A stretch of DNA of 64,000 nt. Origin: Lepidostoma basale. Its lineage: Eukaryota; Arthropoda; Insecta; Trichoptera; Lepidostomatidae. The notes beneath the pieces were generated by a model that was not told where the DNA came from, did not search any database, and was given only the letters and a program-made list of their open reading frames with translations. Both the position numbers and the translations under genes were made by a program. The stretch covers positions 1 to 64,000 of the forward strand of contig JAHDVF020001255.1 in NCBI GenBank assembly GCA_022606425.2, written 5' to 3'. Shown here one piece after another: positions 1 through 64,000 of this stretch (position 1 is the first letter of the stretch; the number at the start of each line of letters is the position of its first letter).

Positions 1-1721
1 CTGACACTCCGCTCATTTTGGCACCTACATCCAACCCTTTCAGCTCTCTCATACAATTGTCCATATACAGATTAAATAACCACGGGGACATTACGCAACC
101 TTGTTTGACACCTTATTGATATCAAACCAGGCTGTAAGATCTCCATTTACTCTGACACTAGCAGTGCTTTCTGTGTATAGCGACTTAATGGCCGTGATCA
201 GTTTTGTACTTATTCCATATTCAGACAATATTTTCCACAACTTTTCTCTATTAACGTAATCATATGCTTTTTGTAAGTCGACAAATGCACAGAAAGTTTG
301 CGATTTTTGGCCAGAAACTTCTCTGTCAATGTACGAAGTCCAAAAATTTGATCCATACATCCTCTGCCATTCATAAAGGCACCTTGCACATCCCAAACTT
401 TGTCACTCGTCATTTTCTTACTCTTTCTATTAAAATTCTGCCATAGACTTTACCAACGACACTCAAAAGACTAATAGCTCTGTGGTTTCCACATTCCATA
501 CGCGATCCTTTTCCTTTGTACAGGGGCATAATTACTGCTCTCCTCCAGTCTAGCGGCGTATATCCCTCCTCCAAGCACTGGTTAAATAACTTACATAACC
601 ATGTAGAAACCACTTCGCCACCGCTTTTAATAAAGTCTATGGCAATACAATCAAACCCAACAGCTTTTCCACTTTTCATTGCACTCACGGATCTTTTCAT
701 CTCATTCGTACTTATTTTTTCAATATTATCATTCATAGGTCCCGCACTCGCACTAGCTGTCATATTTTCGATCACGCTTGTATCACCACCATACATCTCC
801 TTAAAATATTCCATCCATCTTTCTTGTATGATCTTACTCTCCGTTAACATTCTTCCCTCGTTGTCTAAAATTGCTTTCACACATCCACTATCAGGAGGAT
901 TTCGGGCTTTTTTAACTTCTTTCCAAAACATTTTTAAATTTGCTTGGAAGTTGTTTGTCATTTTGAGCCCTTCTTCCTCCTTCAGCTTTTCTTTCCGCGC
1001 TTTCACTACCGACTTCACTCTCTTCTTGCATACCTTATACAAATCTTTTGCTCTTTCATACTTAACTCTGTCATTCTTATTTATCGACAACATATTCAAC
1101 CAAGCATCTTTCTTCTCTTTAACAGCAATCTTTACGTCATCATTCCACCATGCATCCCCTTTCCTTCTTCCTTGTACACACACACCACACGATTCTTTCG
1201 CTGATTCACACAAACTCTCCTTCAAGTATTTCCAGGTCTCGTCAATACTCAACTCACTTACATCCCGCTCACTCAATCTATCTTTCACTTTTCTTACGAA
1301 ATTATTTCTTACGTCATTGTTTTGCAGTTTTTCAACTTTGACTCTAGTCGGTGCGGCTACTGTTTTGCTTCTTCTGGTTCGCCATCCCCGGAATAAGATC
1401 ACTTTTGCCACTACTAAAAAATGATCCGTTTCCAGTTCGGCTCCCCTGAAGACCCTTGAATCAACAGTATCCGCCCGTAATCTAGAGTCTACAATGACGT
1501 AATCTATAATGGACCTTTCAAATCCTCTTTCCCAAGTATAGAGATGGATTCTCTTATGATCGAATATGGTATTTGATACAAAGAGACCCCATTCTATACA
1601 CAATTCAAGCAGTCTCCTTCCATTATCATTTATTCGTCTATCACCAAACGTACCCAGACATTCCTCGTACCCACTCCTACGGATTCCCACCCAACCGTTC
1701 ATATCACCTGCTATTATCAAT
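1..1721 (-). mobile_element. RTE-A LINE copy: endonuclease plus reverse transcriptase, broken
   Basis: A minus-strand open frame (410-1720) starts inside an apurinic-type endonuclease domain: GDMNGWVG near the start, an IDYVIVD motif, and ETDHFLVVAKV, which matches the TDH/SDH catalytic box. A long basic linker follows, then the start of a reverse transcriptase (WRRAVIMPLYKGKG, then GNHRAISLLSVVGKVY). The frame breaks near 405. RT continues in two other minus frames, with FMNGRGCMDQIF at 210-413 and FCAFVDLQKAYDYVNREKLW (RT motif A) at 91-396, and runs off the left edge before the YADD box. The 5' end is lost near 1721, so the start of the endonuclease is missing. At least two frameshifts make this copy dead. 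Family assignment to an RTE-like LINE rests on domain order and on the tail seen in the related copy at 28738-29613. Confidence 0.85.
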
Positions 1722-1967
1722 CAGTGTTTTAATTCATAAAAAAAATATCATTATAGAATTCCACAGTGCTAACGCCTTAATTTTATCTAAGTTTGATTAT
1801 TTTTGTAATATACTGACTTTGATAAATGTTTTGTCGTTTTTTAAATAAATTGACTTTGTTGTCGTCATCTTTATCATTTGTAATTTTCATTTTCAAATAT
1901 TTATTCAAATATGAAATCACAACACATATCCTGTTTTTATTTATTTATTTAATTTGTTTAAATTTAA
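1722..1967. other. AT-rich spacer with D-like foldback fragment
   Basis: AT-rich sequence. The part at about 1725-1790 resembles the outer flank of family D foldbacks (a CATTATAGAATTCCACAG-like stretch that recurs near 52325). No coding signal. Confidence 0.4.
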
Positions 1968-2100
1968 CAAAACTAACCATCACCCTATTTCCTCAGAGGA
2001 GTAGGGACCGCCTTACTGCTCTGTCTTGTCCACCTCTCTGAATCCTCTACGTTCATACATCGTAACATGCACGCTCGTCGATTTTACCGACTTCGAAAGT
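1968..2100 (-). mobile_element. RTE-A 3' end relic
   Basis: Degenerate minus-strand copy of the RTE-A 3' end: a partial tail, the CATCAC...CCTATTTCC region, and the segment encoding the C-terminal RRACM motif. It is about 130 bp, 5' truncated and has no open frame. Confidence 0.7.
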
Positions 2101-2249
2101 TAACAATGATGTACGAGTATTTATTTCTTTAATTTGTGTAAATTAATGTTTTAAAGCAACGTAATATCCCTCGGCTACTGATCAATTCAACGTCTACATA
2201 TTTCTTTAAACTTAACAAATAAAATAACTTATTTATTAATTGGAGACTC

Positions 2250-2480
2250 AATGGTTTTGGCCGAAACACGATACAACTTCACAATTATTAACTGTTAAAT
2301 TTACGACCTTATTATACTATCATATTTTTTTAATTATACACAAACAGTGTTATTTCTAACACCTGATGACGCCAACATCGGTGGGCGAAACAGCTGTCGT
2401 GACATTCTCCAAAACTTTATATTTAAAAAAATCTGATATTATGATAGGGTTATAAATTTAACAGTTATTTTTTACATATT
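2250..2480 (+). repeat. Family E repeat with hammerhead-like core
   Basis: A dispersed repeat recognised by comparison with 47575-48010 and 60490-60650. Shared parts are a TTTTGGCCGAAACAC-like block (inverted at 60630 and 48000), a TAACTGTTAAATT block, and the central hammerhead-like motif at 2358-2404. It is non-coding. Ends are approximate. Confidence 0.55.
2358..2404 (+). ncRNA. Hammerhead ribozyme-like motif, family E
   Basis: CTGATGA at 2363-2369, one extra C, stem II GCC (2371-2373) with GGC (2384-2386), GAAA at 2387-2390, then the palindrome ACAGCTGT (2390-2397) and C2398, the predicted cleavage position. Stem I has three pairs: CAC 2360-2362 with GTG 2399-2401. All conserved core bases are present. 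The deviation from the textbook core is one unpaired nucleotide between A9 and stem II. Stem III is a loopless palindrome, so activity would need two RNA copies. Assignment is by pattern only. Confidence 0.6.
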
Positions 2481-2588
2481 ATACTGTGTTAACTATGATT
2501 GTATTAGTAATATTTGAAGTAAAAGCTTAAAAAGCTCACCTTTCTTCCAACCACTCGCCAACAACAGCAACTAACATTGACATGTTTT

Positions 2589-2815
2589 TTGTTTTTTTTT
2601 GTTTTTATGTATTCAACAGGTCGTTTGTACCCAATTACTGCATAAAATTTATTTTTAAGCTATTATATTGATTCTCGTGACATGTGATAGGTAACCAATC
2701 TATCGCCATTTTATTGTCACGTGAATTCTACACCAAACCAATGACAGTGTGACAATCACACTGCCATCGCCGGGAAACGAATCCGGGACCTTCGGTATGG
2801 AAGTCAGAGCTCTTA
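2589..2815 (-). mobile_element. tRNA-derived SINE, tail type 2
   Basis: Read on the minus strand: remnant of the tRNA-like head, the body (GACAATCACACTGCCATCG read on plus), the AAAATGGCGATAGATTGG block, then a tail ending in poly-A after GACCTGTTGAATAC. The first bases of the head (box A) are missing where the next LINE begins at about 2816. Same family as 12436-12585, 21580-21801 and 62580-62805. Confidence 0.75.
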
Positions 2816-3357
2816 CTAGATTATTATGTTATGATGTACGAAGCGTATGTAAAAAGCCGACTGACATATATGATTCCCTTCTGGGGGACAGGAAACCAAA
2901 AGGACATCTCCAGACTCCAAAGACAACAAAATAAAATAATAAAATTAGCATATAACATTGACTACCTTACCCCAACCATACAAGTATACAGACAAACAAA
3001 ACAAATGGACATATCAGACCTGACCAAATATGAGACCTTAAAAATTGTACACAGAGTGACCATGGAAAAGACAACAGACAGCAACTACAAATTAACTAAA
3101 AATTCAGACGTACACAGACACTGGACCAGGAACTGTGACAGATATCACTTACCGATTGCACGAACTAAGACAGGACAATCAAGGATACTGAACAATGGAC
3201 TGAAACTTTACAATGAACTACCGAAAGACACAAGGAGACTCACTACAACTCAGTATAAAAAATATCTGAAACAACATAATTAATAGTAAGATCTAAAAAT
3301 GTAACCATATAACCCAATTGTTTTTTTTTTAATAAATAAATAAATAAAAATAAAAAA
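2816..3357 (+). mobile_element. 5'-truncated Jockey/CR1-like LINE, RT C-terminus
   Basis: An open frame (2831-3283, about 150 residues) matches the C-terminal part of Jockey/CR1-type ORF2: a YVKSRLTYMIPFWG block, LQRQQNKIIKLAYN, and a closing NNGLKLYNELPKDTRRL motif, the usual end of these proteins. The catalytic RT boxes are absent, so this is a 5'-truncated insertion. After the stop comes a short 3' UTR and an AATAAATAAATAAATAAAA tail up to about 3356, typical of target-primed insertion. It lies against a SINE that lost its head here. The frame is uninterrupted, so the copy may be fairly young. Confidence 0.75.
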
Positions 3358-3844
3358 AATTATATAATGGATCACAACTGAATAAATAAAATTTATTTTA
3401 GTCATGCGGAAAAAAATATTCGCTTGAGTATTTAAAGTAGACTGCTGAAAATAAAATTGTTATGCCAATAAGTAATCTAAGTAAATAATCCATCAAACCT
3501 TTGTCACGGACCTCTCCTGTCCCAGCTCCGGTTCCCTGGTTTCCACCTGTTCACCTGGTTTCTGATGCGGGTTGACACTCGGAATCTTTAATCCGATAAT
3601 ACATAGTATCCAATGCAGACAGTAGCGATCTTTTGAATTGGAATACTCAATAAAACGGCTTACATGTACATACTTACAAACTAAACACATTTACCTATCT
3701 AAATAATAATTTTAAAAAATTCAATAACGAAAACCAAAAAAAATTTAGTCCATTATTTAATCCTCTCGATATGTGCACCAAAAGTCAGCCTACTTTTATA
3801 GATGATCCCGGGATCTCTCATCGTATAAACATTCTTATCATTAA
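3358..3844. other. Unassigned spacer with GC-richer segment
   Basis: AT-rich apart from 3495-3600, which is GC-richer and open on the minus strand for 65 codons (3493-3690, ending in a Glu/Arg-rich stretch). I do not recognise the peptide, and it has no domain I can name. It could be a fragment of an element. Confidence 0.3.
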
Positions 3845-3965
3845 CTTCTTTCAATTTTGCCTTTATTTTGACAACGGTTTCGCTAAGCTGGCTTGCATCA
3901 ATAGACCAGTCTGTCGATGCCAGCCAGCCTGGCGAATCTGATCGCTATCGAAATTAATACAAAAT
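3845..3965. repeat. Family F foldback, degenerate copy
   Basis: Inverted-repeat unit related to 47755-47890: shares GACCAGTCTGTCGATGCCAG and the GCTAAGC/GGCGAA hairpin next to a GAAACCG-like block. Arms are diverged. Confidence 0.55.
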
Positions 3966-4039
3966 TAAAAGCAGTTAATGAAAAAATCGTTTTATTTTTT
4001 GATAAACTCAAGGCTTCTACAAAATATATTTAACCTGTT

Positions 4040-4245
4040 GACGTCCGCAGTGACGAATTTTTTTATGAATTAAAACTAAATTTTTTTTACTGTTGAATTT
4101 ATTATTCTCGACATGTTTCGATGGCTTTACACTTTCGTCATCGAGAAAACAACATATGACTTATATCGTTCTGCTGATGATGAATGTGTAAAGCTTTCGA
4201 AATTCGAGAAAAATTAACTCCAAAGAGGGAAAACGGTGTTTTAAT
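4040..4245. repeat. Family D foldback with two opposed hammerhead-like cores
   Basis: Two divergent arms of one repeat. The minus-strand arm (4108-4147) has GAAA, the palindrome ACATGT then C, a GAAAG stem arm, and a 5-bp stem I (TTCTC with GAGAA), but its CUGA is damaged. The plus-strand arm (4172-4208) has an intact CTGATGA (4174-4180), a GAA/TTC stem II and GAAA (4199-4202), but has lost the palindrome. Other copies: 35820-36005, 36470-36600, 61655-61795. Confidence 0.6.
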
Positions 4246-4316
4246 TTAAAAAAAAAAACAGCGTTTTATTTATTTATTACTAATATTTAAAATGAGCTTT
4301 CATCAAGGTGGATGAA

Positions 4317-4480
4317 CCGCTATACTGTTCTATGATGACATAACTCTTGTGGATCTTCTGTTATACATTCACACACGGTGACACGTACGCTCGTCGATCT
4401 TCCTGTTGTCTAACATGGCCGCCTTTTAGTAATTGATGAATTTGGTCATGTCCATGTCTTCCTTAACCTTTCTTGATTTC
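4317..4480 (-). mobile_element. RTE-A 3' relic
   Basis: Minus-strand remnant of the RTE-A tail (recognisable GTGACACGTACGCTCGTCGA segment and the region encoding TWHDQIN). No open frame. Confidence 0.6.
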
Positions 4481-4499
4481 TCCTATTTTTCACACTGCT

Positions 4500-4536
4500 T
4501 GTATTTATTATTATTTTTTTTTTTTATGTACACAAC
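4500..4536 (-). mobile_element. SINE fragment left of the LTR element
   Basis: Poly-T followed by ATGTACACAAC matches the tail-type-2 end of the SINE at 2589 and 21580. The same SINE resumes at 12436 on the far side of the LTR element, with about 90 bp of its middle missing, so the LTR element interrupts it. Confidence 0.55.
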
Positions 4537-5381
4537 CGGTTATCTTAATATTCAGTGTTTAGCTCTAGACTCCATTCAAACCCCTAGTTCCCGTTTTTAC
4601 CACCAGAGTGCTACTTTACACTCTGGTTCCCGCGCGCTTCGCGATTTGGCGCTAAATTCACCCCGATGTGTGCGCCCTCTGCAGTTGACTCTCAGCCCCT
4701 TCTGCGCAACCCCTTCTGCGCAGCCCATTCGGCCCGACTTCACTTCGCTTTGAGCTGTCAACTTCGCGGCATCGATTGGAGGATCGCCGTTTCGACCCGC
4801 GATTTTCCCGATGGGATAATCTGCTTTCATCTAGCCTCATCCGCCATGGAATAACTTCGAGCAAGGTATTTGAGGTACTTGCCATCGTGCCCATAAAATC
4901 TGTGGCATTATTTCAGGTTTTCCGCCAACTTGTCCTGCACTATGGCGATGCCAAAAGTGCATATCAGCTCCCAGGCCGTTTGTCAAGCCCGACCTTGCTG
5001 CGGTTGATTCCCTCCGCCACGGTCCGAGCCATCCTCTGCTCCCGAAATTGCCGCCCACGTGTTGTCGCACATCATGCCCCGACAACGTGGTTGACCTCAC
5101 CACCATGCGGAACTGCGAGGACCACTTCACGCCGCTTCAGACAGCACCAACAGGTTAGGGAACCTCGTGTCTGCCAGGTGACGCTCTACATATTGATTTG
5201 CTGACCCACCATCTTCTGGTCAGCGTCGCTGATAACGTCTACGGACGACGTCGCCGGTCGATGTCCTGACGAGCACGCCGTCGAGGAATCGCCTCAAACA
5301 GCCGGAAAGTATCTCACGAGAAAACCGGAGATCTAAGGGCCCGCTCTCTGCGCTAGCCGAGGTAGGGAGATACCCATTACA
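4537..5381 (+). repeat. 5' LTR
   Basis: 845 bp, identical to 11591-12435 except A5161 versus G12215. It ends in ATTACA one base before the primer-binding site. It is GC-richer than the surroundings and contains short overlapping open frames on both strands that I take as chance. Confidence 0.9.
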
Positions 5382-5382
5382 C

Positions 5383-5400
5383 TGGCGCCCAAACGTGTGG
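5383..5400 (+). promoter_or_regulatory. Primer-binding site, Lys-tRNA-like
   Basis: TGGCGCCCAAACGTGTGG starts two bases after the LTR end. It resembles the complement of the 3' end of insect tRNA-Lys (a TGGCGCCCAACGTGGGG-type site) with one extra A. The match is imperfect, so the primer identity is tentative. Confidence 0.65.
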
Positions 5401-5509
5401 CGTTCTGGCGTTGTCATTCGATGAAGGACTTGTGTGGGCTAAACATATGTCGTATATTGATTGTTAACTGTTTATTGTCGAATTGGTAGTTTTTAATTAA
5501 TTGTTTATA

Positions 5510-6454
5510 ATGGAACAAATAGTAAATGTTCCCGGGGCCCATTTCAAAACCCTTTGCAAGGCGTTGAAGGATCGCGGAATATTGCCAAAGAATACCCTCG
5601 TGGAAGTCCGTGTTCAGGCTGAGGAATTCAACTCACGGACGAGTGATGTCGTTCCACTCACCATACCCCCCACCGTCGCTGACCTGCCGATCTCCGCCCC
5701 CCTTTCAATCGTGTCCTCTTCATCGGTTTCTCTAACACGACCCCCTGTAGAGCTTCAGCCCTTGAATGTTAATTTCGCATCGTGGCCTGTGCAACATTTC
5801 ACCGGCGCGGAAGATGTGCGCGAATTTTTCACCCGTCTAGAAGAAATCGCCAAATCTAGACGCTTCGACTCCCAATTGTTGCCATCTGTACTTCCCGAAT
5901 TCCTCAAAGGCCGCGCTCTGACACACTATAGAGCGTATTGTACGACCTCCAGTGACTGGTTGCTCCTTAAGTCACAGTTCCTGCAGCGTTTCGAGGATGA
6001 CGATTATGTCATCTCAAAGAAGCTGGAGATATGGTCCTCGCGCCAGTCTCAAAATGAATTAGCGGCAGACTACTTCGCCCGGGTAGTGAGCACCAATAAT
6101 ACCATTGGGGAGGACGGTCTCTCTGACCAGGAGATCCTCAAGGTATTAAGGAAGGGACTTTCGCCCAAATTAGCCCCCGTAATAATTTCAGCCAACTTCT
6201 CCTCCGTCGTGGAACTGGAGAGAGCATGCCAGACCTACGAAAGATTGATTGGTGCGTCGGACCACCCCAGCCGCTCTGAACCTAAATCCGGCCCCTACGT
6301 CCAGAAATCCCTAGCTGCCGTTCGTGAGCCTCCCAAGAGCCCCCTAAGATGTTTCTCCTGCAAAAACCTGGGCCATATCGCCAAGAATTGCAGAAAAAAA
6401 AACCTTCCTGACACCTCTAGACCACCCCCCAGTTTTTTCGCAACAAAAAACTAG
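5510..6454 (+). CDS. gag: gag: capsid/nucleocapsid protein of the LTR element
   Basis: 314 residues from the ATG at 5510; an in-frame TTG at 5501 is not a likely start. The middle (about residues 85-240) has the helical Ty3/Gypsy gag look, including FTGAEDVREFFTRLEEIA and a WSSRQSQNELAADYFARV block. Near the C-terminus is one CCHC zinc knuckle, CFSCKNLGHIAKNC, spaced C-X2-C-X4-H-X4-C, expected to bind RNA. The frame is intact. The last codons, ACA AAA AAC before TAG, form a -1 slippery heptamer into the pol frame. Gag should make the cytoplasmic particle in which reverse transcription takes place. Confidence 0.88.
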   Translation: MEQIVNVPGAHFKTLCKALKDRGILPKNTLVEVRVQAEEFNSRTSDVVPLTIPPTVADLPISAPLSIVSSSSVSLTRPPVELQPLNVNFASWPVQHFTGAEDVREFFTRLEEIAKSRRFDSQLLPSVLPEFLKGRALTHYRAYCTTSSDWLLLKSQFLQRFEDDDYVISKKLEIWSSRQSQNELAADYFARVVSTNNTIGEDGLSDQEILKVLRKGLSPKLAPVIISANFSSVVELERACQTYERLIGASDHPSRSEPKSGPYVQKSLAAVREPPKSPLRCFSCKNLGHIAKNCRKKNLPDTSRPPPSFFATKN

Positions 6455-6510
6455 CAGCTAGCCAGTCTCCCGTAATCCCGCGCTCAGCGGAGTGGTTAGA
6501 CTGGCTGGCT
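6445..6510 (+). promoter_or_regulatory. -1 ribosomal frameshift signal at the gag/pol junction
   Basis: AAAAAAC (6445-6451) reads A-AAA-AAC in the gag frame, directly before the gag stop TAG (6452-6454). Four bases later (6452-6455 as spacer) a 13-bp stem can form: 6456-6468 pairs with 6498-6510, with a single T-G wobble. The 29-nt loop can hold a small CCGC/GCGG hairpin (6478-6481 with 6487-6490). The pol frame is -1 relative to gag and is open from 6421 through the protease. Slippery site, spacer and stem all match known -1 frameshift elements. Confidence 0.8.
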
Positions 6511-9500
6511 TCTGTAAAATTATTCCACGAAACCTGGTATCTCCATGCGGTAAAAATTACAAATGCCCGTGACAATCGCCCATACTTGAATTTTAAAATC
6601 CACAGTGTCCCCTTTCGCGGTCTGCTTGATTCCGGTGCAGCCATCAACATCTTAGGCGGAAATCTGTACCAATCCTTTATTAATCTCAATTATAAAATCA
6701 CCCCTGGTAATTGTTCAATTCACACGGTCGATAATACCTCCCACCGTAGTATCGGAACCGTTACCTTGCCCATTCGTTATGACAATACCACCACCTGGGT
6801 ATCATTCGTCCTAGTCCCTTCCCTAAACGACTGTTTCATCCTTGGAGTCCCTTTTCTTGAATCATCTGGACTCACTCCCAGGCTATTTCCTGGACATCTG
6901 GATAACAAACCAGCCAAACAGTCAAATACTCAACCCGTGTACTCAGTGAATCCCTCGCCATCTTGTCTCGTCCCTGCCGAAGAATTGAATCCTGCTCAGT
7001 CCAAGGACTTGGACCGAATTAAAAACTTGTTCGAACAAATTTCTTTCGAAAAGATAGGTCTGGGCAGGACCCACCTTGTTAATCACGAGATCGACACGGG
7101 TAACCATCCGCCGGTTAAACAGAAAACATTCCCCCAATCCCATGTTCGCCGCCAACAATTAATAGAGGAACTAGAGAGAATGATCTCGCTGGACGTAGTT
7201 GAACCCTGCAAGAGCCCGTGGCTAAATAATGTATTTATTGTCCCCAAAAAGGATGGTTCTGCACGATTCGTTCTGGATCCGCGAAAACTAAATTCGATTA
7301 CCAAAGCCGACTGTTATCGCTTACCGAACATTGACCGAATTCTAAGCAACCTGCGTGACACTAAATACCTTACTGCCCTTGATTTAAGCATGGGGTTCTG
7401 GCAGATGCCCCTGACTAGAGAATCAATGATTAAAACCGCATTCTTTATTGAGGGTAGGGGTCAGTTTTGTTTCAAAGTTACTCCATTCGGGATCGCCAAT
7501 ATACCGAGCCAGTTGCAAAGGTTAATGATGCTCTATTTTGTGATCTCGGTGACCATGTTTTTTGTTATCTCGATGACATTCTTATTTGCAGTCCAGATTT
7601 TGAATCTCACGTCAGCACACTCGCCCTGGTTTACGAACGTCTGCGCGAGGCCAACCTCACTATTCGTCTAGGCAAATCAGAATTCTGCAAATCTTCACTG
7701 AAGTACTTAGGCCATGTGATTGATCGTGAAGGAATAAGAACTGACCCAGATAAGATTAAGGTAATGATTGATTTCCCCCGTCCCACATCTACCAAAGAAG
7801 TTAAATCCTTCTTAGGCTGTGCCAGTTACTATCGTAAATTCATTGCACATTTTGCCGAAATTGCTGCCCCTTTATGCCGTTTAACAAGTATAAAGCTTAA
7901 AGGCACTTCCTTCCAATGGAACGAAGAGGCTGAACAATCATTTGTTGCCCTAAAAAATATTATGACTACCGCCCCTGTGTTGAAACCCCCTGATTATTCT
8001 GTACCCTACATTCTTACTTGTGATGCCAGTGGTATTAGTATTGGTAGCTTCCTTGCCCAAAAAATGCCTGACGGTTCCGAGCATGCTATAGCGTATTTTT
8101 CCCGAAAACTGACTGCTCCTGAACGTTCCTATTCTACCACTGAACGCGAACTATTGTCTATTGTGGATTCGGTACATCATTTCAGGAGTTACCTGGATGG
8201 CACACACTTTACGGTCCAAAGTGATCATGGCTGTCTCAAATATTTGAACAATCTGTCATCGCCAGGAGGCAGACTCGCCAGATGGGCTTGCCGTCTATCA
8301 CAATATAGTTTCGATTTTGTATATAAAAAAGGTTGCGAAAACAATTTAGCTGATGCCCTAAGTCGCATCGAAGTGTCCTCCCTGACCTTCCCTCCGCCCT
8401 TCACTAACGTGACTGATCAAACCTATCTAAATCTATATTCGGCATGTAAGGATAACCCGCAGTCGACAGCCAACTATCTTATCAATAACAAACACCTGTA
8501 CCGTTATTCGAAATCAGGAAACTCCTCGCGCCCTGACTCCAGCAGCTACCTCTGGAAGGTTGTTGTACCCTCTAATGAAATCCCCCATGTTATATCTGAC
8601 TTTCATAACAACTTCTGTCATCCCGGGATTGAAAAAACATTTAGAACCCTCTCGCAAACATTTTATTGGAGCAATATGCGTCGCACTATCAAACAATTCA
8701 TAAAAACTTGCGACACCTGCAAGGCCTATAAGCATAGCACGCAGTCCCCTTTAGGTTTAATGACGGTGCCTAAACGCCTTTCTAAACCCCTCGTCTCCTT
8801 GTCTGCAGACCTCGTAGGGCCACTCCCGATGTCCAATCATCGCTTCTGTCACATTCTGACAGTAGTAGACAACTTTTCAAAATTTGTTTGGGCGTTTCCC
8901 CTTAGGACAGCCAACTCCAAAACTGTAATTAAATTACTCGAGGAGAAAATATTTCTGCCTTACTCTGTTCCCCGTACGCTTATTATCGACAACGGAAGTC
9001 AATTTGTCTCCAAGGAGTTCCGTAAGTTCACTGAAACCTATGGAATACAAGACTTGTACTACAACGCCCGCTATCATCCTCAGAACAATGTAAGCGAACG
9101 TCATAATGCAAACATCATTACCGCACTGGCAATTCTGGTAGGGAATAATCAACGGACTTGGTGTTCAAAGCTTCACAGATCTCATCTTGCTTAAATAATA
9201 CTGTCAGTATTGCTACAGGATATACCCCGTTCTTTCTTTTGCACGGCTTTGAAACTGCTCCCCACGGTTCATTTCACAATAAATTTGTTCGTGAATCAAA
9301 CTCCCATAATCCATCTGACATCACCTCGGACTACGCATCTGGCCTACTTAGAATGGAAAATGTCTATGAAGAAGTTTCTTCCGCACTACTCCAAGCCTTC
9401 CAACGGAACGCTACTCGGTATAATCTAAGGCGTAAATCTTGTACCTTGCATGTCGGACAACTGGTCTGGCGCCGTGCCTTCCTTCAATCTGACGCTTCAA

Positions 9501-9643
9501 GGTACATATCTGCCAAACTGTGTCCCAGATTTATCAAGTGCAGGATACTCAAAAGAATTTCAGATACCATATATGAACTGTCTGATATGGCTGGAAAAAG
9601 TATCGGTACATTTCACATCAAGGACTTAGTCAAACAGGAATAG
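6445..9643 (+). pseudogene. pol: pol: protease-RT-RNase H-integrase, two frameshifts
   Basis: Segment 1 (open to 7671): retropepsin LLDSGAAIN with catalytic Asp at 6628-6630, then RT with KSPWLNNVFIVPKKDGSARF, ALDLSMGFWQMPL and TPFGIAN. Near 7520 the frame shifts by one base; segment 2 (to 9194) carries the RT active site YLDD at 7566-7577, RNase H (TCDASG, then AYFSRKLTAPERSYSTTERE), the integrase zinc domain (H-X4-H, then CDTC) and the core Asp at 8808 and 8988 and Glu at 9096, the last two spaced D-35-E. A second shift at about 9170-9190 leads to segment 3 (to 9643), the C-terminal domain ending in GTFHIKDLVKQE. All catalytic residues are present but split over three frames. It would be expressed by -1 frameshifting from gag. 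No env follows. Clade within Ty3/Gypsy is not resolved. Confidence 0.9.
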
Positions 9644-10568
9644 TTTCTAAGTTAAACTTAAAACTTAGTGGCGCCCAAATATATTAACCTATGACTCAAA
9701 CCTTTGTCTTAATATGTATTTTTGTTCTCAAGGGACTCGCATAATTTCCATCATTTCGCGAGGACGGGTAAGCGACCCCGGGACCCTAGCCATTACTGCT
9801 ATTCCTAGCATACTTTCCCCCATAGCAGTAGTGTCCTTCAATCTAACCTTGTTTCCTTCCTCATTATGCATCCTATCCCCACTATGATTGCCCCCTTCCT
9901 TGTGCCAATTTCTATCTTACTTGCGTTTGTAGTGTCAATTGTGTTATGGTATGTATGAATAAGCGCCTGATGAAGAATAAACTGCCCCCATTCACCACTT
10001 GATCTAGTTGTGTTAGGAGCGCTCTAAGAGAAGATGCCTGTATCCATCGAATGCATGAATAATTGTAAATTTCCCGAACGCTAGAGACACTTGGTAGACC
10101 TACAGATGCATTTGTATTATGGTTTGGTTATATTTTCCCTTCCTACTTGAGTGTTCCATGTTCTTGTGTGTTCTGGATGGATTAAAAACTTATTTTATTT
10201 GTGTGGAATACAAGATTGTCCATCACTTATAATATTATGAACTTTTCCATCTCACCTGAACAGAAATTTTATTGACATATCATTTTTGTATGTGCAAATT
10301 GTCTAAATTTATAACTATTGTAACACCAATTTCTTTATAAACTTGTTTTTTTTTACTTCTTATTTATTGTTATATATGTTCATGTGTGTGTTGGGTCGTG
10401 AGTCAGTTAAAGGTGTTGCATATTGGATTGGCAATCACTTTTACGATTGAGTTCACTTCTCCGATTCACCTGAACAATAACGTCCATTATATGTTTTAAA
10501 ATTTGTAGGTATATATGTTGTTTCAGTCACCTGTAGAGTTTGTTTTTGTTGAGAATAGAAGGAGTCAG

Positions 10569-10775
10569 AACGCTATAGGTATACAGCCTTAGAATATGTA
10601 GATGTGCCTTATTTTCCGAGGCGAAAGGGAGCCAGACCCTAATAAAAAGCAACGCTATAGGTATACAGCCTTAGAATATGTAGATATGCCTTATTATCCG
10701 AGGCGAAAGGGAGCTAGACCCTAATACAAAGCAACACTATAGGTATACAGCCTCATAATATGTAAACGGACATGC
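10569..10775 (+). repeat. 82-bp tandem repeat, 2.5 copies
   Basis: Units start at 10569, 10651 and 10733, each opening with AACGCTATAGGTATACAGCC (AACAC in unit 3). The first two are 82 bp and differ at a few positions; the third is cut short. Confidence 0.9.
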
Positions 10776-11024
10776 CTCTGCTGTATGTAATTTAAATTTT
10801 TGTTTTTACTGGTGACTGAACACATAATATTGTTGTAACTGTTTTCTTTATAATCTATCATCTAGGCTAGAGATGTCCAACAATAATTTACCTCAAGACC
10901 CTAACCCCTTCTCCTTTTAGAATCAGTGAGTGCCATTTAGCTACAAAAAAAAAAAAAAAAAAACGATTGTGTCTCTTTTGTGCTGTGGAAACTTTAAACA
11001 ATGATAAATTTTTGTATTTATAAC

Positions 11025-11490
11025 TTAACTGTGTTTGTGTTTTTACCTGAACTATAATTTGTATTTTTTTTTAAACTTAACAATTTGTAATATTTATGTC
11101 AAACTAACTGCTACCTAAGACTTAAACCTGCCTCCCCTGTGTTTAATGATCCTTAATATTCTGAACTAAACTATGATTTGTTTTTTTTAAACTAAACTCT
11201 GTTTGTAAAATGTCTAACTAACTGCCACCTAGGACTTAAACCTGTCTCCATTGTGTTTAATGATCCTTAATTTTCTGAACTTGTGACTATAGTTTGTATT
11301 TTTAAACTAAACTTAACAATTTGTAATATGTCAAACTAACTGCTACCTTTTAGGATATAAACCTGTCTCCCATGTGTATAATGATACATTTTTTTAAACT
11401 TGTGAATCTAATTTGTACTTTGAAATAAACTGTCTTTGAATTTCTCAATTGTCCAAACTGTCACCTTCTAGGATTTAATCCACGTGTAAC
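11025..11490 (+). repeat. Imperfect tandem repeat of about 115 bp, about 4 copies
   Basis: Anchor CTAACTGCTACCTAGGA-like blocks recur at about 11103, 11216, 11334 and, degenerate, 11450, each followed by TTAAACCTGTCTCC and a GTGTTTAATGAT-like block. Units have drifted more than the 82-bp array. Confidence 0.8.
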
Positions 11491-11590
11491 TTTTGTATGC
11501 CATTCACTGAAGGAGCTTTTTTTTTATTTTTTTTTTTTATTCCACATAAGAGCGAGTGAAACGTAACAGTTACTATTTCTTGTTTATTTT

Positions 11591-12435
11591 CGGTTATCTT
11601 AATATTCAGTGTTTAGCTCTAGACTCCATTCAAACCCCTAGTTCCCGTTTTTACCACCAGAGTGCTACTTTACACTCTGGTTCCCGCGCGCTTCGCGATT
11701 TGGCGCTAAATTCACCCCGATGTGTGCGCCCTCTGCAGTTGACTCTCAGCCCCTTCTGCGCAACCCCTTCTGCGCAGCCCATTCGGCCCGACTTCACTTC
11801 GCTTTGAGCTGTCAACTTCGCGGCATCGATTGGAGGATCGCCGTTTCGACCCGCGATTTTCCCGATGGGATAATCTGCTTTCATCTAGCCTCATCCGCCA
11901 TGGAATAACTTCGAGCAAGGTATTTGAGGTACTTGCCATCGTGCCCATAAAATCTGTGGCATTATTTCAGGTTTTCCGCCAACTTGTCCTGCACTATGGC
12001 GATGCCAAAAGTGCATATCAGCTCCCAGGCCGTTTGTCAAGCCCGACCTTGCTGCGGTTGATTCCCTCCGCCACGGTCCGAGCCATCCTCTGCTCCCGAA
12101 ATTGCCGCCCACGTGTTGTCGCACATCATGCCCCGACAACGTGGTTGACCTCACCACCATGCGGAACTGCGAGGACCACTTCACGCCGCTTCAGACAGCA
12201 CCAACAGGTTAGGGGACCTCGTGTCTGCCAGGTGACGCTCTACATATTGATTTGCTGACCCACCATCTTCTGGTCAGCGTCGCTGATAACGTCTACGGAC
12301 GACGTCGCCGGTCGATGTCCTGACGAGCACGCCGTCGAGGAATCGCCTCAAACAGCCGGAAAGTATCTCACGAGAAAACCGGAGATCTAAGGGCCCGCTC
12401 TCTGCGCTAGCCGAGGTAGGGAGATACCCATTACA
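11591..12435 (+). repeat. 3' LTR
   Basis: 845 bp, one substitution from the 5' LTR (G12215). It is followed directly by the resumed SINE at 12436. Confidence 0.9.
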
Positions 12436-12585
12436 AGGTAGCCAATCTATCGCCATTTTATTGTCACGTGAATTCTACACCAGACCAAAGACAGTGTGAC
12501 AATCACACTGCCATCGCCGGGAATCGAACCCAGGACCTTCGGCATGGAAGTCAGAGCTCGTAACCACTCTGCCACGAAGGTCGTC
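12436..12585 (-). mobile_element. tRNA-derived SINE, head and body (interrupted)
   Basis: Minus-strand reading: GACGACCTTCGTGGCAGAGTGG (box A region), a box B-like GGGTTCGATTCCC block, then body to AGATTGGCTACCT. The tail lies across the LTR element at 4500-4536. Confidence 0.8.
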
Positions 12586-12672
12586 ATTTATAATTTTTGT
12601 ATTTGTCTTTTCAATAATTATTTCCTTATCCAATTTCGTATAATTCGCTCCATATGTGCAAATCATCTTCTC

Positions 12673-13109
12673 CAGTGGTTCCCAAAGTGGTCACTGGGAT
12701 CTTTCAGGGGGTCCGCGGAAAATTAAAATAGATCGGGGGGTCCCTGAACAACGTCAGGGGATCCGCGGATATTTTTCGTTGTAGAACTTTTTTTAGCTCA
12801 TTCGCGAAAACCGGCCTGTCGAAATCGGCGACGACAGCGACTTCCGGTAAGTAAAATTTGGCGGCGATCAATTTTTTAGCTCCTTTGTGAAAAAAAATTC
12901 GAATATCCATTTTTTTAATCTATACGTACTAACCGGAAGTCGCTGATGAGCTAAAAAAAAAGATCGTAATTTCCACAATAGTAAAATTGTTTCACAATTT
13001 AGGTGAATTTGTAAAAAAAAAACAATATTATTACGAGTACATGAAAGAAGGGGTTCTGCCCAAAAAAACAGCAAGGAGTCCACGGTACAAAAAAGTTTGG
13101 GAACCACTG
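12673..13109. mobile_element. hAT-like MITE
   Basis: 437 bp bounded by the inverted termini CAGTGGTTCCCAAA (12673-12686) and its complement (13096-13109), the classic hAT terminal form. It is non-coding; internal GGGGGTCC and CGCGGA blocks recur. The flanking 8-mers (ATCTTCTC and ATCTAAGA) share only ATCT, so the target duplication is decayed or absent. Confidence 0.75.
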
Positions 13110-13117
13110 ATCTAAGA

Positions 13118-13560
13118 GATCCTTTCTATTTTTTATTTAGGACGCAATCATCTGCCTTATCTACTTTCTTTTATTTATTAAATTTTTTTTATCATGTGAT
13201 TATAAAATATTGATGTATGCTTATTATTATTATATGTAATGAATCTTCCTCGGGTTAAAAATAAATAGATGTTACGTAATGGGAACATAATTAGACGTGT
13301 GTGAGTGTGTGAGTGTGTGAGTGTGTGAGTGTGGAGGCACACATGCATGACCTGGTTAAGTCACTTGAGGTTTGTAATTACGATTGGTTAGCTAAACTTG
13401 GGCCATTAGTGTAGGACTAACATAATTAAGGCAACGGAGACTACTCAACTAGTCGCGACGGAGGCGCGGGCTAAATCACGAGACATTACTCAAAGTGTTC
13501 TTAAGCAACGTCTCGATATTTAAAAAAAAAGTTCCAAAAAAATATTGAAAAAGAATAATA
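13118..13560. other. Spacer with (GTGTGTGA)n microsatellite
   Basis: AT-rich, with a short GTGTGTGAGTGTGTGA-type microsatellite at about 13297-13333. Nothing else recognised. Confidence 0.6.
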
Positions 13561-13782
13561 TCATCTAAGTCACATGAGCAATATCATCGGAGCTGATCTG
13601 CTGGAAGAAATACAAGTCAACAAGGCAGCTATTGCAAAATCCACAGTATGTAAAAACAAAGATATGGCCATTAAAATAAGTTGATGATATGGCGTTGAGG
13701 TAATGGCAGACGTAGTCAGGACCAAAGAAGTTCTGAGGACTTCTGAGATAAAAAAAAACTGAAAACGATAGCAGGAAAGACA

Positions 13783-14070
13783 TTGAAAGATCGCGTAAGG
13801 AACACCAGAGTTAGAGAGATATGTAAAGTTGAAGATATTATAAGATGGAGTAGACAACAAAGGAGGGACTGCCATGGGCATGTTCAAAGAATGGACACCA
13901 CCAGACTCCCCTATATTGCACTACATAATCACCCTCTCAGAATTCGCCCTCGTGAAAGATCTCCTAAAAGATGGAAGGACAGCTGGGAGCAATACAGGAG
14001 GAGTAACCCTTTGGAGAACGAAACACATAGGTCTACAACAAAGAAGAAGAAAACCAACATCATAACATTA
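13783..14070 (+). mobile_element. GAA-LINE C-terminal relic
   Basis: Open frame with DRVRNTRVREICKVEDII, then QQRRDCHGHVQRMD and RSPKRWKDSWEQY, the order found in RTE-type C-terminal tails (GH(V/I)xRM followed by a W-rich end), closing in an AAGAAGAAG tail at 14040-14050. RT boxes are missing (5' truncation). Confidence 0.7.
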
Positions 14071-14146
14071 ACTAATGAACCTCTTTGGAGTATGATGGTT
14101 ACAAGTTAATATTTTTTTGTATTTATATATTTTAACATAATTAAAA

Positions 14147-14330
14147 AGGATCCCGAGTTCGATTCCCGGTGATGGCAGTGTGATTGTTACACTTTGTTTG
14201 GTCTGGTGTAGAATTCGTGTGAGAATAAAATGGCGATAGATAAGCTACCTATCACGTATCACGAGAATTAACATGATTGCTATACCATTTAAATAGATTT
14301 GGCTCGCGCTGTAGTAATATTAAAGTAAAT
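14147..14330 (+). mobile_element. tRNA-derived SINE, 5'-truncated, tail type 1
   Basis: Begins at the box B region (GAGTTCGATTCCCGGTGA), then the common body, then the tail-1 end (ATTTGGCTCGCGCTGTAGTA). Box A is missing. Confidence 0.75.
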
Positions 14331-14509
14331 TCGTTATATCTCAAATCTACCAAGTTTACACTTTAAAACAGTAATTTAAATTATTTACATATTTAACATG
14401 AATATCAACAGTATGTTGAACTATTTTTTACATGTTTTCTCGTTATTAGGTTTCAAAAGCAATAAGTCTTCTAGCATCTAGACTATTAATCTATTTTTCA
14501 ATAATAATC

Positions 14510-14993
14510 TTTTTCTTCTTCTTCCTCAGCCTATTCCCGTCCACTCCTGGACAAAGGCCTCCTCCATTCGCTTCCATGTCAATCTCTCTTGTGCAGACTG
14601 CATCCAGGTTATTCCGACGTGTCTGTTTAGATCATCTTTCCACCGTAGTTTCGGTTGCCCTGCACTTCTCTTTGCCGTCCACGGTCTCCAAATCAGCAGT
14701 CTTCTTGTCCACTTTTCATCTGAGCTTCTGATTATGTGACCTGCCCATTGCCATTTTAGAGTCGCCACCCAGTGGATGATGTCAATGACCTTTGTTTTTT
14801 TTCTCACTGTATCGTTACTGACTCTGTCTCTTAGGTTTATTTCTAACATGGCTCTTTCCCTATCTCTTTGTGTCACTCGTAGTTTATCGGCACTTTGTTT
14901 GGACAGTGTAATAGTTTCAAGACCATAAGTATCAACTAGCACAATATGCACAAGTAACTTAATAACTGAACAGTAATATGCACAGTTACTCAT
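14510..14993 (-). mobile_element. GAA-LINE C-terminal relic
   Basis: A 155-codon minus-strand frame: YGLETITLSKQSADKLRVTQ, RAMLEINLRDRVSND, LKWQWAGHIIRSSDEKWTRR, GQPKLRWKDDL and a final VQEWTGIG. This is the standard C-terminus of RTE-type ORF2 proteins after the RT domain. Its 3' UTR ends in (GAA)n (CTTCTTCTTCC on plus at 14513-14524). The frame is intact for its length. Confidence 0.8.
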
Positions 14994-15864
14994 AGTGGAA
15001 CTTAATATTTCAGCTTTTAATTCTCATTCAGTACATTTAAGATTTATTTCAGATACATTTGTGTTCACACCAAGATAAACTTTCCCAAAATCAATACGAT
15101 TTTGTACATGAACTTGATTACATATGGTACATGTAATATTATTCACCCTCCTTCTTCAACATTTCACAGACTTCTGTCAATCTCCCGTTTGCCGCTTGAG
15201 ATTTGAGAAACTTGTCATAATTCCGCCCGGAGCTGCGTCCCGTAGTTTCTGCAACTGATTCAAGGGGGTGAATATTGATGAAGCCATCGCCAGGTGGCGC
15301 CACCTTCCTATTACTAAGATTAGCTTATAGTCATTTGTTTGATCACCTAAAGTAGTCTTGAGTATTTAGTTACTGCCTCAAAAGATACATCAGACACATA
15401 TACATTTCAATAAAGCTTTTTTGAAATATATTTTCCTACCCTCCATTTTCCTGTTTATCACACCAACTATGCTCAAAGCGCAGCTATATACGGATTTGTG
15501 ACAATTACAAAAAGTGTTTTTTAATTATATTGCTATTTTTCATCATCTATTTTCCTGTAACATTGAATTAAAAAGAAAATCGTCATCTAAAGAAAAAAAT
15601 ATATATATATATATTTTGCATTTTGAAGAATTTCTTGTCTTCTTGTATATATTTAAAATTGGATGTGTTTCTCTTAGTATCATTATTATAATGAAACAAT
15701 AATATAAACCCAATTGTTTTTATATATAATGGAGGTTAACACAAGAAAAACTAAAACCTTAAATTATTATAACATTTTTAAATTAACATTTGGGTAATAC
15801 TTTTGTGGAAGCATATATTATAATTGTCTGAATTATTTGTTTGTAAATAAGTCATATATGTTTC
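14994..15864. other. Spacer with CG-richer block
   Basis: AT-rich except 15140-15310. That block is bounded by a short inverted repeat (ATTATTCACCC at about 15132 and GGGTGAATATT at about 15268). No coding signal. Confidence 0.4.
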
Positions 15865-16348
15865 GTCAGTAGTGTTCATGAACCAACCCTTACGTATGAA
15901 AGCGAACGTGAACCGGCACAAGAAGGATGAAAGTAGAATAAATGCATTAGACATGAGATTTCTTAGACGAATGTGTGTGATAGATAGTCCAATGAAAATA
16001 TAATAGGTGAATGCGGTGCGATGGTATTATGAACAAAATAATAAAAGAATTAAAAAAGATGGAAAGACACATGGAAAGAATGAATGAAGAAAGAATGGTA
16101 AAAAAGTATATGTTTATGATGTAAATTGAACTAGAAATCGAAGAAGACTGAGCAAAACGTGGCACGATCAAATAAATCAAATATTGAATGTCGGACACGT
16201 AAGGAGTCAGAAAAATAGTCGCGCGTGCATGACATGATGTTGAGGATGCGGGAGAAATAATTCAGGAAAGAAAAGTGTGGCAGTCCATTATTTCTGCTTA
16301 CCTCTTCGGTGAAACGGCGTGATGGTTAGTTAGTTAGTTTTTATTAGT
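15865..16348 (+). mobile_element. RTE-A 3' copy
   Basis: 5'-truncated plus-strand copy from the GSEAWNW-equivalent region to the 3' end GGCGTGATGGTTAGTTAGTT. Several indels break the frame. Confidence 0.8.
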
Positions 16349-16628
16349 AATCATAAAATGAACTATTATAATTATTTTCATAAAAAAATAATAAATATTA
16401 TAATGAACAAAGGAATTCCTAAAATTCACAAAAATAATATAATAGTCTTCATTTAATACGATGATAAATCAGGCTTCATTATTTTTTTTATATTTATAAA
16501 TCAGAAGAACATCGTTTTCTTGAACCAAGCCACCCTTCAGAATAAAAACAAATATTACTTACCTATTGTTATAATTTTCAGCAGTTATACATAAACTTTA
16601 TAGAATTTCAAATGTACACTACATTTTA

Positions 16629-17400
16629 TTAACCCTTAACGTACCGTGTTCAAAACAAAACGCTCGCTCCCATGTGGTAAGTTCAGTTTACCGCTAACTT
16701 TATCTAAATATCAAGCATATGACTAGATGAATCAAAATTTAATTTATGTCATCTTGTAGGGAATTTCATTAGAAATAGATCGATATCTATAACATACATG
16801 GATTATTTGAAAAACATATCATTATTAATTTTTTTCTGGAACCATGCGATTTCTGATATGTAATGCGTCATAGCATACGGGCGACTGGACAAGCGGGTAT
16901 AAACTTGTCTGCGCGCAGCGGCCGGCGGGCGGGGATAAAGGCACCTAGGCAAAATGTATAGTACGTTCAAGACAACGAGTACGTATTAATATTTTTCCCT
17001 TTTGGTAAAGTGTTAATATTTTCACAGTTCTGATATTATTAAGTTGCGTCCTGCGTTTCCGTCCACAGTGGTATTATTACGTACATATTGAAAAGGTCAA
17101 AGATATAATTTATAATATGTTCAAAACAGCGAGTAAGTATTTGTCACTTTTGATAAAGTTGTAAATATTAGCAAAACAAATTCTACCTTAACACGAATGA
17201 AGGTGAGGGCAGTCTTAGAAAATATTTATTTTGGGATGAAGGAAGTAATTTTTTGCTTTTTTTTTTATTATGAAATATTGAAAACACTTCAATGGAGGAT
17301 TACAATTTTTTTTATAATATTAGGGTCCATAGGTTTTAAGAAAATCAACTTTAAATTGGCAGTGGAAACTCAATTTACCACATGGCAACGCGACGGTTAA
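16629..17400. mobile_element. piggyBac-like non-autonomous element
   Basis: TTAA at both ends (16629-16632, 17397-17400), a CCCTTAACG start, and a subterminal inverted repeat CCATGTGGTAAGTT (about 16670) matched by AATTTACCACATGG (about 17373). TTAA target sites and CCC-starting ends fit piggyBac. A segment of about 75 bp with GTTCAARACARCGAGTA is repeated at about 16957 and 17117. No transposase frame. The outermost terminal repeats are weak. Confidence 0.5.
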
Positions 17401-17900
17401 TAAACCATTTAAGAGTAATTTGTTTATTTTATTATGAAAATATGATACAATTAAATTGGTATTATACGTCCACAAAACCGGAAACTGAGCCGATAATTGC
17501 GCTTCAATCCACCCCGCCGGAAGTCAGTGTAACCCAAGATCCGTCTGCTTCCTGTCACTGAATAATATCCGCCAGATTATCGGGGATTGGGGTGACAAGT
17601 TTTTACAGCGACCGCGAGGGATGTCCCAAACAAGGGTGTGCCTTAAGGAGTCACACGTCACGTGTCCTTTGGGGAGAATTGACGGAGAATATCCCTCGAT
17701 ACAATTGACGTTTTCTGGGAGTCTGTATACAGGTGTTTATTTATATATCGTTTTAATCGAATTTAAGGAGTTTAAATGTATTGTACATCAATTAAAGACA
17801 TTTGATAATGACCATGCAATGCGAAATATCGAAATTTTAGAAATTAAAAAAGGCTTTCCAAATTTAATTTAACACTCTTATGAACTTTATAATACCACTT
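17401..17900. other. Non-repetitive GC-richer island
   Basis: About 17460-17720 is GC-rich against its surroundings and shows no similarity to repeats elsewhere in the window. Possible conserved non-coding element. No exon structure I can defend. Confidence 0.35.
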
Positions 17901-18500
17901 TATTGAAAGTAAAAATTAAAAACAAAAACAAACTTGTTTCGGGACACAGAAGCCCTTCATCTTTTTTAAAATTTTATGAATGTAGTCAATTTTATGCATT
18001 TATTGTATCAAATATTTTAATAAATCTAAAATTATATGTTCAAGTTCTTATTGGGGTCCAGGTATTATTCTGCAACTGTTAATAGTTACACTTATGAATA
18101 GCTTATGTGTCCTGGAACATGTGTTTTATTTTTTATTTTTTTTATTTTCATAAAATGTTGTGTAACATAGTTTTAAAGATTGCTTGATTATGAATCCACA
18201 ACACAAAGTGATGAAATGAGAAAAAATTAACTTAATGTCCAATAATTGATTTATTTCATGTTTGTAAGATCAATGCCTGGTCTCCAATAAGAGTTTTAAA
18301 ATCTTATTTTAGATTTAAAAAAAAAATACTTCATCAAACCCATAATACGTTCGAAAAATTCATTTAAACTTTTGTCAAAACTGACAAAATTCGTGTTTTT
18401 TTATTTTATTTATTTAGTGTATATGTAACCAATTTGACAATATTTACACTAACGAAGGGCTTCTGTGTGCCGAAATATGTTTTTGTTTAAATCACAATAA
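17900..18500. repeat. Family C foldback, degenerate hammerhead-like arms
   Basis: Opposed arms: minus at 17931-17962 (GATGA, GGGCTTCTGTGTCCC hairpin, GAAAC) and plus at 18449-18480 (CTAACGA, the same hairpin, GAAAT). About 490 bp of AT-rich DNA lies between. The intact relative is 21540-21575. Confidence 0.6.
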
Positions 18501-18526
18501 AGTTTTGTGAAACAAAGTTTCAAAGA

Positions 18527-18932
18527 TTACAAGGATTAATTGTATCTCAATAGAGACGAAGATGCAAGTTGTTTTCTGGGAACAGAAGGTGGTGGCCGAG
18601 GCGTTTACAGGACTTATGACCTGTCATTGGTTGGGTTGAGCGATCGCTTCACGTTTAACAACATTCCCTAATCTTAATATAGATGACGCTAGTGTAGAGT
18701 GAACATAATATTGTGAAAATATTTGTAGAAACCTACCATATATACAAGTTCCAAAAAGTTTGTCAGACGTGGTGGTCATAACGGCGGAATGGGGAATGTT
18801 GTTAAACGTGAAGCGATCGCTCAACCCAACCAATGACAGTCATAAGTCCTGTAAACGCCTCGGCCACCACCTTCTGTTCCCAGAAAACAACTTGCATCTT
18901 CGTCTCTATTGAGATACAATTAATCCTTGTAA
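18527..18932. repeat. Family G foldback, arms of about 140 bp
   Basis: Near-perfect inverted repeat: 18527-18668 against 18791-18932, around a loop of about 122 bp. One base is missing in the right arm. Copies with one arm plus loop: 29680-29960, 57795-58020, 58915-59195. The unit extends another 90 bp to a TACATTCAAAATGTTG end in three copies. No ribozyme core seen. Confidence 0.85.
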
Positions 18933-19189
18933 AATAAAAATAATTTATCCGCAATGGGTGAAATCCAGTATTTGTCTACAAGAATTTGTATACATTCAAA
19001 ATGTTGTTTCAAAGATTAATTAATTATAAATCCACAACACAAAGTGATTTCCCGAAAATCACTTAACTGTTAAAGAAATTTATAATTGAGAAAAAAAAAT
19101 TCGAATGAAGTTCACTAAAACAACTACCATAATTTCTTACAATTTCACAAATTGGTATTCGAATTCCTTTTAAATGAAGGAATCTGTAA

Positions 19190-19559
19190 AGCGGCCGACA
19201 GACGTTCAGCACCTACCCTCGGAGGCAATCTTTCACCCCTCTCTGGGGGTAATTCCATAAAGATAGCACCCCAAAGCAGTTATTCTACCCCCGCCCTATG
19301 TACGTACGTAAGGTGAAGACAGTTTTTACGGTTGCGTACTATTCCTGTCTTATCCGAAGCCCTTATCTGTTGAACGGTATCTAACGTGACGTAAAGGGCG
19401 TTCTCACGCCTCTCCGGATGCCAGGGCTTCTCTGAAGGGCTACTTGTAATCAGCTTGTAAAAATAATTGTAGACACACGCATTTCTAACTCCGCGTATAT
19501 GGTAAGTAAAATTTTTTATATCAAAGCTGTTTGAATTTTTATTTTTATTAAATTCTATT
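19190..19559. other. Non-repetitive GC-richer island
   Basis: 19190-19505 is GC-rich and unique in the window. A 140-codon minus-strand frame (19280-19702) crosses it but its 3' part enters the SINE, so I do not call it a gene. Confidence 0.35.
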
Positions 19560-19775
19560 GACGACCTTTGTGGCCTAATGGTAAGTGCGACGACTGCCAC
19601 ACGATTCGATTCTCGACGATGACAGGATATTTGTAACACTGTAAATGGTTTGGTATATAATTCACGTGGTAATAAAATGGCGAAAGATAAGCTACCTATC
19701 ACGTGTCCTGAGAATCAATATGATAGCTATACCCTTTACATCGAATGGCTCGCGTTGCATTGATGTAATTTTTTT
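19560..19775 (+). mobile_element. tRNA-derived SINE, tail type 1, diverged
   Basis: GACGACCTTTGTGGCCTAAT head, weakened box B (CGATTCGATTCTC), body, and tail-1 end. It is more diverged than the copy at 62580. Confidence 0.75.
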
Positions 19776-20104
19776 AAAAAACGTCATGTTTAATGCATAT
19801 CAAACTTTTTCGTGATATTTCTGTTTTCTTCCATTCTTCATATTTAAAAAAAGGTCATGTTTAATGCTTATCAAACTTTTTCGTGATATTTCTGTTTTCT
19901 TCCATTCTTCATATTTAAGATATTTCAAAATTTTATTTCATACCCAGAACCCACGAACAAATTCTAAATCATCTTTACTGGCCTAAATAGTGTAATAAAA
20001 CTACATATCAAATCGGATGAATTTTTAATAATGTTTTTTGCTAGTAGGAACTTATAATTAAAAATATTTATTTTTGGATAATACAATATATAAAACGTAA
20101 TTAC

Positions 20105-20345
20105 TTAATCATCACGCCGTTACTACGGGAGGATTAACAAAGAATAAGGATCCCCACACTGTTCTATTATGACATAACTCTCGCGCCTCTGCAACATTTA
20201 TCCACCATTTTAATAAATTTAAAAAAAAAATCATTCCGATGTATATACAAGCATTTAAATACAAAATTTCCATGAGCTGACCAAATTGATCAATTACTCA
20301 AAGGCAGCCACATTTGAAGCTAGAAAATTCGACATGCGTTCGTGA
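20105..20345. mobile_element. Two RTE-A relics in opposite orientation
   Basis: 20105-20205 is a minus-strand RTE-A 3' end (CATCACGCCGTTACTACGGG). 20278-20345 is a plus-strand internal piece (ACCAAATTGATCAATTACTC, encoding the DQINQLL segment). Both are decayed. Confidence 0.6.
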
Positions 20346-21300
20346 AACAATATATAAATATAGTAATCAAGTAAAACTAAACTGTAATACTGTTTAGTTT
20401 TTAATTTCATTCGTTATATCTCAAACCAACCCATTTTACATTTAAAAAAAAGTTATTTAAACCATTTCCATTTCCTTCTCGGTGCTACATTTCGGTATGG
20501 AACTTGGCCTCCTCAACAACAGTCCTCAACTGGCTTCTGTCCCTGGCCATCTATCTCCATTCTCCAGCTCTTTCCGTTGTCTCCTTTTCCAATTTTCTCA
20601 GTCTTTTTATAACGTCAACAATATGTTGAATAATTTTTTTTCGTGTCACTCTCGTCAATTCAAATTCAACGATTTAAAAAAATGCTACAAGCGGCAAACA
20701 GGCGTTGAGCCACAGAACGCGACTTTATCGAGATAAGCGTTAGAAAAGTAGCACCATTTGCGGTGACACCTTTCGGTGGGAAACCGAACGGGCTGAAAAA
20801 TCGCCTCAAATCCTCATCGCCCCACAGACGAGGGGGCAGGCTCGTTCCTTTTGTCAAGCGATTATCCCCAAAGCGTTTTCATACTACCAGATAAAAATAC
20901 TTCCCCTGTAAATATTTGAGATTCCTGCCTAAGATACAGAGATTTTCGCGTCGCCGTTTAAACGCCGGATTGCTGTTATTATGAAAAAATCTTGGGAATT
21001 TCCAACTCTTTTCATTTCTTTATTCCCTTAATTTGCGAGATAAGTACCCCTCTGTAAATTGTGTATTGTTTCGTTTTATTTTAAATAAACTGAAAACCAA
21101 GAGAAAGGAAAACAAAATGTGTATATTATTTACTATATATGTAAAACAAGATGTGATTATATAAATGTTTTTTCGAACTTAATATTATAATTTATGAGAT
21201 TATAAAATCACAAAGTAATAATTTTATTTAAAGTTATTTTTTAACAATGTTTATTTCTTTGTAAACAACACTTTATTAAAAGCTTAAATAAATTAACACA
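20346..21300. other. Spacer with GC-richer island
   Basis: Mostly AT-rich. 20690-20900 is GC-rich and unique in the window (same class as 17460). No gene recognised. Confidence 0.4.
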
Positions 21301-21304
21301 AACA

Positions 21305-21493
21305 TAATTAATACGAATGAAAACGTCAGTTTTCTAGAAGTTTTATTATATTTTTTGGGAATGACATATTTCGCCCTTCTAAGGCGTTATCAAATGAATT
21401 GCATTTGATAATGCCTTAGAAGGGCGAAACACGTCATTCCCATAAAATATAATAAAACTTCTAGAAAACTGACGTTTTCATTCGTATTAATTA
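21305..21493. repeat. Family A foldback, near-perfect hairpin
   Basis: Arms of about 90 bp (21305-21394 and 21400-21493) with a tiny loop. Each arm carries a hammerhead-like core: minus 21363-21393 and plus 21405-21435. In both the core reads TTGATAA, T, a GCCTT/AAGGGC hairpin, then GAAA (decayed to GAAAT in the minus arm) and ACACGTC or ATATGTC. Single-arm copies: 35165-35260, 46850-46890, 49425-49500, 63880-63985. Confidence 0.8.
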
Positions 21494-21539
21494 TTTAATA
21501 TAGAGTTTTACATCATTGTTCTAGAAACAATAAATAACA

Positions 21540-21575
21540 CAAACATGTTTCGGACACAAAAGTCCTTCATCAGTA
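21540..21575 (-). ncRNA. Hammerhead ribozyme-like motif, family C, best preserved
   Basis: Minus strand: CTGATGA (21567-21573), one A, stem II GGAC (from 21562-21565) with GTCC (from 21552-21555), GAAA (21548-21551), palindrome ACATGT, then U as the cleavage-site base. Stem I pairs five of six positions (A-rich 5' strand with TGTGTT). Every invariant core base of a hammerhead is present; the extra unpaired A between A9 and stem II is the only departure. Confidence 0.65.
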
Positions 21576-21579
21576 TTTT

Positions 21580-21801
21580 TTTTTTTACGTATACAACAGG
21601 TCGCTTGAACCCAATTACAGTATACAATTGGTTTTTTAAGCTGATATATTGATTCTCGTGACATGTGACAGGTAGCCAATTTATCGCCATTTTATTGTCA
21701 CGAGAATTCTATGCCAGACCAAAGACAGTGTGACAATCATACAATCACAGAACCTTCGGAATGGGAATCAGAGCTCTTACCACTCTGCCACGAAGGTCGT
21801 C
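21580..21801 (-). mobile_element. tRNA-derived SINE, tail type 2
   Basis: Near-complete minus-strand copy: head GACGACCTTCGTGGCAGAGT at 21801, damaged box B, body, and tail-2 ending in the poly-T (plus) at 21580-21592. It directly abuts the family C ribozyme motif. Confidence 0.8.
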
Positions 21802-21861
21802 AAAGTATTGTTAATCATTGTAATGTATTAAAATAATTATTTAAATATTTTTTTCATAACT

Positions 21862-22354
21862 AACTAACTAACTTACCATCACGCCGTCTCCCCGGAGGGG
21901 TAGGCAGAAAGAATGGAACGCCACACTGTTCTGTCCTGACATACGCCTCTCGCTTCCTCTACATTCATACATCTTGTCATGCACGCACGTCGATTTTTCC
22001 GACTCCTCACGTGACCGACATTCAATATTTGATTGATTTGATCGTGCCACGTTTTCCTCGGCCTTCCTCTATTTCTAGCTCCGTTCACGCCGTTTACATA
22101 TACCTTCTTTACCATTCTGTCTTCACTCATTCTTTCCATGTGTCCAAACCATCTTAATGACCCTTTCCTTATTTTGTTCATAACACTTTCATTCGCACCA
22201 CATTCACTTCTTATACTTGCATTTGTCACTCTATCATAAACAGATTTGCCACACATTCGTCTTAGAGATCTCATTTCTACTGCATTTATTCTACTTTCAT
22301 CCTTCTTTTGCCAGTTCCATGCTTCACTTCCATACATAAGGGTCGGCACAAGAA
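21862..22354 (-). mobile_element. RTE-A 3' copy with open C-terminal frame
   Basis: Minus frame of about 155 codons from LVPTLMYGSEAWNWQKKD through MRSLRRMCGKSVYDRV, SLRWFGHMERM and GRPRKTWHDQINQIL to AYPSGETA, then 3' tail (GTTA)n at 21862-21876. This is the post-RT tail of the LINE protein; its function is unknown. 5' truncation occurs just before GSEAWNW. Little decay, so a fairly young copy. Confidence 0.85.
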
Positions 22355-22460
22355 CAATGAATGTCGTTATTTTCAAATTGATTTGAATATCGGTCAAAAC
22401 TTACCACATTCATGAAAATTTGTTTCAATATTTATTTTGTTTCTACAATAATTAACTACA

Positions 22461-22560
22461 CTGAAGAAGGGCTTCTGTATCCGAATGTTTGTTAAATTCA
22501 TTTTGTTTTTTAAAACAACAAAATAAATGGTGTTCAATGAACCCGCAACACAAGTTATGG
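22461..22560 (+). repeat. Family C/B foldback arm, degenerate
   Basis: CTGAAGA (22461-22467), GGGCTTCTGTATCC hairpin, then GAATGTTTG (core GAAA lost by deletion), followed by the CGCAACACAAGTTATGG-like 3' module shared with family B copies. Confidence 0.55.
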
Positions 22561-22589
22561 TGAATATAGAAGTAAGTTATTGATAGTTG

Positions 22590-22856
22590 AGGCATTATAG
22601 AGTGTTGAATGAAAATATAAGAAGTGAATGCGGTGCGAATGATAATGTTATGAACAAAATAATGAAAGGATCATTAAGATTGTTTGGACATATGGAAATA
22701 ATGAATGAAGAAAGAATGGTAAAAAAATTATATGTTAACTATGTAAATGGAAGACCGAGAAAAACGTGGCACGATCAAATAAATAAAATATTTAATGTCT
22801 GCCATGTGAGGAGTCAGAGAAATCGACGCGCGTGTATGACACGCATTTTTACTAAA
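22590..22856 (+). mobile_element. RTE-A internal fragment
   Basis: Frame with IRSECGANDNVMNKIMKGSL, RLFGHMEIMNEERMVKKLY and RKTWHDQINKI, truncated at both ends (no 3' tail). A one-codon-scale deletion removes the NGTRNR segment. Confidence 0.75.
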
Positions 22857-23399
22857 TGTGGTGCGAAAAATATTAAACATAAACATGATGTATAGGACCT
22901 TTTCATAAGTTGTCATTTAATGTAATACTTTAACGTTCTGCTATCCCAAAAACATAAGCCATCCATCAGCAATATGTAATTTATCAATGAGAAGCCTTCA
23001 TTGAGATCAGCACAACATATTATTGAAAAACACTCCAATTTTCTGAGCCATTTCTGGCGTTTGTAACGATTTCATCCCTCGAATACCGCCCCCACCCCGT
23101 ATAGACGTACAAATTCATTTCACTCACGAAACACCCCTATTCTTCATTTGTCCCTGCCAGAGAATAGGGTTGTTCCACAAACTTTCTTGTTATCATAAAA
23201 ATAAAACAAAAGGAACGGAATGAAATCTTTGTGCGAATGTTTTGCTTTATTTGGGATACATGAGTTTGTATGTTGTATATGGAAAACAAGTGTAATGTTA
23301 TTATGTAAACCAAATATGTTTTCCCTTTCAAATTGTACTGTTATGTTAAGTTCTGTAAATGTATTTTTGTTTAACATAAAATACATTTTACACGAGATC
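22857..23399. other. Unassigned spacer
   Basis: AT-rich. Contains overlapping short frames on both strands at 23137-23405 without recognisable motifs. Confidence 0.4.
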
Positions 23400-23705
23400 T
23401 CTTAGACGAATGTGTATAAAATCTATGTAAGAAAATATAAGAATCGAATGCAGTGCGAATGAAATTGTTATAAACAAAATAATGAAACGGTTATTTTGAT
23501 GCTTTGGACACATGAAAATAATGAATGAAGAAAAAATGGTAAAAAAAAGTATTTGTCAACGATGTAAATGGAACAGAAAATAGAGGAAGACCGAAAAAAA
23601 GGTGACACGATCAAATAAATCAAATATTGAATGTCGGCCACGTGAGAAGTCGGAGAAACCAACGTGCGTGCATGACACGATTTATGAATGTTGAGTAAGC
23701 GATGT
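23400..23705 (+). mobile_element. RTE-A internal fragment, degenerate
   Basis: Plus-strand relic covering the SECGANES to RRACMTR segment with indels and no 3' tail. Confidence 0.65.
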
Positions 23706-23729
23706 TAATATGTAATTTTTGTCAATATT

Positions 23730-24115
23730 TCTTCATTCGTTATTTCCATCTGTTCAAACCATTGTAATGATCCTTCCATTAATTTGACACTCTATCATAC
23801 ACAGATTTTCACACATTCGTCTAAGAGATCTCATTTCTATTGCTTTTATTCAACTTTCATCCTTCTTTTGTCAGTTCCGTGCTTCACTTTCACACATAAG
23901 GGTTGGTACAAGACAACAACAAAAACAACGAACTATCACGCCGTGTCCTCAAAAGGGTAAATAGACAGAATGGATTGCCACATTTCTCTTCTTATACTCA
24001 TCCCTAGCTTACTCTACATTTCTTCAATGGTCATACACATATCTCGATTTTCCCGCTTCTAACACTTTTAATATTTATTTAATTTAGTCATGCCATGTTT
24101 TCCTCGGTCTATCTC
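23730..24115 (-). mobile_element. RTE-A relic, rearranged
   Basis: Minus-strand pieces: 23730-23915 (HMERM back to GSEAW region) and 23930-24115 (3' end CATCACG equivalents). The order indicates two adjoining fragments or a rearrangement. Confidence 0.6.
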
Positions 24116-24179
24116 GACTCGGCGATCCATTCACATCATTAACATGTACTTTATTTACCTTTTTTTTCATCCATCTGCT

Positions 24180-24395
24180 TTTCTTCTTCATCTCCTTCTC
24201 TTAATATATCTAACGATCTGTGGCCCAGAAATCATGTCTCCTCGGATTATAAGGTCCAGCTGTGCCTCCATCTCTTGGGTGGTCTTCCAAGGTGTCTGGA
24301 GGGGATTTCGTAAGCGGTGTATATGCGAGTCAGTCACTATCCATTCTGCTACATGGTCCCTTTAGTATCTTCTTCTGGATCCACCGAAAAATATC
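24180..24395 (-). mobile_element. GAA-LINE C-terminal relic
   Basis: Minus reading gives ...DTLEDHPRDGGTAGP...RRHDFWATDR and ends in a GAAGAA-rich tail (plus CTTCTTCATCTCC). Same family as 13783-14070 and 54930-55095. Confidence 0.6.
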
Positions 24396-24564
24396 CTATA
24401 TAACGCAAGTTTTTCTTATGTCTGCGTAACGGACTCTATCTCGGAGAGTTTTACCCGTCATCGATATTAGACGTTCTTAGCAATTCTTAGCAGACCCTTG
24501 GTTCGTACAGTGCCGGCCTGCGTATCAACAGCACACGTCATGAAAGGTCGGTTATGGTAGCTAT

Positions 24565-24965
24565 CCGTGGCTCTATCCCAAGACATTTCTTTTGGCAATG
24601 CTTGGGGCCAACTCTCTGCAGCTTCGAAGAGATGGGCATCTCATAACCCATTTCTTTAGATTACTCAGGGGATATTTCGAGAACTCGGCCGTACTGGAGG
24701 ATGTTGGTCTTTTTGTCGCTGATAGATATCTCCGACAGCGACAGCATAGATTGTTTGACCTACCGGCCGCTAGAACAAACCTCCCTCAGGTGATACCGGT
24801 GGAAAGAGAAATTAATCTGCTGAACGCGTCTCCTCGGAGATCGACATCTTTTATATTAGGTTAAGTACGTTCAGAAGGCAAATACCCTTAATTCTGGAGA
24901 GTATTCTGTCTTCCTAATGTCGAACCATCTCTCATGCATTTCTGGTAGTATACTATATAAGAAGA
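24565..24965 (+). mobile_element. LINE-B (CR1/Jockey-like) 3' end
   Basis: Open frame at 24592-24864: MLGANSLQLRRDGHLITHFF, LLRGYFENSAVLEDVGLFV, RQRQHRLFDLPAARTNLPQ. This is the conserved closing part of CR1/Jockey-type RT proteins. 5' truncated. Other copies: 32040-32370, 41337-41715, 54110-54806. Confidence 0.75.
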
Positions 24966-25325
24966 GAATGCGGTGCGAATGATGGTGTCATGAACAAAAT
25001 AATGAAAGGATCTCTAAGATGGTTTGGACATATGGAAAGAATGAATGAAGAAAGAATGGTAAAAAAATTATATGTTGATGATGTAAATGGAACCAGAAAT
25101 AGAGGAAGACCGTGGAAAACGTGGCACGATCAAATAAATGAAATATGATGAAATATGAATGTCGGCCATGTGAGGAGTCAGAGAAATCAACGCGCGTGCA
25201 TGACACGATGTATGAATGTTGAGGAAACGAGAGAAATATGTCAGGAAAGAAAAGTGTGGCAGTCCATTCTTTCGGCCTACCCCTTCGGGGAGACGGCGTG
25301 ATGGTTAGTTAGTTAGTTTTTGATA
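24955..25325 (+). mobile_element. RTE-A 3' copy
   Basis: From AGAAGAGAATGCGGTGCGAA to GGCGTGATGGTTAGTTAGTT. Frame broken by a small duplication near 25140 (AAATATGATGAAATATGAAT). Confidence 0.8.
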
Positions 25326-25329
25326 ACGG

Positions 25330-25985
25330 ATTTGTTTCAAACCAAATGTACACTCAGATTGTAATAAATGTTTTCTATCAAACTGAATATTTAACTCATT
25401 TTCGAATTTTGCTTGACATTGCCGTCTTTGTTTCTGTACGCCTCATATGTTCCATTATTATAAATTATATATTTTAAACCGCAACACTTATGTGTTGCAG
25501 CCCTGCTCCGTTAAAAGCTTTAACAAAACTGCCAAGAAGCCTACGACACGGTAATAACGCGGCGCAATATGTTATCTTTATTGAGGCCTGTCATACGCTA
25601 GGACATGATACCATCACAATCTTTTGTTTCTTGAAATTGGATTTCAAAAAATACATGACTCTGTCGTGGGATATTGATTTCTCGTGGAGCCATCCGATAA
25701 ACGGTATCTTATATTATTATGAAGGTTTTATTCACGGTAGGCACCGAAATGCTTTCGATTCGAGGGCGGAAAATGCTCGGGGGAGCATTTTGTGTTTTTG
25801 GTATTGAAGCATTCGTAACCTTTTAACCACCAATTGGTGATCAGAGCAATATAAATAAAATATCTGATAAATAAAATCAAATATTTCAGATAAAAGTATT
25901 AAGTAATTTTTAATGTATTTTTATTAAGGTATTATCAAATGTGTCAAAAAACTTATATAAACAAAAATAATAAATTTATCTTTTT
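25330..25985. other. GC-richer island in AT spacer
   Basis: 25490-25810 is unique in the window and has a 105-codon plus frame (25490-25807) without a motif I know. Could be an exon or a conserved element; not called. Confidence 0.35.
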
Positions 25986-25989
25986 TTTA

Positions 25990-26275
25990 TTTTTACATAC
26001 TTTGTTTATACAAAACTAACTTTAAAAAAAAAAATTGTGACATGTTTCGGACAACCCGGTCCTTCCTCAGTGATAATATAAAGTTGTTTACAAATATGAT
26101 CAGTTTTGACAGATAAGAAAACTGATCATATTTGTTGACAATTTTATAATATTTCAAATATCTTTATAATATCACTGAGGAAGGACCGGGTTGTCCAAAA
26201 CTTGTCTGATATTTAATTTAATTTTTTTTAAAGTTAGTGTTGTATATACAAAGTATATAAAAAAAAAATAGACAA
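25990..26275. repeat. Family B foldback with two opposed hammerhead-like cores
   Basis: Inverted repeat around a second small hairpin (AACTGATCATATTTG region at 26120). Minus core at 26039-26070: CTGAGGA, GGAC/GTCC stem II, GAAA, ACATGT, C. Plus core listed separately. Confidence 0.75.
26168..26213 (+). ncRNA. Hammerhead-like motif, family B, with full stem I
   Basis: Stem I is a perfect 7-bp pairing: AATATCA (26168-26174) with TGATATT (26207-26213). Between them: CTGAGGA (26175-26181), one A, GGAC (26183-26186), loop, GTCC (26193-26196), AAAA in place of GAAA, and CTTGTC (palindrome C-A-T-G decayed at one base). The G12 and stem III mutations probably make this copy inactive, but it shows that stem I exists. 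Confidence 0.6.
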
Positions 26276-26524
26276 ATAAAACATCTACAACACACATTAT
26301 GGCGAACATAGAAGAAAAAAAATATCAAAATGCATATCTTGGATTATTGAGTTTGACCTTGTGACGTGGTATGATGATAACTTAAGGATTAACATTAACT
26401 GTTTTTATACAATCTGTATATAATAGTTTGTCAAATGCAAATATACGAAGTGAATGCAGTGGGAATGAAAGTGTTAAATGTTTCTTGAACAGTGATGTAA
26501 ATCTCCATATGAAATAATTTAAAA

Positions 26525-27140
26525 ACTAACTAACTAACTAACCATCACTCCGTCTCCCCGAAAGGGTAGGCAGAAAGAATGGACTGTCACACTTTAACCG
26601 ATGCGGCACTCCATCCTTCTCTTTTCGCCCCGCGGGAGGTGCGGTGTGATGGGTTGCGAACCTTATTGCCACCAATAGGCATCTCCCGCGCACACTTCGA
26701 TCATCCAACATCCACAATAAAAGAACAAAATATATAATAATAATAATAAATTGGATAATTTATAAAGCGTCATTTTTATGAATTACTCATCTCAAGGGCG
26801 CTGGGCAAATACATATATACGAGTATATATATAAAATACAATGATATAAAATAAAATAACAAAATAAAATTAATTTAACACAAAATATTCTTTTTAGATG
26901 GTGCACATATTATCTATTTAATAATTTATGTTCCACATATCCAGTTTTTTTTTTATATTAGCAGTAATCAGGCACTTAAAACAAACCAACACCAGCAAGA
27001 ACTTTAAAATAATTTTGAAGAAATTATTCAAATTGTCACTGTAAAGTAAAATCCAAGTAAAACCACTAAACAATCGTGTTTACTATTATAAATTAATAAT
27101 GGAGTTTTACAAAACTGCCTCAACCATCAATTAGTTTTCC
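26525..27140 (-). mobile_element. Q element with RTE-A 3' tail
   Basis: The 3' end (plus 26525-26590, minus strand orientation) is the RTE-A tail CATCACTCCGTCTCCCCGAA with (GTTA)n. Beyond it the sequence is unrelated to RTE-A: CTTTAACCGATGCGGCACTC, a GTTGCGAACC block, and an AT-rich part to about 27140. Homologous along its length to 39285-39740 and in part to 40981-41125, 60170-60430 and 61843-62045. Non-coding, so it probably borrows RTE-A machinery. Confidence 0.75.
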
Positions 27141-27149
27141 TCTGCTTAG

Positions 27150-27700
27150 AATATTATGATATTGTAAAACTGTAGTCCTTGATCTGTTCAGCAAACACCA
27201 AAATCCTGCAAAATTTTAACTAAGTTGAATTTTTCTGCATGAGTGCTTTGGGTTTTCGCTTATATTATCAAAATGTAATAAAAGGAATTTCGCTTAGGGA
27301 ACAAAGTATGAAAATAAAAATAACCTCGGGCCTCTGCCAACTCGAAATAGAGAGGGGGTAGAGAACGCGCAGGAGGGGCGTTAGGAACATATATTATTTA
27401 TAAATGATGTGTTAAATCTTCAAAGTTCTAAAAGTTATATTTCTATTATTAACATGCAAAATTTCAATGCCATTATCTTTATTAAATTAATGATCTCATC
27501 AATCAATCAATCTCGAAATTTTAGAAATTAAAAAAGCAATTAAAAATAAGAAAATTTTATAAATAATCAAATAAATTTAACCTCAAGTCCAATCTTTGAT
27601 TTATTTCCTTTGTTGTAAGAAATTACCTGAACCCCAATAAAAACTTAAAATTATTATTTTAAATTTTAAATTGAATCATAATGTTTGTTATAACAAAAGC
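27150..27700. other. Unassigned AT-rich spacer
   Basis: Short GC-richer patch at 27320-27385 with CTCGAAATAGAGAGGGGGTA. No recognisable feature. Confidence 0.4.
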
Positions 27701-27857
27701 ATAGACGTTCCGAAATAAATCTTTATAACATCTGTCAGATCATGTAAACAATTTTATAATATTTAAATTTGTATCGCTGAAGAAGGAATGGTTGTCCGAA
27801 ACATGTCTATGTAATTTTAATTTTTTTAATGTAAGTGTTGTATATACAAAGTACGTA
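27700..27857 (+). repeat. Family B repeat arm with hammerhead-like core, split by RTE-A
   Basis: Core at 27777-27807: CTGAAGA, A, GGAA/GTCC stem II with one mismatch, GAAA (27798-27801), ACATGT, C27807. The B sequence stops in TTGTATATACAAAGTA at about 27855 and resumes at about 28305 with AAAAGAGAAAAAGAG and the ACAACACAAAGTATGG module, so an RTE-A copy landed inside it. Confidence 0.65.
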
Positions 27858-28305
27858 CGTACCAACCCTCATGTATGGAAGTGAAGCTTGGAGCTGGCAA
27901 ACGAAGGATGAAATCAGGATAAACGCCGTACAAATGAAATCACTAAGAAGTATGTGCGGGAAAACGTTTTATGATAGAATACCGAACGATGAAATAAGAA
28001 AGAAATGTAAGGCAGATGACTGCATCATGAATAAAATTAAAAAAGGATCCCTGAGATGGCTTGGACATATGGAACGAATGGATGAGAGTTGAATGGTTAA
28101 AAAGTTGTACACAAGCAGCGTGAGTGGGAAAAGAAGCCGAGGACGACCGAGGAAAACATGGCATGACCAAATTAATCAATTACTAAAAGGCGGCTACGAA
28201 TGTAGAGGAAGCCTGAGAGGTATGCCAGGACAGGCCATTGTGGCGATCCATCCTCTCTCCCTACCCCTTCGGAAAATGGCGTGATGGTTAATTAGTAAGT
28301 TAGTT
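27856..28305 (+). mobile_element. RTE-A 3' copy nested in family B
   Basis: Frame with GSEAWSWQTKDEIRINAVQM, MCGKTFYDRI, SLRWLGHMERM, one in-frame TGA at 28090-28092, then KRSRGRPRKTWHDQINQLL to LPLRKMA. It ends GGCGTGATGGTTAATTAGTA. A divergent subfamily (SWQ rather than NWQ). Confidence 0.8.
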
Positions 28306-28399
28306 ATAAAAGAGAAAAAGAGAAATTAACATCTACAACACAAAGTATGGAGAATATAAAAGAAATGTATGAAATTTTACCTACTTTGTCCTATTTACT

Positions 28400-28737
28400 T
28401 GGGGTTGGCGCCCTTGAAGGGCGTCTCCGGGACTGTCTGTCTTAGGTGCCATCTGGTGGGATCAGATCTCTATTGAGAGTCCTTTGAATTTCCATCCATA
28501 TCAGTTTGGACTTAACACGCACCCTGTAGCACCTTGTAGCATGGTCAGCTGGGCGCCACATGACGTGGCTTACAATGTCAGACGGTTCTCCTCAAGTTAA
28601 ACCGAGATAGGCCTTACTCTAAAACCGCCGCGGATGTGTATGTTCCTGATGACGTGGTTCCCGATAGCAACGTTACTCCGCCCGCTCATCTCAGTATTCC
28701 CATTTCGGTACTGTGTAGTTTATCCTCCAGTTGAGCT
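28400..28737 (-). mobile_element. RTE-type LINE C-terminal relic, separate family
   Basis: Minus reading shows KLEDKLHSTEMGILR, then a GGVTLLSGTTSSGTY segment and a NLRRTV block with several stops. The (T/A)EMxxLRW pattern is standard in RTE-type tails. It touches the RTE-A copy at 28738. Confidence 0.55.
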
Positions 28738-29613
28738 TTTAACTAACTAACTAACCATCACGCCGTCTCCCCAGAAAGATAGGCAGAATGAATGGAATGC
28801 CACACTGTTCTGTCCTGAAATACTTCTCTCGACTTCTCTACATTTATACATCTTGTCATGCACGCACGTCGATTCATCCAACTACTCACGTGACCGACAT
28901 TTAATATTTTATTGATTTGATCGTGCCACGTTTTCCTCGGCCTTCCTATATTTCTAGCTCTGTTCACCCCGTTTATATATACCTTCTTCACCATTTTGTC
29001 TTCAAGCATTCTTTCCATGTGTCCAAACCATCTTAATGACCCTTTCATTATTTTGTTCATAACACTTTCATTCGCACCACATTCACTTCGTATACCTGCA
29101 TTTGACACTCTATCATATACAGATTTACCACACATTCGTCTTAGAGAGCTCATTTCTACTGAATTTATTCCACTTTCATCCTTCTTTTGCCAGTTCCATG
29201 CTTCACTTCCATACATAAGGGTCGGCACAAGAACACCATTATGCACTGCCATCTTAGCTTTTTTGGATAGGCTTTTATTTGCAATGACAACTTTAAGTGC
29301 ACCGTTTACTCTGTTGCCTGCCTTAAACCTTCTTTCAATATCTTTCTCCACTCAACCATCCTTCGTGAACAAACTTCCTAAATAAACAAATTCATTCACT
29401 TGTTCCAGATTTTCACCGTTTACACTAATGTTTAGTTCTTTTTCGAAAATCATTACCTTGGACTTATTCACATTCATCATCAAATCGTATCGCTTGCATA
29501 CCTCATACATACTATTAGACACCAGGACTTGTAGTTCATGCTCGTTGTATGCAAGTAGCACAGCGTCGTCCGCATACAACAAACAGCTTACTGACACACC
29601 GCTCATTTTTGCA
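28738..29613 (-). mobile_element. RTE-A 3' copy including RT active site
   Basis: The longest tail copy. Minus frame 29606-29352 holds the RT box LLYADDAVLLAYNEHELQ and VNKSKVMIFEKE; one in-frame TGA (29352-29354) separates it from 29351-28758, which runs FKAGNRVNGALK, LVPTLMYGSEAWNWQKKD, MSSLRRMCGKSVYDRV and GRPRKTWHDQINKIL to LSGETA. It ends in TAACTAACTAACC (tail at 28738-28752). 5' truncated at about 29613. It shows that the GSEAW tail follows the RT domain in one protein. Confidence 0.88.
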
Positions 29614-29620
29614 CTTCAAC

Positions 29621-30085
29621 TTAAGAACGGGGTTGATCCAATTAAAACAATAAAAATACAAATTGTTGTTTTTTTATAAGGATTAATTTTATCTCAATAG
29701 AGACGAAGATGTAAATTGTCTTCTGGGAACAGAACATGGTGGCCGAGGCGCTTACAGAACTTATGACCTGTCATTGGTTGGGTTGAGCGATCGCTTTATG
29801 TTTAACAACATTCCCCATTCTGCCTTTCTTACGGCCACCACGTCTGACAATTTTTTGGAAGATGTATATATGCTAGAATGCTTCACTTATCTTTACATTT
29901 TTAAGTTCACTCTACACTAGCGTCATCTATTAAGATCTATTAAGAGAAGAAGAAGAGAGAAAAAAATCCAGTGTTTGTCTACAAGAATTTGTATACATTC
30001 AAAATGTTGTTATTTTATTCATTCCCTGAATACAATAACAATTTGTATTTTTATTGTTTAAATTGGATCACCTTCGTTCTTAAGT
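29621..30085. repeat. Nested inverted repeat carrying a family G copy
   Basis: Outer arms of about 50 bp (29621-29672 and 30030-30085, CTTAAGAACG...TGATCCAATT and complement) enclose a minus-oriented family G loop-plus-arm at 29680-29960. Either G jumped into a foldback or the outer arms are part of a larger G unit. Confidence 0.65.
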
Positions 30086-30310
30086 ATAAAATCTACAATG
30101 TTACGTAGGTACTTTTAAGTACCTACCGCCGGACCTGCTCCGAACAATGCTATTTGGAAGCAGCAACACACGGGCCGCATACAAAGCCGAATCCCGCGTA
30201 AAGACCTTTGTTTTTCACAGTCCGGCCGTGCGTGCCGCGGCTACACGGGACTCCACGTGGGTACGCGCTCACCCAATAGACATGTACGAGTACCACTACT
30301 TAAAAATATA
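30086..30310. other. GC-rich non-repetitive island
   Basis: 30110-30300 is the most CG-rich non-LTR stretch here. A 63-codon plus frame (30147-30338) crosses it. No motif recognised. Confidence 0.35.
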
Positions 30311-30960
30311 TCCTCTTCTTCTTCTTCACTTTTGGTAGATTCGGGAGTCTGTTATTTCAGGCGGGTCCTCTTGAGACGCTGAACTCCAGCTTTCTCTCCA
30401 ACGTTTCGGGGGTCTTCCTGGTCAGCGTTTTCCGTTTGGCGTTCCATGGAGAGTTATGTGTGGTATCCTATTTGAGCTCATCCTTTCTACATGTTAATGC
30501 CAGTATCGCCGTCTTTGAAGTCCCAATCTGACCACATCTTCGACCTCGCAGATTTCTCGGATTGCTGCATTTCCAACTCGATCACGTAGGGTATAGCCAG
30601 CTATAGCACGGACTGTTTTCATCTCGGTTGTTCTGAGCATGCTCTTTGTCTTGACAGTGTCTACCCTCGATTCAATGCCTTATGTGAGGATTAGTCGCAC
30701 CCAAGTCTTATTAATGCGCACTTTACCCATTAATATCAGTCGAAGGAGGTGGTATTTTTCTCCTCTTAGCACATGACCCAAATATGAGACCTTTCTAATT
30801 TCCACACTTGACAGCTCTCTATCGGCTCTGGCTCTCTGCTGTACGTCTACATTACTGACCCTATCGGTCCACGGTATACGGAGCATTCTGCGGTTTATCC
30901 ACATCTCGAACGCTTCCAACCGGTTCATTACATTCACTTTCAGAGTCTAGGTTTCGTAGT
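30311..30960 (-). mobile_element. LINE C-terminal relic with (GAA)n end
   Basis: Minus frame at 30680-30937: RLEAFEMWINRRMLRIPWTDRVSN and VSYLGHVLRGEKYHLLRLILMGK, a well-known RTE-type C-terminal module. Sequence continues degenerate to CTTCTTCTTC at 30312. The fragment at 55190-55300 (EKYHLLRLILMDKVEGHRG) is the same family. Confidence 0.75.
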
Positions 30961-31007
30961 CATATAGCATATAACCAATGTTTATTATTCATGTATAGAT
31001 TGAAACT

Positions 31008-31490
31008 AACTAAATAACTAACTAACCATCACGCCGTCTCCCCGAAGGGGTAGGCAGAAAGAATGGACTGCCACACTTTTCTTTCCTGACATATTTTTCT
31101 CGCTTCCTCAACATTCATACATCGTGTCATGCACGCGCGTCGATTTCTCTGACTCCTCACATGGCCGACATTCAATATTTGATTTATTTGATCGTGCCAC
31201 GTTTTCCTCGGTCTTCCTCTATTTCTGGTTCCATTTACATCATTAACATATAATTTTTTTACCATTCTTTCTTCATTCATTCTTTCCATATGTCCAAACC
31301 ATCTTAATGATCCTTCCATTATTTTGTTCATGACACCATCATTCGCACCGCATTCACTTCTTATATTTTCATTCGACACTCTATCATACACAGAATATCC
31401 ACACATTCGTCTAAGAGATCTCATTTCTACTTCATTTAATCTACTTTCATCCTTCCTTTGCCAGTTCCATGCTTCGCTTCCATACATAAG
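31008..31490 (-). mobile_element. RTE-A 3' copy with open frame
   Basis: Intact 152-codon minus frame MYGSEAWNWQRKDESRL to AYPFGETA, then tail TAACTAACTAACC. Truncated at the MYGSEAW codons. One of the least decayed copies. Confidence 0.87.
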
Positions 31491-32039
31491 AAACTAGTAT
31501 AGATTGAAAAAACTAATAATTTTTTTTCACGTTATTCATAAAATTTACTATTAATATTTAAATTAAATAACACAAATAAAAACACAAAAATATTTTATAA
31601 ATAAAAAAATAATCATTTTGTACGGATATTAAATTTTTTTATTTTGATTCAAAACGTAATTCTGTCTTTATATAAAACGATTAACTACTATTCGCTTTGT
31701 AAGTACGGAAATAAAATGAGTTATTATTAAATAATTATAAAATAAAATTACCTTCAAAATTATATTTTCACAGAATTAATAATAATGCCTTCCTAGAGTG
31801 TTTTAATTAAAACATACTTTTCAATTTCATAAAGTAACGAATGTATATTCCAAGAAGTATGTATAAATTTAGCGCTTTTGTAACTTCCTTAAAACATATT
31901 TTACAGTATTTTTTGTTATTTTGTGTACTTAATCATATATTGCGGGTCAAATCCAAAGTGGATACAAAAATATCCTCCAACTTATGGTAATAGAAAAGAG
32001 TTATGGTTGAAATAAATATGGCAACTAACTAACGTCTTC
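31491..32039. other. AT-rich spacer
   Basis: No feature recognised. Confidence 0.5.
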
Positions 32040-32370
32040 GCTGTGCACTATAAAAGATATCTCCGACAACAACAGCATAGATTGTTTACCTACCGACCGC
32101 CAGAACCAACCTGCCCTTGGCGACACCGATGAAAAGAGCAATTAGTCTTCTGAACACGGTCTCCTCGGAGGTCAGCGTCTTTCATATTTATAAAAATACA
32201 TTCAGAAGACAAATAGAGTATATTGTATTACTAATGTCGGACCATCTCTCTTGCGTTCCTGGTATTATATTGTATATATTATATTTTACCTGTACTCAAA
32301 AGATTTCTTAAACAATTATATTGTTTTTAACGTCTATTGAGTTAAAAAAACTGATTTTCTTTGAATTGAT
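32040..32370 (+). mobile_element. LINE-B 3' end
   Basis: Reads ...RQQQHRLF..., then MKRAISLLNTVSSEVSVFHI, followed by a 3' end with GAGTTAAAAAAACTGATTTTC. 5' truncated. Confidence 0.7.
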
Positions 32371-32544
32371 ATGATTTTAAAAGACAGGACTGGAATAAGG
32401 AAAGTGGACTAGGAATTCAATTGCACATGTAAAACAAGTTATTGCGCAAGTGATGGCTTACGTCGGAGAAACCTGTATATAAAGAAGATAAACCTAATAA
32501 TTATTTAATGTTATTGTAAATAAAAAAATATTGATTTTAATATT

Positions 32545-32835
32545 AAGTAACTAACTAACCATCACGCTATCTTCCTGGCCCATCCAGGGGCGTGCATCTG
32601 TACTGACATATTTCTCTTGCATACGACGTGTCATGCATGCACGTCTTTATCTCAAAATCCTTACGAGGCCGACATTTAATATGTAATAGATTTAATCATA
32701 TCACTTTTTCCTTTACTTTGTTTACATACACTTTTTGTTTCATTCGTTTTTTTATGTATCCAAATTATTTCAATGACCCTTTTATTTTCTTGTTCATAAC
32801 ACTTTCATTCGTACTGCATTCACTTCTTATAGTGC
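32545..32835 (-). mobile_element. RTE-A 3' copy running into a minisatellite
   Basis: Minus-strand relic from tail TAACTAACC to the SECGANES region (CATTCACTTCTTATA on plus). Where the next codons should follow, the 16-bp minisatellite begins. Confidence 0.7.
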
Positions 32836-33033
32836 ATCTATGATATTGTGCATCTATGATAGAGTGTATCTATGATAGAGTGTATATATGATAGAGTGCA
32901 TCTTTAATAGAAGGCATCTATGATAGAGTGTATATATGATAGAATGCATATATGATAGAGTGTATATATGTTAAAGTGAATCTATAATAGTGTGCATGCA
33001 TGATAGAATGCATCTATGATCGAGTGCATCTGA
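32832..33033 (+). repeat. 16-bp minisatellite, about 12 units
   Basis: Unit GTGCATCTATGATAGA with variants (GTGTATATATGATAGA, ATGCATATATGATAGA). It starts at an RTE-A segment that contains CACTCTATCAT on the same strand, so it may have grown from LINE sequence. Confidence 0.9.
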
Positions 33034-34379
33034 GAAGAAAAAAATACTGTTTAATTTCTTAGTCATAAAGATAGGTCAATTTTAAATGATGTAACGTAAA
33101 AACGGTCAAATTGATGTTACGTTATTATTAATTATTATATTTTTTATAATTAAATTTCGTGAATCACAATATTACAGTTAAACTATAGAAAATCTCCTCA
33201 AAGTAGGATATTACGTTGTTGGTGATTAAAATGTTTAATAGGTTCTACTGATAAACGGATAAGCCGTGAGGAATGAACGCATTAAATTCTACAAGATTTG
33301 GAGTCACCAAATTATTCTTCGGGCTCATTTTCCTTTAAATTTAGCTTGTAATAACACAAAAGCTTCGCTATATAAATCTCCCGTAATGAACGACAAAAAT
33401 TAACCCATTCGCCGCTGAAATGGAATTCTGACAACCTGAAATTCGTGCGAAACATAAACAAGAAATTATAAAATTCATTAGAATTTTTCGAAGTTTTGAA
33501 GAAACACTTATTTTATTTAAGTAAGCTATTTTTGTTTTATTTTAAAATGAAAATTCTGTGTAATATTTTTCAATTAAATTTAATTTTAACGTTCAAAAAT
33601 TTTTTATGTATTGATTGGATTTGACTCAATTTGTGGTGAATTATTATTAAAAATAATCCAAAAACACTGAACACAACTACCATATGGTAGTAAACCGGTT
33701 GAAAATAAAATAAAATTGTAATTTTTAGAAATGTATATTTAATTAAATTTTAGTTTTTGACATACACTGATTTTAATTCTTCATAGCTCCAACCGATTTC
33801 AATATTATTATTATATCTTGTTGAATGGAACTGTTCGACATCGTGATGTTATTTAATTTCAAGTTCCCGAATACGAAAGGGTCAAAAGAGGATTGCAAAT
33901 TATGCAGACAGTCAAAAATGTTAGCTGGACAATAAAGTGGGAAGTTAACGGCGGCAGCTTGTCGCTGTGTCCTGTAAGACTAATTAGAGGCCGAGACAAG
34001 AGCAAATGTACTGAAGTTGCTAGAAAGTTTCGCCGTTTGAGGCTTTTATTTACGGCTTTACCTCGTCCGTGCACACCTTTGAACTTTGTCCTTGCTCGCA
34101 CAGCTTTACGGGCTTTTTCTCGCTGTTTTTAACGTGTTTTTAACATAATATACATTTTGTTTGAGATCGTGCCAACGAACAAAACGTTGATACAAAATTC
34201 CAACAACTTAATTTTTTCGCGTATTAAAAATAAGCATCACGTAAATTTAAAGCTATTTAAAATACAAGAAGTGAAGTTTTTCCGAAGATTTATTTCGTCA
34301 TATTGACGAAACAATAAATAAAATATTATATTTAGTTCAGACAATGATGTCAATATAGTGTAGTTTATTACAGACCATC
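33034..34379. other. Spacer with GC-richer island
   Basis: AT-rich with no repeat match. 33850-34135 is GC-richer with a 79-codon plus frame (33893-34132) of no known motif. Confidence 0.35.
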
Positions 34380-34860
34380 TAATTTATGATCTTCTTCTTA
34401 GTCGTATTACTCATGATTCAGTGTCGTGTCCATCCTGTAAACTATCGACCATGGCACGCCATGCGCTCCTGTCACCCGTCAGTCTCCAGGCTGCAGTTTA
34501 TGAAATTCGATCGGACCAGCGGCTTGGAGGACGTCCTTTTTTTATCGCTTTCCCTCTACTTTACCCAGGACGATGAGCTTTTCAAGGTTATCCTGATTTT
34601 TCCGGGCTATGTGCTCAAATTACTTTAACACTCTCTGAGAGCACATCTGCGAAAGTCTTGCCCTGATACCCAGTTGGTAAAAGAGCAACTGGTTTGTTAT
34701 TCTTGCCGTCCAGGGTATACGTAGCATTCGCCGCCTGCATTTTCACATCTCGAAAGCATCAATTTGGACCTCTCCGATGTTTGCATAGTCCAAAACTCGC
34801 AACCATAAAGGAATATGAAGAAAACAAGGGTTTGAAACAATTTAACATATGAACTTGTAA
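34380..34860 (-). mobile_element. GAA-LINE C-terminal relic
   Basis: Minus reading shows GRPPSRWSDRI..., ...AWHGMVDSLQDGHDTES, and a GAAGAAGATC end (plus 34389-34398). Frame broken upstream. Confidence 0.6.
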
Positions 34861-35164
34861 AACTTTTTTTTTTTAAAGTATAGTTATTTTCTACTTTTTA
34901 TTTTTTAACTACCAACCGATTTCGCCCATGCGCGATCGTCACTAGAGTAACAAAATGACGTTTTTTTAAATATACGAGTATTATATTATATTATTGAAAA
35001 CGTCCATTTTCTAGATCTCATCATAGACATATATAATTTTGTCGTAATTGATCAAATGTTTTTATTTTACAATGCATAGCATATATGGTAATGCTCTTGC
35101 AGGCAAAAAACCTTTCACCCATTTAAAGTAAACTTCTAGAAAGCAAACGTCTTCAATGCATTAA
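34861..35164. other. Spacer with hammerhead-like relics
   Basis: 34910-34960 (minus) has GTGACGA, a CGC/GCG hairpin, and GAAATCGGTT next to a TTGGTAG flank, resembling a decayed hammerhead layout. 35085-35120 resembles family J. Both are weak. Confidence 0.35.
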
Positions 35165-35260
35165 CATATAAATAATACGAATGAAAACGTCAGAGTTCTA
35201 GAAGTTTTATTATATTTTATGGGAACGACATGTTTCGCCCTTCTAAGGCTTTTAATTTGA
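35165..35260. repeat. Family A foldback, single arm
   Basis: AATACGAATGAAAACGTCAG to GTTTCGCCCTTCTAAGGC, 5 or so mismatches to the left arm of 21305. Minus core: CCTTAGAAGGGC, GAAA, ACATGT, C; the CUGA part is missing. Confidence 0.7.
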
Positions 35261-35534
35261 GTTTTACATTTGTAATGGTACCCTGAAGAAACTCCATTGA
35301 GAATATAACTGTTTTGATATTTCAAAATCTAAAGAAACTTCTGTATTTATATTATAACGCAAGGTACACGCAAAATATCAAAAAGAACAGTATAATTTTT
35401 AAATTTGATTATTTTTCAGCACTTTCCATGTACAATCGTAGGGATTGGTTTGCAGCAAAGTTTAATATCTTTTCTGGTTCTTGGAATGCCACTTGGACCT
35501 ATAGTATGGTCGTTTTCCTTTACTTTCTACATTT

Positions 35535-35690
35535 TTGATATGTAACAGGTTGATTGAACCCTATTACTGTACACCATATTATGATCTATTGATTCTAAAG
35601 ACATGTATTTGAAAGTTATTCTATCACAATTTTTATTGAGAATTCTACCAGACCAAAGACATCGTAAGAATTTCAGCATTTAACTTATTT
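35535..35690 (-). mobile_element. SINE relic
   Basis: Decayed tail-2 SINE: AACAGGTTGATTGAACCCTA and ACCAGACCAAAGACA blocks on plus. Head missing. Confidence 0.55.
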
Positions 35691-35819
35691 TACTTAGCAT
35701 TTTCGGGTTTCAGAATCATTCCACATCAAACAGCATCATAACTCACCAAAATCGAGAATTTAATTTTTATTAAACTTCTGGCGTTAACGCTGGAATTCCA
35801 CAATGAGAATTTATTAAAT

Positions 35820-36005
35820 GAATTTAAGCATTGTTTAATCAATTTGTGAGTTTATTTTTTTTCAACATGTTTCGGATATTTCACACACTTTCATCGTCAG
35901 GGCAACGAGAAGAAAGAGTTGAGGTATAAAACCTTCGAATCATGTCGAGAAAAATAAACTCGAAAGTGCAATAAATATTGGCTTAATTCATAAAGAATTC
36001 GTCCA
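35820..36005. repeat. Family D foldback
   Basis: Minus arm: CTGACGA (35894-35900), then GAAA (35870-35873), ACATGT, U. Plus arm (35927-35950): AGGT/ACCT hairpin, GAAT, CATGTC, GAG. Arms share AATAAACTC flanks. Confidence 0.6.
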
Positions 36006-37240
36006 AGAATGTAAAATAAATTAAACTTTTAGTTTATTAAACATAATGGGGTACTTTTATATAACCTTAAATTCCTAACTAGTCATAATCCATAACTCGA
36101 AATGAATTGTATTCGATATAGACAGTAACAATACGAGAATAAAAAACTTTTTAAACTGATTCTATGCAACCGAGTCTGGGCGGGACATAACAAAAACCAA
36201 GTTCATCCCATTGGGCCCACCCTGTAGACACGCTACCCTGTACAGAGCCGCTAGCAGATAATAATAATGTTAAAAAAAAATCAAATCCATTTTTTGATTC
36301 GCTTGCATTAAAACGATCTTAATTTATATGGTTTATTTGTATGTACAAACATTAAAGTCTTTTTTTATTTATCCGTAAATAATGTGCTTACTTTTTCTAT
36401 AATTCACGTATAAAAACTTTATTTTAAATAAAAACTAATGCGTCAACACCGTGGAATTCTCTAAAGGCGATTTTTTATTTTATTTTGTAAAACTCAATTT
36501 CATTCAATTTTATTTTTCTCGAAATATTTCGAAGGTATTTCATACACATCATTGGGTGAACGAGGTAAACATATTGTAATGTAATGTGAATAAAAAAAAA
36601 TTGTAGTTCCATTTTATTGTTTTTTACACAAATGGCCGCATTTTACAAAAGTCTTAATTAGGAAAAGCATGCAGATTCCGTAAAAATATTGAAACTTAAA
36701 AAACATAGACATTTCCTATTTATTTTGGTCGGTTTTCTTAATTGAACACCGTTAGGCTTCTTAATCTTGAGCCATGCCGCTTTATTTGAACTATTCATAT
36801 TAGGGTTGGCTTTTGTTTATTTTGGCTGGTTAGTTTTACAGCAGGTTCCTCCCTGACGTCAATACCGTGCCCTTCTTAGAAGGGTCGAAAGCCGCTGTTT
36901 ACTCCTCAGGAATCCTCCAACACCATCCCTCCCGCACACCCCAATCTAGTTATATACCACCACTCTCGACCCCTATTTCAAATTCGATTTTTTTTACATA
37001 TTACAGATAACATGCCAATTCGAAAAAATGCATCGACATCAACAGTACTTGAGTACAATGCTAATAAACTGAATACTTAAAAAATAAGTTTTTTCCTCAA
37101 GTCACCGATTTGGAAGAATGCATCGATACCGATACACGAACAAGCACGACACTAATGAGGATGAAAACTTTCAAAAATTTAGAGTATTTTCCTTTTAAAC
37201 ACCGTCTCATTAATATTTTTTTAAATCGAGTTCCGAAACG
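36006..37240. other. Mixed spacer with decayed family D copy
   Basis: 36470-36600 is a degenerate D arm (TTCTCGAAATATTTCGAAGG). 36730-36990 is GC-richer and unique in the window. The rest is AT-rich. Confidence 0.4.
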
Positions 37241-37243
37241 ATC

Positions 37244-37491
37244 ATGTTCAGCGGTTTGATCGCTATCCACAATTCGAATATATTGTGTATAAAAAGCCCG
37301 TCAGTATCGGCTCTGAGGATGGGCGGGCTGAAGTGGGAATATGCTAGCCATATCTGTCGGAGAACCGACGGCCGATGGGGGAGACGGGTTCTGGAGTGGA
37401 GACCGCGTACAGGATTCCGCAGAGTTGGATGTCCCCCTGTCCGCTGGACCGACGATCTGAAGAGGATTTCTGGACATGGATGGATGGGAGA
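37244..37491 (+). mobile_element. RTE-type LINE C-terminal relic
   Basis: Frame GGLKWEYASHICRRTDGRWG, RRVLEWRPRT and PPVRWTDDLKRISGHGWM: the RTE-type tail order seen at 14510-14993. It is cut at 37491 by the hairpin element. Confidence 0.75.
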
Positions 37492-37734
37492 CCCTTCAAG
37501 GACGAGCGTGACCGTATGGTAACACTACACGCATTTATCAAATGTCATCCCCACCCAAGCTATTTTTGCCGGATGTGACAGAGTGGGGGATAATTCAGTT
37601 CGTAATGCAGACGCATTCATTACAAACCGAATTATCCCCCACTCTGCCCACATCCGGCAAAAATAGCTTGGATGGGGATGACATTTGATAAATGCGTGAA
37701 GTGTTACCATACGGTCACGCTCGTCCTTGAAGGG
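37492..37734. mobile_element. Hairpin MITE with CCCTTCAAGG ends
   Basis: Arms of about 116 bp (37492-37607, 37618-37734) with about five mismatches and a 10-base loop. Ends are CCCTTCAAGG; the right end is followed by TTAA, the left is preceded by GAGA. CCC ends beside TTAA suggest a piggyBac relative, but one TTAA is missing. Confidence 0.75.
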
Positions 37735-38035
37735 TTAAATAAATCCGATAACATTTATCGCCTTTTTGTCAAATTACGAAGTTCATTTATATTATACGTA
37801 TTTTGGAGAGTTGATTCTTAAAAAACAGCAAACTTCAAAAGTGAAAACAAAACTTGATTCCTTTTTCAAAGCAGGATTATCGAAAGCAAGCGCGTTGATA
37901 TCAATCAGCAACGTCACTTCACTAGAATTTTGTTTGTGTTTTGTATTGTTTATTTATATCTAAATGCAGTGTACATATTGTATTTTCAAAAAAATGTTTT
38001 TGGATTTATTTTAAACCTATTTTTATATAACGCAC
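37735..38035. other. Unassigned spacer
   Basis: AT-rich; no feature recognised. Confidence 0.5.
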
Positions 38036-38545
38036 AATGGTGTTCTTGTGCCGACCCTTATGTATGGAAGTGAAGCATGGAACTGGCAAAATAAGGATGA
38101 AAGTAGAATAAATGCAGTAGTAATGAGATCTCTAAGACGAATGTTTAGCAAATCTGTATATGAAAGAGTGACACACGCAAGTATAAGAAGTGAATGTGGT
38201 GCGAATGAAAGTGTTATGAACAAACTAAGGAAAGGGTCATTAAGATGGTTTGGAAACATGGAAAGAATGAGTGAAGACAGAATGGTAAAGAAGGTATATG
38301 TAAACGGTGTGAACGGGGCTAGAAATAGAGGAAGGCCGAGGAAAACGTGGCACGATCAAATCAGTAAAATATTAAATGTCGGTCATGTGAGGAGTCGGAG
38401 AAATCGACGTGCGTGCATGACAAGATGTATGAATGTAGAGGACGCGAGAGAAGTATTTCAGGACAGAACAGCGTGGTGTTCCATTCTTTCTGCCTAACCC
38501 TCCGGAGAGACGGCGTGATGGTAAGTTAGTTAGTTAGTTAGTTAT
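38036..38545 (+). mobile_element. RTE-A 3' copy with open frame
   Basis: Plus frame of 149 codons: MPTLMYGSEAWNWQNKDESR through MFSKSVYERV, SLRWFGNMERM and RKTWHDQISKIL to SILSA; the last codons shift in CCTAACCCTCCGG. Tail TTAGTTAGTTAGTTAG to 38545. Confidence 0.85.
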
Positions 38546-38549
38546 ATAT

Positions 38550-39284
38550 CGGACTTTTGGCTTTAACGGACACCCTCTCCCCCCAATTAGTTCGTTAGAT
38601 CGAGGTTTTACTGTATTGCAATCGCTGTGAATAAATAAAAAATAAATATTACCATTCATGCATTGAGATTAATATTGGTTTCCGTAGCTCCCTGACAAAA
38701 CGTCTCGCACTGCACCCCGCGTTCGCTTCCCGCTCCGCTCCTGCCACCCTATTGTCACCATGATTAATGGCGCGGACTTCCCGTAAGGTTACTTTCCCAA
38801 AAAGTGTCCAGCAACAACCCGCTAAGCATTAATTAACATCAGTGGGGTAATTAATTTAACGCCAGCCCCCAAATGGATAAACTTGAACTGCGTAACACAC
38901 AATCAAGGTTTTTATTGCTTTTTGGGGTTTATATCTGCCTTTTCACTTTATTGTCTGAGGATAAATCATTTTTGACTGCGATTTTATCAACTAAAGTGCG
39001 GCGTTAACTTCATATACGGCCAAGTGCAAATTTACTTTTTTTAATATACAATATATTATATTGGTTCTGCTTTTGAAAATTTGGTTTGGTTCATATGGTG
39101 CTCCTGTCAATTTGGAGATATTTCATGTATAAGTGAATTGTTTTGGTCAATTTGATTATTGCCGCTCTTTATGATAGTTGTTTGTGACAAAAAATACGTT
39201 TTTACTGTTTTGGTGTTAAAATTATATAAGTTTTTTCGTTTATTAAAAAAAATTTGACAGGTGTAAAAATATTTTTTTCATTTG
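38550..39284. other. Spacer with GC-rich island
   Basis: 38670-38890 is GC-rich, unique in the window and carries no long frame; candidate conserved element. The remainder is AT-rich. Confidence 0.35.
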
Positions 39285-39740
39285 TTCCAATGACAATTTG
39301 AATAAATTCTATAATAATATTTTTAAGTTCTTGCTGGTGTTGGATTGTTTTAAGTGCCTAATTACAGTAAATTTAAAAAAATAGTGGATTACGTGGAATA
39401 AAATTAAATAAACACAAATGTCCGGATCGTCCAGCTGACGACAAGTGCACCATCTAAAATAACATTGTGTGTTAAATTATTTTTCTTTGTTATTTTATTT
39501 TATATCATTGTATTTCAGATAATTTGTTTTAGATTTATTATGTAGATGTTGAACGATCGAAGTGTGCGCGGGAGATGCCTTTTGGTGGCGATGAGGTTCG
39601 CAACCCATCACACCGCGACTCTCGCGATGGCGAAAAGAGAAGGATGGAGTGCCGCATCGATTAAAGTGTGGCAGTCCATTCTTTCTGCCTACCCTTTCGG
39701 GGAGACGGCGTGATGGTTAGTTAGTTAGTTAGTTAATATA
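39285..39740 (+). mobile_element. Q element with RTE-A 3' tail
   Basis: Plus-strand counterpart of 26525-27030: CTTGCTGGTGTTGG..., GTGCACCATCTAAAA, GATGAGGTTCGCAACCC, GGATGGAGTGCCGCATCG, then the RTE-A end (TTCTTTCTGCCTACCC to GATGGTTAGTTAG). The last 65 bp or so are shared with RTE-A, the rest is not. Confidence 0.78.
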
Positions 39741-39939
39741 CAATAAAGTATATATTTTTTAATAAATCATAAAGATATGTGGTATATTTATTGTTTCTTG
39801 AACAATGATGTAAAATTTCTTCAACTTCTTCGTGTTGTGAGTTCATTGAACAATGTTTATAAGTTTGTAAACAACATTAACTTTATTTAAAAAATTAAAT
39901 TAAAATACAAACATATATCATATAGGCATATGGGATCCA

Positions 39940-40172
39940 ATGAAGAGAGGATACCACAATCATAAAAAAACGAATATGGAAAGCCGCTGTGCGATGGAAT
40001 TAGGAACTCACGGATATGAGAAATATGCGTGGTCAAGAATTTCTTAAGGTGAGGGAGGCAAAGGAGAATATACTGGTGTGATCACGTAGAAGGAATGCAT
40101 AAATTCAGATTTCTTCACATTGTATTCCACGGCCAACCCTAAGGTAGTCGACCCTCGGGCAGACCAACAAAG
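39940..40172 (+). mobile_element. GAA-LINE 3' relic
   Basis: Degenerate LINE end: ...GGAAAGCCGCTGTGCGATGG..., ATCACGTAGAAGGAATGC, CTCGGGCAGACCAACAAAGA. The last block also occurs at 57617-57640. It runs into the (GAA)n expansion. Confidence 0.5.
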
Positions 40173-40180
40173 AGGTAGAT

Positions 40181-40242
<62 letters not shown>

Positions 40243-40325
40243 GGAAGAAGAGGAAAAAGAGGAAGAAGAGGAAGAAGAGGAAGAAGAGGAAGAAGAGGAA
40301 GAAGAGTAAAAAAAGGAAGAGAAGA
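40173..40325 (+). repeat. (GAA)n/(GAAGAG)n microsatellite
   Basis: Pure AGAAGA units to about 40222, then GAGGAA-rich units to 40325. It is placed where GAA-LINEs have their short (GAA)n tail, so it is probably an expanded LINE tail. Confidence 0.9.
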
Positions 40326-40439
40326 AGTAGAACATATTTCAATTCAGTGCTTTCGTTCAAAGGTTTTTTTTTATTTTGTATTTTTCCAACAAATAAAAAA
40401 AAAATTAAAAACATATTCAAATGTGATTTCGCAAACTGA

Positions 40440-40980
40440 ATTGAAATTGAATAAAAAATAATTTATAACAATATCGTCGCTAAAATACTAACACCCAAGC
40501 ATGTACCATATATGGTACATGTTACATTTTTGGATAATTTGCATTCTTACCAATTAAAGTAATTTGTTGTTATGCCACAAACCACAACCGGACAAACTGC
40601 AATTCCAAAAGCATTCATTAGTATTGAAACTGGTCGAAATTATTTCCTGGGTGAAAACAAATATAAAAGCGTGTTACGAGCATAAGCCAGTCCTGCCACA
40701 CTTCCGGTATCGCGCGTCACTTCCGGTCAGGTGGCGACACGCCGGAAGCTGCAGGCAGATAGCAGATTCATCCCACAGCTCATATCCAGAGAGCAGATTC
40801 ACTTCCTATTGTCACAGTTCCATATATTACGGTATTATAGTATTATTTTATATTACAATCGGACTGCCAAGTGCAGTGGCTGGACGTGAGATTATTTTAT
40901 TAAAGTACTTATTTCAAAATAAACGTGTATTAATAATGTCAATAACGCAATAATGTAAATTAATAAATATAAAATAATAA
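40440..40980. other. Unassigned, GC-richer island
   Basis: 40690-40810 is GC-rich (ACTTCCGGTCAGGTGGCGAC). It ends in TTTCAAAATAAACGTGTATT. Could be a solo LTR, but no partner or clear ends are visible. Confidence 0.3.
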
Positions 40981-41125
40981 GATGAGGTTCGCAACCCATC
41001 ACACCGCGTCTCCCGCGGAGCGAAAATAATAGGATGGAGTGTCGCATCGGTTAAAGTGTGAAAGTCCATTTTTTCTGCCTACCCTTTAGGAGAGACGGCG
41101 TGATGGTTAGTTAGTTAGTTAGTTT
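40981..41125 (+). mobile_element. Q element, 5'-truncated
   Basis: Starts at GATGAGGTTCGCAACCC and ends with the RTE-A tail TGATGGTTAGTTAGTTAG. 145 bp. Confidence 0.75.
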
Positions 41126-41149
41126 AAAATAATAAGAGCTCTAAAGTAC

Positions 41150-41880
41150 TTATATAAAATAGATAGAGTGTCAAATGCATGTATCATAATTGAATGTCGT
41201 GCAAATGAAAGTGTTATAAACAAAACAATGGATTGGTCATTGCGATGAAAAGAAAGGATTGTAAAGAAAGTATATATAAACGACGTAAACGGATCTAAAA
41301 ATAGATAAAGACTGAGAAAAACATCAAAACAATATACTTCGAGAACTCGGCCGTACTGGAGAATGTTTGGCTTTTTGTTCCCGATAAATATCTCCGACAG
41401 CGACAGCACAGATTGTTTTACCTACCGACCGCCAGAAGCAACCTGCCTCTGGTGACACCGGTGGGAAGAGCAATTAGTCTGCTGAACGCGGTCTTCTCGG
41501 AGATCGACGTCTTTCACGTTAGTGAAAGTACGTTTAGGGGACAAATACTCTTGACTTTGGAAAGTATCTTGTCTTCCTAATATCGAACCATCACAAATGC
41601 GTTACTGGTTGTTGTATGTGTTTAATATCTTACCTGTAATCAATAGATGCCTTAAACATTTATGCTGTTTATAATGTCTTTTGAATAAATAAACTGATTT
41701 GATTTGATTTTCTTTGATTTGACAATCGAATATTAAAAGTCGGTCACGTAAGAAGTCGGAGAAATCGGTGTGCGTGTATGTTTGAATGAAAAGGAAGTGA
41801 GAGAAGTATGTCAGGACAGAACAATGTGTTTCTACCTACCCCTGAAGAGACGGCGTGAAGGTTAGTAAGTTAAATAATAA
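41150..41880 (+). mobile_element. RTE-A relic split by LINE-B
   Basis: RTE-A halves at 41150-41335 (to AGACTGAGAAAAACATC) and 41715-41880 (from AATCGAATATTAAAAGTCGG to GGCGTGAAGGTTAGTAAGTT). The LINE-B 3' end lies between. Confidence 0.7.
41337..41715 (+). mobile_element. LINE-B 3' end nested in RTE-A
   Basis: Encodes ENSAVLENVWLFV-like, RQRQHRLF and AISLLNAVFSEIDVFH segments with frameshifts. Ends AATAAATAAACTGATTTGATT. Confidence 0.7.
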
Positions 41881-42086
41881 AAAATCTTCTAAAAGTATTT
41901 GATCGCATTAAAGATGTCACGAACCACCCTTAGCAGATTCTGGAAATTAATGAAGTGTCATAATATACGAGTGAGGGGGTATATCTAATTCTTGTACAGT
42001 ATAATAAATACCAAGTATATGATAAAGGACAAACGGTCAAAAGTTATTATATTTCATATATTATACGACTTCCCTTATATGAATTG

Positions 42087-42345
42087 TCACGTTTCATTAA
42101 AACCTCAGAATTTAATAATATCACTCACCTGAACACTTTCTTATACTTGTGGGGATACAGTCGAATAGTGTACGTGCAAGAAACAACAGGGCAAGACAAA
42201 CGAACCTGACGCCTTGCCGAACAAATCACACTATTGTAAATTAATTATTTATAAAAAAACTAATATAAAAACGAGTGTTTTTAATAACAATCCCTGGTTA
42301 CTTCTAAAAAAGGTGCAACCCACATTGGTGACCCCGACGCGACGT
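42087..42345 (+). repeat. LTR-end relic with primer-binding-like site
   Basis: A segment ending ...GGTGCAACCCACA (42324) is followed by TGGTGACCCCGACGCGACG (from 42326), a form typical of the LTR/primer-site junction of insect Ty3/Gypsy elements. TGTCACGTTTC at 42087 could be the LTR start. No coding part or second LTR is seen. Confidence 0.4.
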
Positions 42346-42544
42346 GACATTGTTTTAGAACCTTAACATTTTTAGAATTTTCCTCAATATTTCTTAAACA
42401 CACAATTAAAAATCGTTCATTTATATATACGAGTTTTTTGAACAATTGAAAAACCTCCATAGATTGTTTCAGTCAAAAATTAGTAGGCTTTCATGTTATT
42501 TAGGAAAATAAGAACGTTTTTTTACTAAATATATGTATATTGTT

Positions 42545-42850
42545 TGTGACGGTGGGCTGTCCTAGGATGATGATGCCCAGCCATCTCTACATCTCTTCGG
42601 CAGCCTTCCTAGTAATCTCTTGCTGCTTGGGTTTTCATCTTTAATAATTTTTGCAATACTTGTATTCTCCATGCAATCCACGTGGTCTCTCCAAAGGCGC
42701 CTTCTGTTTCCCTCATCTCACTATGTCCTCAACACCATAGACATATCTTATCGTTTCATTTCTGATCCGATCTCTGAGGGTTTTGCCTGCGATGGAGCGT
42801 AGGATTCGCATTTCTGCTACATACTTCTTGTATACATTAATTTTACAAAA
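42545..42850 (-). mobile_element. GAA-LINE C-terminal relic
   Basis: Minus-strand copy of the family at 62175-62560 (TLRDRIRNETIRYVYGVEDI-like and RLWRDHVDCMENTSIAKII-like segments after correction for frame). Same order, lower quality. Confidence 0.65.
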
Positions 42851-45519
42851 AAATATATTCTTAAAACTCCATATCTTATTATTATAAAGAAAACGTCAAT
42901 TTTTCGCTAGTTTTATTCTTAAAACACATCTTTTTTATCTACTTTATATGCGAAACATGTCATTCTCGCTTCTTCGTTTGTTTAATTTGGAGTTTTCATT
43001 TATCACTGTCCATGAAACAATAAATTAACATTAACTCTCAATTTTAGAGCACTAAAAAATAATAACTAATATTATAATATAATATGTATACGAAAAGTTT
43101 ACCGTGCCACCAGATATAGTTAAATATTATGTTTAAATAACTTTTATAAAAATTAATCACAATTTTTTAATGTTACAGGTTAATCTGGAAAATATGTTTA
43201 TTTTTATATTTAATACCATCCACTTCACAACACATTATTATAACACCCTGCATAAATAAAAAGTTCAAAAATTTAAGAATCAACCCCCCTGAATCCAACC
43301 GTTTCACGACGCGGTTTGACAGTTTTACAACCCCAATTTCCAAAATTCGAAATTGTCTTCGAAGTTCCTTATCCCCTCACGACGTGACGACAAGATGAAC
43401 CGCTGGATTAGGATTGGCCCCGCACCGCGACTTCCGGTTGATAAGATCTTCGCAAACTTCCTTCCGTTTCCTCCCGAAAGAACAATGGTGAAGGTCTTGT
43501 CTTGGAGGAAGTGTTTATTATCATCCCTCATCTAACATTGTTATACTCCCTTAGTTTTGAAATAGACACGGGGTTAAGAAAATTGTTGCATTAAAATTAC
43601 ACAAATTTTGGAATTGTTTCTTGGTTCAAAGATGTAGATTTCTTTAGATTATATATTGAATTTTATACAATTCATTTTGTGTATAAGACAATAGATTATT
43701 TGATAACATTTTGTTAGTTTAATAATGACAAAACTACAATGATTTTTCAAATATTGTTCTGATTTATTATTTACAAATATAATATTTTTCGATAATCCAA
43801 AGGAATTTACTCTGTGACAATCCATAATTATGGTTAATGTATAAATTAAAACACTGTTATTTTTCGATATCGAGTAAACAAATTTTGTCGATAAATTTCG
43901 AATGCGTTAATCCTTCGATGGGAAAACTAAATAAACTCACCAAAATAAATAAAGTTACTATTATATATAGTCTATATAATTCTCTCGACTACGAAGGTTT
44001 AATGCATTTGAAATATATCAAGCCAAATAGACAGCAAAGTGGGAAATACTGTATTTGAATTCACATATAAATCTTATAAAATTGTCTATTAGACAATTAA
44101 CCCACGCGGACTATTACTGAACTCTGTAAATAAGTAAATATGTACACGTTATTATGACAAAAAAGTACTGTTAATGTAACATGAAAACAAAAATAACCTA
44201 ATAAAGAGAAAACACGTTCCTCTCAAGTACAAATTATAAACATGGCGATATTAGTTATGTGACGGTCTTTCTACTGATACAATTTTTTGTATGATCACCG
44301 CTCCACGGACTTTGAAAAGGTGTCGATCCGATGCAATATAATTCAACGTCCTAATTACTTTTACATTTATGGCATACGCAATCTAGTAACTTTTGAACCA
44401 TCCTGTCTAAAAAGCCGGGTAAGTAGCGAAATATATTTACGACACTAAAGTCCAGGGGTCTTCATGTTTTTATATTAAAAGCTGTGTTTCGTTTGTGTAA
44501 TTTCGTAATAAACTTTATCTTGCTGAAGTTTTCTGTTTAGCGTTATAGTTTTGACACAGAATAGCCAGAGGAGGTTTTTAAAAGCTCTTTTTGTTTCTTC
44601 GAAAGTTTAACAAGTTTCGTAAGTTTACGTTCTGAAAATTTGCAAGGATTCTAAAATATGGTTCATTATAACGTGTTCACGAGGTGAGCTTATTTTCAAA
44701 AATCACCTTTACTAAAGCTTCTAACAGTTATTGTTATATGCATTATTAAATTTTGATTTGATTTTGGGAGGGTGCACGTAAACAAATGTTTTTCTTGTGT
44801 TATTTATTTATTCCTACATCCAATCGTAATGCTAAATTGACAAAATTATAAAAATAATAAGTTTTTAATGCATATTCAATTTTCTGTAATGAATAAACTT
44901 TTATAAATAAAATCGATTGCTACTTTTTTTTCAAATGTAGCAAAGCGAATTATTTACTAAAGGCAATTTTAATATTAAAGGCTTTTTAATCAATTTCATA
45001 TGTGTCATATATTTTATCATTCTCTCAATGATAAAAGCATCTGACTGTCAATATTTTGGGGAAAATAAAAACAAACATTTAAACGTGTATTTTATTCATA
45101 ATAAAATATTTATAATAAAATTATACTGCAATTATGTTATAAAATCAATTAAATATTAGCAAAACTAAATTTAACGATTAAATTATTTGTAAAAATATAT
45201 ACAGTATTTTAATAAACCAAAAATATTGATATATTAAGTAAGATATTAAGTAAGAAATGGATTTAAACGCTTCTAAAATACAATTAATTTTGACTATTTA
45301 ATAAAGTAATAACTTTACCAAAAATAAAACAAAACAAAAAAAAATCAATTGTGTATTTTCATTAAAAGTCATAACATAAACATTTTAAGTTTTTGACCGG
45401 CAAAGAAAGCCGAATGTTTGATTATTAAATTCACCTAATAAATTAAGTTTTCACATGAACTGTGGTATTGCTACTATGCTTAATAAACATATTATGTTTT
45501 CGATAATAATCTTTCCTCT
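42851..45519. other. Mostly unassigned DNA
   Basis: 42880-43010 resembles one arm of family A (GCGAAACATGTCATTCTCGC). 43260-43560 is a GC-rich unique island. 44240-44700 is moderately GC-rich. The rest is strongly AT-rich. No gene. Confidence 0.4.
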
Positions 45520-45985
45520 TCTTCGATGGCCCTACAGCCGATATCGAGCCCTAGCCTCCAGTATTCTTCGCCTCCAACTCCACCTGTCCTCCGCTTCGAC
45601 CCTCAAATCTGACACTCGTAACAATATCGCCCCATCTCTCCCAACTTCATCCTCCTATCGCAGCCTTCATCATCAAATTGGTCTTCTACCACCTGGGTGC
45701 CACTCCAACAATCTTTTTGGGGTTCGCGATGGCGGCATCCTCTGCACGTGACCGGCTCATCTCAGTCTATTACTAAGAGACTGGGAGCTTTGTAAATATT
45801 GTACAGCTCGTCATTATGCCGCACTCTCCAGCCTTCACCGTCATTTACATGTCCCAGAATTCTGCGCAGCACCCTTCTCTCAAAAGTATGCAGTCGCTCT
45901 GCGGATTTCGCTGACATTGTCCACGCCTCACATCCATAGGTCACTACTGTTCGGATGATTTTTTTATACATGATGATTTTGGTTT
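45520..45985 (-). mobile_element. RTE-type LINE C-terminal relic
   Basis: Minus frame at 45762-45971: MYKKIIRTVVTYGCEAWTMS, RLHTFERRVLRRILG and WRVRHNDELYNIYKAP, a well-known RTE-type tail. Degenerate continuation to (GAA)-like CTCTTCTTCG at 45515. Confidence 0.78.
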
Positions 45986-46394
45986 TCCAGTGTACGATTA
46001 CGTAATGCGAACTTCTTTTGTTTTGTAACTATTCATTTAATATATATTATAATAGCTCTACAAAGAGAGCAAATTTTGTCAAACTTTGCTTTATTATTAT
46101 TTCGAGCGAAAACTCGAATTTCCCTATTATGTGTGGGAACATGACCTAATATTTTGCAAGTCACTTAATACACACAAGGCCGATCCTAACAACTATTCCT
46201 GATATTACAACTAGTATTACGTTATCGAAAATACAGGAAGTGTTTGCATTGTTTTGAGACCGTTTCAAGAAACCAGTGGCAGTTTGTAATTTTTAATTAT
46301 AATAACTTTAAAATATTTCGAGATAATTTTATTCACATAAGTAGAAAACACAGTAATATATTTAATTATCTGAAATAATCTAATTCATTTCTTT

Positions 46395-46770
46395 TTTCCT
46401 TTTTTATGTACTTTTATATACAACACTAATATTAAAAAAATAAAATTACATAGACATGTTTCGGACAAACAGTCCTTCTTCAGTAAAGATACATTTTTTA
46501 AAATATTATAAAATTGTTAACATGATCTGACAGAGGTTATAAATATTTTTAGGTGTTATAAAGTTAAGAAACCTTTATAACGTCTGTCAGGTCATGTAAA
46601 CAATTTTATAATATTTTTAAAAATGTACCTTTAATGAAGAATGACTGTTTGTGCATGTCTATGTTATTTTATTTTTTTAATAAAAGTGTTGTGTATACAA
46701 AGTATATAAAAAAGAAAAAGAGAATTAAACCATCATAACAACACAAAGTATGGCGTATATAGGAGATAAT
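46395..46770. repeat. Family B foldback
   Basis: Minus arm core 46453-46483 is intact: CTGAAGA, A, GGAC/GTCC, GAAA, ACATGT, C. The plus arm (46632-46660) has lost GAAA. It ends with the ACAACACAAAGTATGGCG module. Confidence 0.75.
46453..46483 (-). ncRNA. Hammerhead-like motif, family B
   Basis: All core bases present with a 4-bp stem II (GGAC/GTCC) and palindromic ACATGT. Stem I is only about two pairs here. Confidence 0.5.
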
Positions 46771-47574
46771 GTAATTCAGTTTCAAAACCTAAAGTTTAAT
46801 TATTACGACATTACCAAACATTTGATAATGCCTTTGTAAGACGAAAGATGTCATCCTCATAAAATATAATAAAACTTCTAGAATAGAAACGCATAAATTA
46901 TTCAATAGAGAGTTTTTCATCATTATTCAAGAAACAATAAATAAAAATATTTTTTTGAACAAACTTGTGAATGGTGATGCTATTTTTTTTTTCATTGAAA
47001 AAAGTTTTTACATGTCATAAATAAATTCACGTTTTATCACAATAATTACTAATTCTGCTCCTAGGTAATTTCGATTGAAAGAATTTTCTATTTATGTTAA
47101 TATCTTTAATCCTTGAAGATGAAACCTGTTATGATTACCAAAACATTGCTAAAATAGGGTACAATGAAAAAAAAAACGAGCCAATATCCCAAGAAATACA
47201 TTAACAAATATTATTTATAGTGAAACTAGAAGTAAATAAAAGATTAACCTAAATCACAATTTTTTTGGACCAATTTGGGAAAACATTAGCATTATATGTT
47301 CCTGAACCTCTTTCCGGGTATGTCTATATTGGATTATTTAATCCACATCATCTGCAATACATGGTTGTCAAAATAAAATAATCTTCTTCCAAATGTATTT
47401 TTATTTCTTTGAAAAAAACAGTTATGATTGCTTGATCAATTATGTAAAACTCTGTATTAAATAATTAAAATGAGGAAATTTAGATGTTTTTTGAAAATGT
47501 ATTTACCAATTTTAAAAAAAGCTCCATTTCAACTGTTAAATTTGCAATAATGTTAAAATATCCCATTTTTTACT
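46771..47574. other. Spacer with family A arm fragment
   Basis: 46840-46890 is a family A arm (TGATAATGCCTTTGTAAGAC, GAAAGATGTC). The rest is AT-rich without features. Confidence 0.5.
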
Positions 47575-47715
47575 CTACACTTTTTTGAGAATGTCGCGAT
47601 AGCTTTTTCGCAAACTTATGTTGGAATCATTAGGTGTTACAGACAATTTTTTCTTACACCTGCTGATATTACCATCAGCTGTTACGACATTCTCAAAAAG
47701 AGTGATATTATAACA
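47575..47715. repeat. Family E foldback
   Basis: Arms TTTTTGAGAATGTCG and CGACATTCTCAAAAA with decayed hammerhead cores (ACACCTAATGA on minus; CAGCTGTTACGAC on plus). Confidence 0.65.
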
Positions 47716-47754
47716 GTAATAATTAAATAAAACGATGTTTTTTATTACTACTTC

Positions 47755-47890
47755 CACATTTGTCTTTATTTCGACAATGACCGGTTTCGCCAGATTTGCT
47801 CAGGTCTACTGGCCAGTCTGTCGATGCCAGCGAGCCTGGCGAAACCGGCCACTGTCGAAATAAAGACAAATTTGGAAATAGTTATAAAAA
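47755..47890. repeat. Family F foldback
   Basis: Arms ATTTGTCTTTATTTCGACAA and complement. Minus side: GAAA, palindrome ACCGGT (47780-47785), C. Plus side: GCCAG/CTGGC stem, GAAA, ACCGGCC. The CUGA box is not well kept in either arm, so the hammerhead reading is weaker here. Confidence 0.6.
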
Positions 47891-48009
47891 ACACCGTTTA
47901 TTGAATTATTATTTAAAATGAACCTCCATCAAGAGATTGCAGTTAAATCATTGGATTATATTATACAAGTGTTGTAAATTGAACAGTTAATATCGTTGAA
48001 GTACTCTTA

Positions 48010-48470
48010 TTATAGTGTTTCGACTAAAACAATGCACTATTAAAACATTTCACTATTTTATTACATCGTTTCCATTCTAAAAATCGTTCATATTAATTGT
48101 TATGAAAAATGTTTTGTTATAAAACTTGTTTTTTCAAATGAGTGTTTATTTTGTTCCCTTAAATATCGTTTTAAACTTTATCTGACGCCACTGCTATCTA
48201 TCCTGTATTGATTTTATGCATGTTTTCGAACAAGAAACCCTTTGTTCGCGATCCTTTTGGAGTGTTATGAATAGCAGAGGCATACAAATGTATGTACAAG
48301 TCACCCAGATTACTATCTCTAAGTATCTGGACTCCTTGTATTTCGGATCGATTAAAACAACTGAACGAGAAATACCAGATTCAAGACAAGTAAAGTTGTA
48401 AAACAAACGTACTTTTTCATTACAATTCATGTATCGGCATGACTTACAATTTAAACAAAGAGTATTCTAC
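48010..48470. other. Unassigned spacer
   Basis: Two overlapping opposite-strand frames at 48194-48430 with no known motif. Confidence 0.4.
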
Positions 48471-48945
48471 TTCTTCTTCTGCTTCAGCCGGTTGTGGTTG
48501 TCCATTCCTGGACGTAGGCCTCATCTCGTATTATCCGGTCCTTCAATCATAAACGATCCGCATCCAGGTACTTCCCGTACTCTTCCGGATATCGTCGCGC
48601 CAACATAACTGTGAGCGTCCAACTCCACGCTTTGCGGTTCTCGGACACCAGCACAGCAGTCGCCTTGTCTACTTTTCCCGCACTCTTCCGGATATTGTCG
48701 AGCCAACATAAGTGAGAGCGCCCAACTCCACGCTTTACGGTTCTCGGACACCAGCACAGCAGTCGCCTTGTCTACTTTTCCCGCACTCTTCCGGATATTG
48801 TCGCGCCAACATAACTGAGAGCGCCCAACTCCGCGCATTACGGTTCTCGGACACCAGCACAGCAGTTGCCTTGTCCACTTTTCATCTGGGTCACGAGCGA
48901 CGTGTCCCGCCCAACGCCAATTTAGGTTTTTTTCACTTTTGATCT
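48471..48945 (-). mobile_element. GAA-LINE relic with internal triplication
   Basis: Minus frame starting HVARDPDEKWT and RGVGRSQLCWRDNIRKSAGK, the RTE-type order of 14510-14993, interrupted by a 103-bp tandem repeat. It ends in CTTCTTCTGCTTCAGCCGGT (plus), matching the 3' UTR of the copy at 14510. Confidence 0.7.
48581..48889. repeat. 103-bp tandem repeat, three units
   Basis: Units start at TCTTCCGGATA, positions 48581, 48684 and 48787. They differ at a few sites. 103 is not a multiple of 3, so the repeat changes the reading frame from unit to unit. Confidence 0.9.
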
Positions 48946-49019
48946 AAGATCTTTAAAAATTCAATTTTTAGAGATCTTAAATTTTGTATTTCGCTTTGAA
49001 TTTTGTGTGTCGCGATGTG

Positions 49020-49110
49020 TGATTGCAGAAGAGTCTCGAGAGTTATGTCAAGATAGAACAGTGTGGCAGTTCATTCAGTTCGGGGAAACGACGTGATCGT
49101 TCGTTGGTTC
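49020..49110 (+). mobile_element. RTE-A 3' relic
   Basis: AGAGTTATGTCAAGATAGAA to CGACGTGATCGTTCGTTGGT. About 90 bp. Confidence 0.55.
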
Positions 49111-49114
49111 GTGA

Positions 49115-50489
49115 AATTGCGAAAATAAGTTTAACTTTTAAATAATTAATAATTAATAAGGTCAAAAGTTAACATTCATTTTAAAGTCGCACGGAAAGTT
49201 AAGTCTTTGGATACAATTATATCCAAAAATGTTGCATTATCAATTACCGATAATAATATGAATGTAAATTAACAATACTCAATTCTTATAATATATATTC
49301 AAGGCATACATTATGGAATTCCATAATGAAGTAATCTTTTATGAATTAAATCACTGTTTTTTTCCACTTGTAAGATTATTTTTCTCAACATACTCGTATA
49401 TCGAAGGTTAAATATTGAATAAAAACGTCGGTTTTCTAGAAGTTTTATTATATTTAATGGGAATGGCATGTTTCGCCCTTCTAAGGCATTATCAAAAGTT
49501 AATATATAAATTAATTTACATTTATTCAGCTTTTGATTTTATTTATCTGAGTTTATTTTATTATATGTTCATTAATAGAAGATCGATATTATTCAGATGT
49601 AGAAGAAAACCGTGTTTTTATTATTTTTAATTCAGTTCTTCTTAATTGTGGAATTTAAGAGTAAGGAAAAACATATTCTTCCAAATCCATGGAATTTACT
49701 TTTGCATAGATTGAGAATTTTAGAAAATAATTCCAAACATTTCTACATCAATTCCTACTTGATTTACGACGAATCCCATAGAAGCATCTTACAATACACT
49801 TTTAATTCTGAATGTTAAAAGCAAGAGAAAAACATTTCCCGATAAAATAAAAGCTCTTTTTTGTCCAGGGCCAGTAACTGACTCAGTTAGCGAAGGTTGT
49901 ATAGCATTATACAAGCTGTCGATTTCCTTAAGGCGATTTCCCGGAAAATGGTTGGCATAATTCATTGCTCGGAAGGAAATTCGCTTCGGGAGTTTTCTTT
50001 CGGTTTCTAAAAAGAGGTTTCATCCAATCTGTATTCATTATGGCGTATTGTCGGAGGAATGCTCAATGCTCAGACGTCTAGTTACTGTTGCTTTGTTCCT
50101 TAAGCGATAATGCATCCCATTCTGTACGATTTATACTCAGAGATTTTGTTTAGCTTGCAAACATATTCATTCAATTAAAGCTTACATAAATTGTTTCATT
50201 TAGATTAAAACTAACCAAACATACAATTGATATTAAAATTATGTTGTTTTTTTTTCACTCGCACACTTTGTGTTCCCTATTTATATATATGATATTTCAA
50301 AACTGACGAATTGGTGCTTTCTCTTTATCTAGAAGCTTACATTGTCAACAATAAGTGTTTAGCCTAAATAGGGAATTAAATTGGGCCAAAGTTAAAAATT
50401 TTTTTAAGGGATTGAACGCTTGTCTCCTATTTCAGGAGATTTTAGTTCAATTCTTTACATGATTTCCTTTCAATCACTTAAGGTGATTT
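49115..50489. other. Spacer with D and A arm fragments and a GC-richer island
   Basis: 49320-49410 is a D-like fragment; 49425-49500 is a family A arm (minus core GATAATGCCTTAGAAGGG, GAAA, CATGCC). 49860-50130 is a unique GC-richer island. No gene. Confidence 0.45.
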
Positions 50490-50755
50490 CCAGGAGAAAG
50501 AATGGTAAAGAAAGTTCAAGTGAATCATCATAAATCTTGTACATCTTGTAGGATCTAGAAATAGAGGAAAACCGAGGAAAACGTGACACGGTCTAATCAA
50601 TATAATATTAAATGTCGTCCACGCGAGGAGTTGGAGAAATCGACGGGCTTGCGTGCCGTAAATGTTAAGGAAGCGAAGTATATCAGAAAATAACATTGTG
50701 GCGATTCATTAATTCGGCCTAGCTACTCGCGAAGACGGTGTGATGATAAGTTCTT
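50490..50755 (+). mobile_element. RTE-A 3' relic
   Basis: AGAAAGAATGGTAAAGAAAG through GGAAAACCGAGGAAAACGTG to ACGGTGTGATGATAAG. Frame broken. Confidence 0.7.
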
Positions 50756-50759
50756 AAAG

Positions 50760-51740
50760 GAAAATCAATAGTATTTTCTGTGTTATTTAGTTTAATTCTA
50801 TTGACGCCTGTGAACATCGTATCCCATTTTAATACTCCCTTGAAAATTGTAAAAGATGTCTACTTACCTAATTGAATATATTATATATTGAACCCAAAAT
50901 TTATTACCCAAGGATCCCGGAACATTACAGATCATGGAGAATGTCCTTACACTGCCTGTCGATTATCTGACACCCTACATGTCCGGTTTCCGCTCTATAA
51001 GGATGTATCGGATCCTGATCCTTTGTAAGGGTAGTTCAATGTTTAATTTATGTGACACGGATTTTAAACTCAAATTAATTTGGATATAAACTTGAAAATT
51101 AATAATGATAAAATAAATACATTTGAAATAATTTACATGCAGATATATCTTGCAATTGCTAAAGGAGTAGGGAAAAAATTAAAACTATATTTTATAGTAT
51201 GATTTGACTTGAGTAAAGATTAAACTAATTTCTAGGTTTTTTTGTTCTGTTTACATTGTTAACATCACATAATATTTGATTATTGTTATATTTATTTAAT
51301 GCATTATTTATATTTTCAAACCTTGAAAAATTGAACAAATATATTATGTATACATTTTACCTTTTATACCTTCTGTGTTTGAGATAATTATAATTTTTTA
51401 TTACATCCTCGTAAGACGTAATCAATGTTCATCATGTTACTTCCTATCAATTTTGACATTATCTATACCTCCATCGAAACTTTCAATAAAGTTATGATGC
51501 TATATACATACATCATTTATAATACAATACATAATGTAAAATTTCATAGTCAGTACAAGTATGTAAACATCCGGTTACTATAAATTAAATAATTTAATAA
51601 TCAATTACAGTGACATGTCACTGCAAAAATAAATTGCAGTGACATGTCACTTTCATAAAATCTTATTAAACTTTTAGATAATTGATGTTTTAATCAATAC
51701 TAAATACAAGTGTTTTATTTCAGTTATAATAGATGATATA
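50760..51740. other. AT-rich spacer
   Basis: Contains a short repeated GCAGTGACATGTCACT block (51606 and 51642). Otherwise nothing recognised. Confidence 0.45.
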
Positions 51741-51744
51741 GAAC

Positions 51745-51935
51745 GATATAGAACATGGCATGACCAAATTAATCAATTACTAAAAGGCGGCCACATTCGA
51801 AGTCGGAATTATCGACGTGCGTGCATGGTACGATGTATCAATGTAGAGGAAACCCGAGAGGTATGCCAGGACAGAGCATTGTGGCGATCCATCCTCTCTC
51901 CGGGGAAATGGCGCAATGGCTAGTTAGTTAGCTGG
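51745..51935 (+). mobile_element. RTE-A 3' relic
   Basis: From ACATGGCATGACCAAATTAA to GGCGCAATGGCTAGTTAGTT, of the subfamily seen at 27856. Confidence 0.75.
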
Positions 51936-51939
51936 TTTA

Positions 51940-52600
51940 TAGATTTACTTAAATAAAACGTTTCATTAATTGAAATTTTAAAAAATATACACACAAAGAA
52001 TCTTTAAAAAATTTAACCACAAATCATATATGAATCCTATAAAATATAATGAAAACAGGCCTTTTTCATCATTATGAAATTGATCGAAAATATTTTATTT
52101 CATTTGCAATATATTAAATTTGCAAGTTTAATTAAATTCACACGTGTACTATTATCACTCAACTATAATAAAAATATGTAATCTGTCTATTTATAACCTA
52201 AAATAATTGGATATAAAACTTTGATTGCTGATTATTTAAAAAACCTAATTTTGATGGTTTTATTATGAACTGAAATACTGTTTTTTCCACATTTGAGTTT
52301 TTTTCTCGACAAAAAAGTTCATCATTATAGAATTTCACAGCGTTAACACCATCAATTTATTAAAAAAGTAATAGGAAATTCGTAAAATTGGATTTATTAC
52401 AAAAACATTCGATTTGAAAATAATAAAATGTTTTTAATAAACCGCTCTCTTTGTTACGCCTAGAAACAGTTAAAGATTGATGGCACTTGAAACAGACTGA
52501 CCCCAGATCTTGACACTGACCCCAGACAAGGACACATATTTTTTTCTTTACCATGAAAGTTTTTATCTATTATAGTTAACTTTTCTGTTAATCTGGCTAA
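51940..52600. other. AT-rich spacer with D-like fragments
   Basis: 52225-52360 has decayed D-type flanks. No gene; a 64-codon minus frame at 52360-52554 has no motif. Confidence 0.4.
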
Positions 52601-52674
52601 CTAACTAACTAAATGACGTAAATGAAACTAGAATGACCCAAGAAAACGTGGCACGATCAAATCAATCAAATATT

Positions 52675-53175
52675 TGTATATACATACAAATTTGTAAATA
52701 CATACAAATTTAAAAAAAAATACATAGACATGTTTCGGATAACCAGTCCTTCTTCAGTGATAGATATTATAAAGATACATTTTTTTAAATTTTATAAAAT
52801 TGTTTGCGTGATCTGCCAGATGTTATGAAGATTTATTTTGGAACGTTTAAGCTTTTGTTATAGCAAATATTATTTTAATTTTTATTAATTTAAAAAAGTA
52901 TTGTTTTAATTTTTAAATTGAATCATAATATTTGTTATAATAAAAGCATAAACGTTCCAAAATAAATCTTTATAATATCTGTCAGATCATGTAAACAATT
53001 TTATAATATTTTTAAAATGTATATTTATAATATGTATCACTGAAGAAGGACTGGTTGTCTGAAACATGTCTATGTATTTTTTTTTTAATATAAGTGTTGT
53101 ATATACAAAGTACATAACAAATTAAAAGAGAAATAAAGCATCACAACAACACAGACTATGACGTATATAGAAGAA
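52675..53175. mobile_element. Family B element with 11-bp target duplication
   Basis: 501 bp inserted in RTE-A. The sequence AATCAAATATT flanks it at 52664-52674 and 53176-53186. It has two opposed hammerhead-like cores (52727-52757 minus, 53040-53070 plus), AT-rich arms with TTTGTTATAA blocks, and ends in the ACAACACAGACTATGACG module. No coding frame. An 11-bp duplication fits target-primed retrotransposition. Confidence 0.75.
53040..53070 (+). ncRNA. Hammerhead-like motif, family B
   Basis: CTGAAGA (53040-53046), A, GGAC (53048-53051) with GTCT (53057-53060, last pair G-T), GAAA (53061-53064), ACATGT (53064-53069), C53070. Confidence 0.5.
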
Positions 53176-53344
53176 AATCAAATATTACCTGTCGACCACG
53201 TGAGAAGTCTGAGAAATTGACGTGCGTTTATGACACTGTGTATAAATATCGAGGAAGCGAGAGAAATGTGTCAGAAATGAACAGTTTGGCATTATATTAT
53301 TTCTGCCTACTCCTTTGGAGAGACGACGTGAAGGTTAGTATTAA

Positions 53345-53989
53345 TATGTTTATTGGAAATAAAATGTTCTCCATGATCCACACACCCGATCGGAATGAAA
53401 GTGCTTATGTTGCAAGTAATACCGTATTTGTAGAGTATACAGCCAAAATACTGAAGTAAAAGGAAATCAATAAAATTCCCAGGAAGTTTTTCAGTTTACT
53501 TAGTAAGAAGCCCTGATAGGGCATCGCATCCGAACACTTGTGGCATCTTTCCTGTTTGGTTAAACCCGCTTAGCAAATTGGATTTCCGGTCCCTTCCTAT
53601 AAACCTTATATACGGGATAACACACTTCCTCCCTCAAGAACAAGGACTGAGGATATAAAGATATATTGTATCCACCATATCACTTTTGTTTCGCTATTGA
53701 AAAAATGTTTCAACCAACTAAATATAAAAAGTGTTACGTAAATCATGAAAACATGTGTTTTTGAAAGCATTGTATAACGCCTGTGGGTAGGTAATTAGGC
53801 ATTCACGTTTTAGAAGACGTTATTTATATGAATATAATGAACAAGTATGTGATATATGAGGTGTGTGATATATGAGGTGTGTGGTATATGAGATGTTAGA
53901 GTGTAGAGGAAAAATTTAACCATCTGATAGAAATCTTATATATGAAGGAGCGACAGAAGTTGAGGTGATGTGTAAGAAGAAAGAATAAA
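53345..53989. other. Spacer with unique GC-richer block
   Basis: 53490-53690 is GC-richer and unique in the window. 53845-53895 has short GTGTGTGATATATGAG-like repeats. Confidence 0.4.
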
Positions 53990-54860
53990 GAAAAAAGAAC
54001 GGCTTAGGAAAACATGGTATGACCAAATGAATCAATTACAGTAAGACGGCCACATTCGATGACGAAAAAATCGACGAGCGTGCATGCTATGATAAATGAA
54101 TATATCAAATCAGTTTATTAACTCTAAAGACATTACAAATAGGAAAATGTTTAAGGCATCTATTGAGTACAGATAAAATATTATAAAAATACAACATATT
54201 ATAGTACCAGGGACGCATTAGAGATGGTTCGACATTAGGAAGACAAGATACTTCTATAGTCAATAGTATTTATTTCCTGAACGTACCTTCACTAATATGA
54301 AAGACGTCGATCTCCGAGGAGACCGTGTTCAGCAGACTAATTGCTCTTCCCACCGGTGTCACCAGGGGCAGATTGGTTCTGATGGCCGATAGGTAAAACA
54401 AACTGTGCTGTCGCTGTTGGAGAAATCTATCAGGGACAAAAAGACCAACATCCTCTAGCACAGCCCAGTTCTCGAAATATCCCCTGATAAATTTAAAGAA
54501 ATGGGTAATGAGATGCCCATCTTTTCGAAGCTGTAATGAATTGGTTCCAAGCATTACTAACAGAAATGCCATGGGATAGAGACACGGATAACTGCCACAC
54601 TCCTTCATGTAGAGATACCTCAGAATTTTTTTCTGAACCCTGTCCAACATAACACGGAATATCTCGCCTCGTGAGGACTCCATATCACAGAACCACTTTC
54701 GAGTCTGCTCCGAGCTGTTGTATATGACTCTGAGCACGTTGGGATCTCTGAAGATTCGTCCGGTCCGAACTATGAAGCCCAACATCCTCAGTGCAGTGCC
54801 ACAAATCCTCTCAATAATGAAAAATTTAACTATTTGATGGTTGGTTAGTTAGTTGGTACA
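53990..54860 (+). mobile_element. RTE-A relic split by LINE-B
   Basis: RTE-A internal part at 53990-54110 and a (GTTA)n-type tail at 54830-54860 (TTTGATGGTTGGTTAGTTAG), with LINE-B between. Confidence 0.55.
54110..54806 (-). mobile_element. LINE-B copy, longest, open frame
   Basis: 171-codon minus frame (54270-54785): MLGFIVRTGRIFRDPNVLRV, the DRVQKKILRYLYMKECGSYP block, NSLQLRKDGHLITHFFKFIR and AIRTNLPLVTPVGRAISLLN, ending in EIDVFHISEGTFRK. This is the closing part of a CR1/Jockey-like RT protein. The 3' UTR ends at AAATCAGTTTATTAA (plus 54108). Low decay. Confidence 0.8.
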
Positions 54861-54929
54861 ACGAATTAGTTATTATATCATATTTTATTATTTGCCAATT
54901 ATAATACAAACTTACCATGTAGTCAGAAT

Positions 54930-55095
54930 GAATGATGACAGACTCGCATATACAACTGCTTACTGAATCCCGTCCGGACGCCCTCAACCTGGAAGATCAT
55001 CTAAGAGATGGAGGGACAGCTGGTCCTCATCATCCCAGGAGACTTGATTTCTGTGTTACAGATCATCTGATTTCTTAAAAGAAGAAAAATACGAT
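54930..55095 (+). mobile_element. GAA-LINE 3' end
   Basis: ACAGACTCGCATATACAACT, then GGAGGGACAGCTGGTCCTCA and AAGAAGAAAAATAC. Same family as 24180-24395. Confidence 0.55.
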
Positions 55096-55179
55096 TATAC
55101 ATACGGTAACCTTGTACTTTACATATAACACACCGTAATCATTATAATTTTACTAAAAAATTACATGATTCAATTGAAC

Positions 55180-55310
55180 CTTATGTTTAAAAGGGGAGAA
55201 CAGGAAGAAAAATACCACCTCCTTCGACTAATATTAATGGATAAAGTGGAGGGACATCGGGGAGTTGCCTTTGCTGCAGTGATCGCCAGGGATCTGACAC
55301 GATACCGAAA
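55180..55310 (+). mobile_element. LINE C-terminal fragment
   Basis: EEKYHLLRLILMDKVEGHRG in an open frame; matches the module of 30311-30960. Truncated at both ends. Confidence 0.6.
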
Positions 55311-55714
55311 TAAGAATATCATATCAATTTGGTATTATTATAGTGTTTTTCAAATTTAATTTTCCTTTGCGACAGTAATGGTGTCAAAACAGAAAAACAG
55401 CACACTTAAAGTGAATAATGTCCATTCTAAATATGATTTTTTATCATTTCAGATTTATTTTAAAAATCATGTAAAGTCATAAGAATTTGCTTCAACCGAT
55501 TCTACTTCCTCGTTGTAACTTAGCCCTTTAGAATAATCTTCCCGCAGACCTCAAGGAATTGATAGGCTTCAGAATTGAGATCGAGATTTAAGCGTTCTGA
55601 TCTGTATTGACTGCGTCAGGTGCAGGCCACATAGTAATTACATACTCCATCAATAGGTTTTAACATGGAATATACGGGTAAGGAAAGTGACTCTCTGTGT
55701 GGTGTTACTATACA
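55311..55714. other. Unassigned spacer
   Basis: AT-rich; no feature recognised. Confidence 0.45.
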
Positions 55715-56985
55715 TATATATAATACATCGTTAATAATTTTCGTAAAGTTAGCCATATATAAATATTTACGTTATTTTATCCTATTGTTTATAACGGTTA
55801 ATGCAATTTAATCTTACAAATACTTGACATCATTGATATTTTTTTTAATTTCAGTAACATACTTATAAATAATTAAATAATCATCCCATTTATTTTAATG
55901 ATCATACAAATACAATACATCGATGATAAATTAATCGTCTCATTTATTACAATTATTATTGGCATTAAATCTTACAAGAATACTTAGAATTATCCTGGGA
56001 CCCAGACCCGGTGTTGCAGCGGGAACTTGGAGGTATAGGACCAACCAAGAGATCCGTACGATGACACAGCAGCCCCTTATAACGAGCACCGTGAGAGCCG
56101 GTCGCCTAGCATGGATTAGGCACGTATACCGAGCCGAAGAGACCAGAGCAATCAAGACCCTGTACGCGTCTAGACCGACTGGAGTAAGACCTCTAGGAAG
56201 ACCTTGATAGCGCCAAATAGACAATGTTCTGGCAGACCTGGCTAGGTTGGGCGAATCGGACTGCTGGAAGCAAAAGGCGCAGGATCGAAAGCTTGGCGAA
56301 AAATCATCAAAGAGGCTAAAACTCTTCAAGAGTTGTATGGCCATAGGAAGTAAGTAAGTAAGTATTAAATCTTACAAATACAATACATCATTTATAATTT
56401 TTTTGTAAAGTCACCCATCTATTAACAGAATACAATAAATCAATTTATTTGAATGATTATTGACATTGAATCTTACAAATACAATAAGTTACATCGTTGA
56501 TAATTTTCGTAAAGCCAATCATATTATTACAATAAATAAATACAATCACCTCATCTAATACTATGATTATTGCCATCCAATCTTATAAATACAATAAGTT
56601 ACATCGTTGATGATTTTCGTAAAGCCAGTCATATATTACAATAAATAAATACAATCACCTCATCTATTACTATGATTATTGGCACCCAATCTTACAAATA
56701 TAATAAGTAACATCGTTGATAATTTTTGTAAAGCCAGTCATATATTAAAATAAATAAATACAATCACCTCATCTATAACTATGATTATTGCCGTCGAATT
56801 TTACAAATACAATAAGTTACATCGTTGATAATTTTCATCAAGATAAAGTCAGCATAATTTATAAATACAATCCTTATCTTTATTATTTAAAATTATTATT
56901 GCCATTGAATAGTACAAATACAATAAATACATCATTAATAATATTCGTAAGATTAGCCATATATTAACAAAATACAATCATAGGG
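55715..56985 (+). repeat. Satellite-like array, unit about 109 bp
   Basis: The anchor CTTACAAATACAATAAGTTA recurs at 56472, 56582, 56691, 56800 and about 56911 (spacing 109-111), with older diverged units back to 55715. A LINE fragment interrupts the array at 55978-56363. Confidence 0.88.
55978..56363 (+). mobile_element. 5'-truncated LINE fragment with 14-bp target duplication
   Basis: 386 bp. It encodes ILRIILGPRPGVAAGTWRYR, NQEIRTMTQQPLI, RAGRLAWIRHVYR and a GVRPLGRP end, an RTE-type tail, then continues NVLADLARLGESDCWKQKAQ. Ends in GTAAGTAAGTAAGT. ATTAAATCTTACAA flanks it at 55964-55977 and 56364-56377, which proves insertion by target priming into the array. Confidence 0.9.
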
Positions 56986-57354
56986 ATGAATGATATGTGC
57001 TGTTGAAATAAGGGTGATTTAAACCCTTTATTTTTCTCTCCAACATTAGAATAATAAATTCGATCGTATCGTTATTATAAAGCGCATAAATTCAATATCG
57101 TTCTGAGCGCGGTGGATTCAATGTAAATTATCGCCAAAAAATAAGGGTAAAATAAATTCCGGATCCCTTAGGTCCTTTTGATTCTGCGCCCTTCTTTAAT
57201 GGTCCATGGCGCGCACTTTAGAGGCAATAAAAATGACTCATGAAATATGTTCGGAGAATAGGGATTTCTTTTGAAGATGGGGTGTGCAGAACTACGATTC
57301 ACGGGCGAAATATGTATTTATCGATTGATTCGATAAAACTAAAAAAATATACGT
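56986..57354. other. Unique GC-richer block
   Basis: 57100-57290 is unique in the window (AATTATCGCCAAAAAATAAG; ATGGTCCATGGCGCGC). Candidate conserved element; no gene. Confidence 0.35.
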
Positions 57355-57670
57355 CTTCTTCTTTTTCTTTTTTTTTGTGTCACACCTCTGTGGGGCAAAG
57401 AGCCTAAAGAATTCTTCTCCACGCGACTCTGACGCACGCCTCATGGCTAACACCATAATGAATCCTGTCGCGTTAACTTCGTCCTGCAAGGTTCTTCTCC
57501 AGGTGGCTTTAGGAAGGCAAAGAAGAAGATACCCGGTATGCACACGCGAGGAAAATGGATTCATCCAGACTTCCTCTCATTTAATTTCATTTCAGCCATC
57601 ACCAAGATAGACGAACTCCGGGCAGACCACCAAAGAGGTAGATCGACAGCTGAGGTTCGACCTCGCAGGA
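57355..57670 (-). mobile_element. GAA-LINE 3' relic
   Basis: Minus frame KATWRRTLQDEVNATGF, then ...EEFFRLFAPQRCDTKKKKKK, ending in GAAGAAGACG: the W-rich end and Cys-containing close of RTE-type proteins. 57617-57640 also matches 40149-40172. Confidence 0.6.
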
Positions 57671-57794
57671 GGCGAATTTCTCTCAAGAAACAGTTGAATA
57701 AATAATGTAAAAGTTTTTACAATTTTTTTTTTTAATGTATACATATACTTGTATACGAATACTGGATTAAACCCATTGCGGGTTATCATTTTTT

Positions 57795-58020
57795 ATGATT
57801 TAATTGTATCTCAATAGAGAAGAAGAAGAATTTAACATATATACAACTTCCAAAAATTTGTCAGACATGGTCATAAAAAAATGTGGAATGGGGAATGTTG
57901 TAATTACATAAAGTGTGCACCTAACCCAACCAATGACAGGTCATAAGTCCTGTAAACACCTTGATCAACCATATTCAGTTTCCAATTTGCATCTTCTTCT
58001 CCATTGAGATACAATTAAAT
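57795..58020. repeat. Family G copy
   Basis: Short left tip (TTGTATCTCAATAGAGAAG), part of the loop, and the right arm (CCAACCAATGACAGGTCATA). Inner deletions. Confidence 0.75.
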
Positions 58021-58234
58021 CATGAAAAGTTTTAAGTTGATATGTAATTTGGTATATTATTAATAGCATTCATATTTTTCTTGAAATTTTTATCAATAAT
58101 TTTGGATATCTTAAAGACCTTTACTAAATAAATGTTAACATACTGATTTGTACTTCTTAAGAGGATGGGGTACAACCGAAATACGTCTACAAAAAAATGT
58201 TGTGATAATACGAAGAACAATTATATTTATTCAA
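58021..58234. other. AT-rich spacer
   Basis: A GGGGTACAACCGAAATACGT block near 58167 looks like a decayed GAAAC-type core. Otherwise nothing. Confidence 0.4.
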
Positions 58235-58490
58235 ATAATATACACATAGAAAGAATAAATGAAGAGAGAATGGTAAATGACATAAACCGAACTAGAAATA
58301 GAGGAAGACCAAGGAAAACGTGGATGATCGAATCAATCCAATATTAAATGTCAGTCACGTGAAGAGTCGGAAAAATCGACGTGCTTGCATGACACGATGT
58401 ATGAATGTTAAGGAAAAGAGAGAAGTATGTCATGAACGAACAGTGTTGTGGTCCATTATTTCTGGCGTGATGGTTAGTTAGTAAAGTTGT
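58235..58490 (+). mobile_element. RTE-A 3' relic
   Basis: GAAGAGAGAATGGTAAATGA through AACGTGGATGATCGAATCAA to GGCGTGATGGTTAGTTAGTA, with small deletions. Confidence 0.78.
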
Positions 58491-58914
58491 TATATTTCAT
58501 TACTTATCTGTAATAACTTCATTTCTGAATTGATTCATGTATGACTCACCCTGGAATAAATTCAAAATATACCTATATTTTAAATTATTATCTAAAAGCG
58601 AAGAGGGTGGTTAATTTTGAAATCAAGTATTAAAAGTGTTCCAATTGTTCTCAAACTCTGTAGTTGAAGTTTCTCGACTCCTATTATAGGATACACCGTT
58701 CGATACCGGCCGATACAATGTATTCTTTTATTACACTTTTATGGCTACATAATTTGTATTTGGTATCTTCTCGCCCGAGCGCTTACGATAACTTTTTAAC
58801 CACGATTAGAAAAATAAAAATAAATCGTAGATAAAATAAAGTTGCGGATTTCTGGAACATTCTGATGGATTAAATTACACATAGCATTAATAAAGATTTT
58901 CTGCATAATGCTTA
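58491..58914. other. Unassigned spacer
   Basis: AT-rich with a slightly GC-richer part at 58670-58800. No feature. Confidence 0.4.
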
Positions 58915-59240
58915 CACCTAATCTTAATAGATGGCGCTAGTTTAGATTGAACTAAAAAATGCGAAGTGTTTCTCAACATAGTAGCATATATACATCTTTC
59001 AAAAATTTGTCAGACGTAGTGGTCGTAAGAAGGACGGAATGGGGAATGTTGTTAACATAAAGCGATCGCTTAACCCAACCAATGACAGATCATAAGTCCT
59101 GTAAACGCTTCGACCAACATATTCTGTTTAAAAAAAAAACTATTTACATCTTCGTCTCTATTGAGATACAATTAATCCTTTAAAATGATTAACACACAAT
59201 GGGTAAAATCTAGTATTTGTCTAAAGTATTTGTATACATT
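58915..59240 (+). repeat. Family G copy, loop plus right arm
   Basis: GATGGCGCTAGTTTAG, GTCAGACGTAGTGGTCGTAA, AAGCGATCGCTTAACCC and TCTCTATTGAGATACAATTA, then the 3' extension ending CATTCAAAATGTTG. This may be the basic unit, with 18527-18932 as its head-to-head form. Confidence 0.8.
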
Positions 59241-59359
59241 CAAAATGTTGATTAAATTAAACCTTAATTAATTTGTTCTCACATCTTCTATTTCCACGGT
59301 TGGCAGCAATATGTTTTGTGTGATTTTGGATAACAACGTGTGATGACTTCTACTCAACC

Positions 59360-59394
59360 GACATTTCGGAGATCGTTGCAGTCTCCATCTTCAG
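59360..59394 (-). ncRNA. Hammerhead-like motif, family I
   Basis: Core complete with the longest stem II of the set (5 bp). Stem III reduced to AUGU. Stem I three pairs. Confidence 0.5.
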
Positions 59395-59449
59395 GGTAAT
59401 ATGGTGGTGATAATAATTAATTTACGTTTTTTACCACCACCACATTACC

Positions 59450-59485
59450 CTGAAGATGGAGACTACAACGAAATTCCGAAACGTC
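59450..59485 (+). ncRNA. Hammerhead-like motif, family I
   Basis: CTGAAGA 59450-59456, GAAA 59478-59481, ACGT then C59485. Stem I ACC (59447-59449) with GGT (59486-59488). Confidence 0.5.
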
Positions 59486-59699
59486 GGTTGAGAAGTAGAA
59501 ATCACACGTTGTTACACAAAACATATGCAAAGAGTAAGTCACTCATAAATATGAAAAAAAAAAAAAAAAAATTATGTATATTTACATAGTTAAAATCCAC
59601 AAATATGTGTTTCTTCGACCGATTTTGACAGCTCGCTGCCATCTTCTTGTCTGAAAGAGATGTTAAAAAGATTTTTATTTTACTTTATTTTCATTAAAT

Positions 59700-59930
59700 A
59701 AAAACTAACATCCTCCACATTCATACAGCGAGTCATACACGCATGTCGATTCTTCTGACTTTTACACATGGCTGATCTTTAAAATGAGATATATTTGGTC
59801 ATGCCATATTTTCCCCGGTCTTTGTCGACTCCCTACTCCATTCACATCGTTAACATATACTTTCTTAAAAATTCTTTCATTATCCATGTCATCCACGTGA
59901 CCTAACCAATGCAGTGATCATTTAATAATT
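59700..59930 (-). mobile_element. RTE-A relic
   Basis: Minus-strand: CTCCACATTCATACAGCGAG to CATGTCATCCACGTGACC. The 3' tail is missing. Confidence 0.7.
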
Positions 59931-59989
59931 TGGTTAACTGTTGAATTATAAAATTCTGAAATTCATAATTTTTATTTTTAATGAGTTTT

Positions 59990-60240
59990 TTTGCCCTATA
60001 ACATTATCTAACTGGTATTTTAATAAATATAATTTATAAGAGCAAACACGATTGTTAAGTGATTTTACTTAGATTTAATTTGTATAAATTATGACAGTAT
60101 AAGAATGCTCTTGCAAGGCGAAACAAATTTGTCACAATTTAAATCATTTATATAATTGAAATAAAATAAAAAACGCTAAACAATCGTGTTATAAATTAAT
60201 AATAGAGGTTTACAAATTTAATACCTCAACCATCAATAGT
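59990..60240. repeat. Family J inverted repeat
   Basis: CAAACACGATTGTTAAGTGA (60043) and AACGCTAAACAATCGTGTT (60172) are opposed. In between, 60108-60133 has a CTTGCAAG hairpin, GAAA (60120-60123), palindrome ACAAATTTGT (60123-60132) and C: the 3' half of the hammerhead layout. No CUGA box is kept. It overlaps a Q-element end. Confidence 0.55.
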
Positions 60241-60430
60241 TATTTTAATTAACTGTATTTATAATGTTTATTTAATTAACTGTAATTAGGCACCTAAGGT
60301 GAATGAAGGTTCCTTGAGGCCCAATGCACCACGGAGGTATGACAGGACAAAAAAGAAGAAGAATTAGGTACCTAACTCAATCCCAACAAGAACTTCAAAA
60401 CGAAATCAAAGAAATTATTTAAATTGACAT
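60170..60430 (-). mobile_element. Q element fragment
   Basis: CTCAACCATCAATAG, AATTAGGCACCTAA and CCAACAAGAACTTCAAAAC blocks match 26960-27130. Interrupted by a 64-bp LINE end. Confidence 0.65.
60298..60361 (+). mobile_element. 64-bp GAA-LINE 3' end with 14-bp target duplication
   Basis: GGTTCCTTGAGGCCCAATGC...ACAAAAAAGAAGAAG lies between AATTAGGCACCTAA (60284-60297) and AATTAGGTACCTAA (60362-60375), one mismatch. A very strongly 5'-truncated insertion. Confidence 0.8.
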
Positions 60431-60489
60431 AAGAACAAATACACATAGTGGTACGAAAAATCAATAAAATTATTTTTAACAGTTGAAAA

Positions 60490-60650
60490 AATTATCATCA
60501 CATATGTTAATGTCAACATAGGTTGACGAAACAGCTGTCGCGAAAAATTATTTTAAATATGAAAATGGTGATACCGTCAATAGAGTTTTATAATTTAACA
60601 GTTAATAATATTGAAGGATCATAGTGTTTCGGTCAAAACAATGGACGAGT
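60490..60650 (+). repeat. Family E copy
   Basis: 6-bp stem II GTCAAC/GTTGAC (60512-60517 with 60522-60527), GAAA (60528-60531), ACAGCTGT (60531-60538), C60539. CUGA box decayed to TTAATG. Followed by the TAACAGTTAATAAT and GTGTTTCGGTC blocks. Confidence 0.65.
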
Positions 60651-60664
60651 AATTTTGTTCAAAA

Positions 60665-61150
60665 TACTTTCTTCCCCTCTACATTCCTTCTTAATATCTG
60701 ATACTTTGACGTTCATCTTTTTCCACACCAACGTCTAATGAATCTGATCTTACCACATTTATTCTTCTCTCATCGTTCTTTTGTCAGTTCAATGCTTCGC
60801 TTCAATACTTAAGGGTGCTGCTAAAAATAGGCTTCTAAACAAAACAAACAAATCATCACGCCGTTTCCCCGCAGGGTAGGCGGAGAGAATGGACCGCCAG
60901 ACTACTCTATCCTGGCAAACCTCTCTAGATTCCTCCACATTCATACAAAGAGTCATACACACACGTCGATTCCTCCGACTTCTAACATGACCAACCTTTA
61001 AAGTTTGATTAATTTGGTCATGCCATGTTTTCCTCGGTCTGCCTCGACTTTGTACCCCATTTACATCATTAACGTATACTTTCTTAACCATTCTTTCTCC
61101 ATCCATGCGTTCCATATGTCTGAACCAACGCAGCGATCCTTTCATAATAG
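60665..61150 (-). mobile_element. RTE-A copy, (GTTT)n tail subfamily, two pieces
   Basis: 60845-61150 (minus): SLRWFRHMERMDGERMVKKV, GRPRKTWHDQINQTLK, ending AYPAGKRRDD with tail AAACAAACAAATC (plus). 60665-60835 is an adjoining upstream-type piece (TLK..EAL region). Confidence 0.75.
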
Positions 61151-61654
61151 GCTTCTAAGACTAGAATATGCATCTAAGACTAGAAGATGCATCTAAAAAA
61201 AATATTATTTTTTATATCTTAAATAATTTAATGGAATAGACAAAGTTACTCTGTGAGCATACAGTTCGCACTTTGGGGCTCCCGGTGGGAAATCAAAATT
61301 TTCATCTGTAAATCAATACTTATATAAGTTAATTTTCCTAAAAGTGTATTCCTCGTTTCGGCTAAGGATGATTGACGCTAATGGTACAAAGATGTCTAAC
61401 CTAACCTTACCTTAAAAATAGTTGGACTTTGAAGATGATTTATCGTACATTATCATGTAGTGAAGATGGTGAAGAAACATTTTTAAAGTATTTTATGTCT
61501 GGCCCCTCTATCAAAATATAAACAGAAGCAAAGTTTGATTTCCTATAAATATTTTTTTATAAAATATATCTTTACATTATGTTTTGTACCAAGAAAATTA
61601 GTTGGATATAAAAATCATTTATTTTTCAACTATATTCATAACTATTTTTTTTTT
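61151..61654. other. Unassigned spacer
   Basis: AT-rich; short tandem ATGCATCTAAGACTAGAA near 61165-61195. No gene. Confidence 0.45.
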
Positions 61655-61795
61655 ATTTTAGATAAACTTAAGGCGTTAACACTTTGAGTTTATATCATTC
61701 TCTCGATAATGTAGGTGTAAGCCTTCAAAACATGTCGAGAAAAATAAACTCAAAAGTGGAAAAAACAGTCTTTTAATTGATAAAAAATCATAGAA
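61655..61795 (+). repeat. Family D copy
   Basis: Core: TCTCGATAATG, GGTGTAAGCC hairpin, AAAAC, ATGTC, GAGA. Stem I TCTC with GAGA. Flank AATAAACTCAAAAGTGG. Core bases partly lost. Confidence 0.6.
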
Positions 61796-61842
61796 AAAAT
61801 GTTTTTATTAAAACAAAAGGATGGAAACAGGATAACATGTAA

Positions 61843-62045
61843 ACTAACTAACTAACTAACCATCACGCCGTCTCCCTGAAAGGGTAGGCAGAAAGAATGG
61901 ACTGTCTCACTTTAACCGATGCTGCGCTCCATCCTTCTCTTTTCGCCCTGCGTGAGACGCGGTGTGATGGGTTGCAAACCTCATCGCCACCAATAGGCAT
62001 CTCCCGAGCACACTTCGATCGTCCAACATCCACAAAATAAATCTA
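61843..62045 (-). mobile_element. Q element with RTE-A 3' tail
   Basis: Minus orientation: tail TAACTAACTAACCATCACGC, then the Q-specific CTTTAACCGATGCTGCGCTC and CAATAGGCATCTCCCGAGCA. 5' truncated near 62045. Confidence 0.78.
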
Positions 62046-62174
62046 AAACAAATATATAAAAATTTGATAAGAAATTTGATATCATGTATAAACAGATCAA
62101 AATATGTACAGTAAAGGGAAGAAGAGGAAGACTTCATTATAGCCATGGTCAAAATTATATACGACATTTGTATG

Positions 62175-62560
62175 TGAATACTATATTATAGAAGAGAGGT
62201 CAGAGCCGATACCAATAGAAATAAGAACCTTCTAAGATTACCAGAAATGTGAACCCAATGCACCAACGCAGGCAAAACCCTCAGAGATTGGATCAGAAAT
62301 GAAACAATAAGGTATGTTTGTGGTGTTGAGGACATAGTGAAATGGGGAAGAAGCAGAAGGCGATTTTGGAGAGACCACGTGGACCGCATGGAGAATAAAA
62401 TAATTGCAAAAATTGTTAAAGATGAAAACCCAAGCAGCAAGAAAAAAATTACCTGGAAGGCCGCCGAAGAGATGGAGAGATGGCTGGACACCATCATCCC
62501 AGGTCACCCAAAAGGTCATTCGACATAAACTAAGAGGAAGAAGAAGAATAATAAGATAAT
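62175..62560 (+). mobile_element. GAA-LINE C-terminal copy
   Basis: Plus reading: TLRDWIRNETIRYVCGVEDI, KWGRSRRRFWRDHVDRMENK and TWKAAEEMERWLDTIIPGH, then GAGGAAGAAGAAGAATAA. RTE-type tail, one of the better preserved. Second copy on minus at 42545-42850. Confidence 0.75.
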
Positions 62561-62579
62561 GAATAAGAAGAAAATAATT

Positions 62580-62805
62580 GACGACCTTCGTGGCCGAGTG
62601 GTAAGTGCATTGACTGCCACTCCGAAGGTTACTGGGTTCGATTCCCAGTGAGGGCAGTGTAATTGTCACACTGTCTTTGGTCTGGTGTAGAATTCACGTG
62701 ACAATAAAATGGCGATTTATAAGCTACCTATCACATGTCACGAGAATCACTATGATAGCTATAATACCCTTAACATCGATTTGGCTCATGCTGTCATGAT
62801 GTAAA
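62580..62805 (+). mobile_element. tRNA-derived SINE, tail type 1, best copy
   Basis: Head GACGACCTTCGTGGCCGAGTGG with box A (TGGCCGAGTGG) and box B (GGTTCGATTCC at about 62636), the RNA polymerase III promoter pair of a Ser/Leu-type tRNA. Body GGGCAGTGTAATTGTCACAC, AATAAAATGGCGATTTATAA, then the tail-1 end. Confidence 0.88.
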
Positions 62806-63064
62806 GAGCGATTCAACAAAATAATAATAATTATTATTTTTGTGAAAGATCTATTTTGAAAATGGAATATAGTTATCCTCTAACGTGGAAACAAAATTTT
62901 TACTCAAAATCTTCCGTTGCTCAATACCTGTTTAAATTTTAAGAATCTCGTATTTTAACGTTTCTTGCCTACAATGTGTCAAAAGAAAGAATCTATCATA
63001 TGTAGATAACGAAACATTGAAAAAAGTTGATATATAAGCAAATAAGACATAATAAATTAACATA
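62806..63064. other. AT-rich spacer
   Basis: No feature recognised. Confidence 0.5.
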
Positions 63065-63450
63065 ATTCACGACAGAATCTCAAATGCTGATATAAGAAAG
63101 GAATGTAGAGCGGAAAAAAGCATTATGAACTAAATGAAAGGATCGCTGCGTTGATTCGGACATATGGAGCGCATGGGTGAAGAAAGAATGGTTAAAAAAG
63201 GATACGTTAACGAAGTAAATGGAGTACGGACTTAAGTTAGACCGAGAAAAACATGGCATGACCAAATTAATCAAATTTTAAAGATTGGTCATGTCAGAAG
63301 CCGGAAGAATCGACGTGCGTGTATGACTCGCTGTATGAATGTAGAGGAATCTAGAGAGGTGTGCCAGGATTAAGTAGTGTGGCGGTCCATTCTCTCTGCC
63401 TACCCCTACGGGGAAACAGCGTGATGGTTTGTTTGTTTTGTTTTTAATTC
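63065..63450 (+). mobile_element. RTE-A copy, (GTTT)n tail subfamily
   Basis: From ACAGAATCTCAAATGCTGAT through AGAAAAACATGGCATGACCA to GCGTGATGGTTTGTTTGTTT. Several stops. Confidence 0.78.
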
Positions 63451-63879
63451 GCGTGATTTAAACATAAAATTTTCCAGAAATAACATGTATGGTTAAATGT
63501 AAACCTTTCTCTCACGACTGAATCTTTTTTTAAAACCATTGCAATGTCAAAGGGGAAAACTAACCATTGAAAACACGTATAAAAAAATCCCACCCGTTCC
63601 CGAACTCACCGTACCGAATATAGTGATAGTATTAATGGACCCATTAAGCAAATGGCGGCCCGATTCTTCATCTGGCTCTGCCCATCCGTTCATCCCCTCT
63701 CCACTGCTTACCCCTTCGTGGCCCACTTTCACCTGATTCTGTATATCATCCGGCTCTAGTACACGAATCAATCCAAAACAAACTCTACGCGAGATTTACG
63801 AGTACTTTTGACATAAAGCACAATTTGGCTTTTGCTGAAATACGAAATTAGAAAGTTTTGTGTTTTTAAAATGATCAAA
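63451..63879. other. Unique GC-richer island
   Basis: 63540-63800 has no repeat match here; two opposite short frames (63539-63736, 63547-63771) show no domain. Confidence 0.35.
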
Positions 63880-63985
63880 GTCTATGGGAATTATATGTTT
63901 GACGTAAATAACATTTGACAATGCATTAGATAGTCAAAAAATGTGATTCCCAATTCCTTAAAATATATGTTTTCATTCGTTTCAA
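63880..63985. repeat. Family A copy, decayed
   Basis: TATGGGAATTATATGTTTGA and ATGTGATTCCC arms around ATTTGACAATGCATTAGA; the ribozyme core is lost. Confidence 0.55.
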
Positions 63986-64000
63986 TATTTTATATGCATG

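Follow-up and report, generated by a model that had tools for sequence, protein, structure and literature searches.

Hammerhead-bearing foldbacks of Lepidostoma basale as probable Penelope-like insertions, with a proposed origin from paired cDNAs

The foldbacks of a 64,000-nucleotide stretch of Lepidostoma basale DNA (the window; contig JAHDVF020001255.1) are very probably short, 5′-truncated insertions of several families of Penelope-like elements (PLEs), whose palindromes may have been formed by paired cDNAs. Each insertion would carry the minimal type I hammerhead of the PLE 3′ end (pLTR), and the palindrome would be formed anew at every insertion. The proposed PLE identity draws on sequence for family F, on architecture only for family A, and on likeness of layout for the candidate families B, C, D and I. 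The family letters are our own and not those of an earlier sequence-only reading of this DNA.

Hammerhead motifs and foldbacks in the window

A loose descriptor (CTGANGA-N4-30-GAAA) returned 16 rows (13 different starts, some nested), against 4.2 (s.d. 1.9) in 100 shuffles of the window. A strict descriptor with a loopless stem III required a perfect core, at least three Watson–Crick pairs in stem II, GAAA, a perfect palindrome of at least 4 and a non-G at position 17. Eight sites satisfied it, whereas 60 shuffled windows yielded 0.03 on average (maximum 1); all eight have one extra base after A9. Five are copies of family A (26070−, 27777+, 46483−, 52757− and 53040+), and the others belong to X (21573−), I (2363+) and B (59450+), which amounts to about four independent families. 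With one core mismatch permitted, the count was again eight versus 0.8 (maximum 4) in shuffles. With two, there was no excess (13 versus 6.8, maximum 13), so that the near-variant families C, D and F are unproven by motif alone; these more degenerate candidates rest on homology rather than motif counts. The common hammerhead layout claimed by the sequence-only reading is thus confirmed in part, for the strict motif. Of the scans of the window that it proposed, the custom loopless descriptor gave the eight sites, whereas the Rfam models gave no hammerhead at the gathering threshold or among the matches listed to E 10. The Rfam matches to MIR5380/MIR6140 at 59346–59502 were rejected, being below the gathering score and merely tracking a long hairpin.

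Self-BLAST of the window revealed ten self-inverted blocks of at least 165 bp. In eight of them, the arms read outward from the centre and contain the motif, intact or degenerate; the blocks at 18527–18932 and 37491–37735 lack it. Profiles add two degenerate palindromes, D2 and D3 (Table 1). Within the window, the evidence for a tail is clear in family C and weak in family D.

Table 1. Hammerhead-bearing features of the window
Feature	Position	Strand	Description	Evidence
F1	3822..3998	.	second palindrome of family F, more decayed than F2	self-BLAST, profile
F2	47717..47959	.	head-to-head palindrome; right arm with core CTGTCGA, stem II GCCAG/CTGGC and tail; left arm without tail	self-BLAST
F2 tail	47918..47959	+	first codons of PLE ORF (ATG at 47918), ending at common tail end GATTAT; recurs in genomic F copies	
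A1	25973..26319	.	palindrome, sub-form CTGAGGA, right arm tailed; hammerhead 26070-26039 (-)	
A2	46385..46771	.	palindrome, right arm tailed; hammerhead 46483-46453 (-)	descriptor, profile
A3	52682..53178	.	palindrome, right arm tailed; hammerheads 52757-52727 (-) and 53040-53070 (+)	descriptor, profile
A4	27638..27857	+	one arm only; hammerhead 27777-27807 (+); tail interrupted by LINE fragment, resuming at 28305-28369	
X	21542..21573	-	hammerhead CTGATGA..ACATGT, related to A, adjoins a SINE	descriptor, profile
B	59301..59544	.	palindrome, left-arm stem II GGAGA/TCTCC; hammerheads 59394-59360 (-, palindrome degraded) and 59450-59485 (+)	self-BLAST, descriptor, profile
C1	21290..21537	.	palindrome, core TTGATAA, stem II GCCTT/AGGGC; right-arm tail from 21495, weak left-arm tail match (p 0.04)	self-BLAST, profile
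C2	35132..35252	-	single arm, tail not found	profile
C3	46819..46944	+	single arm, tailed	profile
C4	49393..49498	-	single arm, tail not found	profile
D1	4047..4265	.	palindrome	self-BLAST, profile
D2	35817..36007	.	palindrome, core CTGACGA in left arm	profile
D3	43838..44072	.	degenerate palindrome	profile
D4	61698..61793	+	single arm	profile
I1	2289..2467	+	hammerhead 2363-2398 flanked by short inverted repeat; stem II GCCAAC/GTGGGC (one mismatch), palindrome ACAGCTGT	descriptor
I2	47527..47661	-	copy of family I	profile
I3	60401..60526	+	copy of family I, stem II GTCAAC/GTTGAC, core degraded	self-BLAST, profile

Read by eye, stem II differs between families as paired bases: GGAC/GUCC in A and X, GGAGA/UCUCC in B (left arm), GCCUU/AGGGC in C, GAAGG/CCUUC in D (consensus), GCCAG/CUGGC in F and GUCAAC/GUUGAC in I3. 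Each of these stems has a G-C pair adjacent to the core. For the palindrome, A, X and the consensus of C and D have ACATGT, B has ACGT, F has ACCGGT and I has ACAGCTGT. The paired changes of stem II are as the sequence-only reading had described them, and its loopless, palindromic stem III is upheld by the strict descriptor and the family comparison; the palindrome varies between families as it stated, but single copies deviate from that of their family. The CUGANGA ... GAAA core with stem II is present in families A, X, B, I, G and K. At the family level, F deviates by A6U (CUGUCGA in all 27 rows listed, from 23 distinct places) and C by C3U/G8A (consensus UUGAUAA), so the ribozymes of F and C may be inactive.

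Stem I pairing lay outside the earlier examination. Across the cleavage site, the summed pairing runs of eight families reach 25 versus 9.4 when permuted (p 0.001), or 21 versus 8.6 (p 0.002) when X is taken from the window itself; families I and C and the major form of A show only weak pairing. The 172 matches that served, among other data, for reading stem II and the core include some loci twice, and for the core 8-mers only the family consensus was used, some rows being one base off where the anchor took in an extra nucleotide. Stem I of these putative hammerheads pairs within families above chance.

A possible qualification, to which we give somewhat less than even weight and which is compatible with the PLE reading, is that these are PLE remnants whose hammerhead is an inactive, inherited relic. 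The long hairpins of foldback transcripts would then bury the hammerhead. The family-level core changes in F and C, the decay of many copies and the finding that no Anolis RNA ends map to the cleavage site (PMC11167929) agree with a relic; against it, stems I and II remain complementary between families of unrelated sequence.

Links to PLEs in families F and A

Elsewhere in the genome, a 758-aa open frame carries RVT_1 (E 1.4e-13) and GIY-YIG (E 6.6e-5) domains; an F-type hammerhead follows the frame at a distance of about 390 nt, and an inverted copy lies on the opposite side. A 494-aa open frame with an F pLTR likewise carries both domains, and the F profile matches in 18 of 30 GIY-YIG loci, representing 16 distinct places. 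Over 171 columns, the right arm of F2 shares 84% identity with the pLTR and tail of one RT/GIY-YIG element (L103), whose matching tail includes the ORF start codon. Family F therefore shows the single ORF with RT and GIY-YIG next to a pLTR that defines endonuclease-containing PLEs; no such ORF link was found for families A, B, C, D or I. To the earlier statement that no Penelope protein is visible it must be added that the first codons of a PLE ORF lie in the window and that RT and GIY-YIG frames accompany the F pLTR elsewhere in the genome. The kinship with PLE hammerheads that it suggested is borne out.

Family A comprises 9309 copies at up to two mismatches in the 769-Mb genome. The majority of the A copies seen are ORF-less. 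Among the 100 exact places listed, neighbours no more than 1 kb apart form 15 divergent, 2 convergent and 0 direct pairs; neighbours within 1 kb among 128 profile hits at 66 loci are 47 divergent, 3 convergent and 11 direct, with gaps of −1 to 20 nt between the direct ones in L013, L038 and L046. Two arrangements typical of PLEs are thus present: inverted, head-to-head pLTRs in families A and F, and direct tandem or partial-tandem copies in A (11 of 61 neighbour pairs).

A third PLE trait, an optional tail of 30–40 nt on one terminal repeat, occurs in both families. Among the 33 A pairs that could be classified, 30 have exactly one tailed arm, 3 lack a tail and 0 have two tails (14 of the 47 pairs were left out for an unclassified arm); the permutation mean is 16.6, and the observed value was reached in 0 of 100,000 permutations, the tail classes having been defined after the bimodal end positions had been seen. 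In family F, exactly one arm is tailed in 12 of 12 pairs. Moreover, 9 of 30 A palindromes are bounded on the outside by exact direct repeats of 10–13 bp, versus 0.3% of mismatched flanks, and direct repeats of at least 12 bp accompany 9 of 12 F copies (one in an AT microsatellite) versus 0 of 130 mismatched pairings; PLE target-site duplications measure about 8–10 bp.

These arrangements speak against non-autonomous, retrozyme-like elements spread via circular RNAs from double hammerhead cleavage, as the sequence-only reading had proposed. Such an origin is very improbable: it could account for the hammerhead core with stems I and II, the ORF-less majority and the few direct neighbours, but direct tandem repeats flanked by hammerheads are not the main arrangement, neighbours being chiefly divergent (47 of 61 by profile, 15 of 17 exact pairs), one arm bears a PLE tail, target-site duplications are present, stem III has no hairpin loop, and family F is tied to a PLE ORF.

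The palindromes also vary internally. Centre spacing ranges from 59 to 803 nt in 15 A pairs and takes 11 different values in 12 F pairs; the F arm table, which mixed arms under a 450-nt window, was used only for spacing and tail side. Between tailed and tailless arms of A there is no difference in alleles (p 0.96). On these grounds we rejected the amplification of a single master palindrome. Foldback or MITE-type DNA transposons, in which fixed palindromic units resemble hammerheads incidentally, would also give palindromes with target-site duplications, yet we regard them as barely credible, because centres differ between copies, arm ends are unequal where common fixed terminal inverted repeats would be expected, single-armed copies exist, PLE ORF codons occur in the tail of one arm, and the strict motif greatly exceeds chance expectation. 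Partner arms of A resemble each other more closely than arms paired at random do (0 of 2000 permutations). The A arms are old, the closest match to an arm being its own partner in no more than 7 of 90 cases (about 1 expected), so claims about single events rest on family F.

How the two arms may arise

In four F copies (L078, L091, L092 and L095), the tailed arm stops 316–673 nt short of the tailless arm on the 5′ side. Each arm therefore has private sequence, and neither was copied from the other, which favours two-sided target-primed reverse transcription over self-priming. L077 was excluded from this comparison on account of foreign DNA between its arms. The arm joints, read by eye, contain microhomology or filler, and the target-site duplication was confirmed by script at L092 and L095 and unconfirmed at L078 and L091. 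Collectively, these observations suggest that two DNA copies, each started separately, are joined head to head to make up an insertion.

We propose that the PLE enzyme makes cuts in both strands of the target, staggered by about 8–13 nt, and that reverse transcription would begin at both target ends. The start site would lie inside the beginning of the ORF for the tailed arm and just upstream of it for the tailless arm. The two cDNAs would reach different 5′ stops and then join through microhomology or filler. Since cDNAs would often stop within the pLTR, many insertions would be palindromes that lack an ORF and have one hammerhead per arm. That PLE insertion normally consists of two cDNAs, one per fixed RNA start site and target strand, placed head to head, is the reading that we lean towards slightly.

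Alternatively, the PLE origin would be shared and the first cDNA would fold back and be copied, giving the palindrome by self-priming. L104, a near-perfect palindrome of 2283 bp in which the two arms have stops no more than 2 nt apart, and the 13 of 22 A pairs with both starts inside the model whose starts lie within 10 columns have near-symmetric centres, which self-priming predicts and independent truncation does not; self-priming was also preferred for head-to-head palindromes in Adineta vaga (PMC3846280, in the parts cited). We nevertheless consider it unlikely, as it predicts neither the second fixed end site of one arm nor, in the four F copies, a shorter tailed arm when neither arm could be copied from the other, and the joints examined have filler or microhomology.

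Relation to known elements and meaning

Published Penelope elements have inverted pLTRs, an optional 31-bp tail on one of them and target-site duplications of 8–10 bp (PMC3846280, in the parts cited). As here, Pen2a_Av, Pen2_Av and Pen3a_Av of Adineta vaga form head-to-head inverted pLTR pairs, with the optional tail at the 3′ end of one pLTR, the ORF start within pLTR and tail, and palindromes and microhomology at junctions. In contrast to the low copy number described there, L. basale holds thousands of family A motif copies and several families, and the many ORF-less palindromes go beyond the cited parts of that account. Exactly one tailed arm per pair, counted in A and F, is a new detail beyond the published Penelope description.

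Poseidon PAc of Anolis carolinensis resembles the present elements in its RT and GIY-YIG ORF, in a hammerhead near the ORF start and in a tail between two RT start sites, and in vitro it cleaves and extends both strands (PMC11167929). PAc forms tandem pLTR arrays, whereas the arms here are mostly inverted and, unlike in that account, genomic copies point to one start site per arm. In the same study, insertion in vitro did not require the hammerhead, which was inactive in the absence of protein. By analogy with the literature, the hammerhead may serve PLE RNA processing, with protein, as a dimer.

Minimal PLE hammerheads without helix III were described by Cervera and de la Pena 2014 and Lunse et al. 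2017 (as cited in PMC7761336 and PMC6466107); like those here, they are of type I and have a palindromic stem III, and action as a dimer has been proposed. The dimer additionally needs tandem motifs, according to PMC6466107. Neighbouring motifs here are mostly inverted, so a cis dimer is impossible within one simple palindrome. Metazoan retrozymes share a type I hammerhead in non-coding repeats but, in the sections cited, consist of directly repeated tandem units whose type I hammerheads are complete, with helix III, and they form circular RNAs (PMC7229834, PMC7761336); the present elements, compared at the DNA level, have mostly head-to-head arms and lack a helix III loop.

How PLE insertion yields inverted pLTRs with a one-sided tail appears unsettled in published work, with self-priming one published reading. 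Many of the thousands of family A motif copies sit in small natural insertion products, and because cDNA starts, joint and target duplication are directly readable, two-sided target-primed reverse transcription is testable by counting. Several dispersed minimal hammerheads of one animal genome are now placed in PLE insertions. If the paired-cDNA reading is true, foldbacks would be what PLE transposition ordinarily produces rather than accidents, and the optional tail, long known, would indicate which of the two starts had been used.

Hammerhead motifs and foldbacks in the window

The window is AT-rich, carries many retroelement fragments and belongs to a genome of 769 Mb in 1572 contigs. Eight sites in it match a strict hammerhead descriptor with a loopless palindromic stem III, versus a mean of 0.03 and a maximum of 1 in 60 dinucleotide-shuffled windows. 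These sites are copies out of about four families; all eight have one extra base after A9, and none is reached by the Rfam hammerhead models in a scan of the window. Based on self-BLAST, the window contains ten self-inverted blocks, each 165 bp or longer, eight of which bear the motif or a degenerate form of it in their arms, reading outward from the centre, while the motif is absent from the other two. The foldback families with one hammerhead layout described in the sequence-only reading are real, though partly degenerate, and comparison across families bears out its statement that stem II changes as paired bases. A stretch that by eye looks similar to the two motif-free repeats flanks L105, a family F locus outside the window.

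Stem I pairing was compared by dealing downstream flanks among families. Across eight families, with the family X sequence taken from the outside locus L082, uninterrupted pairs sum to 25 versus 9.4 after permutation (p 0.001). With the window's own X, the sum is 21 versus 8.6 (p 0.002), and it rises to 43 (p 8e-5) once the minor A form and a single D copy are included, both chosen knowing the result. Among family A copies in fetched loci, 24/115 have 6-10 uninterrupted pairs beside the core, and 74/115 have a single pair followed by a mismatch. The family F core reads CUGUCGA (A6 to U) in 27 of the 27 rows listed (23 distinct places), found with a descriptor tolerating one mismatch, and in the family C consensus core, UUGAUAA, positions 3 and 8 are altered together. 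Two more hammerhead families, G and K, adjoin GIY-YIG matches at five fetched loci (L074, L084, L086, L088 and L089), in the forms CTGAAGA T GGAGG TAT CCTCC GAAACATGTC GTGT and CTGAGGA A GCTC..GAGC GAAACCGGTC GAC.

Other repeats are also present. The broken Ty3/gypsy-type element encodes gag with a zinc knuckle as well as RT, RNase H and integrase, spread over several frames. The related repeat copies are probably a tRNA-like SINE, and one of them terminates immediately next to the X hammerhead.

Features located in the window
Feature	Positions	Remark
Ty3/gypsy-type element	5501-9643	broken
Related repeat copy	2596-2816
Related repeat copy	14178-14274
Related repeat copy	19558-19721
Related repeat copy	21576-21803
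Related repeat copy	62578-62753	contains the tRNA match below
Sub-threshold tRNA match	62584-62656
Inverted repeat without motif	18527-18932	arms 94+53 bp, spacer about 113 nt; both such repeats 96-100% complementary
Inverted repeat without motif	37491-37735	arms 87 bp, spacer about 71 nt
Tail-like stretch	21495-21537
Tail-like stretch	26479-26519
Tail-like stretch	39785-39815
Tail-like stretch	47422-47468
F2, family F head-to-head palindrome	47717-47959	right arm with tail
ORF's ATG in F2 tail	47918

Probable Penelope-like origin of the palindromes

The genome holds at least 62 GIY-YIG matches, a lower bound because 150 of 541 candidates were scored, and family F arms occur in 18 of 30 loci fetched around such matches (16 distinct places). 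In the RT/GIY-YIG element L101, a 758-aa open frame with RVT_1 and GIY-YIG is followed after about 390 nt by an F hammerhead and flanked on its opposite side by an F arm in inverted orientation. F2 matches the terminal repeat (pLTR) of a second such element, L103, at 84% over 171 columns, and the match continues through the tail, which includes the ORF's ATG. Since the F pLTR is tied to the RVT_1/GIY-YIG ORF and the F2 match runs through the ORF-start tail, family F is, by direct sequence, a Penelope-like element (PLE). Family A is one by architecture only, as no ORF is tied to it; its tail, ATGGCGAATATAGAAGAA, looks like an ORF start. These assignments replace the earlier proposal of non-autonomous, retrozyme-like elements. 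According to earlier reports, the pLTRs of Penelope are inverted, one of them bears a tail, and the target-site duplications (TSDs) are short (PMC3846280, PMC7334843, PMC8969392); minimal helix III-less hammerheads are found in PLEs and dispersed in animal genomes (PMC7761336, PMC6155905). One tail-like stretch, about GAGTTTTACATCATTGTTCAAGAAACAATAAATA, adjoins both family C and family I, as though tails had been exchanged.

Family A arms across the genome

A genome search for the 31-nt motif of family A returned 9309 occurrences at up to 2 mismatches and 0 for the motif read backwards. The 100 perfect matches listed, which come first in contig order, include 15 divergent neighbour pairs (59-803 nt apart), 2 convergent and 0 direct at distances of up to 1 kb. 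From 70 fetched loci, 66 of them distinct, an arm profile gave 128 matches, whose neighbours within 1 kb are divergent in 47 cases, convergent in 3 and direct in 11; thus, partial tandems exist too. At three loci (L013, L038 and L046), arms on one strand follow directly on each other with gaps of -1 to 20 nt, resembling the partial tandems described for PLEs. A hammerhead dimer requires a palindromic stem III loop and, for eukaryotes, also tandem motifs, according to PMC6466107, and a cis dimer could form here only in such same-strand copies.

Arm ends were compared in 47 divergent pairs, namely 44 from the loci, after three secondary pairings were dropped, and three from the window. They fall mainly at two places, near and far, the far one being the tail, and 14 of the 47 pairs have an arm outside both classes. 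The 33 classifiable pairs comprise 30 mixed, 3 both near and 0 both far, versus 16.6 mixed by random pairing (0/100,000 permutations reach 30), with classes defined after the two peaks were visible. Moreover, exact 10-13 bp direct repeats flank 9/30 mixed palindromes, versus 0.3% in mismatched flanks. Because tailed and tailless arms show no allele difference (p 0.96) and partner arms are closer than random pairs (0.136 versus 0.161 substitutions, 0/2000 permutations), each palindrome probably arose afresh, with one kind of template as the source. The arms themselves are old, since just 7/90 have their partner as the nearest arm. Additionally, a common upstream stretch, 68-90% alike, adjoins the A arm at five loci (L008, L031, L035, L044 and L055); in three of these (L031, L035, L044) the stretch codes for a fragment of a LINE-like 3' ORF, suggesting a LINE/pLTR composite.

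Formation of the palindromes

Exactly one arm is tailed in 12/12 family F pairs, of which L101 and L102 share the same spacing and are possibly one event. Judged by eye, tailed arms end about 42 nt into the ORF, and tailless ones stop a few bases upstream of the ATG. Exact direct repeats of at least 12 bp occur at the outer ends of 9/12 copies, one in an AT microsatellite, versus 0/130 with mismatched pairing. Arm lengths were compared in ten events, with L101/L102 counted once and L077, which has foreign DNA between its arms, left out. The tailed arm extends further 5' in L098, L101/L102 and L103 and less far, by 316-673 nt, in L078, L091, L092 and L095; in L076 and L104 the reach of the two arms differs by no more than about 31 nt, and in L105 they have a common centre with an internal jump in the left arm. 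Where the tailed arm is shorter, each arm has unique sequence; thus, neither arm was copied from the other in these four copies, which argues against self-priming as the source of their second arm. A script confirmed the TSD in L092 and L095 and did not confirm it in L078 and L091.

By eye, the F joints contain either filler or short microhomology. At the head-to-head joints of L076 (around 1302, with three copies of a unit of about 16 nt) and L092 (around 2150), the filler is repeated and resembles the templated insertions of microhomology end joining.

Two-sided target-primed reverse transcription is the simplest account, given the arm and joint evidence together with in vitro work on a PLE in which both target strands were cut and extended and two start sites were used (PMC11167929). 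Counting against it, that work detected no start-site difference between strands, and centres are near-symmetric in 13/22 comparable A pairs and in L104. Self-priming, the reading preferred in PMC3846280, better explains such centres and may operate beside the two-sided route, so that both may occur.

Among the titles, abstracts and passages covered by literature searches that miss most subscription journals, none describes numerous palindromes of this type with hammerheads. As far as these searches go, the novelty lies in the scale, in a one-tail rule that is nearly exclusive and in evidence that one palindrome can arise from two separate cDNAs.
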